NCBI GenBank assembly: GCA_964036195.1 | Contig: OZ038458.1 | Coordinates: 5,828,001 to 5,892,000, forward strand | From: Sphaerolaimus hirsutus | Taxonomy: Eukaryota; Nematoda; Chromadorea; Monhysterida; Sphaerolaimidae | Length of the DNA stretch: 64,000 nt | Reading direction: 5' to 3' | Part shown: positions 1 to 64,000 of the stretch, piece by piece | Layout of the letters: each line of letters starts with the position of its first letter | How positions within the stretch are numbered: the first letter of the stretch is position 1 | The notes under the pieces: model-generated | Databases searched by the model: none | Told to the model about the DNA's origin: nothing | Seen by the model: only the letters and a program-made list of their open reading frames with translations | Translations under genes and position numbers: made by a program

Positions 1-90
1 TTGTGATCCATTCGATATTTTTTGTATTTGCTCAATACTGAGTGAAAAATTTATCATATTAGAAATAGGTTATTTGTTCAATATAATTGA

Positions 91-1168
91 TCATAAAGTG
101 ACCATTGTCCACCTACTGTATTTTACAGGGACACATTCCTTCTCATGACCTTCAGCGCACAGAGTATCATCACTTTTACTTTTTTCCAATTCAAGCAGTG
201 GATACTTTTCCCGCAGCTCACTTAGCTGATCATTTTTTCTTGGAAAAATTTCACTTTTCTGAATTTTTTCAATATTTTTGTTGAAGTATTTGATTCTTTG
301 CTCTAAATCATTCAATCGATCCATTGACCATTTTTCAAGTGAATCGTACTGAATATAGTATGTAGTATTTTTTAAGAAATTAATTTTTATTTATATTTTA
401 CCTAAAATTAAAAATAACATACTTCTGCCTCTAAATGTTCTCTCACTAGCTTCATATCCCTAAGGCTTTCACCTGTTTGCACAATACCCATAACATCTTC
501 CATTGCAATATTATTTGTCTGATTTAAGCAGTCCACAAGTTTCGCCATGGACTTCTCCACCATCTGGATTTTCAAGTCTAAAGGAAGATAATCACCGGTA
601 GTGATTTGGGAGGCCGTCATGTTCTAGAGTGATTTTGGGAGGCCGTCATGTTTTAGTAGTGAGTAAAAAATCAAATAAAAAGTAAAAATGTGTAAAATGG
701 GGTACAACAAACTTTTTTGTTTTCTTTCAAAGTTTTGTGCAACATTTCCAAATTGATGTATGCAATTTTCAGTTTTTTGAGCGTCTTTTTCATGGTGCTT
801 TTCATGTCTTCTACATTTTCATCAACACTTTCCTCATCATCACTCTTATCACTTTTTTCACTGTCATTTTCAACATCAACATACTCAGAATCATATTCCA
901 TGTCATTGCTGCATACTGTAGTTTCACTTTCACATGTCTCACCACCACTTTCAGCTTCACCACCACTTTCGGTTTCCATGGATGGATCTGGACTTTGTGG
1001 TGAATAGTTGATTTCTCCACTCTGTGATGAGCTGATAACGTCGGCATTCGATGAAGTGTGAAAACTGTAAAAATGTGGGAAAAGGAAAGGTTGTGAAGGT
1101 ACTTTTGTGGAACTGATTTTTATCTGGCCATCATGTATACAAACCCGTGAATGTCTTGTTTCAATCAT
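91..1168 (-). CDS. three-exon gene, acidic and coiled-coil protein of unknown function
   Basis: I do not recognise the family. Three open segments join in phase 0: exon 1 at 1168-713, exon 2 at 623-423 and exon 3 at 348-91, giving about 304 residues. The exon 2 donor is an excellent GTATGT, the exon 3 acceptor is TATTCAG and the exon 1 donor (GTTTGT) is weaker. The start at 1168 sits in an aaaATGA context. Exon 1 holds a Ser/Asp/Glu-rich acidic stretch (about residues 60-125) followed by a Lys/Leu-rich heptad segment; exons 2 and 3 continue with charged, probably coiled-coil sequence and two late Cys residues. There is no signal peptide or membrane segment. It lies just downstream of the Cys/Pro-repeat gene on the same strand. 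Seen: ORFs and splice sites. Inferred: the gene model. Exon 1 could have an upstream partner. Confidence 0.5.
601..655. repeat. tandem duplication at the exon 2 acceptor
   Basis: A 27-28 bp unit (GTGATTTGGGAGGCCGTCAT plus GTTCTAG) is present twice in tandem. The duplicated segment contains the splice acceptor and first codons of exon 2 of the minus-strand gene, so two candidate acceptors lie 28 bp apart. Confidence 0.75.
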
Positions 1169-1304
1169 TTTTAGTATGGGAAGATTTTAAGCATAAATTC
1201 ACCCCATGGAGATACTTAGAAGTATGCATGCATACTCAATTTGATTATACTCAAACGTGGACATTCACTTCCGATCAGACTGGTAGTAAATTTTTGCAGG
1301 GGAT

Positions 1305-2000
1305 TTAAAAAATCCTTAAAATGAGAACCAACTCTACTGCCATCAACGTTGTTGGAATCCTTTCGCTAGTTGAATCCGGTGCATCAGTTTGTGTCGGGAA
1401 TTCTGTTGGGGTTGGCCATGCTGTTACAGCTGGGGTTGGGCACGCATTCGTACATGTCACTGGAGTCGACAAATTTGCTTTGAAAGGGTACACCATCGCT
1501 ACTTGTACCGGCGCAGGGCACGCAGCCGATGCCAACGCAGGGCACGCCACCGATACCGACGCAGGGCACGTCGCCGATGCCGGCGCAGGGCACGCCACTG
1601 ATGCTGGCGCAGGGCACGCAGTCAATGCCGGCGCAGGGCACACAGTCAATGCCGGCGCAGGGCACGCCGCCGATGCCGGCGCAGGGCACGCCGCCGATGC
1701 CGGCGCAGGGCACGCCGCCGATGCCGGCGCAGGGCACGCCGCCGATGCCGGCGCAGGGCACGCCGCCGATGCCGGCGCAGGGCACGCCGCCGATGCCGGC
1801 GCAGGGCACGCCACCGATGCCGGCGTAGGGCACGCAGCCGATGCCGACGCAGGGCACGCCGCCGATGCCGGCGCAGGGCACGCTGCCGATGCCGGCGCAG
1901 GGCACGCCATCGATGTTGGTGCAGGGCACGCCGCCGATACCGGTGCTGGACACACCATACTCGATGCAGCAATCGTTACGTTTGTTGCGGTAGACACCAT
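1305..2000 (-). CDS. Cys/Pro/Ala octapeptide-repeat protein
   Basis: Predicts 231 residues from the ATG at 2000. Residues about 17-165 are a tandem octapeptide of the form ACPAPASA repeated about 18 times; the rest is Thr/Pro-rich and ends in a short hydrophobic tail. There is no clear N-terminal signal peptide. Because the DNA unit is 24 bp, other frames on both strands are also open; this strand is preferred because TATAAAA (2061-2055, minus strand) lies about 55 bp upstream of the ATG and the gene diverges from the plus-strand gene at 2446 across a promoter-like region. The evenly spaced Cys residues could form a disulfide-linked fibrous protein. Function unknown. The same Pro/Cys-repeat style recurs in the exon at 7320-7760. 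Confidence 0.5.
   Translation of the reverse strand: MVSTATNVTIAASSMVCPAPVSAACPAPTSMACPAPASAACPAPASAACPASASAACPTPASVACPAPASAACPAPASAACPAPASAACPAPASAACPAPASAACPAPASAACPAPALTVCPAPALTACPAPASVACPAPASATCPASVSVACPALASAACPAPVQVAMVYPFKANLSTPVTCTNACPTPAVTAWPTPTEFPTQTDAPDSTSERIPTTLMAVELVLILRIF
1507..1950. repeat. 24-bp coding minisatellite
   Basis: About 18 copies of a 24-bp unit reading GCCGGCGCAGGGCACGCCGC plus CGAT. The inner copies (about 1660-1815) are identical and the outer copies diverge, as expected for expansion from the middle. GC-rich in an otherwise AT-rich neighbourhood. It encodes the ACPAPASA octapeptide of the minus-strand gene. Confidence 0.9.
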
Positions 2001-2054
2001 GTTATGTATTAGATATTATAAATTTGTGGAATGCCATTATTTGAAAAATTCCCC

Positions 2055-2195
2055 TTTTATAGTAGCTCCTAGTTTTATGAAAAATAAAATGACATAGTAA
2101 CCTTAATAGGTTTTTGGGTTTTTGCCAAAGTATTATGTGGGTGACACAATAACCTATATATAAGTTTTGGTTTTCATTTTTTGACATAGTGACCT
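2055..2195. promoter_or_regulatory. divergent promoter A with DR2-type repeats
   Basis: Lies between the divergent genes at 2000 (-) and 2446 (+). A minus-strand TATAAAA is at 2061-2055 and a plus-strand CTATATATAAG at 2154-2164. Around them are three half-site pairs with a 2-bp spacer: TGACAT-AG-TAACCT (2090-2103), TGACAC-AA-TAACCT (2142-2155) and TGACAT-AG-TGACCT (2182-2195). The same pair type occurs in the two Polinton promoters at 14.7 and 27.5 kb. Inferred: binding by a nuclear receptor-type factor. Confidence 0.5.
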
Positions 2196-2445
2196 AATTT
2201 TTCAATGAGGCATACACAATAGATAGCTTGTTAAATAAATTTTATGCAAAAAATACCGTATTTTTATGTTGTCAAAATTCAACGCAGTAAGACACCTTGG
2301 GTAGCATCATTTCCAATGCAGTGAGACACCCTGGGTAGCATCATTAATCATCGACATCGAGCAAAATAAAATGTATTTTAATCGAGATCAGTTACGATTT
2401 TTGATCAAAAAGTGTCAAAAGAAAGTTTTCAAGAAATTTCACAAG

Positions 2446-4242
2446 ATGGCTTTTTTGGAAATGCTATACTTGTTGTTGATTATTTGCACATGTTCTTACA
2501 CCATGGATCGGGGGTGAGTATATAAAATTATAAAAATATTTTTGTTGAACATAAGTTTATTGAAAAATTGCAGCTCTAGAGACAATCAAGATCTAAACAG
2601 ATTGGATCCATTTTTTTTTAATGATTACTCAGGTGTGAAATGGAAATATGATTTTTAATTTTTTCACGTTTTTCGGATATTTTAATACTTACAGATACCC
2701 CAAATCAACAAAATGGAGTAAATATGGCATCACAAGATGACACAAATGTACCACAATCACATGTTGCGACTCAAAATGACAATTCAAGTGCATCAAGTAC
2801 TGGTATTGTAACTTCACAACAATGTCCACAAAATACCAGTATTGTAACTCCATCACCAAGTATGCAGCCACGTTTTAGAATAAATGAAGGCGCATCAACA
2901 TCAAGGCTACCTAATGCTCAAGAAATTATCCCAATTTCGAGTGCTAGAACAACTCTTCGAATAAATGCTAGGGGGAGTGGACTACAAGTAGCATTACCTA
3001 ATAGTGTTGGTAAAATATTATATTTATATAGATATACTTGATTTATTTGAAAATGATTTTCACAGATTTGTATCACGTGTTGCACGGAATGTGGGACCAT
3101 TGAGAGCTGAGCAGCATTTTGGGGTGGAAATGTTTGTTTTTATTTTTCATTCATTTCATTGCTGTTACTTAATTACATGTTAAATTGTAGGCCACCAAGT
3201 TCATATGGTCAACGTGCTATTGCAGTAAATGGCGTATTTAACCAAATTTACTATCAATTTACCCCACCTTTACACCCTAATGGGGCAGTGAATGTAGCTG
3301 ACCACCCATATTTAAGGGGTATGGATCAAAGAATGCTTATATGTTTCAATCAGTATGGGTAAGAAAAATTGCTATAAAATTATTATAAAATATAATTATT
3401 CTTTTTTTGTTGCAGAAGTTTGGGTGAATTATTGAGATCAAGTCAGTAGTACACAAAAATTCTACATGAAAACTAATTGAAATGATGATTTCTCAACATT
3501 TAGGACCCTATTTCACACCCATGAGTTTTCCTCACATTTTAGCTTACTATTCAACACCCATGATTTTTCCACATTTTAGTACCCCATTTTACATTTTAAT
3601 ACCCATTTCACACTTGATCAACTGTCATGAAATAAAACTGTGAAGTGATCATCAATTTAATTAGATTCATGTGGGATTTTTGTGTACTTATTACATAATT
3701 CCAAGATTTGAGGTGTGGACCAGAGATGATGCTAATATATACAACATAGATGATACATCAATTGTCACAGTTTTTGTAAGTTGTCATACAGGGTAACCCA
3801 AAATTGATTTAATTTAAAATTCCCTTTTTTTCAGACACTATATGGTAGACATATTGCACAATTCGCTATGATAATAATGCTTTCAAATCAACAATGTGAT
3901 GAGCAGAATATTATGAGGAGAATTCAAAATACATTAGAAACATTTTCATCAAATAGAGCTATTAGAGAATGGGTTTTCAACTCCTTTTGGTCCCCACCAA
4001 ATCACATTATAAGCATGATTAGAAGATTGATAGACATTTTTGTGAGACCGTCTTCCCCACTAATACATCAATATATTTTATCTAATTTTATTCAGGCAAA
4101 TGGGCATCGTTTCGGCTTAACTAGGCTTACAAATATTTTTCATGTCGCTATGTTTAATTTGGAGAGTGGCGAACACTTGTTTTTGAGTTTTTTGGTAGCC
4201 GTATGGATCCACCACATGATAAATACAATCGATATAATGTGA
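2446..4242 (+). CDS. spliced gene, predicted secreted Ser/Thr-rich protein
   Basis: Unrecognised. The ATG at 2446 begins a hydrophobic signal-peptide-like stretch (residues 3-17). Exons with good phase agreement are 2446-2513, 2574-2632 and 2695-3009, then 3191-3358, 3416-3445, 3706-3775 and 3835-4242. The middle part is Ser/Thr/Gln-rich and the last exon encodes about 135 residues with mixed helical character. Two problems are visible. The exon ending at 3131 fits its downstream neighbour, but the acceptor at 3065 brings a stop into frame; an acceptor at 3106 would restore phase but has a poor pyrimidine tract. Near 4186, at a T run, the open frame stops coding sensibly while the next frame continues to a GTATTT donor at about 4250. 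The gene may be decaying, or my model may be wrong. Confidence 0.45.
3448..3690. mobile_element. short inverted-repeat element filling an intron
   Basis: The ends AGTACACAAAAATTCTACAT and its reverse complement (ending GTGTACT) form imperfect arms of about 42 bp. Between them are several repeats of a CACCCATGA/TTTTC phrase. The element occupies almost all of the 260-bp intron 3446-3705 of the surrounding gene, with the donor GT touching its left end. Confidence 0.6.
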
Positions 4243-4459
4243 AACTCAGGTATTTATAATTGATGAGTTTACGGTATTTTGAGTTTTCATTTGTTGTTGA
4301 AAAAAAAAATGGATAATAAATTTCACATTGTGAATCATATTTAGAATAAAAAATACCAATTAACTTCTAGATAACTCAATACTAATGCCAATTTGTGCCA
4401 CTAACTACCCATTTTAAGCGATACAAGTGCATATTTACATTTTTAATCCATTTCAAAAT

Positions 4460-4693
4460 GGGGTACACACTCGTACCAATATTCCAAATGTTGTTGATAT
4501 AAATCAATTTCAATTAAATTTCTCTATGGAATTAGGTAAAATTTGATCGAAAAACTTCGGGAAAATCATTTGGTGATTGTTATGTAATTTTCCCGAAGTT
4601 TTTCGATCAAATTTTACCTAATTCCATAGAGAAATTTAATTGAAATTGATTTATATCAACAACATTTGGAATATTGGTACGATTGTGTACCCC
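4460..4693. repeat. near-perfect hairpin, 107-bp arms
   Basis: Left arm 4460-4566 and right arm 4587-4693 are reverse complements with very few mismatches (one near the outer end, ACACTCG against ACAATCG), separated by about 20 nt. It could be a MITE or foldback element; a transcript would form a long double-stranded hairpin. The outermost bases are GGGGTACAC. Confidence 0.85.
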
Positions 4694-5280
4694 AGTTTAA
4701 ATATCAAATATAGGATGTCCCGCCAGCTTATCAGTCGGATGTGTGATTTTTTTCTGCTGTAATTTCAACCTCCTTTAGCATTTTCACTGCTAAATTACAT
4801 AGCTTTTCAGCATTAAATATTGAATGAGTAATACCCATTTTATTTAGAGTTTCAAAATTTATCACATCGCATGATCAAGTTGATCACACTGTAACAGCAT
4901 TGTTTCCATTTCCTAATCTACGCATGTAAATCTTATTTGCGATATTACTCCACCCAAGCGTTTTAATTTACATGTGATAAATAGGTATATTAATCAAATT
5001 CTAGGTCACAGGTTTTTTCATGCATGAAATACCACCCACTGCGCAGGAAATATCGAGATTTGGCGCTGGATTCGATAAATTTGATTCTATCTACACCTTT
5101 GAAAATTATTGGAATTTTTGTTAGTTTGGGGAAACGTTTCGGGATAATTAGAGTGCGATTTGGGTTGATTTATGGTGAACTTGAAAAAAATGTGAGTAAA
5201 AAGTTTTTGAGATTATCTGGGCATGATTTAGGTCGATCTGTGATAGATTTAAGATGAAAATAAATTTACAAATTTTTACA
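4694..5280. other. gene-free stretch, no recognised feature
   Basis: AT-rich sequence without a supported gene. A 77-codon open frame at 5024-5257 has no recognisable features and is probably chance. The stretch ends in a pyrimidine-poor but acceptor-like TTTTTACAG at 5281. Confidence 0.4.
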
Positions 5281-5353
5281 GGGTGATCGTTAGAGCAAGC
5301 ACATCGTCAGCGAGGGCACAAAGGCCGTCACCAAGTACACCAGCTCCAAGTGA
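5281..5353 (+). pseudogene. histone H2B C-terminal fragment
   Basis: The frame ending at the TGA of 5351-5353 reads SKHIVSEGTKAVTKYTSSK, which matches the highly conserved C-terminal tail of histone H2B almost residue for residue. Upstream of it the similarity breaks at a stop codon and small indels within a few codons, and no H2B core lies nearby. Seen: about 60 bp of clear similarity. Known: the H2B tail is nearly invariant in animals and H2B genes usually lack introns. Inferred: a truncated pseudogene or a captured fragment. The same DNA is open in another frame between an acceptor-like and a donor-like site, so it might have been exonised. Confidence 0.8.
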
Positions 5354-5376
5354 AAAGGTAGTTTGAGTTTAGTGTG

Positions 5377-6125
5377 TTATCGATAATCTTTACATCAATC
5401 GATCACACCGATTGATCCCAAGACCCCTCGATTCAGCTGAGGAAAAGTCTGCATTGATTTGAGACTAAATTAACTAGGTGAATCCAAAAACCTATCTATT
5501 CATCCGATTAAAATTTTGCATTGACTTGAGATTAAACAATTAGGGGTTTTGGGGGGGTCAATCGGTGTTGGAGTGATCGATTGATGCGGCTTTTTTGTGA
5601 AGTAGACTTGGAATTTTACATTACATTTCTAGTATATCAATTGATCACTCCAAAATCCCTCTTCGTATCGATTGACCCCCCAAAATCCTCGATTCACCTA
5701 CTCCATTAATCTCAAATCAATTTTAAACCCCTTTCCATATCGATTGACCCCCCAAAATCCCTCGATTTACATGGAGGAAAATTCCGTGTTGATTTGAGAT
5801 TAATGAACTAGGTGAAGCAATGGGTTTTTGGGGGGTCAATCGATATGAAGAGGGGTTTTTGGGGGTCAATCGATATGGAGAGGGGTTTTGGAGTGATAGA
5901 TTGACATGACTATTTTATATTATATATCTACACCTGTATCAATAAGACTTATGTCAATCGATTACCCAAAACCCCTCTCCATATCGATTGACCCCCAAAA
6001 ACCCCTTGATTTACATGGAGGAAAATTCCATGTTGATTTGATATTAATGAGGTGAATCGATGGGTTTTGAGGGGTCGATCGATATGAAGAGGGGTTTTGA
6101 AGTAATCGATTGATATAGACCTTTT
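5377..6125. repeat. clustered inverted and direct repeats
   Basis: Several copies in both orientations of a phrase built on ATCGATTGACCCCCCAAAA, CTCGATTTACATGGAGGAAA and TTGATTTGAGATTAATGA. Neighbouring copies are inverted, giving multiple potential hairpins. No coding function seen. It lies between the H2B fragment and the signal-peptide exon at 6177. Confidence 0.75.
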
Positions 6126-6176
6126 CGACACAGTTATTTTTACTAGGTAGACTGAGATTTAGTATTTATTTTGCAG

Positions 6177-9164
6177 ATGGACATCAAACTCTCGATTTTT
6201 TTGCTGTTGGCGTGTGTTTGGGCGTGCAGCGGAGTGGTGGATGGCCCATGCGACAATATTCTGTGTAACTGTTTCGGTCATCAAGCGATCTGCAAAGTGA
6301 AAGCGAGCTACGATCTATCTGGGTTCGTTTTTTTATGATCTGAAAAATATCAAAATACCATTTTATAATATTTTGAAAAATATCAAAACACCATTTTATA
6401 ATATTTTAAATATTTTATGCATATTTTTAAAATATTTCAGGTATGTAGCAGACAAGGGCATAAATCACGTGAGAGTGGAGGCTCCATTCGCTCAGCTGTG
6501 TGAAACCGTGCGCAATTTGTTCCCGTCCGCCAATGACTTCTCGTGCTCGGTTTGTTTTTTAATAAAAGCGGATTTTTGATATAAAAATAATATTTTTACA
6601 AATTAAAGCGAATTTTTTATATAAAAATCATATTTTTACAAAAAAATCATATTTTTACAAAAAAAATAATATTTTTGCTTGAAATTTTGATAAATAAATA
6701 TATTTCATTTTAGGCTTTTAGCGGGGCCACCGTGTTCAGCGGCAGCGCCGCGTCCAGCGGCAGCGGCAGCGCCGCGTCCGGCGGCAGCGGCAGCGACATT
6801 GGCAGGACCTTACCCAACCGTCAGACTGGGTCTACTAAGGGAGACGGCTGGATTATTGCGCAAAGGTTCACTGAAATGGTCAGTTTTTAATATTTTACAC
6901 TTAGTGAACCGTATGCATTGCATTTCTGATTGAAACACTACATTATCGGTAATAGTCACTTTTTATCAACTGAAACATTGGGTGCATACTTTACGGTTCA
7001 CCAAGTATAGTATGAGTAAGGTTTCAATGGTTTGGTAAAAAAATAAGAAAAATCCCAATGCAGCCAACTGAGTCTACTTCGGGTTACACTTTGAGTGGTG
7101 GTGATAATGATCATGTTATGACAGAGGGTACCACCACTGTGTTGGTTACAACTGTGTCGTCACCGATCGACACACAGAAGTTCTGTGATTCTTGTGCTAA
7201 GGCGTGCCCTTGTGCAACTTCTGAGCCATGCCCACGGCAGACACCCGCTATTGTTTGGGTGTGTGATTTTTATGAAATGTGGTAAAACATTTCATAAAAA
7301 TATATCATATCGTTTTTAGATTTCACCGCGACCCACAACACCAGCTCCACCACCCACTCCGTGCCCGTCACCCACTCCGTGTCCATCACCCACTCCGTGC
7401 CCGTCACCCACTCCGTGCCCGTCACCCACTCCGTGTCCATCACCCACTCCGTGCCCGTCACCCACTCCGTGCCCGTCACCCACTCCGTGCCCGTCACCCA
7501 CTCCGTGTCCATCACCCACTCCGTGCCCGTCACCCACTCCGTGTCCATCACCCACTCCGTGCCCGTCACCCACTCCGTGCCCGTCACCCACTCCGTGCCC
7601 GTCACCCACTCCGTGTCCGTCACCCACTCCGTGTCCGTCACCCACTCCGTGCCCGTCACCCACCCCGTACCCGTCACCCACCTCGTGCCCATTATTCAAA
7701 CCTTGCATTTGTCAAACTCCGGAGCCATGCATTTGCCAAAGTCCGGAACCTGATGTGCAGGTTTTTTTTGTTGATTATTTTGATTTGTTTTAAAATAAAA
7801 AACATCAATGGATCATATAAATTACCCCCACCCAGAAAATTCTACCCCCCTCACCTTCACTCAAATGTGGGTTTTTTGAAGCTGTGCACATGGTGGTGAA
7901 AGATAAACTTTATCTTTTAAGAATTTGTCAGCAGAAATTCCCACTGTTTTACCCCCCATTGTGAGTCGATCTCTGATGATTTGTTATGTTGTATTTGATG
8001 TTATCACATGGTCGCATTGATGATCAAATATTTTTTGGCAGAACGTCCACTACCACACCGACACCCACTGAAACTACTCATGTGACGTCTGTGGTAAAAA
8101 ATCATGTTGCATATGGCACTGATTCAGTTCACACGGCACCAGTGGCACCAAAAAATGCAAAATTTGATGATGAAGTGGTTGATGTTGAATCCAAGGTATT
8201 TTCCATAAATATACTAAATAGAATAGATTGTCCTATACTAAACCACACTAATATAGTATATAGTTTATTAAATTAAACTGTGTGTGCACGCGCATGTGTG
8301 CGTGCATGTGTATGTCTGTCTTTCCAAAAATTCCATAGAACAATTTAAATTATCATTTCAGCTGGCGCACATGACACAGAATCACGAAGAATACAGCAAA
8401 TTTTTTTCGTGGGTTTACTTGATTGGCATTTTTGTGCAGGCCATATGCACAAATACAACCGGATGGTTTGCATCGACTTTGAAGTATTGGACTTGGGTAA
8501 GAAAAGTTTGGGGTTTTTGGGGTGGGGAGGTGAGAGGGGGGTAATAAAAGTTTGGGGTTTTTGGGGTGGGTAGGGAAGAAAAGTTTTGGGGTCCGGGGTT
8601 CTTGGTGAATGTTGTGGGGGTGAGAAATGGGGGTTTTTGGGTAATTCACGTATGGATGGATGGAGCATTGAGCATAAAATCAAATTTCATTATCTCTACA
8701 CCACATTTCAGTATCTCTACGCTAAAGTCATGAAGAAGGGGAAGTATGCACCTGGCGGCAATGACGAGCCAGCTGGCGATATCGCTATGCGCAAATTCAA
8801 TTATTTGGATACGGCTGAACCGAAGGATTACAGTATCCGCTTTTTGGTAAGTAGTTGTTATTTTAGTGGTATGTTTTGTAGTTTGTGTGGTATGTTTCGT
8901 AAAAGATTACCTAAAATAAGACCCCAGGGGATTTATTTTTCAATATTCCAGGGTTATATTTTAACTACTGTCAGCATCATAAAAATTTCACAGTACTATT
9001 TACAGATTAGTCAAATGTCGCACCAAATGGAGACTATGTCGCAGGATTTGAATATGTTGCGTGGTTGGTCACATTTTTACAATTTGATAGAAATTCAGCT
9101 ATTAAATGATAAAAGCTTGCGCTCTGAAAATGTGCTCACAGATTACTGTTTCCTCAAAATGTAA
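6177..9164 (+). CDS. ten-exon gene, secreted Pro/Cys-repeat protein
   Basis: Unrecognised family, about 555 residues. Exons 6177-6322, 6441-6549, 6714-6878, 7064-7258, 7320-7760, 7932-7960, 8042-8195, 8362-8496, 8712-8846 and 9006-9164 keep one frame; the 29-bp microexon 7932-7960 is inferred because it exactly repairs the phase. Residues 1-18 form a signal peptide, followed by a short Cys-rich module (CNCFGHQAIC), an Ala/Ser/Gly low-complexity stretch, a Cys-containing linker, about 20 copies of the hexapeptide PTPCPS, a second small Cys cluster (CICQTPEPCIC), a Thr-rich linker, an aromatic segment that could cross a membrane once, and a Met/Gln heptad-like tail. Composition suggests an extracellular structural or mucin-like protein. 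Splice sites are good; the final exon and stop are less certain. Overlapping repeat-frame ORFs on both strands are shadows. Confidence 0.6.
7320..7690 (+). repeat. 18-bp coding minisatellite (PTPCPS)
   Basis: About 20 near-identical copies of CCCACTCCGTGCCCGTCA, differing mainly by GTGCCCGTC/GTGTCCATC third-position changes. It encodes the hexapeptide PTPCPS in the frame fixed by the flanking splice sites. Confidence 0.92.
7761..8041. other. intronic stretch with candidate microexon
   Basis: Intron of the secreted-protein gene. A 29-bp candidate microexon at 7932-7960 has a TTGTCAG acceptor and a GTGAGT donor. Nothing else recognised. Confidence 0.4.
8497..8711. repeat. G-rich low-complexity intron
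   Basis: Repeats of AAAAGTTTGGGGTTTTTGGG within an intron; the antisense proline-rich open frame here is a low-complexity artefact. Confidence 0.6.
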
Positions 9165-9425
9165 ATTCAGCTACTGTTTCCTCGAAATGTAAATTCAGCT
9201 ATCAAATCAAAAAAAGCTTTGAAAATGTGCTCACAATCTTTCCTATATCACATAAATAATTTCTATTCCACCAAAATTCGATGAATTGACCACAAAAAAA
9301 TTTCTATTCCACCAAAATTCAGATGAATTGGTCAAATAATTTTCTATTCCACCAAAATTCGATGAATTGGCCACAAAAAATTCTCTATTCCACCAAAATT
9401 CAGATGAATTGGCCAATGTTTCGAG
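9135..9425. repeat. tandem repeats downstream of the secreted-protein gene
   Basis: First a short duplication of a GTTTCCTC-AAAATGTAAATTCAGCTA phrase (9150-9205), then four copies (about 9255-9415) of a 39-45 bp unit built on TTCTATTCCACCAAAATTC and GATGAATTGGCCACAAAAAA. Confidence 0.8.
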
Positions 9426-9619
9426 GCAGCAGCATCAGCAGATTGCCGTTTCCGGGGAGGCTCGACTGATCGATTTAGACCAGTCTGTCAGCACCCACCA
9501 GCCCCAGCGATCTGTCGGGCATGGCGTTAAGCGTTCCAGCAGCGTCCGCATTCCCATGGGGAGTTTCGTCGGGCCACCGGCGGTGGGTCTCGTGGGGCCA
9601 TCGCGCCGCGAGGACGCAG
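9426..9619 (+). CDS. possible isolated exon
   Basis: A GC-rich open segment rich in Gln, Ser, Arg and Pro, bounded by AG acceptor-like sites (GTTTCGAG, then GGCAG) and a GTTTGA donor at 9620. Its composition differs from the surrounding AT-rich repeats. It might be a further exon of the upstream gene, but phase does not decide this. A second short candidate starts at about 10145 after TTCGCAG and contains CDCATRSMRWYEIEQW. Low confidence. Confidence 0.3.
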
Positions 9620-9639
9620 GTTTGAAAGTTTTGGCTGTA

Positions 9640-10145
9640 GTGTCAAAAGTTGACAAATGTCATGCAAAGTGTCAAAATTTCATGATATAAAAGTTGACAA
9701 ATGTCATGCAAAGTGGTCGCGCATGACATAAAAGTTGACAAATGTCATGCAAAGTGTCAAAAGATCAAATGTCATGCGTCATGTAAAGTCATCCCAAAAT
9801 TTACTAAAAATCCCTAAATTTACTGACAAATGTCATGCAAAGTGTCAAAAGATTAAATGTCACGCATCATGTAAAGTCGTCCCAAAATTTACTAAAAATC
9901 CCAAAATTTACTAAAAATTATGTAAAATGTCCGGTAGCTTGATAAATGCCCTGGTAAATGGTAAAATGTCCCAACTTGTCTGGTAAATGGTGAATATTAT
10001 GTAAAATGTCCCAACTTGTCTGGTAAATGGTGAATATTATGTAAAATGCCCCAACTTGTCATGTCAGACATGTAAAATACGTTATAAATTTCAATTCGCA
10101 GTCATGTCAGACATGTAAAATACGTTATAAATTTCAATTCGCAGT
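9640..10145. repeat. tandem repeats (TGACAAATGTCATGCAAAGT type)
   Basis: Several partly overlapping tandem families: TGACAAATGTCATGCAAAGT (five copies, 9650-9845), CCCAAAATTTACTAAAAATC, AACTTGTCTGGTAAATGGTG (9970-10060), and a 43-bp unit GTCATGTCAGACATGTAAAA plus TACGTTATAAATTTCAATTCGCA present exactly twice (about 10058-10143). Confidence 0.8.
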
Positions 10146-10744
10146 GTGACTGTGCGACCCGTTCGATGCGATGGTATGAAATTGAGCAATGGATAAAAGT
10201 TTTTTGGTGATTTTTAGCACTAAGATGGCATTTGATTTTTAGCATAGATATTTCAAAATTTGATTTTAAAATGCTGAAGCACTTAGTGAATAGTGAATTT
10301 TCATTTACCAGTGCTTCACTTAAGCGACATTTGTAAAAAAATCAAGTGCCATTCAATTGAAGTTTCCTGGCACCAAGTGCCATCCAGTTGAAGTTTCCTG
10401 GTGCCATCTCTTTTTAGATTCCTTGCACCCGCCATCGAGTTTTTGGTGCTTGAAGTTTCTAGTTTCTAGTTTCTCATCTTGTTTCTGAAGTTTCTAGTTT
10501 CTAGTTTCATGTCTAGGTTTTAGTTTCTGGTCTAGTTTCTGTGCCTTGCATTCCTGCATTCCGGTCTAGTTTCTGTACCTTGCATTTTGCATTCCTGCAT
10601 TTAAGTTGATCCACACCCCGTCGCATTCTCGCATTCCGCATTTCCCGCATTTTAAGTTTCGTTTCTCATTTTCTTGCGTTATCAATGGTGTATGGCTTTA
10701 AGCATTTTATGACACAGCTTTAAGCAATTTTAAGCACCATGTCA

Positions 10745-10855
10745 ACAGTGACACTGGGTGCCAACTGTGATATTTGGTGTCATCTGGTGAATGACACTAG
10801 TTATCATTCACCAGATGACACCAAGTATCACAGTTGACACCCAGTGTCAACTAGT
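10745..10855. repeat. palindrome with ~50-bp arms
   Basis: Near-perfect inverted repeat, GTGACACTGGGTGCCAACTG to its complement ending CACCCAGTGTCA, centred near 10800 and ending in GTCAACTAGT. The TTGACAC/CTAGT phrase links it to the palindromic elements at 11.0, 39.2, 43.1 and 47 kb. Confidence 0.85.
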
Positions 10856-10984
10856 ATGTAGGACATGGACCAGTTACGTATTTGTACCCCCGTTTTTGTG
10901 GTCCGTATTTGCAGCCCTGTATTTGTGGTCCATATTTGCAGCCAACATGTGTACTACATTTTTGTATTTGGTCAATGTGTACAC

Positions 10985-11375
10985 TGCAAATACGAACTAG
11001 TTGACAAAGATGTTGCACGTTCATTAATTTAGCCGTCAATTAGTTTTCATGTCAATTCGGTCGTCAATTATTATGTCAGTGTTCTATTCTGCTGCAACAT
11101 TGAAAACTAATTGACGGCTAAATTAATGAACGTGCAACATATTTGTCAACTAGTTCGTATTTGCAGCCAACATGTGTACTACATTTTTGTATTTGGTCAA
11201 TGTGTACACTGCAAATACGAACTAGTTGACAAATATGTTGCACGTTCATTAATTTAGCCGTCAATTAGTTTTCATGTCAATTCGGTCGTCAATTATGTCA
11301 GTGTTCTATTCTGCTGCAACATTGAAAACTAATTGACGGCTAAATTAATGAACGTGCAACATCTTTGTCAACTAG
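10985..11375. repeat. two tandem copies of a palindromic unit
   Basis: Each unit is an inverted repeat whose arms run GAACTAGTTGACAAAGATGT through GCACGTTCATTAATTTAGCC to GTCAATTAGTTTTCA. Unit 1 is about 10990-11155 and unit 2 about 11220-11372; an additional inverted phrase, TTCGTATTTGCAG, lies between them. Probably two MITE copies or one duplicated foldback. Confidence 0.85.
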
Positions 11376-12220
11376 TTTGTATTTGTGATCAATGTGATAC
11401 AGTGTATGTAGTATACATGTATTGTTAATCGTTGCTGCACTTTTTCTTACAATTTATGATGAGTTATGCATTTTTGATTTCATTGTGCCTACACACACTA
11501 GTTTTCATGTGAAGCAAAAACATATACATTTTTGATTTCATTGCGCCTACACACACTAGTTTTCATGTGAAGCAAAAACAAAGTGTTTAATTATTGTTCA
11601 CTCTCATGTGAAGTGAAACAAAAAAAGTGATAAATTGAAATGGGAGTTACTAGTGTGGATAGAAAGTAGTGCTATTTTTCCGTTGTGTGACATTTTTAGG
11701 TATTTTTGGCGCATGGCGCACACCATTTTTAGGTATTTTTTTGTGTGCGTATGAATAGGCATTTCAGTGTAACTTTTTAGGTATTTTTAGGCATTTCAGT
11801 GTAACTTTTTAGGCATTTCAGTGTATGTAGTGACATTTTTAGGCATTTTCGTTGTGTAGGCATTTCAGTGTATGTAGTGACATTTTTAGGCATTTTCGTT
11901 GTGTAGGCATTTCAGTGTATGTAGTGACATTTTTAGGCATTTTCGTTGTAGTGTAGTGACTGTAGTGACATTTTAGACATTTTGGTAACATTTTGGTATT
12001 TTGATGGTTTTATTTGGAGTAAATATGAAAATTTGAAAATATAAATATGAAAATAAAAAACTGAAAAACATGCGGGAAATCAAAAGAAACTGAAAAACAT
12101 GCGGGAAATCAAGACATCAAACACATTCGAAATCAAAATTTTCACATTTGGAAAAAATAAAAAACTCACACATTTTTATCATTTTCATATTGTTTGCATC
12201 AAAAATAGTTTTCTAATGCA
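11376..12220. repeat. tandem repeats and AT-rich sequence without genes
   Basis: Two copies of ATTTCATTGTGCCTACACAC around 11480-11570, then repeats of TTTTTAGGCATTTCAGTGTA and TGTAGTGACATTTTTAGGCA (11690-11960). No gene seen. Confidence 0.75.
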
Positions 12221-12222
12221 GT

Positions 12223-12434
12223 GGCGGGTAAAATGAGCACAATATTCTCATCACAATCAACGCAAAACCCATCACCATACTCATTACCATACCCATCACC
12301 AAAAATCGCATTTGAATATGGCGGTGGCGGCTACTTCTTTTTGTGGGGGGACGTGGAGGCGTCGCAGGTTGTGCGCTGGCTGGGTGGTTTGAAGCCGGTG
12401 GTTCCGCTGGATTCGTGGCGCGACACTGTGTGGT
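12223..12434 (+). CDS. possible exon, unidentified
   Basis: An open segment whose second half (12315-12434) is GC-rich and coding-like: a Gly-rich turn, FFLWGDVEASQVVRW, and a Pro/Trp-containing end. It ends at a good GTGAGA donor (12435) rather than clearly at the TGA. The upstream acceptor is not obvious and the first half is low-complexity. Could be an exon of a host gene or a relic. Confidence 0.3.
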
Positions 12435-12439
12435 GAGAT

Positions 12440-13020
12440 TTTTATTTTCGAGGTTGAGCATTTCTGGGTACTCAAGTGCATGTACTCTGTGCCCTGTACC
12501 CCACTAATGCGCCCTGTACCCGTTTCTGTGCCCTGTACCCCTGTGCCCCATCAATTTTCCTGATGCTATCATTTCGACTTTTGATCCTATCATTTTGGTA
12601 TTTTTCAGAGCATTTTACGCATGACATTTTACGTATATCATTTTGGTATTCTTCAGAGCATTTTACGCATGACATTTTACGTATGAGCATTTTATGTATG
12701 ACATTTTACAGGGCATTTTCCTGACATTTTACAGGTAGGTACTTGAGTACCTACACCTCGGGACCGTTTTTTTGTAGGCTTTTTTTGTAGGCTTTTGTAG
12801 GCTTTTGTAGGCTTTTGTAGGTTCCTAGTAAAAAATAGGTCCTAGTAAAAAATAGGCCTATTTTTTACTAGGACCTATTTTTTACAAGTAAAAAATAGGC
12901 CCTAGTAAAAAATAGGCGCGCGGCGGCCGTTTTTTTACAAAAAAACCCCCAAAAAACAAAAAACAAAACCCCCAAAAACCCCCCAAAAACAAAACCCCCC
13001 AAAAACAAAAACCTACTGGC
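12440..13020. repeat. low-complexity and palindromic junction region
   Basis: Contains TGTGCCCTGTACCCC repeats (12485-12545), a duplicated ATTTTACGCATGACATTTTACG phrase (12610-12690), an ACTTGAGTACCTA palindrome, CCTAGTAAAAAATAGG repeats in both orientations (12825-12915) and an A/C homopolymer-like stretch (12935-13010). The coding composition of the minus-strand ORF to the right ends at about 13,015, so this may be a rearrangement junction or the degraded left border of the virus-like element. Confidence 0.6.
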
Positions 13021-13680
13021 CCTATGCCACGGACATGTCCCGTTGCAGGACATGACCTCCTTTTCTTCCCTATCCCTACCGTAACAATGCGGCAGCGTCA
13101 TTTCGAAAAGTGGGTGACACGCGTATCCGACAAGCATCCAAGCTTTAACGATGGCTCTTTTACCATCGTATGCACCAACTTCAGCTTGAGGCCAGTCGTG
13201 ATATATACCATTTTCAAAATCGTTGGCGCCTAAAGCCGCAAACTTGTCAGCAACGTAATTCCTCGCGATATGTAAATTTATCTCTGATTTTGGCCACTTG
13301 TTTATGATGGCTTGTAGGTTTTCAGGTGACGTGGCACCCATGAGATAAGAATTTTGAAATGGTCTCAGAGCATATTGTAGATGCAGAAATCGTTGCGCTA
13401 GATAGAAACCCGCTTTGCCGGCGTAGGGACAGCGTTTATGACGCAGTGCTTGGAAACATTCAATGTGCGTTGCCGTGTTTACTTCCATCAATGATTTGAG
13501 ACTCAGGTTGCGTAAATCTAAAATTTCATTGATAACCGAATATAGTACCATTTTTAAGCAGTCTAATTGACTGGCTGAAGTGTCAGCTCGAAGATACAAA
13601 TCCCTTGGATTCGTTAAAAGAAATATTGAACCTTTTCTATTGAACCAGAATTTTGGGAAGATTCCTGCGAAAAAGGGGAA
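12868..13680 (-). CDS. downstream ORF in the same frame, after a single TGA
   Basis: This open frame (residues like IFPKFWFNRKGSIFLLTNP at its start, then about 200 residues of well-mixed, globular-looking sequence with several Cys and His) is in exactly the same frame as the ORF ending at 13681 and is separated from it only by that TGA. It has no good internal ATG near its start. A splice acceptor-like TTTTTCGCAG lies 10-19 bp after the TGA. Coding-like composition ends at about 13,015; the last 45 codons are repeat-derived, so the natural C-terminus appears lost. Possibilities: stop-codon readthrough, an exon joined by splicing around the TGA, or a disabled gene. Function unknown. Confidence 0.45.
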   Translation of the reverse strand, partial: FPFFAGIFPKFWFNRKGSIFLLTNPRDLYLRADTSASQLDCLKMVLYSVINEILDLRNLSLKSLMEVNTATHIECFQALRHKRCPYAGKAGFYLAQRFLHLQYALRPFQNSYLMGATSPENLQAIINKWPKSEINLHIARNYVADKFAALGANDFENGIYHDWPQAEVGAYDGKRAIVKAWMLVGYACHPLFEMTLPHCYGRDREEKEVMSCNGTCPWHRASRFLFLGGFVFGGFLGVLFFVFWGFFCKKTAAARLFFTRAYFLLVKNRS

Positions 13681-14581
13681 TCATTTGTTGTAAATGTTTA
13701 TTTCAATTTTACTATTGGGAGTGGGGTCGCCATCATCAATGTAAACTACAGTGTTACCGTAACATTTCTCCGTGATACCACCACCACTATCCCCCTCTCC
13801 CTTTGCATCACTGGTAGTAGCAAACTTGTAAAGTATTCCAAAAGGTATAATCTTACGTTTTATATACTGCATTTCATCACTAGCTACTGTTGTATCACTT
13901 AGAGCCGCCCATTGATCGGTTGTAGTATCCATTTCCTCCTGCTCTTTTTGATTGGAGTCATTTTTTTTCATTTTTTTCACCTTTTCAGTTTGTGGCGCTG
14001 GCGGCGGCGGCGGCGATAATAATTTAGTAGAAGGTTCTTTTTGGGTATTTGGTACCGGCGGTAGGGGCATATCTGGTGGCGGGGGGATGTTCAAATTGGT
14101 GGGCCGTAGCAGAGGCCCCGGGCGCTGGCTTTTCGGGCGCCTCGTCGCTCGGTCTATATCGGATTGCTTCAACCATTTTTTCATGCCGTATACGGCACTG
14201 GTGACACAACCTTACTTGTACTAGTACACTGTCATCTGAATACAATTTAGACTGCAAAAATTTTGTTCTAGTTTCACATGTTTTACATAAAGCGAAAGAA
14301 AGAAATTTAAATGAGAACATTGTCACGAGGGGAAAATTCATTTTTTTCTTTTGGTATACAACCTCCTTGGTACTTCTACCGTACACACCCGCATACGTAC
14401 CTTCATTTGGTACACCCACACACGCACCTTCATTTGGCAAGTTTTCTGTTACAAACTGCTGATGTTCATATCCGCCGCCATCATTCGAATCTTCATTCAT
14501 GTTGTTGATCCCTTGTTCAAGTACGGTACCGGCGGCTTTGCCTGCCGCTGTGGCCAGCTTTACAGCTGCGTGTGCTGCCAT
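13681..14581 (-). CDS. proline-rich protein, two overlapping frames
   Basis: Unrecognised. One frame starts at ATG 14581 (MAAHAAVKLATAAGKAAG) and runs to 14024; a second frame, +1 to it, runs from ATG 14184 to the TGA at 13681. Frame 1 has an Ala-rich helix, a charged Gly-rich part and a possible zinc-binding pair CKTC-x24-CHQC. Frame 2 has a proline-rich tract, a Lys-rich stretch and a compact C-terminal segment. A GTAAGG donor at about 14209 and acceptors near 14145 or 14118 could join the frames, as could a GTTGTA donor at about 14350. TATAAAA lies at 14739-14732 on this strand. It diverges from the dUTPase-like gene across promoter B. The upstream CAGCAT-type repeats (14600-14690) have no ATG and look like leader. 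Confidence 0.45.
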
Positions 14582-14731
14582 GATGCTTGTCTGAATGTTG
14601 TTGTTGTTGTTGTTGTTGCTCGAATACTGTTGTTGCTGATGCTGGTTGATGCTGATGCTGCTGATGCTGCTGATGCTGCTCAAATGTTGCTGAATTGATG
14701 AGTGAATGACTTGATAACCAAATTGCTACCC

Positions 14732-15007
14732 TTTTTATATGGTCATTTTGAGACAGTAATTGTATGAGTTGACCTAGTGACCTAATTAGTAATTGTATGC
14801 GTTGACCTAGTGACCTAATTAGTAATTGTATGAGTTGACCTAGTGACCTAATTAGTGATTGTATGAGTTGACCTGGTGACCTAATTTAATTTTTTAGCTG
14901 ACACGGTGACCTCCATTCATTTTTTCAACTGACACGGTGACCTCCATTCATTTTTAGTTGACCTGGTGACCCCGATTCAGTTTTTTCTCAATTTGGTGAG
15001 TATTTAA
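14732..15007. promoter_or_regulatory. divergent promoter B with seven DR2-type repeats
   Basis: Between TATAAAA (minus, 14739-14732) and TATTTAAG (plus, 15001-15008) lie seven direct repeats of TGACCT-like half-sites with a 2-bp spacer: 14770-14783, 14803-14816 and 14836-14849 (all TGACCTAGTGACCT), 14869-14882 (spacer GG), 14899-14912 and 14930-14943 (TGACAC-GG-TGACCT) and 14959-14972 (TGACCT-GG-TGACCC). The spacing is about 30 bp. The reverse strand of the first three reads AATTAGGTCACTAGGTCA, very like the RevDR2 element of Rev-erb/E75-type nuclear receptors. Confidence 0.65.
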
Positions 15008-15042
15008 GAACACCCATTCACTCATTCAGTCATTCATCGGCA

Positions 15043-15679
15043 ATGGCAATGGCAACGATCGGGGCGCAGCAGCAATTGAGGCAGCAGCTAGAATACGCAT
15101 CACCATTTTTTTATGGTGGTGAGAGACCCATGCAAATTGCTTGGCAAAAAATCACCGAAAATGCTTTTGCCCCAACTCGGGACTATGATGATGTTGGCTT
15201 CAGGGTCTATTCAGCTTATGAATACTACATCCCACCCGGTGGCAGGTGCTATGTAATGCTTGATTTGAGATTCAGAACACCAACTGGTGTGTATATGAGG
15301 GTGTCCAATCAAATGTGTTTAGCTTTGTTCTACGGCGTGGTACCTATCAATGGTGAGTGTTTCATGCCCACTTGTCAACCACCACCACCACCAGTCAAGC
15401 AGTAGTGTTTTTTCAGATTTGATCGACTACAGCGGAAATACTGGTATACTTTTGTTCAACCTGACTATGCAACCATTTTATGTCACCAAAGGTATGCATG
15501 TAGCAAATATAATACTCGAGAAATTTATGGTACCCGAGATGGTTGAGTTGCCGCCGAATGCTCCTATTCGCGGGAGATTCTGTACGAGTGGACAATGGGA
15601 GTTTCATGATTTTTTGACGCGTATGGACTTTGCAGGAGGAAGGAACCCGATCCCAGCAGCTAGTGAGCCTTCTCAGTAG
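15043..15679 (+). CDS. dUTPase-like protein, spliced
   Basis: Two exons, 15043-15352 and 15417-15679, with a 64-bp intron (GTGAGT...TTTTTTCAG), give 190 residues. The order of motifs fits the trimeric dUTPase family: motif 1 region RDYDDVGFRVYSA near residue 45, motif 2 region RVSNQM, motif 3 region DLIDYSGNTGILLFN across the splice junction, motif 4 region GMHVANIILEK, and a motif 5-like RGRFCTSGQWEF at the C-terminus. Such enzymes hydrolyse dUTP to dUMP and keep uracil out of DNA; many DNA viruses carry one. Motif 3 is about two residues shorter than usual, so activity is uncertain. TATTTAAG lies 35-42 bp upstream of the ATG. It is divergent from the proline-rich minus-strand gene and part of the virus-like cluster. 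Confidence 0.7.
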
Positions 15680-15733
15680 TTTCAATATTTCCAGCAGCTT
15701 TTTTACTCACCCCCCACCCCATTAACAGATGAA

Positions 15734-16030
15734 ATGGAGAACCCCCCAAAATGGGGTAGCTTATGGTATGAACCATCGAAGCCGTCGTTCTGTCCGCCAT
15801 TCAAAAAATGGAATGCTTACAATTCATTTTGCCCAAAATTGGAACCGATAGCTGAAAACTGCAAAACTGATCCAGCCTGGAACAAGATGGTTCTCCAATC
15901 AAAAAGTGACATGTATTTACCATGGGACAGACCATTTGAATTTTCCCCAGCACCACCACCACCAACGCCGCGAGAAGATGATGATGAAACGACTAGTGAT
16001 ATTGATTCAATTTCCAAAGAGTGGATATAG
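15734..16030 (+). CDS. small Pro/Trp-rich protein, unknown
   Basis: 98 residues from ATG 15734, preceded by CCCATTAACAG, so the start could also follow a splice acceptor. Rich in Pro, Trp and Lys at the N-terminus, with four Cys residues, ending in a polyproline stretch and an acidic tail (EDDDETTSDID). It follows the dUTPase-like gene on the same strand and ends only 1 bp before the convergent protease gene. I do not recognise it; it could be a small virion or regulatory protein of the element. Confidence 0.5.
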   Translation: MENPPKWGSLWYEPSKPSFCPPFKKWNAYNSFCPKLEPIAENCKTDPAWNKMVLQSKSDMYLPWDRPFEFSPAPPPPTPREDDDETTSDIDSISKEWI

Positions 16031-16031
16031 T

Positions 16032-16544
16032 TTATTTGTGTATAACATTTCTAGAACCAGTAGACAATTTCTCCATTGGAATTGTCTTGAAAAGTAATAA
16101 AAATAAATCTTTAATGTTATGTCTTTTTATGAGAGAAATTGTTTGCAAAACTACATGCTTAGATTTTATCACCGTATCACACATTAACATGATTTTCAAA
16201 AATACGAGGGCGAATAAGCCGCATGTATCTGCAGCTTTGTTTTGTATCACATTTTCATTTATTGAAAAAATACAATTGTGTGAAAATTGCATTTTTATAT
16301 CCTTTATTACTCGCTGTGATAAATTTTTCCTACCAAGTGAATCAAATATGAATATATGATTGTGTGCAATTCTATATAATGAAATAAAATGTCCCCACGT
16401 GACTTCTGGGTAATTTAAGAAGCAAACAGCCCCTTTACCCACAAAAATTTTACCAATTTCGCCATCATCTAAATTAATGCATTTTACACTATTTTTCAAA
16501 ATCGAATCTTCACTGATTATTATTTTGATGTCTAGCACCTCCAT
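16032..16544 (-). CDS. adenain-like cysteine protease of the Polinton
   Basis: 170 residues from ATG 16544; the open frame extends upstream through a Glu run without another ATG. The family triad order His, acidic, Cys is visible: WGHFISLY holds the catalytic His, FDSLG the acidic/loop region, and QNKAADTCGLFALVF the Gln oxyanion residue and nucleophile Cys followed by Gly. This is the adenovirus protease/Ulp1-like fold used by adenoviruses and Polintons to mature capsid proteins. It is the last gene of the minus-strand block, immediately after the capsid gene, and is convergent with the small gene at 15734. Confidence 0.82.
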   Translation of the reverse strand: MEVLDIKIIISEDSILKNSVKCINLDDGEIGKIFVGKGAVCFLNYPEVTWGHFISLYRIAHNHIFIFDSLGRKNLSQRVIKDIKMQFSHNCIFSINENVIQNKAADTCGLFALVFLKIMLMCDTVIKSKHVVLQTISLIKRHNIKDLFLLLFKTIPMEKLSTGSRNVIHK

Positions 16545-16594
16545 GACATCCTCCTCCTCCTCCTCCTCCTCCTTGTTCAATCACCACGTTGCTA

Positions 16595-17995
16595 CTAGTA
16601 ATTGGCGTTCGATAAAATAGTGCGGTCAGCGTGTAAATGTAATGACGCAATTGAAAAACAATAGACCAAAATGACTAAACCGTCAGCGGGGATAGGGTTA
16701 TGAAATGAAAAATCGAGACCTAGAGAACCGACTGAAAATAAATCAGACATGGAATCATCAACTTTACATACAACGGGGTCAAAACTAAGTGCAAACATGT
16801 TGCTTTTGTACTCTGAAAATGTAAGATTATTTTCCACATTGAAATTTTTCCTCAAACTACGGCATAATTCTCTAAATGCTAAAGCATATCCGCGGTCGGT
16901 TGCGTTAGCTGCATCGGTATCGAAGAAAAAGGGTACTAGTGGGTGCCGGGCTGCACCAAATAGCATAGTTGCACGTTCAATTTTATTAGTTGGAAAACTA
17001 AATTTCGCTTTAGCGACATCTTGAGTTAAATAATTATCACCACTTAACATTTGTACTATACAAAAACTAGGTAATTTTCCTACATATATAGCTTGTTGAG
17101 ATGTTTGTTTTAAACCACCAGGTACATTAACCCGTATGACTCGCGTATTAAGGAAATGAAGTTTGAGAGGGCGAGTTAAAGCCGCCTTCTCCACGGCGAC
17201 AGCGCACTCGGCACTAGGTTGCAAATGTAATGCAAACAATTGAATTCTCTTAACTCGAATTTTATAATCTCTTACAATATCTACTAGAGTTGGATCGAAA
17301 CATTCCAGACAAAATTGATCACTATGCCTTACTAATTCGAATGTAAGGCTGTAACCGGCGGGCCAGTAGCGACGGGTTGAAAAAAGATCCAATGCTAACT
17401 TTGAAAAAGTTATACATGTTCTACTATTATTTATTTGTTGCGCTCTTTTTATGAAAGTTGCACTATCATCATTTCTAATTTTTGTATAATCTTCATTGAA
17501 AAATCCTTCTACCTCTAACTCTTTGTAGGTTTTATCCTGATTTGTAAGTAATTTATTTTTCATATGTACTAAATATGAATAATTGTCTGTGACATCAACG
17601 AGTAAAGCATCTTTACTAAAAAGTTTTACTGTACGCCAACAGGTAGCACCAAAACCGGGTATTAATGCCACCTTATCATTCAGATTTACTTGCACATCAT
17701 CAACGGTTATTATGGCGGGGATGTCGGTTCCATTAGCATTGACTACTTGAAATTCCATGCGAACAAAAACATTTGATAAATCTACATAATATTGACTCGA
17801 ATCTAATGTCCACGTCCATGACGTGTTGAATTCGTTGTGTTGTATAGATAATGGTATTTCTAAAAGTTGCGATTGGACAAATGTGGCATCTATTTGAGGA
17901 GCTGAAAAATATGATAGCTCCGCAGGTGTCACAAATGATGACGTTGGATCAGCCTTCTGCTTTAAAATAGTCGGGTTGAAATGTGGCTGATCCAT
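16595..17995 (-). CDS. major capsid protein candidate (double jelly-roll)
   Basis: 466 residues from ATG 17995, intact. No short catalytic motif is expected; the assignment rests on length, beta-rich composition, position between protease and core/penton-like genes, and resemblance to Polinton/adintovirus hexon-like capsid proteins: an N-terminal segment with TWTLDSSQYYVDLSN, a central region with many aromatic and beta-branched residues, and a hydrophobic C-terminus. Such proteins form trimeric pseudo-hexameric capsomers. A profile search of the translation would be decisive. Confidence 0.7.
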   Translation of the reverse strand: MDQPHFNPTILKQKADPTSSFVTPAELSYFSAPQIDATFVQSQLLEIPLSIQHNEFNTSWTWTLDSSQYYVDLSNVFVRMEFQVVNANGTDIPAIITVDDVQVNLNDKVALIPGFGATCWRTVKLFSKDALLVDVTDNYSYLVHMKNKLLTNQDKTYKELEVEGFFNEDYTKIRNDDSATFIKRAQQINNSRTCITFSKLALDLFSTRRYWPAGYSLTFELVRHSDQFCLECFDPTLVDIVRDYKIRVKRIQLFALHLQPSAECAVAVEKAALTRPLKLHFLNTRVIRVNVPGGLKQTSQQAIYVGKLPSFCIVQMLSGDNYLTQDVAKAKFSFPTNKIERATMLFGAARHPLVPFFFDTDAANATDRGYALAFRELCRSLRKNFNVENNLTFSEYKSNMFALSFDPVVCKVDDSMSDLFSVGSLGLDFSFHNPIPADGLVILVYCFSIASLHLHADRTILSNANY

Positions 17996-18082
17996 CTATA
18001 TTAGCTGTAGATGCCGCCATTATTAATAAAAGTATAGACTCAACTGACTAAAAATTGCGATTGATCAATCATTTATATATAA

Positions 18083-18511
18083 TTAGCGGGGGAACACTGG
18101 AATCGTTACTGGGAACTTCTTTTTTGAATGTTTTTTACGACCTTTACCTTTCCGTCGACCCATACCTTTTGATAAATTTTTCCACATATTTAAGCGTTTA
18201 CGCCCCCGCCGTCGACCCTTACCCTTCGCTTTACTACCTTTTCCAATAACTTGATTATTTTTCTTCTTCTTTTTTCTTTTATTCTTTACATTTTCATCAC
18301 TTTTGATAGGTACTTGATTTTCAGTAGTTACAATAGGTTCAGCTAAAGACCTAGTAATGTGTATGTCGGGTGCTCCCAACCCCACCATACCCATAAAATC
18401 AGATTTTTTTTCAATATCATTTTGGTAAAATGATGTATCTGGCATTTTAAAAACTCCATAATTATACCTATGTAATTTAGCGCACTCTGCTTCGGCTATC
18501 GGATTATCCAT
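18083..18511 (-). CDS. basic core-like protein
   Basis: 142 residues from ATG 18511. The N-terminal half is acidic to neutral; the C-terminal half is strongly basic, with runs such as KNKRKKKKKNN and KGKGRRRGRKR, interspersed with Gly. This is the composition of DNA-condensing virion core proteins (adenovirus VII/X-like) and it lies between penton-like and hexon-like genes, 1 bp from the upstream gene. Function inferred from composition and position only. Confidence 0.6.
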   Translation of the reverse strand: MDNPIAEAECAKLHRYNYGVFKMPDTSFYQNDIEKKSDFMGMVGLGAPDIHITRSLAEPIVTTENQVPIKSDENVKNKRKKKKKNNQVIGKGSKAKGKGRRRGRKRLNMWKNLSKGMGRRKGKGRKKHSKKKFPVTIPVFPR

Positions 18512-18512
18512 T

Positions 18513-19526
18513 TTATTGCAACAATGGTCTTCTTCTAATGATTAAAGACAAAAATATTCTAGTATTCGGAAGCAATTTAACGATGGATCCACACTCGTGA
18601 AATAGCGAGAACTGTAATCTATTAGTGTAAACTGAATCAAATGGAAAAAATTTCAACAGATTTGGTTTAAAATCAATGTTTTGGACAACTTGTGTATCAC
18701 TCAAAGCGATATTCCCTAATGACACCTTATTACGACCAAATAAAGTTTTTTGAAGTGAAGAAACTTCAGCTATATATAGTTGCTGACAACCACGAAAGTA
18801 ACCCAAACTTGGGTATACAAATGCCCCATTTTCAAGTAAATTACTACCTATTGAAAGTAAATTTTTCAGCGGTTCTGATATAAAAATTTTTAAAACATTT
18901 GATTTGATAGTGAAACAATTATCACCGCCATAACATTGATTAAATTCCAATTTGGGTGGTTGTTTGGTTATATCCTCTAACTGCTCAGATTCTATTTCTA
19001 TTAGTCGATCTTGGAATGACACCATAGCATCCGTATAATCGTATATTCCGTAATTATGATCTCGTAATTCTTCAAATGGTGTATGGCTATATTTTGCCCT
19101 CTTTTTTTTCGAAACATTGATACTATCAAAAAATTCACCCCAATATGCACCAATTTCCTTCATCAACTCTGACAAGTTTTCACATTCTTGAGCGTCATTG
19201 AATGCGTCCTGAATACATTCTATCACATCTTGATTACTGGGTAACTTGAGAAATTTTTTTCCAGACATGAATGTGGAAAAATTCAACTTTCCAATATAAA
19301 ATTTACCATTATAATCATACACGAGAAAATAATTTGACATTTTATTTTCCAGAACATGCTCTGATCTATCTAAATGTGAAAATGACAATGACGATATTGA
19401 CATTTCCCAATTTTGTGACAAATTAAATCGGATATTGCTAGGAAAATTAAACACCATATTAGCTGCTTCTTCATTATTTGGCTCTAAAGCTAAATCTATG
19501 TGGTATTCACTAGATTTGACTTCCAT
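18513..19526 (-). CDS. minor capsid (penton-like) protein candidate
   Basis: 337 residues from ATG 19526. The N-terminus (EYHIDLALEPNNEE) and a beta-rich pattern with NFPSNIRFNLSQNWEMSISS resemble the penton-type minor capsid proteins of Polintons and adintoviruses, which fill capsid vertices. There are no catalytic motifs. It overlaps the upstream membrane-protein gene by 17 bp and precedes the basic core-like gene. A structural search for a single jelly roll would test this. Confidence 0.55.
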   Translation of the reverse strand: MEVKSSEYHIDLALEPNNEEAANMVFNFPSNIRFNLSQNWEMSISSLSFSHLDRSEHVLENKMSNYFLVYDYNGKFYIGKLNFSTFMSGKKFLKLPSNQDVIECIQDAFNDAQECENLSELMKEIGAYWGEFFDSINVSKKKRAKYSHTPFEELRDHNYGIYDYTDAMVSFQDRLIEIESEQLEDITKQPPKLEFNQCYGGDNCFTIKSNVLKIFISEPLKNLLSIGSNLLENGAFVYPSLGYFRGCQQLYIAEVSSLQKTLFGRNKVSLGNIALSDTQVVQNIDFKPNLLKFFPFDSVYTNRLQFSLFHECGSIVKLLPNTRIFLSLIIRRRPLLQ

Positions 19527-19857
19527 TTTTATTTTGGAGACGATGCTGGTCCACCGGTAAAGTGTTTTCTACAATTTTCAAAAATGTCTGAAAAATTTCA
19601 ATAAACCTTTCTTCATTAGGTGATGATGTAAATTTTTGTGTCGTCGCTAAAGTCGTCAAATAAATCAGTACAATAATTATGATCATGCACTGCGTAAAAG
19701 ATATTCCCAATTGAAAAATTAGCTTTTTATTTATTGAACATTGGTTTTTCTTCTCTATATTGCCCATAATTAATGGTTCAACGGTGGTCTTTTTATATAC
19801 CTGATCATTCATGATTGTTGATTCTGTTGCTGCCATTTTCCTCGTTAAAACCGGCAT
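19510..19857 (-). CDS. single-pass membrane protein
   Basis: 115 residues from ATG 19857 (a second ATG lies at 19836). One strong membrane segment, about residues 48-70 (LGISFTQCMIIIIVLIYLTT), separates a short basic N-terminus from a polar C-terminal region with heptad-like Phe/Leu/Ile. It overlaps the integrase gene at its start and the penton-like gene at its end. Polintons and adenovirus-like elements often encode a small membrane protein near the capsid genes; its role is unknown. Confidence 0.6.
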   Translation of the reverse strand: MPVLTRKMAATESTIMNDQVYKKTTVEPLIMGNIEKKNQCSINKKLIFQLGISFTQCMIIIIVLIYLTTLATTQKFTSSPNEERFIEIFQTFLKIVENTLPVDQHRLQNKNGSQI

Positions 19858-20875
19858 TTATAAGATCCTCAGCGTAATAAACCTTCGGTAAAATTTCCGA
19901 AAGATCTGGTTCTTTTGAAATGTGATATGTGTATGGAATAAAAGTATCTTTTATTTTTGCTATATAATATATATTTGATGAAAATTTTTGATCTGTCGAT
20001 TTCCCAAATGTTTTATGAATTCTCACTCTCACCGGATCTTTTAATGCAAACTTTATTTTTGGTCTTTTACTCTTTGGAATATGTTTAATAGAACCACGTT
20101 CTAACTTGGGTTTGAAACGTTTTTCAAAAATTTCTCTATCATCTAAAATTGTTAACTGAATTGGCGCCTTGTTATTTAAATACTTTCGAGGTGTCCTATT
20201 GATTGAATCTACAATTTTTGATAATGCAAAGTAGTAACGTCTATGTTTTGTGGTTGCATAAAATCTAGCCAATTTCATTCTTATTGTAGAAATCACTTTT
20301 TCAACTGGGGAATTCTTTTGATAAGATGCTAATGGTGTAAGAGTGATCCTTTCATTTTGTAAAAATTCTGTAAATTGCTTACTCAAAAATTCAGCAGCAA
20401 AATCACAAAAAACTGTTTCTACCGAACCACCTCTAGCTTCAATCTCCCTCAATATTTCTTCAAATTTTTTTGTAATATGATCAGCTGATTTATTTTTACA
20501 TATTCTAAAATGTACCATGTCTGAAAACGTATCGACTGCTAATAATACTGCTGTATTCCCATAATTTGTTTTTGCTGGACCCAAAAAGGCTAAATCTATA
20601 CTAATACAATCATATAAACCGGTACTAATTACGGGACGTGTAAATCTAGATTTTTTGGCCTGTTTGGCGAATACGTACCCTGGTTGATTTTTCAACCAAT
20701 CATTCACTTGCTCACGTTTAATTTTTTTATCATGTTTTTTTACTTCATTGTACAAGACTTGGCCACGTGATAATAACCCCTGCGTAATTTTACTCGCATT
20801 TATTTTACCCCTTTTATACCTACCATACCATATATATTTCAGAAGTGATTTTTGTTTTTTTGTCAAGTTCGCCAT
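19805..20875 (-). CDS. Polinton integrase (DDE, retroviral type)
   Basis: 356 residues from ATG 20875. The rve-type catalytic core shows its triad: Asp in ISIDLAFLG (about residue 96), Asp in VFCDFAAEF (about residue 158) and Glu in SPVEKVI (about residue 193), with the usual spacing of the last two. The N-terminal part is basic and helical (KKQKSLLKYIWYGRYKRGKI); the C-terminal part (KFALKDPVRV onward) resembles the SH3/chromo-like tail of these integrases. It would insert the element with a 6-bp target duplication, typical of Polintons. Intact frame, so the copy may be young. Confidence 0.85.
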   Translation of the reverse strand: MANLTKKQKSLLKYIWYGRYKRGKINASKITQGLLSRGQVLYNEVKKHDKKIKREQVNDWLKNQPGYVFAKQAKKSRFTRPVISTGLYDCISIDLAFLGPAKTNYGNTAVLLAVDTFSDMVHFRICKNKSADHITKKFEEILREIEARGGSVETVFCDFAAEFLSKQFTEFLQNERITLTPLASYQKNSPVEKVISTIRMKLARFYATTKHRRYYFALSKIVDSINRTPRKYLNNKAPIQLTILDDREIFEKRFKPKLERGSIKHIPKSKRPKIKFALKDPVRVRIHKTFGKSTDQKFSSNIYYIAKIKDTFIPYTYHISKEPDLSEILPKVYYAEDLINAGFNEENGSNRINNHE

Positions 20876-21885
20876 TTTTGTTGAAACCAACCAATCGTGC
20901 GTTTTATACGCGGCGGCGGCGGTAATGTGCGACTCCGCCCTTTACCAACTTTTTTCTTACTGCTGCTGCTGCTGAGTAAATCTTTCAGTTTTTGTTCATG
21001 TGTAGCGCGCGTGTGCCTTTCATGCTTCTGTATATATTCTGTGAATTCATCAAACCCAACTGGTGGTGGAGTAATTTTTGATTTACGGTGAAGTCGCCTT
21101 TGAGCTAAATAGCGTAAAATTTCAGAATAATTTGTTTGGAGTAAAGGTCTTTTTTGAGAAGGACTGATAATTTGATTTTGAATATTAACTGGGATTTTGT
21201 TTTGAAATTTAGTATGAAATTTCTTCATTTCCTTTATCACATTTGGTGAATCATCCGTGTTCAGTTGTAACTGAGGTTTATTAATATTTGGTGATAAAAT
21301 TTGTAAATTTTGATCTGGTTCATCTGGTTCATCATAATTTAATACTCTTCTAATTGAATCTTCATGGGGTGGTGTTGAATCTTCAGGGGGTGGTGTATGT
21401 TTTACATGTAATGTTGTTGTTTTTGGTGTTAGTTTTATTTTACTATACTTTCGAGGTCTACTTTTCAACACTGACTGATACAATGATAATGCTCTCTTTT
21501 TAGGTGCATTTTTTTGGGGGCGAGCTTGTGTAACCGGTGGTGTGAAAAATTGTTGAGGGGATTCATCTTTAGGAGGTTGTTGAGAAGGAGGTTGTTGAGA
21601 TGAGTTCTGATTAGGGGGTTGCGGTGACATTTGTTGCGTTGGTGATTGTGGTGTTTGAGTAAATAATTTACTTTCATCCGCATTTTTAGAACGTAAAACT
21701 GTTGAAATTTTGTTTCTAGCTGCAATTAATAAATGAAGTTTTTGTCTTTCTGTCAATCGTTTACTATTTATTATCTCATTTATCACATTTTGCAATTGTT
21801 CTTTACCAGTTTGATGATCTACAAACTTTTTCAATACATATTTAAAATCATTTACACTTAAATTAGACTTGTGATGGGTATCCAT
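20863..21885 (-). CDS. Pro/Gln-rich element protein, unknown
   Basis: 340 residues from ATG 21885. The N-terminal 70 residues look helical and folded (NDFKYVLKKFVDHQTGKEQL); residues about 75-140 are Gln/Pro/Ser-rich low complexity; the rest is basic and Thr/Pro-rich, ending in a Lys/Arg-rich tail with a Ser run. It overlaps the integrase start by 13 bp and the upstream gene's stop lies just before its ATG. Role unknown; it could be a DNA-binding or scaffolding protein. Confidence 0.6.
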   Translation of the reverse strand: MDTHHKSNLSVNDFKYVLKKFVDHQTGKEQLQNVINEIINSKRLTERQKLHLLIAARNKISTVLRSKNADESKLFTQTPQSPTQQMSPQPPNQNSSQQPPSQQPPKDESPQQFFTPPVTQARPQKNAPKKRALSLYQSVLKSRPRKYSKIKLTPKTTTLHVKHTPPPEDSTPPHEDSIRRVLNYDEPDEPDQNLQILSPNINKPQLQLNTDDSPNVIKEMKKFHTKFQNKIPVNIQNQIISPSQKRPLLQTNYSEILRYLAQRRLHRKSKITPPPVGFDEFTEYIQKHERHTRATHEQKLKDLLSSSSSKKKVGKGRSRTLPPPPRIKRTIGWFQQKWRT

Positions 21886-21887
21886 CA

Positions 21888-22238
21888 CTACAAAATTTTT
21901 GAAACTGCTTTGATAAGTAATCTCATCAAATGCAATGACGCGTGTCTTATAAGTAACTTTCTAGCCCTTTTTATAGATTGACAAGCTGCTAATAACTTGA
22001 TAATGGGTAAAAAATATTCTAATGAACCTTTAACTGATGTTGTAAACATCTTTTTTAATTCACTGTTATTTATCACATTATAGCATATATCTAAAATTGA
22101 ACATATCACATCTTTACTAGTTTTTTTCAAAAAGCGCTTTAATTTGGAATCACTATCTTTTGCAACCATTTTTTCCAATTTTCTTTGACATTTTTTCACT
22201 CTAGGGACTACCCTTTCACTTCCAGATGCCGTCGTCAT
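21888..22238 (-). CDS. small basic conserved-type Polinton protein
   Basis: 116 residues from ATG 22238. Basic N-terminus followed by a helical pattern: VICSILDICYNVINNSEL, then KLLAACQSIKRARKLLIRH and a Leu-rich end. I recall small Polinton-associated proteins of insects with the layout 'Asn-rich helix, Lys/Arg helix, LL ending', and this one fits loosely; the function of that group is unknown. It overlaps the ATPase gene by 4 bp. Confidence 0.6.
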   Translation of the reverse strand: MTTASGSERVVPRVKKCQRKLEKMVAKDSDSKLKRFLKKTSKDVICSILDICYNVINNSELKKMFTTSVKGSLEYFLPIIKLLAACQSIKRARKLLIRHASLHLMRLLIKAVSKIL

Positions 22239-22981
22239 TTTTGTGACACTGTAAAATAATTTTCACTATTTTCTCCCAAATTGCTGGCTGCAATATCGTA
22301 TATTATTTGGTGACCTCCTTCTCCTTCCTGAAATATATTTGCTCTAGCCTGTAAAATTGGGTTTGAATTTTGAAATGAAACCATTAAATACCCATACGGG
22401 TTTTTAATCGCATCGATATAAGCTTGTATAAATCGTCTCTTTTGTTCAGATCGACCAAACCAGCTTGAGCCAAGATTTTGAATAACGTGTTCAGTTGGGT
22501 ACCTAAATAATACTAAATATGAACAATTTCTCCTAATCACTTTTGAACTATGATCCAAAAAAGGATCATGCGATTGTATTAATACTATTAATTTTTGACT
22601 GTGACTAACCGTATTAGTAATAAGTCTGTTTGTGTACCATCTCGGCAATACTAATTGCATGTCATCAAATACAACAATTTGGGCCAAATTTGAATCTTCC
22701 AATGATGTTAAAGATGGTACTTTGTTTCTCTCCAATATTTCCACTTTATCTGGGTATTGACTTGTCAATTTCTGGTAAACTGGGTGATTATATTGATTGC
22801 TGCTGGAACATATCAAAACTTTATCTGGTAGGGAGTCCAAATTTAGTGATCCATCCAAAGCGGCTTGTACGAATTTTAAACAAAAATTACTTTTTCCCGA
22901 TTTACTGGGACCAATAATTAAATATGATTGACCGTAATTAGCAAACTGAACGTCATTTTCATTGAAATATCTATCACCCAT
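22235..22981 (-). CDS. packaging ATPase (FtsK/A32-like)
   Basis: 248 residues from ATG 22981, chosen because it is the first ATG and overlaps the polymerase stop by only 8 bp. The Walker A motif is IIGPSKSGKS (about residues 20-29) and Walker B is QIVVFDDMQLV (about residues 100-110), followed by an Arg-rich C-terminal half. These are the marks of the viral genome-packaging ATPase family conserved in Polintons, virophages and poxvirus A32. It would power DNA translocation into capsids. Intact, in the minus-strand morphogenesis block. Confidence 0.85.
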   Translation of the reverse strand: MGDRYFNENDVQFANYGQSYLIIGPSKSGKSNFCLKFVQAALDGSLNLDSLPDKVLICSSSNQYNHPVYQKLTSQYPDKVEILERNKVPSLTSLEDSNLAQIVVFDDMQLVLPRWYTNRLITNTVSHSQKLIVLIQSHDPFLDHSSKVIRRNCSYLVLFRYPTEHVIQNLGSSWFGRSEQKRRFIQAYIDAIKNPYGYLMVSFQNSNPILQARANIFQEGEGGHQIIYDIAASNLGENSENYFTVSQK

Positions 22982-25900
22982 TATAATGCGGTAATTTTCC
23001 AGAATACCCCCACGGAATTGAATATGGTCTGTCTCCAAACCAATAATGATACCGTTTTTTCAATTGAAAATGAACCTTCTTATTCACTGTACTGGTCGTA
23101 ATCGATGTCAAACTAGGGTTATTTCTAAATTGAAGATTTTGAGTATTTAATGAATATGGTGCACACAATTGTGGTGAGAAATATGAAATCAACTGTTTTT
23201 TTAGTTCATTACTCTGTAATAAATACTTATTTATAGATGTCATTCTCACCCCTTTTGCCTTTAAAACTGTATATGCATTGTTCGGGTCAATTTTTTTCCT
23301 ATATGTCATTGAATAAAACTTATTTGCTATACCTATGAATTCACTCACAAATTCTTCATCTAAAACTTCTGAACTCAATTCACCTAAAAAACCTGGATTG
23401 GTTTTAGGGTGAACAAAACCACTAGAATTATTAGCCACATAATAACAAGAATCTGTATCAGAATATAACAATTGATTATAAGAAAACTGTTCCAATAATC
23501 GTTGTAAAATTGAACGAGAATAACTAGTAATATATAATGCTAAAATTAAACATGAATTGGTTGAATTTTGTGCATATTCATTAGCAGTTTTAACTTTTAC
23601 TCGAGCTACATTTTCATTCATTATGAAAATTTCATCAACTTCATTTACTGTCGAAAATACCGTATTCATAAACTTTGTAGGGTCCTTAATAAATACATAT
23701 TTAGACTTTTGAGTGTTCAAACCCAACTGTCCATATGAACTATTGAGTAACAATTTACATACCTTAGTTTTTGCTGAATTTTCTTCAAATTTATCAGGAT
23801 CTAAATAACATTTCTCTATATATTGAAATTTTTTACAAAAATCCAATTTTTCTTGGTAATTTTTAAAATTATGCTTGGCTGATAAAACTTTTAATGAAAA
23901 AATTTTATCTATAAATGTACTGAAAACACCTTCTGTAGGTGACTCTGGAGTCCATTGAGATACATTATCATAAATTAATGCTTCATATACTTGCACAATT
24001 ACATAATTTCTTTCCAGCGCCATATTTAAGCAATTTACAGACCAAGTTCCAAACATTTTTCTTTGTTTATTTGTACATGTGCAAACATATGAGCCGTCTG
24101 GTGGGGGTAATTTTTGTTTACCCGTCACATATTTTTTTGCGCAATTATAACACAATGTGTAAACTGAAAAATCACCAATCTTAGTTGGGAGACACGGAAG
24201 TAATAAATTACTTGGCGGTAAAATATCCAATTGCAAAACACCAGCTGTAAATGGTAATTTTTTTCCAGTATACCCTGTTAAAAATTTGAGCTCTTCCTGT
24301 GACATTACTCTTGGTGCCATAATTGGCATAGGAAACTTTTTCATAGCTGCAGGGTACATTGAAACAATATCTATAGCATTTATTGTATTGTCTTGATTAA
24401 ATTTTAGTGGTAAATTATCACAGAATAAGTTACCGTTAGGGTTTGTACTAGCAAAACAGTTGAAAAGCTCTGTTCTGCCCCCAAAAAAAGCATCCCTCAT
24501 ATTAAGAGGTGGTCTAACCTTAGTTGCATTAAAAATTTTTGCAAATTTTTGACTGTTACGCCTCAGTCTATCTATATCACATGTCCACCAGGCTTCAACT
24601 CGCTTACCTGTAACATGTTCAATCATACTTATCCTCCGCATTGTATTATTGTAATTTTCTTTGTGTGTTAAATGGGACTGCCTAAATTTACCATGTCTAT
24701 GTGATTCAAAACAACGATTACAGCCGTGCACTGCACACCCTAAAAATTCTCGATAAAAGTCTACATCTTTTTTTTCAGCGTCTTTATACACCACACAGTC
24801 AATTTTAAAATTTCTATAAACATTTGTTTGATAATCAAAACACGTAACGACTTTTTCTCCACCTTGGGACCTCGAATATTGAATATATGGATTTTGATAA
24901 TATTTTGATATTGCTACAATGCTTTTCAGAGCCCAAATTGATTGATTATCATTGACACTAAAACTATTATGTGGTGGAATATGAACTACAATTGACGTAT
25001 CCAAATGTTGAGACTTCCATATAAAATTAGCTAATGAACTAAGACTTTTGGAATTTAAATGGGGGATTATTTTAAAAATATCAAAAATTTCTTTAGAAAA
25101 TTTACAAAATGCCTCTTGCAATACTAAAACATCTGATTTTATATATTCGTAACATTCTTTTTTAATGTCAAATTCTCTCATTTTATTTGATTCATACCAC
25201 TCCATGAATTTTTTCTTATCCTCATCCTTCATATTATCTACATCATAAAATTTAACTTCTGGTAAAGACTCATATTTTTCAAATAAATTGTGTTCCGTAA
25301 TTATACCATGTGGGAAATTACCTTTCCTAACCTGACAATTAAATGCCTTACCAACTTGACTCAAACTCATTGGGAAATATTTTAATGAACACTGAAAACT
25401 TATTTTACTATTCAACCGCATATAAAAAATCCTACGAGCATTAGACAATAAAACATTGGGAATTTGACCATTTTTTATAAAAATTGAAAGAATCTCACAC
25501 AGATCAAAGCTCAAATTATGAGCAATAACCATTAAATTTGTATGTCTTTTGTGGTCCATTAAAAAGTAGTAAAAATCTCTAATAGCATTTAATCCATAAA
25601 AAAATTGGGTACACATTTCGCATGTGTCACACGCATTTTTATCAAAAAAACATTTGTTACATCTTTTTACGCAATAAACGGCATATGTTGAATGCACCTT
25701 CCGTACCACAGTTGTCTTGTCTGCGGTACCCCAATGTTGTTCCATCTCTGAGGTGGTTTTTTGAAAAGTTTCAGTATCATAAAATATTATTTCAAATTTT
25801 CTACCTGGATTCCTATATTCATATGGAATTGGTTTCTGAAAAAAACATTCAAATTGATGCTCTCTAAAAGATTTTTCTCTTGGTACATACTGTTTACAAT

Positions 25901-27446
25901 AAGTACATTTAGTAAAACCACAATTTTCATGATTTTGTGATAAAATTATTTTTTTGTTGCATGTAAGACAAAACTGAACACATTGACACACAGTCAACGG
26001 TTGACAATTTTTATCCTCCTCCAACTTTTGTATATCGCCATCATTCACCGCATTCTCCTCATCTGAAGTATCTGGGTCACATATTTTGGTGATTAAATAG
26101 TTTGATTTATCTGGATAGAAATTTTTAAAATGATTTTCATAACATGATTTGCTGTAAAATGATCTATTACATGATCTACATAATATTGTATTTTTTCCTT
26201 TATCTATAGGGCAAATTTTTGAAGCAAAACACATGGGGCAAGCTGATTTTGCGCATCTACATGATATATTTTTGTTAAAAATTACTTTATTACAACAGTC
26301 TGTTACACGGTAACAATTTGCCAAAGTACTAATTGATCTAATGAGAATAACGTGTTCATTATCATGTAATAAATCAATCCAGGCAATTTTCTTACTACTT
26401 GTACCGTAAGGTGATTCTTCATGGGTAAGCTCAATGCCCCCATCTTGAATAGTCCAAACTCTAACCCCATATATAATTTGTTTTGAAACAGGTGGAAATT
26501 TATTTATTGCTTTGGTTAAAATTTTTACATTGTGAATTAAATCAACCCTGTGTCTAATATAATTGAAAGTGTTTGTAGAGAAATCAATAAAAGCATTTAC
26601 ATCTTTTTCAAGTAGAGCATATTCACCCCTTTTATTTCTCCTTTTATATCTTTTGAAATAATTTATTTTTCTGCAAGCTACCGCTATCAAATTTTGACGT
26701 CCCATGAAAATACATGTGGCTAAACACTGATCCCTGAGTGAATAAATTTCAGGAGGGTTGTATAATGCACGTTTATGATATGCTATCTTAGCTTGTAAAT
26801 CTGGTAAAAGTTTTGTTAATGAATTGAATCCTTTTGCAACCATATTTTTCTTTTCAACAGTTGTTATATTAACTGAAAATCCATTTAATAAATTATCATC
26901 TTCTAATCCTGCAGATTGAAAAATCATTTCGACCCTATTCAATATAGATGCAATTGAAACATGTTGTATATGAGTAATTTTAGATAAAATGTAACCGCGG
27001 TCAAAACTTTTGGACATTACTTTGATACCAATGTACAATTTTTTATTTTCGTCATCATCTTTGTCAGAGAAAAAATCCATATAAACCCTTTCCAAACATT
27101 TGGCTAAAATGTATTCCAAAAAAGTAATAGGGTCTTTTATCACATCTTGTAAATTTTCAGCAAAAGAAACATTATATACATAATAATTAGTGTAAAATTT
27201 ACCATTTTTTTCTAACCATGGTTCTTCAATTTTATACAAACTTTTCCATTCAGGTTCAGAAATTTCAATTTCTCTTATGCCATCTTTAAGATGTTCATAA
27301 TGTTTATTCAAAGTTACCTCTTCAGTAGTTTGTGTATACTCAATTTCATCTTCATTTAACTCCTCTGAAGAAAACTCTACAGACCCATTGTCTGCTTCTG
27401 GTGGGGGGCTGTCAACCAGCTTGTATTGTTGCTCCTGCTCATCCAT
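22974..27446 (-). CDS. protein-primed family B DNA polymerase
   Basis: 1490 residues, uninterrupted. Exonuclease motifs: IIFYDTETF (about 553-561), AHNLSFD (about 642-648) and YIKSDVLVL (about 768-776). Polymerase motifs: DIVSMYPAAM (about 1025), KLLLNSSYGQLG (about 1230), YSDTDSCYY (about 1327) and KAKGV (about 1395). Between about 385 and 535 are many Cys/His pairs (CRCAKSACPMC, CRSCNRSFYSKSC, CQCVQFCLTC) that look like zinc-binding modules. The acidic N-terminal part (about 1-330) could hold the terminal-protein region but shows no motif I recognise. Replicates the element by protein priming. TATAAAA lies at 27492-27486, about 40 bp upstream of the ATG at 27446. Confidence 0.92.
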   Translation of the reverse strand: MDEQEQQYKLVDSPPPEADNGSVEFSSEELNEDEIEYTQTTEEVTLNKHYEHLKDGIREIEISEPEWKSLYKIEEPWLEKNGKFYTNYYVYNVSFAENLQDVIKDPITFLEYILAKCLERVYMDFFSDKDDDENKKLYIGIKVMSKSFDRGYILSKITHIQHVSIASILNRVEMIFQSAGLEDDNLLNGFSVNITTVEKKNMVAKGFNSLTKLLPDLQAKIAYHKRALYNPPEIYSLRDQCLATCIFMGRQNLIAVACRKINYFKRYKRRNKRGEYALLEKDVNAFIDFSTNTFNYIRHRVDLIHNVKILTKAINKFPPVSKQIIYGVRVWTIQDGGIELTHEESPYGTSSKKIAWIDLLHDNEHVILIRSISTLANCYRVTDCCNKVIFNKNISCRCAKSACPMCFASKICPIDKGKNTILCRSCNRSFYSKSCYENHFKNFYPDKSNYLITKICDPDTSDEENAVNDGDIQKLEEDKNCQPLTVCQCVQFCLTCNKKIILSQNHENCGFTKCTYCKQYVPREKSFREHQFECFFQKPIPYEYRNPGRKFEIIFYDTETFQKTTSEMEQHWGTADKTTVVRKVHSTYAVYCVKRCNKCFFDKNACDTCEMCTQFFYGLNAIRDFYYFLMDHKRHTNLMVIAHNLSFDLCEILSIFIKNGQIPNVLLSNARRIFYMRLNSKISFQCSLKYFPMSLSQVGKAFNCQVRKGNFPHGIITEHNLFEKYESLPEVKFYDVDNMKDEDKKKFMEWYESNKMREFDIKKECYEYIKSDVLVLQEAFCKFSKEIFDIFKIIPHLNSKSLSSLANFIWKSQHLDTSIVVHIPPHNSFSVNDNQSIWALKSIVAISKYYQNPYIQYSRSQGGEKVVTCFDYQTNVYRNFKIDCVVYKDAEKKDVDFYREFLGCAVHGCNRCFESHRHGKFRQSHLTHKENYNNTMRRISMIEHVTGKRVEAWWTCDIDRLRRNSQKFAKIFNATKVRPPLNMRDAFFGGRTELFNCFASTNPNGNLFCDNLPLKFNQDNTINAIDIVSMYPAAMKKFPMPIMAPRVMSQEELKFLTGYTGKKLPFTAGVLQLDILPPSNLLLPCLPTKIGDFSVYTLCYNCAKKYVTGKQKLPPPDGSYVCTCTNKQRKMFGTWSVNCLNMALERNYVIVQVYEALIYDNVSQWTPESPTEGVFSTFIDKIFSLKVLSAKHNFKNYQEKLDFCKKFQYIEKCYLDPDKFEENSAKTKVCKLLLNSSYGQLGLNTQKSKYVFIKDPTKFMNTVFSTVNEVDEIFIMNENVARVKVKTANEYAQNSTNSCLILALYITSYSRSILQRLLEQFSYNQLLYSDTDSCYYVANNSSGFVHPKTNPGFLGELSSEVLDEEFVSEFIGIANKFYSMTYRKKIDPNNAYTVLKAKGVRMTSINKYLLQSNELKKQLISYFSPQLCAPYSLNTQNLQFRNNPSLTSITTSTVNKKVHFQLKKRYHYWFGDRPYSIPWGYSGKLPHYNG

Positions 27447-27485
27447 ATTTTGCGTTTGATGGTTTCATTGTGGTGAGGAGGTGTG

Positions 27486-27650
27486 TTTTATACCTCTGAA
27501 TATAGGTCATCATGTTGCGAGTGGTTGTTTGATTTTTAGGTCAGTAGGTCACTGTCTAGGTTACTGGGTCACTTTCTAGGTTAGTAGGTCGCTATATAGG
27601 TCACTGGGTCATTGATGAAACTTCTGGGGTTGAAAAATTCTATATATAAG
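27486..27650. promoter_or_regulatory. divergent promoter C with four DR2-type repeats
   Basis: Between TATAAAA (minus, 27492-27486) and CTATATATAAG (plus, 27640-27650) lie four AGGTCA-like direct repeats with a 2-bp spacer and a 20-bp period: AGGTCA-GT-AGGTCA (27538-27551), AGGTTA-CT-GGGTCA (27558-27571), AGGTTA-GT-AGGTCG (27578-27591) and AGGTCA-CT-GGGTCA (27598-27611). The layout matches promoters A and B. Confidence 0.65.
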
Positions 27651-27716
27651 GAGCTCAAATTTTTTAAATGTCATCACTTGAATCAATCTGAAACCGCTAC
27701 CGAAAAAACACACCTG

Positions 27717-27845
27717 CTCACCTGCTCACCTGACCACCCGCTCACCTGACCACCCGCTCACCTGACCACCCGCTCACCTGACCACCCGCTCACCTGACCA
27801 CCCGCTCACCTAACCACCCGCTCACCTAACCACCCGCTCACCTAA
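27717..27845. repeat. 16-bp tandem repeat in the presumed leader
   Basis: About eight copies of CTCACCTGACCACCCG; the last copies change CCTGACC to CCTAACC. It lies between the plus-strand TATA and the first plus-strand ATG. An intron-like segment follows (AAG/GTACAG at about 27861 to GACACAG at 27925). Confidence 0.85.
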
Positions 27846-27927
27846 ATACAGACAATTAAGGTACAGTTACATTTTACCAATTATAACATCGGGATAGAGT
27901 TAGAGTGGAAATATTTTTGACACAGAT

Positions 27928-28293
27928 ATGGGGCAATCACTGCAAAGACAATTAAACTCGCGTGAAAAACTACAAGCAAATATTACCAAAAGAATATTGC
28001 AGAAAAATCAAGACAAGTATTTTTATATAGTATCTGTAATGTTTGTGCCAGGAGTACATGCTACATCTAAACATAATATCAAAAACATTCAAAATTTTTA
28101 TAACATTGAGTTGGAACATCTCATTGATGAAAGCCCACCAAAATGGGCTTCTTGTAAAGAAATTTTTGACTCTTACGAGGCAGCGTCAGAGTATATGAAA
28201 AGTAAGCCGATGGACTTGAGTGATTCTTTACATAGATTTCACTGCATATATAAATTACAATTTAAAGGAGTTACAGTTGATTACATTAATTAA
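27928..28293 (+). CDS. small element protein, unknown
   Basis: 121 residues from ATG 27928, first gene of the plus-strand early-looking block. It begins MGQSLQ, with Gly at position 2, so N-myristoylation is conceivable though the usual Ser/Thr at position 6 is missing. Basic N-terminus, then mixed alpha/beta-looking sequence. No family recognised. It shares promoter C with the polymerase, which suggests a replication or host-interaction role, but that is inference. Confidence 0.6.
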   Translation: MGQSLQRQLNSREKLQANITKRILQKNQDKYFYIVSVMFVPGVHATSKHNIKNIQNFYNIELEHLIDESPPKWASCKEIFDSYEAASEYMKSKPMDLSDSLHRFHCIYKLQFKGVTVDYIN

Positions 28294-28315
28294 GTCCATA
28301 TTTGTCTTTATAGAT

Positions 28316-28690
28316 ATGCCTACTACTACCAATAAAAAAGGAAAAATAATGAGAGATTTGAAAAGATTTATCAATTCACATCATGAAATCGGTGACAAGT
28401 ACGAAGGATTTTTAATAGAAATAAAATGGGATGACATTATTGATCTAGATACATCTGAACGTACAAAAATATTTGACAAATGGATCAAAAATCATAAAAC
28501 AGTAAAATTCAATACAAAATCATGTGCTATAAATTACATGTGTAGACGGTTGGCAGATAAAAAAGAGGATAATAATGATGTTGAAACATATTTAATATTA
28601 AGTCAATATGTTCGAAAGAGTATAGATGTAATTAAAGTAAGTGAATGTGAGGAATACAAATATATGGTTGAAGATAATGTAACAACTTGA
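28316..28690 (+). CDS. small element protein, unknown
   Basis: 124 residues from ATG 28316; the frame is open upstream from 28220 but without an ATG. Lys-rich N-terminus, then an acidic C-terminal half ending VEDNVTT. No motif recognised. It lies 22 bp after the previous stop and 3 bp before the next ATG, so the plus-strand genes are tightly packed. Confidence 0.55.
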   Translation: MPTTTNKKGKIMRDLKRFINSHHEIGDKYEGFLIEIKWDDIIDLDTSERTKIFDKWIKNHKTVKFNTKSCAINYMCRRLADKKEDNNDVETYLILSQYVRKSIDVIKVSECEEYKYMVEDNVTT

Positions 28691-28693
28691 ATT

Positions 28694-29227
28694 ATGCAGA
28701 TGAAAATTGCGAGGCAATCTATGAGAATTGGGTCAATAATGAAAAAAAGATATGTTAAGCAAAAATGGAGTGTAACGAAATACAGCACTTGTTTTGATCA
28801 TAAAGCTATAAGTAATGAAAATTTTATATCCAATATTGATTCCTTTTCTGGTGATAATAAAATAACAATGAATTTCGATGATAAAGTTGCACTAAACACA
28901 CCTATTTTATTATTATTGGGTCAATTAGCTACTATACGATTCATTCCATTGAACATATTTTCTTACTTGGTGAAAAAATTAAATGTTAATTTGACATTAA
29001 AAACTTTTATAAAACCACTTTCTAAAAATGATTCATTTCATTTTATAATTCATAGGCAACATCAACTCACTTTGATTGAGGAATATGCTGACCAAAATTC
29101 TACACGTGACATTTTTCGTTATTTCACAATATGGTTAAATGGGATAAATTTATGCCATTATTTAACTGATGTAAAACATGCTGGTAAATTGTCAATTAAA
29201 AATCGACAACATTTCAGATATGGATAA
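28694..29227 (+). CDS. element protein, paralogue of the next gene (1)
   Basis: 177 residues from ATG 28694. Strongly basic N-terminus, then a hydrophobic middle (TPILLLLGQLATIRFIPLN) and a C-terminal part with IFRYFTIWLNGINLCHYL. That last segment lines up with ARYTLWLNDNNLNYFCYH of the next gene, and IPLN lines up with VPLN, suggesting an old tandem duplication. Function unknown. Confidence 0.55.
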   Translation: MQMKIARQSMRIGSIMKKRYVKQKWSVTKYSTCFDHKAISNENFISNIDSFSGDNKITMNFDDKVALNTPILLLLGQLATIRFIPLNIFSYLVKKLNVNLTLKTFIKPLSKNDSFHFIIHRQHQLTLIEEYADQNSTRDIFRYFTIWLNGINLCHYLTDVKHAGKLSIKNRQHFRYG

Positions 29228-29828
29228 AAATGTGAAACCTTTCAAAGGATTTACTGTAGGAATCTACAATTTACCAATTGTTCCTGTCAACAGGCACGTA
29301 TCATATGTAGATAATGTGATATTTTCACTCAATAAAGATAGATATAGTCATTTATATAAAAAACATTATATTGATTTTGTATTTTCTCGTGATGTTACAA
29401 TAAAAAGACTTTTAAAAGAATTGGAGAATCGTAATATTGTACCTCTAAACTTTTCAAAACTTTTCAACTTATTAGAAAGTAGTGGTCACATTGACCGACC
29501 CATAGAAATCGCAACAGGTACAATTTATTACGGGCCCGATTTAACATTAGAAAAATTCCTGAATGAGATAAATAAAAATAAAATACATTTCACTATTTTT
29601 ATACAAACTGCTTGTGATAAAATGATAAATTTAACTAACAGAAATCTATACACAATTGCTCGATACACACTTTGGTTGAATGACAACAATTTGAATTATT
29701 TTTGCTATCATGTAAATGATAATTTAATTGATAGATTGAATGATCACTCTTACCGTAAATTTGACCCCACATACGATGGTATATTTACTATCATACATGA
29801 CTTGACAAATTTTATACAATTTGAATAA
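29220..29828 (+). CDS. element protein, paralogue of the previous gene (2)
   Basis: 202 residues from ATG 29220, which overlaps the previous stop by 8 bp (ATGGATAA); a further in-frame ATG lies at 29178. Alpha/beta-looking, no catalytic motif recognised. The C-terminal half shares the pattern R-Y-x-x-W-L-N-x-x-N-L with the upstream gene. It is the last plus-strand gene of the element before the mib1 exons. Confidence 0.55.
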   Translation: MDKNVKPFKGFTVGIYNLPIVPVNRHVSYVDNVIFSLNKDRYSHLYKKHYIDFVFSRDVTIKRLLKELENRNIVPLNFSKLFNLLESSGHIDRPIEIATGTIYYGPDLTLEKFLNEINKNKIHFTIFIQTACDKMINLTNRNLYTIARYTLWLNDNNLNYFCYHVNDNLIDRLNDHSYRKFDPTYDGIFTIIHDLTNFIQFE

Positions 29829-29912
29829 AACATTTCAATTATAATGGAATACAATAAATATTTGATTACTTGAATGATGTATTAAATCAAAAACTATACA
29901 CACAAAACAAAT

Positions 29913-29999
29913 GGAACCACATCCCGTTGTTGGCACAAATACCGTGACGAAGTGGGTTTTTTTGGCTGGGTGCCAAGAAGTTCGTCTACTGGTGGTTCC
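29913..29999. repeat. nested stem-loop near the right end of the element
   Basis: GGAACCAC pairs with GTGGTTCC, and inside it TTGGCAC pairs with GTGCCAA, around a 30-nt loop. It may be a terminal structure of the element or a transcript 3' end. I found no matching inverted copy at the left, so it is not shown to be a terminal repeat. Confidence 0.4.
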
Positions 30000-30043
30000 A
30001 CCTGGAAATGGGTGATACTGTTTGTTGGTATACACTACTCACT

Positions 30044-30150
30044 AGGTCATATCTGGGAGCTTTTAAAAAAAAACGTGTTTTTAAAAAAAACAACGTTTTT
30101 TTTTTAAAAAAAACATCGAGTTAAAAAAAAACGTTTTTTTCCAATCCTAT
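30044..30150. mobile_element. truncated copy of the TAGGGTTGG MITE
   Basis: GGTCATATCTGGGAGCTTTT plus poly-A/T runs and an end like TTTTTTTCCAATCCTA correspond to one end of the complete element at 36873-37520 in reverse orientation. The rest of the element is missing on the left, where the virus-like cluster stops. Confidence 0.6.
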
Positions 30151-30312
30151 TCCTATTGACTGTGTTTTATTGTTTTTGAAGGTGAATCTCTTAATTTGAA
30201 GCCATAATTAGATGAATATTATACTGATTGTCTATTTGGATGGATTTTTTAAAATATGTAAATATTCATGTGCACCCGCAGCCAAAAGACTCATGCATAT
30301 TTTCAAACCCAG

Positions 30313-33300
30313 ATCTGCAGCCTATGTGCGCTGGTCTTCAACGGGCAACGAAAATCTGTACCGCCTTGGTGTGGATGGATTAATGGATTTGAAGTGCATC
30401 GCGCCAGCCAAAGGCTACACCTATTATGTTGACCATTTATCACCCCTGGGTGGAAGTTCTCCTGGCAATGGTAAGGTAACATTTGAACACGTCAGGGGTC
30501 TCCAACATTTTGGACGTCGCGCGGGGCTGGATAGATAGCAAATCGCTCATCCGGAGGTATAGATAGCTGAAAAATTTGGGGGGGGGGCTTGGGTGGGGGC
30601 TCGCAGGGGCAAAATATATGGGATTTTTCAATGCATAGAAGGCAGAAAAGGGAAAAGATCGCTAAAAACAGGTTAAAAGTAGCCAAAATAGGCTAAAAAT
30701 GGCTAAAAGTAAAACATATGTAAAGGCGAAAGCCGCGATTTTAAAGGTGAAAAACATAAAATGGTATGAAAATTTGATTTTGAGCGAAAATTAGGGCAAA
30801 ATTTCACAAAAATCGCTACAGATAGGTGGGTAGCTGAGTGATTTGGGGTGGGCCCAGGGGGTATTAGCCAAACTTTTTGCCTCGGGATAGATAGATAGCT
30901 GGCGGATTTGGGGGGGGGGCAGCCCCCCCCCCCTAGGAGATCCCTGGAACACGTTCCAGCATTTTCTATCATATTGTTGATATTTGCTGTTTCCAAACTG
31001 CAGCCATGGGCTCGCCGCTGCTGCCCCCATCTCCCCAAAATCATTCAAACAGCCCGCATTTTCTGGACCATCTGTACCCGTCCGCCAACGAATCTGGCAT
31101 AGTGCCAATTTCTTTGGGTGACGCCGTCGTCGTCGCCGTGGATGTGGCCACTTTGCAGCACATGCAGGCGGGGCATGGAGAATGGAACGATCAGATGTGT
31201 GAGGTGAGCAAAGGTTGTGAATGTTTGTTGATGGATTTTGTGGTGGTGCTGGTGATGGTGTTTTTTGTAATTTTTTTTATTCTGATTTAAAAATCAGAAA
31301 TCGGCTGAGATCTGATTTAAAAAATAAAAATCAGTTGAAAACATAAGTGCCATCCCTATTGTACACCACCAAATATGCTGCAATAGCTACGAAACCGAAC
31401 AACCTGTCTACTTTCGTCAAATTGTTGTCTAGTGCGCCCACAGCAAACCTTTCTCCAGCCATTCCAAAACAACGATATCGATGCTGCGAGCCTGCGATTT
31501 AAAAACATAAAATAAAAAAGTCTCTCGCCAACCCTGTCTACCACTCTGCCAAAATACCCCTCAACCCCCCAACCCCCCCAGTGCATCTGCTCATCTGGCA
31601 CCGTGATCGACTTCGACGCCGACGGAGATGCGGTCGTTTTTTACGCGGCCTCCGGCAATCGATGGACACTCAATACGGCCGCTTTATGCAGAGCCAATGG
31701 GCAGACTGCCGGCGTCAATGGGGACCCCCTCACTTTGGGGGTGGGGGGTGACAGCCCGGCCCTGGGGGGTGCGGGGGAGAGGGAAGGTTCGTGAAGGTTG
31801 AGGGCTGTGGTTCGGGGTTTTGGCTGTTTTGGGGGTCACCACTGTTTTGGGTTCCTATCAGCTAGTTGAACTCAGACCCAAGTCGGGAACTCAGGCGGCA
31901 CACAATTTTCCGTCGGCGACCACGTGCGCCTGGCCGCATCCGCCGCTAGGGTGCGCGCGCTGCAGCACGGTCATGGGGGGTGGGCTGAAGGGATGTTGTC
32001 GGTGCGTTGGTGATAGTGTTTTTTGGGTTTTGGAGATTGGAGGTTTAGTGACGTTTATAGTGGAGTGGGTGACTGTGGAATTTGATGACAAGTGGGTTTG
32101 CATGAACTGCAGATTGCGCTGATTCGCGCACCCAAATAAAATTTTAAGTTTGATCCTTCGAACTCGGAACAAAAAAAAGCTTAACTTACTGCTTCCGTTG
32201 TGAATCATGCACTTACGCACATTGAGCAACCATCATTCGTGTCAAAACATCGATTTAATCGAATCATAAATCATCCCAAAACCAAACCAGGTGCCAGTTC
32301 CGCAAAATGAGAAGTGAAACGGCAAGTGAATTGACAAGTGAAATGGCAAAAGCGAAGATAAATTACTTTTTATTTTTATTTTTTACTTCACTTTTGCCAA
32401 TTCACTTACCGTTTCACTTGGCCTTTGCGCTTTCACTTCGCCTTTGCCATTTCACTTCTCACTTTGCGGAACTGGCCCCTGAACAATCCAAACCGTAGGC
32501 GGTGGGGCGGCGCGGCACCGTGTCCAGCGTGTTTGCCGACGGCGACATCGCCGTGCGCATGGCCGACGGTCGCACTTGGACTTTGAACCCGACTTGCGTC
32601 GCTCCCGCTGCCGCCATGCAACATGCCGTTTTGACGCCGCAGGTGTTTTTTTGGTCAACTGAACCCTATGGTCTATATTATATTTAGATTTTTACAACAC
32701 GTATTAGTTCACATAATGTGTCATCTGGTGGGCCCAAAATTGGGGTAATACGCTACATTTAATTGCCGTCAACAGTAGTTGGCAGACTCCTCATCTGGTG
32801 AACTAAAATTAGTCCAAAACAGATTTATGACCTTCCGATTTCTGGGAAACTTCCGGCTGTGTACTAGTGTGCGCAGCGCTATTCCGTTGTCGATTTTACT
32901 CTGAAAATCTACCCATGCCAAAACATGCCCCCGTCTCAATCTGTAGTCTAGCGCGGGGCCGGCCGACGCGATCGTGTCCCAGCAGCTGAACAGCGCCATG
33001 GGCGAAGGGGTCACCAGCGAGAACAGCACCGGGCATATGGCTACGTTGTTGAGGAGACTTTTTGATGAGCAGGTCAATTTTTGAAGGTCTTGGGTGCATT
33101 AATTTTTAGTGTTGCATAGTAATGCATACCGCGTCCGAAACATGCAACTTTTTGGGTGTCGGTGTGTGCGGTGGTACTTGTAGCGGTAGATCTCGTGTCG
33201 ATATACAAAGACAAACATTTTCTCGTGCAGTTCCTGCATTTCGCACCGCGGCATTTCCATATACCATATTTGCTAGAATAACGCCCTTGAAAAATTCTCC

Positions 33301-36300
33301 TCTCGAATAATCCCCCACAGTTAGACGAGTGAGGAAAAAATAATCCCGCTTCTCCCTTAAAAATATCCACACTGTTGGGCGTGTGGTGAAAAAATACTTC
33401 CTCCCTTGAACATTTCCCCCATTCAGTCATATGATCAATTTGTTTTGTCCAATTTGAACAAAAATTTCCTGTTATTTTGTTTATAAGGCATATTTCGTGA
33501 AGTGACTTGATGTAAACATTTTCGAAGATTTGACGAACTAATGCTTTTTATTCTTGAATAGTCCGCCCCCTAAAATGGCCCCCAATAAAAGTCTGACGAA
33601 ACAATAGTCCCTAGAGGAAGTATTCGAGCAAATAAGGTATATAGTTACAAATAATCTTGTCCATCGACTGAGCAATCCTATTCTGTTCACCCCCCCCCCC
33701 CAGACATCACCCAGCACCCCATCGAGCGTACAAGAAGAGTTGATCAAAGCGGCCGCCCTGGGCGACTGCGACACGTGCAGCAAGCTGCTCGGCTGCCAAG
33801 ACGTCCACGTGGACAGCATCACCGAAGTGGACGTCGATGCGCTGTGTGCCGGCCACACCGCACTGCAAGCCGCCGCGCAGCATGGACACCTGGACGTGGT
33901 CAGGATGCTGGTGAAGGTGAGTATGGGGAGTTTGGGGGGGGGGGGGTTGATGTTTTTTTGTGGTTTTTAGTATTTTGAAGGGTCTTGTAATGATGATCGG
34001 GGGCTGAGCCCGCGCACCATTAAATAAATAAATGTTATAAATGTAAGATGTACAATGTTTAAAACATTTAAAATGTTTCACGGATGTTTCAAATTTACAA
34101 ATTTAAAATCTCGAACGTGCGGCAAAATTTTTAAAATTTCTTTTCTAGTGCGCATTTTACATTTTACATTAGTGCCTGACTTTTTTCTTAAGCGTGGACA
34201 AGCTTTTTTGACAATATTTTTATTATTGTTGTTTAATTAACTCGTAATTAACTGTAATTGAACTCAGGGACCTATCCAGGATTTTTGAGCGGGGGGGGGG
34301 GCTGCTTGTTTACGGAGGCCGGCGAACGGGGGGGGGGGGGGCGCTCCCCTAAAATTTTACCTACAGAGGTGTGGAATGGCGCAATATCGCTGGCGCCATA
34401 AGTAGGCGCCACGCCATGGCGCCATTGGCGTTGGCGCCAGCACCATGGAACGCTGTATATGTATGTAAATATACATACAAATACAGCAAAAAGCACACCG
34501 TTGAGTACTTCTATAACGATTTGCGGCCACAGGAAGCAAATATGATGAAAATACCTGATGTCATTTTGACTTTTAACTTTTGACATTGACCTTGAAAAAG
34601 TCGAATTTTCCGGTCACTTTCTGGTCTCACCCCGGGAACGGCCCTGATTGAACTCGTTTTTCTCCGCAGTTAGCGGGGGCCGGCGTATCGGTGGCTGATG
34701 CAGATGGGGACACGCCGGTGCACCATGCCGCCTACGGGGACGAGCCGGCCGCCGTGCAGGTATTTATAAATTTCCTTGAAATACCCCCGGGGGGTTTATT
34801 TTCTTTTGGCCAGCTCACTCATACATTGGGTTTTTCGAGGGGGTAATTCGAGTGGCCAATAATCATTTCGTCAGCATTTTCATCACTCCCATGGTCGATT
34901 TTTTACATATGAAGGGTGTGCTTCTAAAAGTACCAATCTACACATTTTTCAAATTTGGGTTAGGACCATTTTTGGGGTCCCCATAAAAATGCGCTTCAAA
35001 AATATAGATAATATGTGGGGGGTGCGAAATTCAATTTTGAGATATGAAGGGTCGAAAAAAGCAAAAAAATTGCAAAATACAGTTTTTGAAATTTTAAAAG
35101 TACCGATCTACAAGCTTTTTCAGCTTTTGTATTTTTAAAAGTACCGATCTACACACATTTTTCAAAATTGTACTTCTAAATGTACCGATCTGCACTTTAT
35201 TTTTTGTGCTTCTAAAAGTACCGATGTCAGCTCGGCATCATCAGCTGCAAAAACTCAATTTATGCTTTTTTACTATGGGTATCAGTACCGATCTAAACAC
35301 CTTCCCGGACAAGTTCACCACCCATTTTTTTATTTCACTTAAGATGCAATATCTGGCAATGGGTGTCGTATAAACCTAATATTTGGTGGGTATATAGTCC
35401 TAACACCCTGCTACTCCGAATCAATGGGGGAAGGTGCGGCGACTCACTACAGGGTGGGTCGCCCTATATGCAAAACTTTTCTGTGGCTTTTTCGGTGTCC
35501 CAAACAAGTTCGCCACCCACTTGATTAGCAACACTACGAGGGCCATATCTCCAGCTGTGAGGGCGATAGAAAGCTGTAATTTGGGGGTTGCTTTGCAAAC
35601 AACCCCCTCTCACAATACACCAGTGGGTGGCCGCCAACGACCCACTACAGCATGGGTCCACGCTTATAAATTTGTTAATTTTTTACAAACAACTCAAGTC
35701 TCCCAAACAAGTTCGCCGCCCAACTGCATTGTAAAAAAGTTTTGTGAGAACAAATCTGAAATAAAATTGAATCAGATTTGAACCTTAGTTCTGCTCATTA
35801 AAAAGTTTTCAGTAGGGCACCCACCCTGTCCCATAGATGGCAGACTGAAAATTTCACTTAAAACCAATTTTTTGTTTCATACTTAAGAAGTTGGTTTACA
35901 AAGTTCACTAGGGGAGGGTCTAAGGTTCAAAGTTATGTAAACAACATAACCTCTAAAATGCCCGCATAACGAAATTTATTTGGGGTGAATGAAAAAGTAA
36001 AAATTTTGTCAAATTTTGTTCCTGTAATGTTGTGATTATGACATCATAATATTCACCTCAAATAAATTTCCTTATGGACGCATTTTAGAGGTCATGTTGT
36101 TTACGTAACTTTGAACATTGGACCCTTCCCTAGTGAACTTTGTAAACCAACTTTTTAAATGTGAAACAAAAAATTGGTTTAAAGTGAAATTTTCGCTCTG
36201 CTGTTTTTGGGACGGGGTGGGTGCCCTACTGAAAAAAATTTAATTAGCAGAACTAGGGTTCGAATCTGACTAAATTTTTTATTAGGTATCTTCTCACAAC

Positions 36301-39300
36301 ATTTTTTATAATGGAGCTGTGTGGCAAACTTGTGTGGGACACTTGGGTTGTTTTGAAAAAAATGTACAACTGTACATACAGTAACCCATATCGTAGTGGA
36401 TCGCTAGCAGGCACCCCCACTGGTTTATTGTAAGGGGGGTTGTTGGCAAGACATCCCCCAAATTTCAGCTTTATACCAGGCTCACAGCTGGAGATATGAC
36501 CCTCGAAGTGTAGCTAATCAAGTGGGTGGTGAACTTGTTTGGGACACCAAAAAAGCCAAAAAAATTGTTGCATATAGGGCAACCCACCCTGTAGTGAGTC
36601 GCCCCACCTCCCCCCATTGAAGCAAAGTAGGGGGGTGTTACAACTTTATATATTCAAAGTTTCAGCTTTATAACACCCCCATAGATGGAGATATTACAAC
36701 CGAAGTGAAATTAAAAAATGGGTGGTGAACTTGTCCGGGAAGGTGTTTACATCTATCTGATTTTGTGCTTTAAAAGGTACCGATCTACATGCTATTACCA
36801 ATTTGTTCCTTTAAAATGTACTGTACTACAAAAAATACGATACACTAAATGTTATATAGCTAGTGTTATGTGTAGGGTTGGAAAAAAAACGTTTTTTTTA
36901 ACTCGATGTTTAAAAAAACAACAACGTTTAAGCTCCCAGATATGACCTTGTGTCAACATATATAGGTATATCAGACAGTGGCAATACTCTGTGATGTTAT
37001 ATATGACCATATAATGGCTGTTGAGCCATGGGATAGCATTATAAGTGGTGATTTGTGTCAAAAATATCCATTTTTTTGTCGATACGTTCGTATATCGCCT
37101 TATAGTCAAATGTTTGTGACTTCAGGTAAAGTTTGGCACGGAATAGTGATGAAACAAGGTTATAAAAGGAGGTTGTTACTTTGGGAGTGAAGTTACACAC
37201 TGTGGAGGTACATGGAAGCACATTACCTCAATATTATATACTACACCAACATATGACAGCTTATTAACCCATGGTAGTATATATAAATTGATACTTTGAT
37301 ACTAAAAATGCCACAAAACCAATGAAAACAACCACCAATGTCAATTTGTGTGTGAAATTGCGCGCTTGCGCGCAAAAATTTTGCAAAATACCTAGTGCTT
37401 AGTACTAAAAATTTCGGTCGATGTTTTTTTTAAAAAACAAAACATTTCGGACGTCATGTTTTTTTTTAAAAACACGTTTTTTTAATAAAAAAACGTTTAA
37501 AAAAACATCGGCCAACCCTAGTTATGTGTATAAACAATGATTTTACCCATGCATGTGGATACCCAACAATATGGCCGAAATGCCAATACCCAAAATTCCC
37601 ATACCCAATACCCATGTATGGGTATTGCATACTCCAAACTTTCAATTGCGATTATCTCAAAATCGATTTTTTTGTAGATCGGTACATTTAGAAGCACACC
37701 CTTCATATACTCGGACAACATCACACTGAGTATGGATACTTCAAATCGAAATGTGTCTTCAAATTTTAACACAGACCGTTTGGTGGCATATCGTATTTCC
37801 TCGAAATACCCCCAGGGGGTTTATTTTTTCAGAGTGAGAATTTTGTGGGGGGTATTTCGAGGGGGGTTATTATTTCGCTAGACATTTTTTGAACACCCAG
37901 TGCTAATAACGTACGCAGACGTAGAAAAATGCAACAAAAACCACCATGTATCAGAATCTACAGCCTTATATAAGTATGTAGATGGTTTAAACCATGTTCT
38001 AACGTATTTAACACAATCATTGTTTTTAACGTGTGTTATGCATTGGCCAGGTCATAAACCGCAGCTTTTGTCATTGACGTTCTCTTTACACTCAATTGGG
38101 GGGGGGGTATTAATTCGTAGTGCCCATTTCGAAGGGGTGTATTTCGAGGGGGGGGGGGGTTAATTCGAGGAAATACGGTATAAAAAAATCAACAGAAAAA
38201 ATTGAAATTATTTCACTTTCAACCTTTCCCCCAAATACCCCCCCCCAGCTATTGCACTCTCTCGGGGCGGACATAAACGCGCGCAATGGCCGCGGCCAGA
38301 CGCCGCTGCACATCGCCGTCAACGTGGGCGCCGCCGCCGTTGTCAGGACCCTGTTGAAGTTGAACGCCATCGCCGATTTGCAGGTGTGGTTTTGTGGTTG
38401 AGAGTGGTTGTTGATTGGTCGTGAACTTTTTTTTCGGGTATCACAGCCAGCAAAAATAGTTTTTGTGCTACCTAATAATGTTCGGTAGTGCGCAATACGC
38501 AAACGCTGAATTTACAAATTCGGAATGTTTTTATGGTCTATGAATCTGCTCATTGTTTGTATTTATAAGTAACGGATTTATAGTTCGAGCACCATTTCTC
38601 GGCACTTTCATTTGACACGTATTACCCTGAATCCTCGAATCAGACCTCAGGTGAGTTATTTTTTCGTCAGACGTTTTTGAGGGGGGATTTATTTGAGGCG
38701 GAGAGTTATTTTTTCTCAGAAAACTTGGACTCAAATCTATGCAGATGCAGTCTGTTAACTCATGTTGTTCAGGTATTTAACTGTACACAACAACAAAAAG
38801 ATGTGTATACACTGCATACACATCATTTATTTATCTGCTGTCGCTACCGTTGGCTGATATTCTTATGTATTTTGTATTGTATCCTTTTGATACACATGGG
38901 AAGTTATTCAGGAGGGGGGAGTTATTCAAGGGGGGAGTTATTTTTTCCTCACCTCGCCAACAGGGAAGAGTTATTCAAGAGGGGGCGTTATTCGAGAAGG
39001 GGGTCTTATTCGAGGATTTGCGGTATTTGGAATAATTACAGGAATTACAAAAAATTTGCACATATGTCCGGAAAATGCAGCTGATTCACTATTATTGGGA
39101 ACTTGCATCGCACACTCAGATACAGCAGCACCAAACAAATTACTCTTTCGACGAGTTCAAAAAAACATTACAAGATCAAAGTTCCTTAAGTAATCACTCT
39201 AATCACTTCATTGGCGTTACGCACACTAGTTGACACCGGGTGTCAACTGCTTTCGATGTCAGTTCAGATTGTAGTTTACGGCTTCCAAAGCAATGTTCAA

Positions 39301-39730
39301 ATGCACATTATGTATTGAATATTGAAGAAAATTATTTTCGAATTTAATGTTCAATGTGACGAAAGTCATGTAAAATGTAAAATTTTATTTTAATTATTTT
39401 ACCGGTTATTTCACACTTTTTCATGAGATTTTGCATGGCTTTCGACACCTTTTATGACAGTTGACATCTTTCAGCGTCTGTGACTCGCCTCAGTCGACAC
39501 CCTTGTCACGTCAACTAGTTCGCGAAGCGCCACAATTGTCAACACAACAGCACAGGTAATCCCATCCCCTCCATCCAGGACACCGACGGCGACACGCCGC
39601 TGCACGACTCGGTAGCCCGGCGGCGGGAAGACGTGGTCAAGGCACTCGCGCAGGCCGGCGCCCAGCTAGCACTGGCAAACAACAAAGGCTTCAGCCCGCT
39701 CCACACGGCTGCCCTGAGGGCTAATGCGGG
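30313..39730 (+). CDS. mib1: mind bomb 1-like E3 ubiquitin ligase, internal exons
   Basis: Ten exons with consistent phase: 30313-30470, 31004-31203, 31582-31786, 31895-32001, 32499-32642, 32947-33072, 33704-33916, 34670-34759, 38249-38383 and 39579-39730. Exon 1 encodes the end of a MIB/HERC2 domain (AAYVRW, NLYRLGVDG, DLKC). Exons 2-6 encode the two MIB repeats (LQHMQAGHGEW with SGNRWTLN; LQHGHGGWAEGM with DGRTWTLNP) and the LLRRLFDEQ linker. Exons 7-10 encode ankyrin repeats (AGHTALQAAAQHGHLDVV, GQTPLHIAVN, GDTPLHD). Mind bomb ubiquitinates Notch ligands for endocytosis. Domain order fits MIB1. The first MIB/HERC2 and ZZ exons upstream and the later ankyrin and RING exons downstream are not in the window. 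No stops or frameshifts were seen in the exons; several acceptors have C-rich tracts. Confidence 0.88.
30493..30946. mobile_element. hAT-type MITE in mib1 intron, 8-bp TSD
   Basis: Starts CAGGGGTCTCC and ends GGAGATCCCTG; flanked by perfect 8-bp duplications GAACACGT (30485-30492 and 30947-30954). Non-coding, with GATAGATAGC phrases and G/C homopolymers near the right end. An 8-bp duplication with CAGGG termini is typical of hAT elements. Confidence 0.85.
32290..32470. repeat. inverted repeat in mib1 intron
   Basis: GTTCCGCAAAATGAGAAGTGAAACGGCAAG-like sequence (positions 32296-32350) is followed by its imperfect inverse ending GTGAGAAGTGAAAT on the other strand (32400-32470), giving a hairpin of GTGAAA/TTTCAC repeats. 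Confidence 0.6.
33265..33430. repeat. fragment of the CGAATAA-type repeat family
   Basis: Contains CTTGAAAAATTCTCCTCTCG, ATAATCCCCC and CTTGAACATTTCCCCC phrases found also in the inverted-repeat elements at 38.6, 45.7 and 56.0 kb. Ends not defined. Confidence 0.45.
34265..34646. mobile_element. hAT-type MITE, CAGGGACCTATCCAGG family
   Basis: Perfect 8-bp target duplication ATTGAACT (34257-34264 and 34647-34654). Left end CAGGGACCTATCCAGG, right end GGGAACGGCCCTG. It has internal G runs and GGCGCCA-rich sequence. Same family as 54283-54709 and 63465-63912. Non-coding. Confidence 0.9.
34760..34870. repeat. partial TTCCTCGAAATACCCCC repeat
   Basis: TTCCTTGAAATACCCCCGG followed by TTCGAGGGGGTAATTCGAG: a short degraded copy of the MITE family seen complete at 37789-38180 and 55188-55572. 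Confidence 0.55.
34908..37711. mobile_element. large foldback element with ~700-bp arms
   Basis: Outer ends GAAGGGTGTGCTTCTAAAAG (34910) and its reverse complement (about 37685-37705). Inner arms about 35285-35992 and 36047-36760 pair closely over about 700 bp (for example TTCCCGGACAAGTTCACCAC on the left and its complement on the right), with a loop near 36,020. A complete MITE (36873-37520) is nested in the right arm. No transposase frame found. It lies in the mib1 intron between 34759 and 38249. Confidence 0.75.
36873..37520. mobile_element. TAGGGTTGG MITE, 8-bp TSD
   Basis: Terminal repeats TAGGGTTGG/CCAACCCTA with a perfect 8-bp duplication GTTATGTG (36865-36872 and 37521-37528). The termini carry long A/T runs around AACGTTTTTTT. 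No coding capacity. Older copies lie at 48860-49470 and 49846-50455, and a fragment at 30044-30150. Confidence 0.88.
37789..38180. mobile_element. TACCGTATTTCCTCG MITE
   Basis: Ends TATCGTATTTCCTCGAAATA and its complement GAGGAAATACGGTA; inner CCCCCAGGGGG near the left end. The ends coincide with TA, consistent with a TA target duplication. Close relative of 55188-55572. Confidence 0.75.
38623..39025. mobile_element. inverted-repeat element of the CGAATAA type
   Basis: Left end TACCCTGAATCCTCGAAT and right end ATTCGAGGATTTGCGGTA are imperfect inverses. The interior has repeated GGGGAGTTATTC phrases. Lies in the last mib1 intron seen (38384-39578). Confidence 0.6.
39225..39525. mobile_element. 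TAGTTGACAC-type element, degraded
   Basis: Left CACACTAGTTGACACCGGGT with its own inverse GGTGTCAACTGC, and right GTCAACTAGTTCGCGAAGCG. It shares the TAGTTGACA phrase with the elements at 43.1 and 47 kb. Ends not firmly defined. Confidence 0.45.
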
Positions 39731-42700
39731 GTTGGTTTTGGGAAGTGGGCGGGGCTTGTTTTTTTTTTTTGGGGGGGGGGGTTGGTTATTTTGATTGTTT
39801 GTTTTGGGGTTTGATTGAGTGTATTTTTGGTGGATGTATGTGGAAAACTTTTTATAATTATAGTTTTCCATGGGGACGTTAATTTGCGGTGCAAATTATG
39901 GGGGGGGGTACGCGGATTGTATTTGGGAGCAGATGAATCTAGCTGATTATTTGGGTGTTGCTATTCTATTTTCATGCGATATCCCGTATCTGAGAATCTG
40001 CTAAGGAGTATAATGTTTGAACGGTGACTTATGTAAGTAGAAAAGTTGGTCTTAAAAAACGGTCACATTCTGCCTTCAAAATACATTTTCTCTTCTTAAA
40101 ACATACCATATTTCGTCACATATCCCTGCCGCTCTGTAAATCACAATTTGCCATTTGCCAGCGATAAAAAATATTTTGTTTTCAATTTTTGCACCAACGA
40201 GAGCTGGTTTAAGGGGACCAATTGAGACGCGTTTTCGGGGCGTAAAAAGGAAAACGCCCCGGATATTTGCGTAAACGGACAATTGGCGCGACTAAACCAG
40301 CGGCCGTTGTGCATTGAAAATTGATGTTTCTGGTAGATAAATAATTGGATAATTGCCAAGTGCTGAATTGATGTAGACTGGGTGTGCGTCAAAATAACCA
40401 TAATAAGTAAATATTAGCCAATAGCGTAATAGATTCATGTACTTTTCTGACTGTTTGAACTTTTCTAGTGGAATCTCTCTGGAATCTAGACATTCGCGCC
40501 GAGTTTTATGCCACAAAATCAATATTCAGCCGGCCAAAAATAAATTAGCAGCCGGGCATCGCCGCTGCGAAAATTTCCCGGTTTAAAGCATAAATAGGAG
40601 TAGTAGATAGCCCAAATAAGTCGATATTTCACTGGCCAAGCTTTTGGGGCTAGTGTCCGCCTGTCAATAGTAATGAAATGGAACAGCTGTGATGTGACTG
40701 GAATGGTGTAATTATTTGAGATTTGGGAGAAAATGTCACGTCTAAGTTTTTCCTGTGGGAGAAATTTGGACCGGGAAATTGTTTTAAAATGGATGATTAT
40801 TAACATTGACATTTTTGTGCAACTGCACAAGCGGTTTGAGCTTAATGCGGGCACTGCGATAACGTGATTAGGTGGTTAAAGTAATATTTGACGGCGGCAA
40901 GAAATCGGACAAAGTTGTATTTTTATAATACTCTTTTTTGTCCGCTTTACGAAATTGCGCGGAACTCAGTGACTCAGCAACTATGCAGAATTTTAGCGTG
41001 TTGAATACTGAACAAAATGAGTGAAATGTGTCCCACTGGGCTACGCTTTTTGTGTGACGGGTGACGTTTGATCGCGTCTGAAAGTGTGACAAATTTGGCT
41101 GCGATCTTTGCCATCAAAGAAAATGAAAATGTGAGAATTTTCGGCCTAATGAGTAGGCCTTTTCCTTGTCACTCGTTTGATTTGAGTTTTGAATGTAGAG
41201 TAGCGAGCTTCTGTTGTTTTGTACGGCCTCCGAGGTGACATTTGATTCCACCCTAGGCTTTTATGGCGCCTTTCTTTCTGTTACCGACTACTGTTTTTCG
41301 GCTGTCGCCAGAAGTTTTCGGACACCCCAGGTTTAGTCATTATGCTAAGATTGCCGCCTTTGACATGGTACGTAGGCGCGCACTTAATTGTCGCTGTCCA
41401 ACAACTTTTGGGACTGTCCAAAAATTTCGGTTGTGGCTTTTTTTATTGTTGAGTCTATAGCCGTGCCGGGCGGCCGGATCAAACGGGGAGGGGTCACCTG
41501 CGCGCGGAAATTTTTAAGGATCAAAGCTTACCCAGCATATATATGATTAAGCTTAAAAAAGCTTCGAAAGTGGCGAAAAATTGCCCAAACAAATGCATAC
41601 GAATTATCACACGAACCCAAAACGAAACAGCGAAAATCTCGACATTCCCAAAGCCACAATGAAACAACGCTGTATATTAGCCTCTTAACTGCGTCACGGC
41701 AGTGTATTTGTCTCTCTTTCCTCTGTATGAGCATCACAGCCCCCAAAAAGTGCAATATAACCGTGCCAAATACGTTCCAGTGCCGCGTCCTGATCGATAG
41801 CCCTAAAGCATGTCATGCCGCCTGAAAAATTGGCCCGCATGTGAGAGGGAAAAAGCGCACTTTTTTGGTTGGACGGCGCCCAAAAAAAGTGACGGGTGAT
41901 AAACGGGCGTCAGATAGCTTGGCGGTTGATTGTAGCGACCTAATTTTACCTAAAAATCACGGGAAAATTCAAAATCGACCGGGGCAAAAAACGACGCCAC
42001 ACAAACACACCGCCATTGGGGCGTCCATTCAGAAATTACACCAATTGTCTCCTGAATATATCTCCACAGGCCTTCACGCGGCCCTGTGAGCCTATACGTG
42101 ATCAATGAATAAATAACTGGTACGCTGCGGGGCACTGCGTATGGCGCGTGTACGCGCGCAGCGCAGTGCAAAAGCTGAAGATGGTCTGCATGCTGCCATC
42201 TGGACGCGGCTTTGTGTGGCTCGCGCGTGAGCCCCCGCTCTGTGGATTGACATTGGCGGGGAATTGCGATTTGGGTGTAGGTTTTGGGTGTGCTTTGGCT
42301 CTTGGCAAGGAGCCAAGATTGTTTTTGGGCTCCTTTTGGTGATCGTTGTGTTTGCGAGTGAGGCGCCAGCGATGTCGCTCACCGCTGCGCGGCCGCCGTT
42401 TTATCGGCCCGCCCGCAGCCCCCAAGTCTTGGCCCCGTGCTGGAGTGTCTTCGAAGATGCCCCTGGTGCTGTGGACAATATTGAGTGAGGGCGTCGTAAA
42501 ATGTGTGACGCGCGCACGTGGCTGTCTTGGTACTTTTCCGATCCGATTATATCTTCACGAGTTGTCGGAATTTTTGCCAAAAAAGAATGCTCGCGGCACC
42601 ATTTGTGCCGCGACACCGGCTGCCGAATGTCTGCTCTGCTCGCGGTGCGGTGCAGTGCACATGAAAAATGGGTGTGCACCGCGGTGCGTCTCGAGCTCAT

Positions 42701-43083
42701 GCAGGTTTGCTGTTTCGGCCGCAGTGCCTGGCGCGCGTCTGCGCCCAATTTTCCATGTATTTTATGTGCCGCCTACATTTGTCTCTGTAATTTGTTTGCG
42801 AGATTAATTACCGTATATTAGTCCGACTTTTTCGGTTCTCGCCGCGGCCAAATTAGGGTGGGCAAATGTGAATAGGATATTTGGTAGGAAAAATACATGG
42901 AATAGTAAGAACCTTCGCAGCCGCACATTGATAGCGGCACATCGAATCGAAGCGCTACAGCCGTCCGAGTGGGAGCAACGCAATTCGCACGTTCGCCGAT
43001 ATCGGGGCGGCCCGACGGCGCGACTGCACTTTCGCCGCAAATAATCATCGCCCGACGCACCGGGGGCGGGCGGCACAAAGGCG
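39731..43083. other. intron or intergenic DNA, no gene recognised
   Basis: The mib1 donor GTTGGT at 39731 is followed by G-rich sequence, then ordinary AT-rich DNA to about 41.2 kb and a GC-rich, CpG-containing block (41.8-43.1 kb). Short open frames on both strands here show no domain, signal or splice support. I see no RING or further ankyrin exon. Confidence 0.5.
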
Positions 43084-43456
43084 CCACACACACTGGATGT
43101 CAACTGTTTCGGTGTCAACTCGATTTTGGTTGAATTTAGGTAGCTGGACAATTTTGAAGGACACATGCGGCAATGTCGAAGAGGAATTTATATTGCCATG
43201 TGCATTTGAACACGGTTTTGCGGCCCATAAACTAAAAATTTATGAAAAACTGTCGGCCTAGTTGACATCCCGGATGTCAACTGGGCCGACAGTTTTTCAT
43301 AAATTTTTAGTTTATGGGCCGCGGAACCGTGTTCAAATGCGCATGGCAATATAAATTCCTCTTCGACATTGCCGCGTGTGCCCTTAAAAACTGTCTCGCA
43401 AGCTACAGTGTCACAAAATTGAGTTGACACTCAAGCAGTTGACATCCTGTGTGTGC
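43084..43456. mobile_element. CACACAC..GATGTCAACTG inverted-repeat element
   Basis: Termini CACACACACTGGATGTCAAC and its complement AGTTGACATCCTGTGTGTG. The core is an almost perfect palindrome, 43159-43382, with about 110-bp arms centred on GTTGACATCCCGGATGTCAAC. Related to 46949-47628. Non-coding. Confidence 0.8.
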
Positions 43457-46160
43457 GGCACCAAAGTCGCGGCCGTGGGCCATTTCCGCGCCCTTTCTGC
43501 GGCGCGGCGCCGCTATGCTAAGCTGGGAGAATGCGCTTATGCGTCGCCCCCCCCCCCCGAGGGGAAATGAAATGATTTGGCTGTAATCATCCCGAGGGGC
43601 GAGTGCCCGCGTCCCGGGAGTCTGTCCGGTTTGGGGCGTGAAGTTCTGGGGAATCGGGTCGGGTTTTTTCCCAACTCTAGCTGTTCGGGGATCTACTCTT
43701 CGGGATTTCAGGGTTAGGGTTTTATATTACCGCTGAGGTGCCAAACAGAACCTGAAAGAAACAGAACAAAGCTGACATTGAATCGGGCCGCGTGAAAACA
43801 CGCTGTAACTATGTATTGAAATTTCTCTCCAGAACACGCGGCAAAAATTGGCAAATCGCCAAGCCGATACAATCATGTCCACACTTTCCCCTCTGCACGA
43901 CCCGAGTCGAGTCGGGTCTAACCGGGTCCAAATCCCACCCCTACTCCCTCAGCGAATCTCTCCCTGTGTGTGTCGCCCGCGCCGTAACTCAATTGAGTGC
44001 TGCGCAGTGCGCCGCGCGCGCGGAGGCAATTTCGGCCCGTGTGCAGGGCACTGCACTTCATGTGATTAGGGCGCTTGGAAATGAGGTCATGACGAGACTC
44101 GCCCGTGGGGGGGGCTCCCCTTGTTGACTTGAATTGGGTGCCGTTCGGCCCTTGCGGGAATGTGCCGCGGTTTTGGTGCCTTTTGAAAGGCTTTTTTGTC
44201 TAGATACGTAAATATTTAGGTACTTATGCCCTTCGAAATAGGTTAATAGTCAATTTTCTCCATAATGCATCAACTCGATGAACTATACTGGCCGCCTTAT
44301 CTCCTTCCAGGGGTCCCAAACGGTAATGAGTCTGCGCGAACAAGTATCCCAAGACTCCCACCGTAACTGCGGCGCACCGCATTGTGTCCGCGCTTCGCGC
44401 GCGCGCAGTGCGCTGCACTTTACCGCAACTTCGACGGTGGTGCCACTTACATGTTACTTTGTTAGTGAGTAGAGCCTGTATAGTGCAGGTTCGGCCGGCG
44501 GCTTGACCCGCTGTGCAAGCTTTTATGCAATTTCCATTTCCACATGCCTGGTGGTCGACTTCTCTTGGCGGTTGGGTAGTTTTGGGTGTGTAGTTTTGTG
44601 GGGATTTAGGGTGATGTTGATGGAATGCGAATGTGTGGAATGAATTTCAACATGATGGAGTTACATAGATGATTTTATAGAAAATAGTGCATTACATGGC
44701 TAATACGATATCTAAATACAGTGTCTGTAAACGATGCAGACTTTGTAAACTTTCCACTGCAAAATTTATCAAACCTGACCCACCCAGTATCAGGATTAGG
44801 TGCAACTGGTCACCGGCGCGGCCGGTTCATTTCCCAGCGCCCGAAAATTTGTTTGCATTGCGCCGCGGCGGCGGCGGCGCGCGCGCAGCGCACTTCCCAT
44901 GGGTCCATTGCCGAATTACTTACAATGTAGTGCACTGCGCAGCCCAAATGGGACCTGGCTTTCCGGGCTGGATGGAAATGAATGCTGGTTTCAACTGAAA
45001 CTGCAAATGTGTGCGAATTTGGGAGTTTGGAGTTAAGAGGGTTCGATTTGGAATGGTTTTGAGAGTGAGTGGGTGAATTTGAGAGAAATGTTGTTTGTTT
45101 GATGAATTTGGGAAAGTTAATTGTTGTTGTTTCGCAAGTGCTTGAAAACTGTACAGTAGGCGAGAAACATCAAACATCTTTCACACAATATAAACTCCAA
45201 AGTATTCTTTGTGATTGCAAAAAAGTCTCGGAGCAGTTCACTCAAAGATTCCACTTGTCTGGGTGGTTGCATGACGAATGTTTCCATGACCTTCGGGAAT
45301 ATTGACTTTCTGGTGTGACAAAATTTATGGAAGATCAGATTTTGAATGCCTATCCAAAAGCCCTCTTCTCTATCTGATGGCTATGCATGTGACAGCTTAT
45401 ATCTCGCATGACCCGTTTCAATTTTGATGTCCTTATAATGGGGGGGTGCATGCATAGAAATGGCGCCATGTGGCGTTTTGTGTCTTTGTGACGTCGCACT
45501 GCCAGATGAAAGATTATGCTAATTGGCGCGTGTATAAGATGCAAACGAAATTATATTTACGTTGTGATGGTTTTGACTGGATGCGTGAAAGTCGCCGCAT
45601 AGATGGAAAATTGCTCGGGAATTTGATCGAATGAAGTGAGTTACAATGGTTGTCAGGCTTGATCGAGGGAACTATTCAAGGGTTATTACTTCGTAAAATT
45701 TTTCCACTCATACCGCAAATTTTTCCACTCGAAATATGCCTTTAACAAAATAGCATGCTGATTTTGTTCAAATTGAACACAACAAATCTACGATATAACT
45801 AAAGGGGTGAATTATTCGAGGGGGGGGGGGATTATTTTTCATCACTTGTCTAACAGAGTAAATTATTCTAGTGGTGGAATTATTCAAGGTGGGTGATTTA
45901 TTGGAGCAACTACGATAGGTAACAATACAACCAGTAGGTAACAACAGATACACAAGTATTTAGGTGTATCCATCTAATGATAAATTGCAGTACAGTAATA
46001 ACATTAATGTACAAGCAGGCGGAAGCTTTAACAATTTATCTAGAGATAAATAAAACTACAGGAAAGATTTAGATACTGTGCTGAAGTGAACTGTAGGATC
46101 TGTGTTTGTAAATACATCATAAAGTACGCTTATGTACGTTACGTATTAAGATGGGTGTAC
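43457..46160. other. GC-rich then AT-rich DNA, no gene recognised
   Basis: 43.5-44.9 kb is GC-rich with many CpG and GCGCGC words; 45-46.1 kb is AT-rich with a CGAATAA-type repeat trace at 45.66-45.92 kb (TTATTCGAGGGGGGGGG). No supported gene. Confidence 0.5.
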
Positions 46161-46560
46161 ACACGGAGTGTGCACTTCACATCAAGCCCCAGGTCTATCA
46201 CTTGTAATAAAAACATCTCCACATCACATAAATATATCGTAATTTACAAACTTACATATATCCTAATTTTATCCATGTCAAAAAAGGTGAATGCAATGGA
46301 ATGTACTGTGTTAATAACTGAAGAATACAGAAATTGATGAGAAATGTTATGGGAACCATTTGGTTACAAGTGATGCAGTTCATGATTACAAGTGGGGTAG
46401 TAGCTTTATTGGAACTTTTGATGTTAAGTGAGACATTTTTGATCACAAGTGAGGCAGTTGTTTATTACAATTGAGGCAGGAATGTGATTAGACGTTTTGA
46501 TGTGAAGTGGGGCACTACTTGATTACAAGTGCTGCACCTTGGCTCGATGTGAAGTGTGCA
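46160..46560. repeat. degenerate TTGATTACAAGTGGGGCAG repeats in an inverted frame
   Basis: About eight imperfect copies of GATTACAAGTGAGGCAG/GATGTGAAGTGGGGCA (46340-46560), with inverse copies (CTTCACATCAAG, CACTTGTAATAA) at 46170-46215. Probably one decayed inverted-repeat element. Confidence 0.55.
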
Positions 46561-46948
46561 TGATTTGAAGAATTGAAGTTTGCAGTCATACTCAAAAGGG
46601 CTCATCGAACAGAATACAGAACAAGACCTGGGTGTTACATATCTTGTACAAATGTAATAAGAAACGATGTTTAGCCTGTCACATGACACTCTAATCCGCG
46701 CCATTACCATTCAACTGATCCGGGAAATGTTACGCATTCACTACAGTCACACAGCAAATGTTAAAATTAGAGTAAATACATTAGTTATGTATTTCTCGAT
46801 ATTATGTTCTAGTCAGCGAAACAATTTTTCCCGTTGAACACCGTGCACATGCTGAAGTAAAGCAACGCATGTTACACGATTGCTTTCTTTGGGGAAACAA
46901 TGTTGCTACAAACAGTGAGAAAAAGTAGATTCGACAGCGTTATTGGGC

Positions 46949-47628
46949 CCACACACGCTAGTTGACATCGCAAATTCGTGTCAACTGAATGTCAACTAAA
47001 TAAGATGAAAAGTTTGTAAAAAGCATCGCATTTAGGCCTCGTTTACACCCTTTTTTGTGTGATGACTCCGACAACATGAAAAAGTTCAATAATTTGAGTA
47101 AAACGGTCCATATTCATTAGATAAAGTGGCCAAGTATACATACCACCTAGGCTTATCTGCATGTCAAATTGCAGATAAATCGTGCTTGTCGTTCGAGAGT
47201 TATAGACGTTTGAAATTTTTTGCTATTGTCCCCATCTGTCGGGCTCCCAGAATGGCAAATTTTTTCCAAATGTCTATAATTCTTGAACGACAAGCACTAT
47301 TCATCTGCAATTTGACAGGCATATACGCCTAGATTGTATGTATACTTTGCCATTTTATTTAATGAATATGGAACTTTTTACATGAGTTATTGAAATTTTC
47401 CATGTTGTCGGAGTCGTCACAGAAAAAGGGTGTAAAAGGGGTCTAACAGAAAAAAAAACGAAAATAAAATGTCATGATGATGATGATAAATTTTAGCGAA
47501 TTATGTGATTTCAACTTTCTTATCTGATAGAGTGTAGTTAACTACACTCTATCAGATAAGAAAGTTGAAATCACTTAATTCGCTAAAATTTAGTTGACAC
47601 AAATTCAGTTGACATCCAGCGTGTGTGG
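46949..47628. mobile_element. CACACACGC..TAGTTGACATC element with two palindromes
   Basis: Termini CACACACGCTAGTTGACATC and CAGTTGACATCCAGCGTGTGTG. Inside are a long palindrome of about 410 bp (about 47036-47448, arms starting TTTACACCCTTTTTTGTGTG) and a shorter perfect one (47494-47592, centred on GTAGTTAACTAC). Non-coding; same family as 43084-43456. Confidence 0.75.
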
Positions 47629-47629
47629 T

Positions 47630-48859
47630 GCCATCGGTGCAAATTTTTACAAGGCAACCCGCGAAATGTCCTCACGCTTTTCATAGAAACTATAACTTGT
47701 CAAAATCACCACACCGATAAGATAAATACATAAACACCTAAATATACCTAGTACCTACCACTAGGCTACTCAAACACACCACTACGTGAATAAATACAAG
47801 CGTGAAAGAGCACGCAAGAAACACTCAACTTAGCTCAAAAGCGGCGAGGCAACAGGCAAAACTCTAGTCGACCAGACCCCACATAAATATCGGCGCGGCC
47901 GCTGCGCAACGCATTCAACCGCAAATGTGGCGTGAGCGGCGTGCAAAAATGGGCCCCGAACGCTGGTTGCATGCATCGCTTGCGGGCAGCCCGCGATTTA
48001 GACTTTGGCGCCGCTCCGATGGCTCCCGCCGCGCGGTCGACTTGTAGATAGGGTTGGGTTTGGCTGATATATCCCCGCGTGTCGATATTGTCGACATTGA
48101 ATCGATATTCGATATTTTTGTGTCGATCATATGCCAGATATCCGACTGTACTCACTAAATGGATATTTAATTGATTCGATGCGAAAAATATCCAAAGGTT
48201 TCCCTGTCGATTTTTGTCAATCTCCATAAAAACAGTGGTCGACAGACGTCGACATTCGCGTCGATACATCCTCGGAACCCTAGCGCGTGGACAGCCCTGC
48301 CTTTTACGCAGTGCACCGCGAGCTGCAACGCGCGGCCGCTCTGCTCGTGTGTGTCTGCTGGTGGTGGTTTAATGGGAGGGTATCCCGATTTGTAAGCATC
48401 TCGATTGGTAAGCTCTCGATTTTTAAGCCACTCTACTGTTTGTTCCCTCATTACGTTGTGCAGCATTTTTAGTGCAGATAACCAAAATTGTATGCCTCCA
48501 AAATTACTTGTCTTAGTCTATGGTAATGCACTAGCAGGATAGGTATACTCAGTGGACCTCAAAGATTGCACCTAAAATTACTTATGTCTTACTTATGCCT
48601 GTTGATAGTGCGTGAGCGGGATACTTATGTATTCACTTTGACAAAAAAAGAAAAATATTTATAAAAAAAGAAAAGGGCAAAGCGACGAATGTTTTTTCCT
48701 GAAACGTTTTTTCTTTTCTTTTTGCTGGAACAATTATGTTTTTAGAAATTATGACATCATGATGGAGTGTTTCTTTCAGAAAAATGCATAGTGTGTGGTC
48801 TACTGAGTATTAGTGCCAATAATGTTGATTGACAAGATGAGGTTTTGTTGAGTGCTAAC
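47630..48859. other. no gene recognised
   Basis: A GC-rich patch (47.87-48.4 kb) inside AT-rich sequence; short open frames on both strands lack any support. Confidence 0.45.
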
Positions 48860-49470
48860 TAGGGATGGCCGATGTGTTTTTTAACTGTCCTTTTTATAAA
48901 ACAATGTTTAAAAAAGAGGCATCGAAACCAAGTTTAAAAAAAACAACAACATCAGCCAGTTTCAGATACACTTACCATTGGTGGTTGTTTTCATTGGTTT
49001 TGAGGCATTTTTAGTGTGAAAGCTTCCATTTGGTCATGATATTGTGTAATAATAAGCTGTGATGTTACTGTAGTGTATAATATTTAGCCAATGTGTGACA
49101 TACTTATACAGTGTGATAAACCACTGTCAATGGATTGGTTTTCTATTATAACCTTATACAGGTGCTATTCCATGCAAAACTTGACTTGAAGTCATGAACA
49201 TTTGACAAAATGCAATGTACGTAACAAGTCAACAAAAAAATCGATATTTTTGACAGAAATCACCACTTATTTATAATGCTATCCCATGGTCCCACAGCCA
49301 TTCTATGGCTATATTAAACATCACAAAATACTGGCAATAGTCTAATATACCTGTATATGTTGACTCATAACCATATTTGGGAGCTTTTAAAAAAACTGCT
49401 TTAAATTTAAAAAAATGTTTTTTTTAAATAAAAAAACAGAGTCATTAAAAAACATTTTTTTGCCATCCCA
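48860..49470. mobile_element. TAGGGTTGG MITE, older copy 2
   Basis: TAGGGATGGCCGATGTGTTT at the left and TTTTTTTGCCATCCCA at the right; the interior matches the 36873 copy (for example CATAACCATATTTGGGAGC). Target duplication not recognisable. Confidence 0.7.
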
Positions 49471-49845
49471 TTGATTTGAATTTTACAAATTCTCAGGTGG
49501 TCCGCATAAAAATCGGAACGTGGTTGCGGCAGCGGCTCTGTATTTCCTTGCACTCAACCACCATCATTATTCAATTAAAATTCCAACCTATCCTACAATC
49601 ACACTTGAAGTTTCACTGTCATTTTTCACAAACACTTCGTGTGCAAAGTGCGCCCACACCCGACTGACAACTCTGTGCTCTGCTGATGCGGCGAGCCAGT
49701 GCCAGTCGCCGCCCGGAAGGAACCTCCTCTTCCATTCCACACACACGCGCGTGTATGGCGCGAGCATTTTGCCCTACCGTAATCAGTGGAATTCAGTTTG
49801 ATGGTTACGGTAGAGGTACGTTTTTTCGGTTCGATATTACTGGGG

Positions 49846-50455
49846 ATGGGAAAAAAAACATTTTTTTTTCATTGACCCCGTTTTAAAAAACGAATAGCTT
49901 TTTTCGTCGAAAAGTTCCCAAATATGGTGACGAGTCAACATATAGGTGTGTCAGATATGTGGCAGTACTTTGTGATGTTATGTTTAGCCACATCATGGCA
50001 GTGGAGCCATATGGCATTGTGGTGATTTCTGTCGAACAAAATTATTTTTATGTTGATTCATTGGTATATTTCCTTTTGTCAAATGTTTGTTACTTCAAGT
50101 GAAGTTTAGCATGGAATGGTGCTTAAAAATGTTATAACAGAAAGCTAATACATTGACAGTGATGTTTCACATGGTAAAAATATGTGGGAGCACATTGGAT
50201 GGATATTATTAGTACACTAACATATCACAGCCTTTCATGACACAATAACATGAACAAATGTAAGCTTTTTTACTAAAAATGCATCAAAACCAATGAAAAC
50301 AACCACCAATGGTAATGTGTGTGTGAAATTGCGCACTTGTGCGCCAAAAAATTGTAAGATATCCAGTCCATGAGTACAATTTTTTTGTTGATGTTTAAAA
50401 AAGGTTTCGATGCTCGCATTTAAAAAGCGTTTTCAAAAACCTTGAAAAACTACAA
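49846..50455. mobile_element. TAGGGTTGG MITE, older copy 3
   Basis: Begins near GGGGATGGGAAAAAAAACAT, shares GGTGACGAGTCAACATATAG and CAAAACCAATGAAAACAACC with the other copies, and ends in decayed A/T runs. Right end uncertain. Confidence 0.65.
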
Positions 50456-51110
50456 CCAATTGTTTTGTCAGACATGTCTTATATTCAGAGGTTTTCCGTG
50501 GCCAGAATGTTAGCTGTACGCTGCTACCGCTGCTGCATGTGTAGCCTGGATGCGTTGCTCATCGGGGTGCACTGCTTGCATGCGCGTACTGTGTACGTGT
50601 ATACACACATTTAAATGTAGTGGACTAGGTTTTACTCGAAAATCGTGGGACAGTGATCATGACGCTGCACGGATAGATTCAGAAAATTATGTTTGTTTTT
50701 TTTTGGCATGGAACAATCAAACCTCAGGCTACCCTTATTTTATTTGCATAGTGTTCCAGCATGTCCAGCAATTGATTTTATATATTGTAATCTGGGGTAC
50801 TTTTGTGGTACTGCTGAACTTGGCACAATCTTTTCTATTATTTTCTAGTTTCTTTTCTAACTGGTCATATGGTGTGCAGTTCAGCGATCGCATATAACGG
50901 CTCAGTAAAAAACACAGTTTGTTTGGGTATATAAATTGATTATGAGGGGATTCCGCGCTATCAAATATGCCAAAAGTTACATCATGAGCATTATTGAAAA
51001 AAGTATTGTCACAAGTGGGTGCCTGCACACCTAATTTTCTATTTATAATAAGAACTTTTTTATCCATAAACATCATAACAATCATAAAGTTGTAATCTGT
51101 TGTTTTTACA
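50456..51110. other. no gene recognised
   Basis: Single-copy-looking AT-rich DNA. A 115-codon plus-strand open frame (50550-50897) overlaps an equally long antisense one; neither has splice or domain support. Confidence 0.4.
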
Positions 51111-52265
51111 CCCTGGACATCAGGGGTTTTGTAAGGGGGGTGGAGCTTACCCCCAAATGCTCCAGCAATCTATCCCAAGCAGCACACATCTATATAACTC
51201 AATGCGAAGAGTTTGGCTAATATCCCATGCCCCAAAATCGACCAGTTGACTAGCTATTTGGATCTATTTTAGAAGTTTTTCTAATTTTCATACCTAATTG
51301 CCATGTTCACTCTGTTCAAATTGGGGTTTAAGTGGGATAGACTTTTCAGCATCAGGATCGGTACTGGTGTTTCGATTTTTTGGGATCAGCATCAGGATTG
51401 GCATTAAGAATTTCCAGGATTAGGATTTTGCAAAAAAAAATTTGATACATATTTCACGTTTCTCCAAATCTATCATAAAAAGGTCAGAGAACACACAGCC
51501 ATAGCTGAATGGACGCATCAAATCAGGGGTCTGCAATGGTGTGCTACCCCCAATTGCTCAAGTTATCTATTTCTGCTACATCATGCTCAGTTGTCTATCT
51601 GTTTTGTGGTGAAAATTTTGGCTATTTTCGATAACCCCCCCCCCCTCCTCCGAAAAAAATCAACCAGTCTACCTGTAACACTGTAGACCAAATTTTTAGT
51701 CACTTTGCTTCAATTTTGCCTTCATAATTATTTATATTTTCCCCTCTCCTTCTCAGCTACTTATCCATCCCAGGAGGCAATATTTTTGGCTACTATCCTC
51801 TGAACCCCTCCCCAAATCGCCCAGCTATCTATCTATCTGCAGCAATAGTTGTGAACTTACCCCATTTTTGCTGAAAATCACTAATTTTCATACTTTTATA
51901 GATTTTCGCCTGTAAAATCACTAGTTCACATGTCTAACTGCCTATTTTCAGCTATTTTTATAACTGACTGATGTACTATGTTTACTGATATACCCATTTT
52001 GAGCTATTTTACACCTACTTTCTCCCTTTCCTTCCTTCTACACTTTGAAAAAGCCTGTACCGTATATTGAACCCCACGAACCCCCCCCCCCAAACCCTGA
52101 CAACCCCCCCCCAGAAAAATTTTCATCTATATATCTCTCGAGAGGAGCGATTTGCTATCTACCCAACCCCCGGAGGGTCAAAATCTAGAATACCCGTGAC
52201 CCCCTCAACTGTCACTACCCTCAATGATAATAAATTTTTCAGCGATCCATACCCCATTGGGAGCA
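51110..52265. repeat. CTATCTATC / GATAGATAGC-type repeat relics
   Basis: Contains CAGGGGTTTT (51118), CAGGGGTCTGCAATGG (51523), CAGCTATCTATCTATCTG (51826) and TTGCTATCTACCCAACCCCC (52151): decayed relatives of the CAGGGGTCTCC element at 30493-30946, in both orientations. No intact ends found. Confidence 0.5.
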
Positions 52266-52529
52266 GGTAGCTAAATATATAATAGGTACTAGGTAAATAT
52301 CTATGCGAACACCAGCATAGGTCAAAATTCTGACAAAGCTTATCGATTGGGGCAGCGGTTCTTGGACATTCTTGGATACAATATTGGACAACTTCTGCCT
52401 TTGGGTTGTCAACGTGCCAATTGGGTCTTATCCCATTAATTTCGGATCAGACCAACCGCACGACTAGTACTCGCCACTGAGTAGTACTTTTATGGTTGTG
52501 TGGAGGCTAGAGAATGCAACTCACCCATT

Positions 52530-53501
52530 TACCGTATTTCTTCTAATAGAACGGCATAGCTCCGTTAGGACGGCACCTCGAATAGAACTATAACCAACGA
52601 TGGAAAAACACAGAAATTTAACACAGAAACTCATTGAGTTTCCATGTTTTTGTTTTACACAGAAACGCGGAAACTCAAAATTTTTGAAAAACTCAAAACT
52701 CAAATGAGTTTTTTATTGGAGAACACGGAAACACAGAAACACGGAAACACGGAAACACAGAAACACTGAAACACAGAAGGTTTTTAAGTTTTTTTCATTG
52801 GATTTGAGAAATACTGTGCTGTGTTTTACTGAACGAAATAAGAAATGTGCACAAGTGCATATCAACAGATAACAACGGTACAAATTGAATAACAAGTAAC
52901 AAAATACAACCTAAGTAACAAAATCGCACCTGGTCATTATGACAATGATTGGAATTGTGATTGACACTGACTGATTGACAAAGACTTGCACCCACTAGCT
53001 CACTCCACAGAGTTGACGGCTCACGCCAAAGCTGCCAAAAGCATAAACTGGTCACTTGTAAGGTATTATTTACAACTCTGATGAATCAAAACATGAGTTA
53101 GTCAAGTGAAAACAGTATAGTAAAATGTCATCAAAAATGCCAAATGTTAAAATTTTAATTTTACATTTTGCATGACTGTTTACATTTTTCAGCACATCTT
53201 ACATGGTCCCTGGATATGCATAAACAAATTTGTAATGAGAAAACCACTGTTTTTGCATTGAACCACTTTTTGGGTAAAAACTTGCATTTTATAAAAAACT
53301 GGAGTTTTTATGAAAAAAACGTGAGTTTTTACAACAAAAAAAAACACAGAAATAAAAACAGAGTTACTCAAGTTTTTTCTTAAAAAAAGACTCAACTATT
53401 CAAGGTATTCATTTTTGAAAAACTCAAAACACAGAAAGTGTTTTTTCTGGAGAACTTACACATCGTTGACTATTACACCTTCTATTAGAAGAAATACGGT
53501 A
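52530..53501. mobile_element. TACCGTATTTCTTCTAATAG inverted-repeat element
   Basis: Ends TACCGTATTTCTTCTAATAG and CTATTAGAAGAAATACGGTA are perfect 20-bp inverses ending in TA. The interior has CACGGAAACACAGAAACAC repeats (52715-52775) and short inverted parts. Non-coding, 972 bp. Confidence 0.8.
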
Positions 53502-54175
53502 CATAGGTATGTGTATTCTAGTGCTGTTACCGTTGTACATATTTACATATTTTTCTCCTGTGCGTTTCTGCCCTGCGGGCAGCAAATGCCTGTTGATATG
53601 TGTAGATATCTATTCATTTTCTTACAATAAACGTACTTGGGATTTATTTATTTATCTATTTTTTACATTGAACGGCAAGATTTAGAATGATTGCGCTGTC
53701 GCTCTTATGGTGGGGACTCGGGAACGGGATTACTAATGGAATATTTGTCAACTTAACTCAAAAGGTCTATATGAAGTGCATTGACTTACACTTTTTGGTG
53801 CGGCTCAAAACACTAGCCGAAATTTCGGAAACTGATAAATCTGTTTCAAACACATTTGAGTGTACAATTTTTTTCAAACGAGTGGTATTTGACCATTAAC
53901 AACGACTAAATATCACACCCGGTAGCTTTCCGGACTACCCGCTGCTTTAAAGATATTTAATTGAGCCGGGTTCAAAGCTCTCTTTTACTGATGCCAAATC
54001 TTTGAATTATAAAATATCAATAACAATGCGTCACCCCATATCATGTCAACTTTCAATTTGGTTGAATTTGATGTCAACTCTTCATTGTGTTTTTAGAATT
54101 TCAGAACAATGTTCACCTTTCACGAACTAGCACTGAAAGTAATTAACAACTGACACATAAATACAACATTTGAAG

Positions 54176-55015
54176 TACCGTATTACCTCGAATTATCCCC
54201 CCCATCTCAAAATGGGCTGGGGAAATAATACCATCCCCTCGAAATACCCCCCCCCCCCTTCGGAATGATGTACGTCATGTACCAGGGACGTATCCAGGAT
54301 TTTTGAGCGGGGAGGCTGCTTGTTTACGGAGGCCGGCGAGGGGGGGGGGGGGCTAGAATTTTAGCTACATAGTGGCGGAATGGCGCTAAAGCGCTGGCGC
54401 CATTAGTAGGCGCCACGCCATGGTGCCATTGGCGTTGGCGCCAGCGCCACGGAACGCTGTATATGTATGTAAATATACATACAAAATTGCAAAAAGCACA
54501 ACATTAAGTGTAATTATGACGATTTGCGGCCACATGGCGCAAATCTGATTACAATACTTTATGTCTGGTGAAGAATGCGCGCTTGCGCGCAAAATTTTTT
54601 ACGCTAGCGTTGAAAAAGTCGCATTTTCCGGTCACTTTCTGGTCGCGCGCCGGGAGGGGGGGGGGGGGCTGCAGCCCCCCCCCCCGCCCCCCCCCTGGAT
54701 ACGGCCCTGTCATGTACGTAATAAATACGTCATGTGTGCAATGTACATGATGTATATTACTGCTAATTTGCATTGCAGCTACACATAGACTAGTTTGCGT
54801 AGTTATCTACGTTTTTATGTCCAAATATACCCTGTTTGGACACATTTATTACCTGTTTTGGGTACGCAAATGCCTACTATTTACTACGATCATTATGAAA
54901 ATTTCTGACGAAATAATAAAAAAACCTCGAAAAAAAACCCCTCGAATTAACCGCCCCACAAATTTTGCTGGCGTAATAATAAACCCCCATGGGGGTATTT
55001 CGAGGTAATACGGTA
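54176..55015. mobile_element. TACCGTATTACCTCG element split by a hAT MITE
   Basis: Ends TACCGTATTACCTCGAATTA and TATTTCGAGGTAATACGGTA. It is interrupted by the 54283-54709 element and its TSD, so it is the older insertion. Related to 37789-38180 and 55188-55572. Confidence 0.75.
54283..54709. mobile_element. hAT-type MITE, CAGGGACGTATCCAGG family
   Basis: Perfect 8-bp duplication TCATGTAC (54275-54282 and 54710-54717). Left end CAGGGACGTATCCAGG, right end CCTGGATACGGCCCTG. The interior includes GGCGCCA-rich sequence and TATGTAAATATACATAC. Nested inside the 54176-55015 element. Confidence 0.92.
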
Positions 55016-55187
55016 TCTTCATGATTGATACTGATTGCTGAAAAATACTTTTATCCTGTCATACCCTTTTTTGTGGGGGTGATTAGTTGATTAGGTGAGT
55101 ATTTGGTGGGATTTTTGGTGGGTAGTTTTTGTGGGGGTGGTTTCTCATAAAATGATCAGCTTTAGTCCATAGAAAACATTTTTTAAA

Positions 55188-55572
55188 TACCGTATTTCCT
55201 CGAAATACCCCCAGGGGTTTTATTTTTTCAGAGTGGAAATTTTGAGGGGGGTTTAATTTTTCGCCAGAATTTTTTTAAAATCCCAGTACTAAATTGTCGT
55301 TTGAAACGTATGCAGACGTCGAAAAATGCCACAAAAATCGCCATTTATAAGACTCTATAGACTTGTATAAGTATGTAGACGGTATAAACACTGTTAATGT
55401 TCTCACATAACACAGTCATTGTTTTTAACGTATGTTCTGCATTGCCCGTATGACAAACCATAGCTTTTGTCATTTACGTTCTCTATGCTAAATTTGGGGG
55501 GGTATTTCGAGGGAGGGGGTTATAAGTTCATAGTGGCCATTTTGAGGAGTGGTATTTCGAGGAAATACGGTA
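55188..55572. mobile_element. TACCGTATTTCCTCG MITE, complete
   Basis: TACCGTATTTCCTCGAAATA at the left and its exact complement TATTTCGAGGAAATACGGTA at the right, ending in TA on both sides. The interior matches 37789-38180. 385 bp, non-coding. Confidence 0.88.
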
Positions 55573-56005
55573 CATTAAATTCCCACAAACATTTCAGAAA
55601 AATTTTCCACTTTTAGTTAAGAATTGGCAGCTTGGTTGCACTCAAATTTTCAATTTTTGAGTCAAAACTTATGTCTTGAGTTGATATGAAGAAAATGGGA
55701 AAGTAAATTTGTTAACGTGACAATCGTTAGATATATAATATTTAGATTATTATTTGAATGGAAATCGAGTTTCGATAGTTTTATTTTCGTTAATTTCAAA
55801 TTATAAACAGATACATTTGTATTATACATATTTTTTTTTTTTAGTATTCACAACGGCTGATCTCATTGGCCACCATTTTTTTACACCTGAAATGACGGAT
55901 TAATATGAAAGCACATAAATATCATAAATACTTTTATTTTTCTTATCTGAAGCTTTGTATGTTTTTATGAATATCGTTCAGAAACATTCGACCAGCACAT
56001 CTATG
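55573..56005. other. AT-rich, no feature recognised
   Basis: No gene or repeat could be supported here. Confidence 0.4.
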
Positions 56006-56394
56006 TACCGTATATCATCGAATAAGTCCCCCTTGAATAATTCCCCCTGTTGATCGAGTGAGAGAAAATAACTCCCCCTTGAATAACTCCCCCTCTGTGA
56101 TAGGAGGAAAATAACTCCCCCTTGAATAACTCCCCCCTCTGTGATAGGAGGAAAATATGTCCGGTAAATAAAAAAACCCATCAGTGATGTCAGACAGACA
56201 AAATAAAACTACGCCTGGGCTGCAAATGCAGTGCAATGTGTGAAACGCAAAATACAAAAGAATATTAGCCGACGGCAGCGACAACAGTTACATAATGTCA
56301 TCCTGAGGAAAAATAACTGACCCATGAATAACCCCCCTCAGAAACTCCGACGAAAAAATAATTTCCCGGGGGTCTTAGTCGAGGATATACGGTA
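56006..56394. mobile_element. TACCGTATATCATCG inverted-repeat element
   Basis: Ends TACCGTATATCATCGAATAA and CTTAGTCGAGGATATACGGTA (imperfect inverses), with internal repeats of TAACTCCCCCTTGAATAACT. Belongs to the CGAATAA-type group also seen at 38623-39025. Confidence 0.75.
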
Positions 56395-59300
56395 AATATA
56401 AATCATGTTTTGATCTTGGTTTCACGATTTTCAAAAAATTTCATCAAGTTGAGAAATGACTGATTAACAAATTCAAATCACTTTCACCTCAAAACCAATT
56501 CGAACGTGTCACTTTTTATCCGCTGGTGTGGGAATCCTTTGATCAAAGTACTTCGTTCTGTAAATCCCAATTCATTAACTCTTCCATGGAGCGAATATTG
56601 AAGGTATTTTTCGAAGTGCTGTGTATAGGATTTGGGTGGATTTTGAGAGATTTAAATACATACACATGTTTACAAGTCGATATAGCACATTTAAAATTGA
56701 TCACAGAACCTGATGCAATGCAAAGTGTCACACCTCCGCAAACAAAGTATCCAATAATCAAAAATAATCATCCTTACCACACACTTTGCCTAAAACCACT
56801 CAAAAATACACCCTTTCAACAAATGAAAATAAAAATAAATCCCAATAAGTTACCACTGTCCACCCGCAACTTTATAAAGTTTCCAAAAACTGGGGGCACT
56901 ACATACTTCTTTACATTCCATAGCGCCGCGGGGACACTTTTTTGGGGGTCAAAAGTGTCCTACACGCGGGCCTTGAGCAGTATGGCGATGCAAAGAAGCA
57001 CGCAGGGCACGACCCCAGCTCATTTTGGGAGTTATGTCTCTGCCAGTGTGTATTCTTGATAGTTATGTCCTCGGTTTGGATTGGTGATGGAATGATTGTA
57101 GTAAAATGGCTTCTTGTAGTGGGAATGTGTTTAAATTAGAGATAGGATAATGGGACCTGTTTTTAGTATAATGTGATCGATAGCACACGTTAGAGTGGCA
57201 TCCGAAGTGTAGCGATAGATAAAACTTTCTGCATTGTGGAAAATATTGAAATGCCTGCGACGAGTGGATATAAATACCTATAGTGATGTGATGCTGTTTG
57301 GAAATTTTTAGTTGGAAAATAATGAAGTATTTACGCTGGCCTTTGAAATATGAGCGTTTGCATTTTAACAAATTCTCAGCAAAATCGTGCAATTTGTGAT
57401 TTGCCGATAACATTTGAATTTCCTTTAAACTGTATGTAAGGGGGGGAGGTAACGATAGCGAATTGATTTCGTGATAAGGGGAAATTCTGAAATCCAGCTC
57501 GAAAAAGAGTAATAAGGCAGCAAACATCCAGCCCACAATCCTTATCTGCGGGCGACAATTCAAACTGCGTCAGTTGAACAATTTTTCGCACTTCAAATAA
57601 TGGCCCGCGTGCCGGACACTTTACGGACAATCTTAAGAACAAAAGATCCACCTGAAAATCCTGAAATAACGCCCGCCCCGCGTTCCGTTGATATGGCGCG
57701 CGCGAGCGAATTTTATTATATACGCGGCCGCCGCGGCGGCCGAATATTTTCCTTTTATCTCGGCGGCGCGTGCGCTAGAAACCAGTTTTTCTCCACCCCC
57801 AAAATCCGAAATATTCTACTTAGCACACCTGAAATGCTGGGCGAAATTATCCATTTTCGGGGGCCGCCCCGTTTTTCGGGCTGGGAAAAGTGGGGGGGGG
57901 GGGAGAGCAAAAAAATTGGGAGGAAAAAAAGGCGGGTCGATTTCGCGCGAGCGCGAGCGAAAATTGACCGGTGCGCGGTGAAAATATAAAAGGAATGTGT
58001 TGGAATTGTCGGTTTCGGAATGAAAATAGTGCTAAATTCTGTCTGGTATTCGTTTTTTATCTCTGACTGTTATGCAGTGTGCACAATTGGAAAATTGCCA
58101 AAATTGTTCAAATTTTTCTACACTATCACTCCACAGTGGTTGTAGAGGCCCATTCCACATTGAAAAGTGAAATTGCCTTTTTGAAGACAAATAGTATGCA
58201 ATATCCTTCCCTTGCAATACAATATCCTAAGCTGAAACACGGTGCATTTGCATAAATACAGCGTTTTACAGTGTACACAATTATGTCTGTCCCACCAAAA
58301 AAACGCTCAAAAATGCACCGTTAATCCGTAGTGCAAAGGAAACGCTGCACCGCCGCCCCGTTTCTTGCCAGCCTAGCATGACCGGAGAAAATTCCTTTGC
58401 CCAACAATTGGTCGAATATACAAATATATACATCGAAAATATCGACAAATAGTCGATTTTCGCTTGTAGCGCGATAACAAAAATCGATAGAAAAAATCCC
58501 CCCGAAAATCAAACACTATCCGCCAAAAACAATAGCCGCTTCAAACTTCAAATAGCAGTAGCTTCAAACTTCAAATAGCAGTAGCTTCAAACTTCCAACC
58601 CTCCTTCTAGCCTCACTAAATCCACCAAAACGGGAAGAAAACTCGCAAAATAGTCTGCAAACTGCGACCGCAAAAGTGCCGCAGCGCAGTGCGTATGGCG
58701 CTTTGCACTGCGGCAGGCGTTCGTAGAGCGTTCGGGTAAAATAGGGGCCCTTATGTACGGGGCGCCTGTTATATGGGTACATTTACCCGCGGGTCATGTG
58801 AGGTTTCTCTGTGCAGCTAGTATATATATGTAGTATTTGTGTAGGATAGTATATGTGTACTATACTATGGTTGTGTGAAGGATATTTCGCAGTGTGTGTA
58901 CGAGTTTGGGCACGCGACCCATAAGTATGCGCGCATAAGTAAAGTATGAAGTGCGCGCTGTGAAGCCGCCGCGCGGCCGATTTTGCAAAAGTTCCCTGAT
59001 TTTCAAGGTGGAAAAAGTGCGGCCCCGATTTTCTCACGGTCGCGCCGGTGTGATGCGCGATTGATGGAAAAATGGAACTTTGAGAAAGTCGGAACTTTCG
59101 GGGCGAAATTTACGATCTGTCGCAGTGCAGAGCAGAGTGTACGAAAATCGACTGCGACTGGCTGCGCGCTATTGAGCGGGCCGGGGCCACTTTCCTTATT
59201 TCAATTTCCCACTGTCTGCGCGATTCTTTGCTCAGTAGCCGGCGTCGATCAACGTACCCAGACCCCGGGCCGCGTTCCGACATTCCCGAGCTTATTTTCA

Positions 59301-60606
59301 ACCATACACACTGCAAAAGGCAATGTAAAGCGCCAAATATGGCGCGCTAAAGTCCCGACGCTACTGGGCTGCCGTGCGATCGCATATTTCCCGGCCCGTG
59401 GCAAATATAAATAGAGAGAAGAGGGGGGGGGGGTAGAAAATCGCACGGCGGCATCTTGGCGACAGCTGAGTGCGTCGTTGCTGCGCGATGTACAAATCGC
59501 AGTGCAGCGCGGCGGGCCCAAATTTCGCGCGCCCCACCTAAATACAGTTGCGATCGGGGGGGGGGGGGGAGCCCGGGGTTCTGTTTCACATTTTGTCAAA
59601 GTGTGAGACGAGTTACAAGAGTAGAAAGAAGTTCCGAGAAAATTGTGTAGGATATAGAGTTGCATCCAAGGTAAATATGTGCCAGTTTTTGAATCAACTC
59701 CTTTGACACATTTCTCGATTGTCAAGTCTAGGCGGTCTCTCTCACTTGACACCACTCACAACTGGCTCCTGATCCAAGACAGTAGCCGCTGGTAATATAG
59801 CCCGCCCGCCAAAAGGCGCTTCCCATTCAAACGGCCAGACTACATAGGTAGGCAGGCGCGCGTCCGCGCCACCAAAATCCGAGGGCAGGGGGGGGGGTCA
59901 CTTCTGCCGCCGGGGCGGCGCGGCGGCACTTTCATTCGGCCGTTAACTGTGCCGCATACGCGTTGCCCCGCAGCGCGGCACAAACGAACAGACGTTGCAC
60001 TGCGATCGGGCTTCTCCACAGCCTGAAACCGACACGTGGGGGGGGGTATAAAGGCGGCCGCCGCCTAGAAACCTACCTAGATGGCCCATCTTCGGCGTTT
60101 GTTTTGAGCGGTTGTACAGCGGGGCGGCGGGTTGAGTACAAGTACGCGGCTGAGTACTTTTCAGCCGCGCGTACACTTTGGAAGCGCGGACGCTGCGTAT
60201 ATTATACACACGCGTGCCGCTGCTGCGTCCGGATTTTGGCTGTCTTCCCTCCCCCGCCCCCCCTTTGAATGCGAGCACAGAATTTTGGTGGGGAAGGTTG
60301 TGTGAAGTCGGTTTTATGGTGGAATGGTTTGGGTGGTTTGGGGTGGTGTAAAGGTGGAAAACGGTGTGGATAGGGTGTGCTGTATGTGGAGAAAATGTCA
60401 GTTTCTTAGTGTAGCTTGGTAACAGTTACCACAAGAGCACAGTTTTTCCAACTTCACCTGCTTGTAGGCTTGCATTGAAATTTCTATAGAGAACACTGTC
60501 CACCAGAAAATGTCAAACCATTCATATGCCTGAACGAAAACAAACAACACAAACAAAAGTCTTTTTAATCAAAAACAACACTATGATGTGTGAAAAACGT
60601 ACTAAA

Positions 60607-60608
<2 letters not shown>
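56395..60608. other. no gene recognised
   Basis: 56.4-57.6 kb AT-rich; 57.6-60.3 kb GC-rich with CpG-dense patches, homopolymer G runs and GCGCAGTGC words. The longest open frames (56526-57059 plus, 59249-59755 minus) overlap antisense frames and show no recognisable domain or splice support. Confidence 0.45.

Positions 60609-60659
<51 letters not shown>
60609..60659. repeat. (CA)n microsatellite
   Basis: About 25 uninterrupted CA dinucleotides. Confidence 0.97.
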
Positions 60660-60660
<1 letters not shown>

Positions 60661-60758
60661 TGGAAAAGTTCCCAGCCTATCACTGAACCTCCAAAATATC
60701 ATTGAGGGAAAGTGAACTTATCAACCAAAACTACCTAAAGCGCTGTCACAGTAGGGAA

Positions 60759-60955
60759 GTATACTCGGCGGACAGCACACATAGTATGAAAACCTACCAT
60801 AATTTAATGAATAGAATATTGTGATAAATTTCGTGATTAATTATCCCGTAGTAAAAACGAAATATTATGATGAAAAAAACTGTCTAATGTTTGGTTCATT
60901 ATTCAGATGGGTTATGGTAGGTTTTCATACTAAGTGTGATGTCCGCCGCGTATAC
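60759..60955. mobile_element. 197-bp MITE with ~44-bp terminal repeats
   Basis: GTATACTCGGCGGACAGCAC through ATAGTATGAAAACCTACCAT at the left pairs with ATGGTAGGTTTTCATACTAA through GTCCGCCGCGTATAC at the right. Non-coding centre. Confidence 0.85.
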
Positions 60956-61026
60956 ACATGTAGGCTATACGTTAGAGGGAGGGACATGTAAATATCTGCG
61001 GCAGTTATGCCCGGACTTCAGCAGCT

Positions 61027-61902
61027 CAGAGTTGTTAAAATACCGGTATTTTTGGAAAGCGTAAGCGTAAGCGTAAATACACTTTCCAAATTTTGAGTAT
61101 GGATACTCAAAGCGTAAGGTATTTTTAAAATACCTAGGAAAGCGTAAAAAAAAGCGTAAGCGTAAAAAAATTTTAACTACATTTTTGCTAAGTGAATTCT
61201 TTCAAAATCACGCTCCCAGTGAAATTTTTTGATGTCCACTTTGTAGTCAGCCCTTAGGCTCATTCAATAAATTGGAAATTCATCTGCAGCAACACTAAGC
61301 GGATCGCCGACGTTATGTGAACTTGGCATTTTTTCAATAAAGTCTAAATTTGTATTTGGATATAAGCACATATTGTTCAATGAGAGTAAAAGACACAAGG
61401 TTACTGTCCGAGTCACTGATAATGTCTGCGGAATGTGATAAAGCCACCGGATATGGTCGCTGATGGCCGCCGACACACTGGCAGGCAGCGCCGGTTCCCC
61501 ATCATCAACGGCAGTATACAAACGAGATATCCATATGGGCTTTTGGACAGGTGCCAAGTTCACATAATCTCGGGATTCGGTATTAACCAAACATTCAAAT
61601 TGCGACACAATTTGTAAATGCGTGTGCCGCTATTTCCAGTGCATTACTGCACACACGCAGTCACTTTCTTTTGGTACCCAGTTTCGTTTCAATCACTTTA
61701 GTTTCTGTGGTTTTACACTTTTTCAAAAGCGAAAACCGGACTGTGTGAAAAACGTTTTTACGCTTTTGGTACCCGGGTATTTCGGCTGGGAAAGCGTAAT
61801 AAAGTGTACGGGTATTTTATGAAAGCGTAAGCGTAAGCGTAAGTATAAATACCCATTTACCCGGGTATTTCGGGTAAGCGTAAATACGCTTTCGCAACTC
61901 TG
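61027..61902. mobile_element. element with GTAAGCGTAAGC terminal arrays
   Basis: Ends CAGAGTTG and CAACTCTG are inverses. Next to each end are arrays of AAGCGTAAGCGTAAATAC-type repeats (61058-61170 and 61790-61890). One open frame lies inside (61264-61608, minus). Possibly a hAT-like or unclassified DNA element. Confidence 0.65.
61264..61608 (-). CDS. ORF inside the GTAAGC element, unknown
   Basis: 114-residue open frame with plausible protein composition (no low complexity). It begins MSQFECLVNTESRDYV and ends in DPLSVAADEFPIY. No domain recognised; it could be a fragment of a transposase or a captured exon. An upstream ATG context and splice sites are not clear. Low confidence. Confidence 0.3.
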   Translation of the reverse strand: MSQFECLVNTESRDYVNLAPVQKPIWISRLYTAVDDGEPALPASVSAAISDHIRWLYHIPQTLSVTRTVTLCLLLSLNNMCLYPNTNLDFIEKMPSSHNVGDPLSVAADEFPIY

Positions 61903-63464
61903 CAGCAGCTAACGTTGCAGTACAAAGTTACTTATAGTGAAGTGACTCAAACCCGCAAATACACGCAGCTGTGTAGCTCCGGTACCAGTGTGTACGCAAC
62001 CCACGGCACCCGTGCAGGGTGTATATATGTGTAAAGAGTGTATATTTCGGTGTGTGGACACTGTGTATTGGGCGTGCCGGCTGGCCGCTAAGGCCCGCCA
62101 GTGCAATACGAGAGGTATCGCGGCCGTAGAAATTTGTCCCGGTGCAGCGCCGCCCCGACTGCACGTGTGTCGCCGCGACGAATTTCGGTGCCGCGCAGCC
62201 GTTTTTAGTCCCCCCACAGACATGCGTAATAAGTTTTTTTTGTTAGCTGCCAGTATTGACGTGTGGTTGACACTGGGCCGGTCAATCTTGGTCTTATTTA
62301 CAATGTATTTACATAAATACTGTCTCTTTCCTGTAAATGGAAGTGTGAGTTTCAAATGTTTTCTAAAGTGCGCATCGGTGCTTTTTGGTTTCCTGCGATG
62401 GGTGTTGAAAAGCCCAGTTTTTTTAAAATTGAAGTTTTCGTGTCACAAATTTTTTTCGAGTAGTGCAGCTTATGGGGGGATTAAACAATACGCGCTGTAA
62501 TGCAGGTTGGGTCAGTAGGGCAGCCTGAATGTGGCTGTTTTTAAAAACGATGAAAAATTGAAAAAATATGATGTGGTGAAAAGGGAAGACAAACAACAGC
62601 TGCATCCATTTTCTGTCAATTTGTCTCTTTTGATGGAATACCATTTTTTCCACCAAGTGATTTGTCATGGTGGGTGGTAAATTTATTGTTCAAAAACTGT
62701 TCACAATCTGTTCCAAAATTACACTTACTAGCCAGTCTGAATCTCTTTGGCTGCTTGCTGTTTGTGTCCCCTAGAAAGTGTCTGGAATCTATACAACACA
62801 CTGCCAAATAAGTATACTCAAATGTCAAAGGCTAAAATGGGTACAAAATGATTCAGAAAATTCAACCCATGTCAATTTAAAAATGCAAATCCACTAAAAA
62901 GCCAGATTTGATAATTTTGGTAACCATACCCATTTTTTAACCTTTTCAATTTTCAACACTGATTTTCAATTCATCCTCGCCACTTGTCAAAGTGAGGAAC
63001 TGCACCCAGGTCTGCTGTCAGGCTAGTAAATGGAAATGGAATGCCGAATTGTAAAAAGAGAAAGAAATACAGTTTACCCATGGGAAAGTCATCTGCTCGC
63101 TTCTCCGAGTGAGCAAAGGCCCTATTCAATTTGAAGCATCAAAGGCTGTAAAAGAATGCCCATGGTGTGAAGCGGCTAGACAGAGGAAAATTGTGTCTGG
63201 TCTGGGAATAGTTTACAACGCCAGTAAAACTGAATCTGCGTATTTGGGCATGTGTATGGCTTTTGAATTTTATTGGGAGGCCTGCGTTTTCTATGGGTGA
63301 AAAATCAATGCATTAGCTGATCTTAGAGCAGGGAAACGAGAGATTGAAATGGTCTGATTTTACAACATACGATCACTTTCGACAGCGCCCTACACCCTGC
63401 GGCAAAAAAGCGATAACGCAATGACTGCACTAAAATGAAACTCGACTCAAAAAAGCGCGCAGCA
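61903..63464. other. no gene recognised
   Basis: A short GC-rich patch (61.95-62.2 kb), then AT-rich DNA. Open frames on both strands are unsupported. Confidence 0.4.
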
Positions 63465-63912
63465 CAAGGACGTATCCAGGGGGGGGGGGCGGGGGGGGCT
63501 GCAGCCCCCCCCCTTCCCGGGGTGAGACCTAAAAAGTCCCGTAAAATGCAACTTTTCATGTATATTTTTCTATGTTTCTCAAAAATTTTGCGCGCAAGCG
63601 CGCAATGTCTTCCCGTTGCATTGTATTTTCAGCGGATCGGTCCCTGTAAACAAAGATCCTCGGAAATGAGCATCTTTTTTGCAACTTTCGCTGTATATGT
63701 ATGCATATTTACATACATATAAAGCGGTTCCTGGCGCTGGCGCCAACGCCAATAACGCCATGGTGTGGCGCCTTTGTATGGCGCTAGCGCCAAAACGCCT
63801 TTCCGTCCCTATATAGGGAAAAATTTTAGGGGGGGGGGGCTGAGCCCCCCCCGTTCGCCGGGCTCCGTAAACAAGCAGCCCCCCCCGCTCAAAAATCCTG
63901 GATACGTCCCTG
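63465..63912. mobile_element. hAT-type MITE, CAGGGACGTATCCAGG family, inverted
   Basis: Perfect 8-bp duplication GCGCAGCA (63457-63464 and 63913-63920). Left end CAAGGACGTATCCAGG, right end CCTGGATACGTCCCTG. Long G/C runs inside both ends and GGCGCTAGCGCCA in the middle. Inverted relative to the 34265 and 54283 copies. Confidence 0.92.
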
Positions 63913-64000
63913 GCGCAGCACAAACCCAATGACACCGCACAATGCGCGCATCCAGGTGGCTGCAACATTTTACAGATAAAACGCAAATTCACGTAAAATA

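Follow-up and report, generated by a model that had tools for sequence, protein, structure and literature searches.

The use of host factors by parasitic elements has several precedents. Host nuclear-receptor sites are found in the enhancers of hepatitis B virus, in the HIV LTR and in Alu repeats (as DR2 sites). The homologous regions of baculoviruses hold sites for host bZIP factors, and the promoters of the virophage Mavirus copy the late motif of its giant-virus helper. What switches on Polintons and adintovirus-like elements in animals is, to our knowledge, not known, and no promoter code built from host transcription-factor sites was seen for them in the literature listings viewed.

The receptor site that is relevant here is RevDR2, described as a pair of half-sites set 2 bp apart, the 5′ one of which carries an A/T-rich flank; an NR1D1 homodimer binds it more stably than it does a monomer site (PMC10712084; PMC7086371). 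In mammals, NR1D1 represses (PMC10712084), and RORs activate through the same sites (PMC7086371).

We describe a Polinton-like element, present in many copies, that has arrays of RevDR2-like units built into its three divergent promoters. From their sequence and placement, we think it fairly probable that the arrays are promoter-proximal sites of host Rev-erb/E75 (NR1D) and ROR/HR3 (NR1F) receptors, through which the element would be controlled. In common with the RevDR2/RORE sites of NR1D and NR1F receptors, the units have an RGGTCA half-site, a direct repeat at 2 bp and an A/T-rich extension before the first half-site. Unlike those sites, these putative binding sites form arrays of 2 to 19 units, some of them overlapping 8 bp runs, and they stand in the promoters of a virus-like element rather than of host genes.

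As in hepatitis B virus, HIV and Alu, host-receptor half-sites occupy a parasite promoter, but in the present genome a single element group has different sites in different clades, with Nuclear Factor I (NFI)-type sites taking the place of DR2. As in Mavirus, a short motif is shared across the promoters of a Polinton relative; the reader in Mavirus is the helper virus, whereas the motif here resembles a metazoan receptor site. Baculovirus homologous regions are likewise repeat arrays in a virus genome that are read by host factors, but the repeats described here are direct, of receptor type, and part of promoters in which their distance to the TATA box is for the most part constant.

Three promoter arrays in a Polinton-like element

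The window, by which we mean the whole 64 kb stretch of DNA that was analysed, contains a DNA polymerase B gene of 1490 aa (22974..27446, minus strand; PF03175, E 4.3e-35). At lower coordinates, and also on the minus strand, protease-like, putative capsid, integrase-like and ATPase-like ORFs lie within 16032..22981, with Pfam matches below the curated cut-offs: rve for the integrase-like ORF (E 7.6e-5, 23.3 bits, cut-off 32.6), Peptidase_C5 for the protease-like ORF (E 0.003, below cut-off) and generic P-loop matches, all below cut-off, for the ATPase-like ORF. The capsid candidate had one homologue, named F54H12.2-like (21 % identity, E 6e-10), and its fold model (pLDDT 38.5) was too poor for use. 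This set of polymerase B with integrase-, protease-, ATPase- and capsid-like genes resembles that of Polinton/Maverick elements and adintoviruses; Polintons have a retroviral-type integrase, an adenovirus-type protease, a packaging ATPase and a double jelly-roll capsid protein. Polintons also have terminal inverted repeats and a 6 bp target duplication; here, no terminal inverted repeat pair was seen between the 1–16 kb and 26–36 kb parts of the window, or among 25 of the 39 inverted pairs in the window. Capsid and polymerase queries found no relatives in viral_contigs, where an alignment of polymerases gave one weak match, on a 316 kb contig.

Array A consists of three DR2 units on the minus strand (2090–2103, 2142–2155 and 2182–2195), with the AGGTCA polarity pointing leftward, and was recognised by reading, by scan and by weight matrix. 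To its left lies an ORF for a tandem-repeat protein (1305..2000, minus strand), which has a distant match beside a DR2 pair at another locus, L029 (41.5 %, E 1.2e-6). Array B, also on the minus strand with leftward polarity, spans 14770..14972 and has seven units, starting at 14770, 14803, 14836, 14869, 14899, 14930 and 14959. It separates an ORF with a CxxC..CxxC stretch (14024..14581, minus strand), homologues of which (49–99 % identity) adjoin array B in other copies, from a dUTPase-like ORF (15043..15405, plus strand; PF00692, E 0.017, below cut-off), which is likewise conserved beside array B of other copies. Array C (27538..27611, plus strand) has four units at a 20 bp period, starting at 27538, 27558, 27578 and 27598. 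Its AGGTCA polarity is rightward and points away from the polymerase gene, which is itself transcribed away from the array. A degenerate DR2 with first half-site AATATAGGTCA was identified by reading and matrix at 27503..27517 on the plus strand. To the right of array C, the ORF list gives accessory ORFs over 27928..29828 on the plus strand (starts 27928, 28316, 28694 and 29178); in other families of the element, homologues of the first two are likewise located to the right of the promoter.

TATA boxes accompany all three arrays. A TATAAAA box at 2055..2061 (minus strand, leftward) is 28 nt from array A, and a TATAAAAA box at 14732..14739 (minus strand, leftward) is 30 nt from array B. On the other side of array B, reading identified a weak TATA-like box, TATTTAAG, at 15001..15008 (plus strand, rightward), 28 nt away. 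Array C is flanked by the TATAAAA box of the polymerase gene at 27486..27492 (minus strand, leftward; 45 nt) and by a TATATATAAG box at 27641..27650 (plus strand, rightward; 29 nt). The original prediction of three, seven and four AGGTCA-like direct repeats at 2 bp spacing in promoters A, B and C was confirmed by reading and scan. Its description of the TATA boxes also stood: they point outward at B and C (the right-hand box of B being weak) and leftward at A, where a rightward TATA overlaps a unit.

A scan of both strands of the 64 kb for DR2, allowing up to two mismatches in 12, gave 16 matches, 13 of which were array units; the 2142 unit of array A has three mismatches and is hence not among the 16. 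The three matches outside the arrays were at 3198, 62509 and 27718, the last inside a minisatellite. Leave-one-out weight matrices were trained on two arrays and used to rank the third among all positions on both strands. The units of array A took ranks 9, 14 and 15, the first 15 positions including a single site outside the arrays (62508); those of array B ranked 3rd–5th, 11th–13th and 17th; and those of array C ranked 6th, 10th, 12th and 15th. Between one and three non-array sites were interspersed at lower ranks in these matrices. A paired-unit pattern occurred six times in the window and in none of 100 dinucleotide-preserving shuffles.

The units differ in how far they count as separate observations. 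The first four units of array B are 33 bp tandem copies (95 % matches) and are therefore not independent, and array C is partly a 20 bp tandem array. Array A has a single good unit and variant second half-sites, and departures from the half-site sequence occur in several units (ATGTCA, AGGTTA). The paired pattern was also encountered in five contigs of viral_contigs, all of which proved on reading to be tandem repeats (four 8 bp runs and one with a 45 bp period) and were discarded.

Copies of the element and the grammar of their units

The search of the element's own genome covered 348 Mb in 762 contigs and located the polymerase gene at no fewer than 31 places (at least 31, from 32 matching stretches). 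Thirty of these were read, 28 of which had no inner stop, and the scan of each took in 800 nt of sequence upstream of the gene. There, 19/30 copies had DR2 arrays, with 4 to 19 units per array, and 11/30 had no DR2; inside the polymerase gene, DR2 was found in 0/30 copies. The expectation that related Polintons would carry the repeats was borne out for the 19 copies and failed for the other 11, which carry different motifs at that place.

The promoters of the window recur together with their arrays. A seven-unit array like B is also present at four loci (L008, L016, L017 and L034), and the same array as C at seven (L012, L018, L033 and L036–L039). Module A was found elsewhere at two places with 100 % identity and at two with 67–68 %. 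Each 100 % match has another B array of the same family nearby, about 7 kb away in one case and 14 kb in the other, and a 68 % match lies about 12 kb from a third; because it recurs near other B arrays, module A is part of the element. The period of the units varies by family (33, 31, 20 or 8 bp) with the motif retained.

The spacing of the half-sites is strict. All 127 half-site repeats counted in the 19 copies had a spacing of 2; spacings 0, 1 and 3–8 were not represented. With a looser half-site pattern, which misses array A because of its variant second half-sites, 32 promoter stretches gave 167 repeats with a spacing of 2 and 10 with a spacing of 6, all of a single polarity; inverted or everted repeats were absent from the same 32 stretches.

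WAWNT, the A/T-rich extension in the consensus form of the RORE, was scored over the initial 31 kb of the window and over 49 loci from the same genome. Five loci (L007, L020, L021, L025 and L028), at which one or two DR2 units stand without any element protein, were left out, as were L009–L011 and L014, which overlap L008 and L013. WAWNT stood exactly before the first half-site (position −5) in 44/61 distinct leading units and 18/29 sequence clusters. At nine other offsets it occurred in 0 to 8 of the 61 units and in at most 4 of the 29 clusters. It was absent in 11/29 unit clusters. The second base of the spacer was T in 90 % of units. By these features the DR2 units conform to RevDR2, the kind of site that Rev-erb/E75 receptors use, and are putative binding sites. 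The likeness to the RevDR2 of Rev-erb-type receptors (insect E75) that had first been proposed was upheld by the 2 bp spacing, the single polarity, WAWNT, the recurrence in 19/30 copies and the presence of E75-like and ROR/HR3-like DNA-binding domains in the host.

The position of the arrays relative to the TATA box is also largely conserved. A TATA box stood ahead, within 120 nt, of 23/29 distinct arrays and was absent ahead of 6/29, the 29 including many from near-identical copies. In 17 of those 23 it was 28–30 nt away, and in the other six it was at 17, 17, 34, 35, 80 and 98 nt. The gap to the TATA box behind the array was variable, from 21 to 74 nt. Within one family, array length ranged from 7 to 14 units with a constant gap of 28 nt.

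Genome-wide, the full motif WAWNTRGGTCANTRGGTCA occurred 115 times, versus 4 for its reversed control. Among the 100 matches listed, 68 had one of the 31 polymerase copies no more than 35 kb away, a span that amounts to about 0.6 % of the genome, 15 more were beside element genes at other places, 9 were in Polinton-promoter-like DNA on contig C3 and 1 was in a module A homologue on C4. In all, 93/100 listed places were near a polymerase or in element-like DNA, and the other seven were at C9:11.42 Mb and on C363. The near absence of the full motif from host DNA means that a site of precisely this form has hardly any use in the host itself. The plain motif TGACCTNNTGACCT was less exclusive to the element, with 170 occurrences versus 65 for the reversed control, and 5/24 loci read had one or two plain DR2 units and no element protein (the same five that were left out above). 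An equal background density, which would have spoken against the original prediction, was not observed: for both forms, DR2 exceeded its control. Taken with the matrix ranks and the shuffles, the control count of the full motif led us to reject a chance origin of the arrays. What weighs against the receptor reading is the scarcity of the full motif in host DNA, the plain DR2 outside the element, the 11/30 copies without DR2, the arrays with no TATA box ahead or one off the 28–30 nt distance, the clusters without WAWNT and the units with variant half-sites.

Sister families with other promoter motifs

The 11 copies without DR2 carried TGGCN5GCCA palindromes (eight copies) or ATAAAATTTWA (three copies) upstream of the polymerase, and two kinds of motif occurred together in 0/30 copies. 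The palindromes, which match the site of NFI type (consensus TGGC-N5-GCCA), are as strict in spacing as the DR2 units: in the eight copies there were 41 TGGC/GCCA palindromes at spacing 5 and none at 0–4 or 6–12, two of the copies having one perfect palindrome each. In 8/8 copies, a distance of 11 nt separated the first palindrome from the TATA box of the polymerase. An NFI DNA-binding domain is encoded in the host, as PF10524 matched at three places (best E 1.1e-22); a search with PF00859 found nothing in the own genome and nothing in 14 control genomes either.

On a polymerase tree of 28 copies, from which L038 and L058 (inner stop) and a copy on C438 were left out, the motif labels were clustered, requiring three changes where the minimum possible is two. 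DR2 accounts for two changes on the tree, but the starred branches force only one, so that a single origin of DR2 remains compatible with it. Genes to the right of the promoter are common to the DR2, TGGCN5GCCA and ATAAAATTTWA families at 30–70 % identity, in a comparison of 11 representatives of which L046 and L051 had no homologous ORF within 1.5 kb. Since these right-hand genes are common to all three motif classes, it is the promoter input that changed, and the genes stayed.

The NFI-type pattern TGGCAWNNWGCCATG occurred 340 times in the genome, versus 14 for its control. The 100 matches listed (to contig C3) included 11 upstream of the polymerase in the three NFI-type copies on C1–C3 and 89 elsewhere, so the NFI-type motif, in contrast to RevDR2, is frequent in the rest of the genome. 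None of the matches listed was at the promoter B distance in the three NFI-type copies on C1–C3, and these matches therefore lend no support to a joint switch of all promoters; both results count against the reading.

A regulator encoded by the element itself, or by a helper virus, could also produce this pattern. Such a family-specific protein would bind the arrays and co-evolve with the repeats, the likeness to RevDR2 being convergent. Mutually exclusive, family-specific motifs are what it would lead one to expect, as is a full motif almost restricted to element-like DNA; none of the accessory ORFs tested matched a protein family above its cut-off, and the ORF at 14024–14581 has its CxxC..CxxC stretch. 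However, half-site, spacing, 5′ extension and polarity all fit a known receptor site, and the motif found in place of DR2 corresponds, at spacing 5 only, to that of another known host factor. In addition, the right-hand accessory genes are common to the three motif families (30–70 %), and their products do not track the motif. We regard a self-encoded regulator as unlikely.

Under the preferred reading, in which host receptors act on the DR2 arrays, related families would have swapped the DR2 input for another site, mostly the NFI-type palindrome, in the same position and beside homologous genes. The differing host-factor-like sites of these cousins suggest that the elements may plug into different host control circuits. 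A more far-reaching proposal, which we put forward tentatively and hold to be somewhat doubtful, is that exchange of the promoter code split the element families into regulatory niches, one governed by E75/HR3 (haem- and gas-sensing), one by Nuclear Factor I and one by a third factor, with genes and layout kept, and that the E75/HR3 pair would serve as the latency switch of an endogenous virus.

These observations offer a concrete promoter code that points to a named host receptor group in 19/30 copies, with natural replacements in sister families. If the receptor reading is true, the timing and place of the element's waking would be predictable, the families would form a natural series in which to follow how promoter inputs evolve, and this would be a rare instance of a receptor site type almost private to a mobile element.

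Candidate receptors in the host

The receptor DNA-binding domain gave thirty exon-level matches in the own genome. One locus (L065) encodes a ROR/HR3-like domain, whose best solved match was ROR-gamma (E 2.3e-33). An E75-like domain was found in two neighbouring stretches with 86 % (22 residues) and 83 % (53 residues) identity to an E75 query; the next best matches to this query, at other loci, were 69 % over 60 residues and 76–77 % over 26–34 residues, and the ROR-like exon reached 64 %. Judging by likeness, further domains are presumably of NR4A (L066), RXR (L067), COUP-TF (L068) and HR96 (L069) type. Both types of reader of RevDR2/RORE sites seem to be present in the host, as far as these matches indicate. 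An E75-type homodimer would then repress, and an HR3/ROR-type receptor activate, from the same sites, and the polymerase and accessory genes would be switched jointly by host physiology. The cues may be developmental stage, haem or gas state, or daily rhythm.

DR2 is also a site of RAR/RXR, and another DR2-capable host receptor (partnered RXR, RAR-like or COUP-TF-like) might read the arrays. The RXR-like and COUP-TF-like domains of the host, named as they are by likeness, would supply candidates. Receptors of RXR, RAR and COUP-TF type, however, are not known to need WAWNT or a T before each half-site. The A/T-rich flank is what defines RORE/RevDR2 (PMC10712084), and we judge a reader of this other kind to be quite improbable.

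The original prediction went further and tied the element to ecdysteroid signalling, so that the arrays would be ecdysteroid response elements coupling it to moulting. HR3 is ecdysone-induced in insects, E75 is named after its induction by ecdysone, and E75-like and HR3-like domains are present in the host. The ecdysone response element, bound by EcR/USP, is an inverted AGGTCA repeat with 1 bp spacing, and among the 32 promoter stretches there were no inverted repeats of EcR/USP type at spacings 0–8. The host miR-1 bears on the same question. It ends in GTAG; going by their titles, the papers with the GGAG form mostly concern arthropods, and the GUAG form appeared, in the parts of the literature seen, in nematode (including Trichinella) and bird papers. 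Because of this ending, the host is probably not an arthropod. The mir-133-like hairpin of the window speaks against a nematode, which makes a bilaterian outside the arthropods the most likely host. With neither the inverted repeats nor the usual arthropod ending of miR-1, the proposed ecdysteroid link was not sustained, and we rate it as very improbable.

That the repeats are passive, functionless minisatellites is a negligible prospect, which we rejected: arrays B and C are partly tandem and lie in a minisatellite-rich region, but array A bears the motif and is nonetheless absent from the tandem-repeat listing, and the motif persists in units as different in length as 33, 31, 20 and 8 bp, with its polarity fixed and the distance to the TATA box ahead mostly fixed.

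The element adjoins mind bomb, a gene of the host, and probably sits inside it. Next on the plus strand come three SH3 pieces of Mind bomb type, together with ankyrin exons. This region of the window is rich in minisatellites. A mir-1 and a mir-133-like hairpin were observed on the opposite strand, between or beyond the mind bomb pieces.

Module A and a suggested exchange of the left arm

Module A, the stretch around promoter A (window positions 2000-2760), has related sequences at C1:24093368, C1:31881824, C7:17639788 and C4:26984568 of the S. hirsutus genome, and is 100% identical at three places. Next to one copy of the element, however, module A shows only 68% identity, whereas the proteins flanking promoter B of that copy (the divergent promoter with the seven-unit array in the window) are 90-100% identical. 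This discrepancy suggests that the left arm has been exchanged between elements.

DR2-rich loci and other promoter motifs

DR2-rich loci at L026 and L027 (both on C3), C9:11.42 Mb and C363 are possibly promoter fragments, or may belong to another element. L026 and L027 contain promoter-like Polinton DNA and several TATA boxes, and neither locus matched any of the element proteins tested. A third motif, ATAAAATTTWA, lies upstream of the polymerase in the DR2-free copies L061-L063, with three sites per copy. The Nuclear Factor I (NFI)-type pattern TGGCAWNNWGCCATG gave 340 matches in the S. hirsutus genome, compared to 14 for the reversed control. Most of the matches listed stand away from polymerase copies; they could belong to a different repeat or be genuine NFI sites of the host.

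Open frames and minisatellites of the window

A dUTPase-like product (15043-15679) appears to be divided between two overlapping frames, 15043-15405 and 15350-15679, and both pieces recur in other element copies. Two of the three long minisatellites (24 bp unit, 1508-1943; 18 bp, 7351-7690; 16 bp, 27711-27843) are within open frames, and one is in the accessory-gene leader.

The mind bomb locus and hairpins on the opposite strand

The element (12.9-29.9 kb) lies a short distance upstream of the exons that encode the SH3 repeats of Mind bomb, which begin at approximately 31.1 kb, and no N-terminal mind bomb exons were seen among the ORFs scanned; the element is therefore probably located in a mind bomb intron. 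The minus strand, opposite to mind bomb, carries mir-1 at 56892-57012, with an Rfam score of 49.1 bits. A mir-133-like hairpin at 40195-40309, also on the minus strand, reaches 38.8 bits and so stays short of the gathering score of 55.5. The ending of miR-1 here differs from the usual arthropod form.
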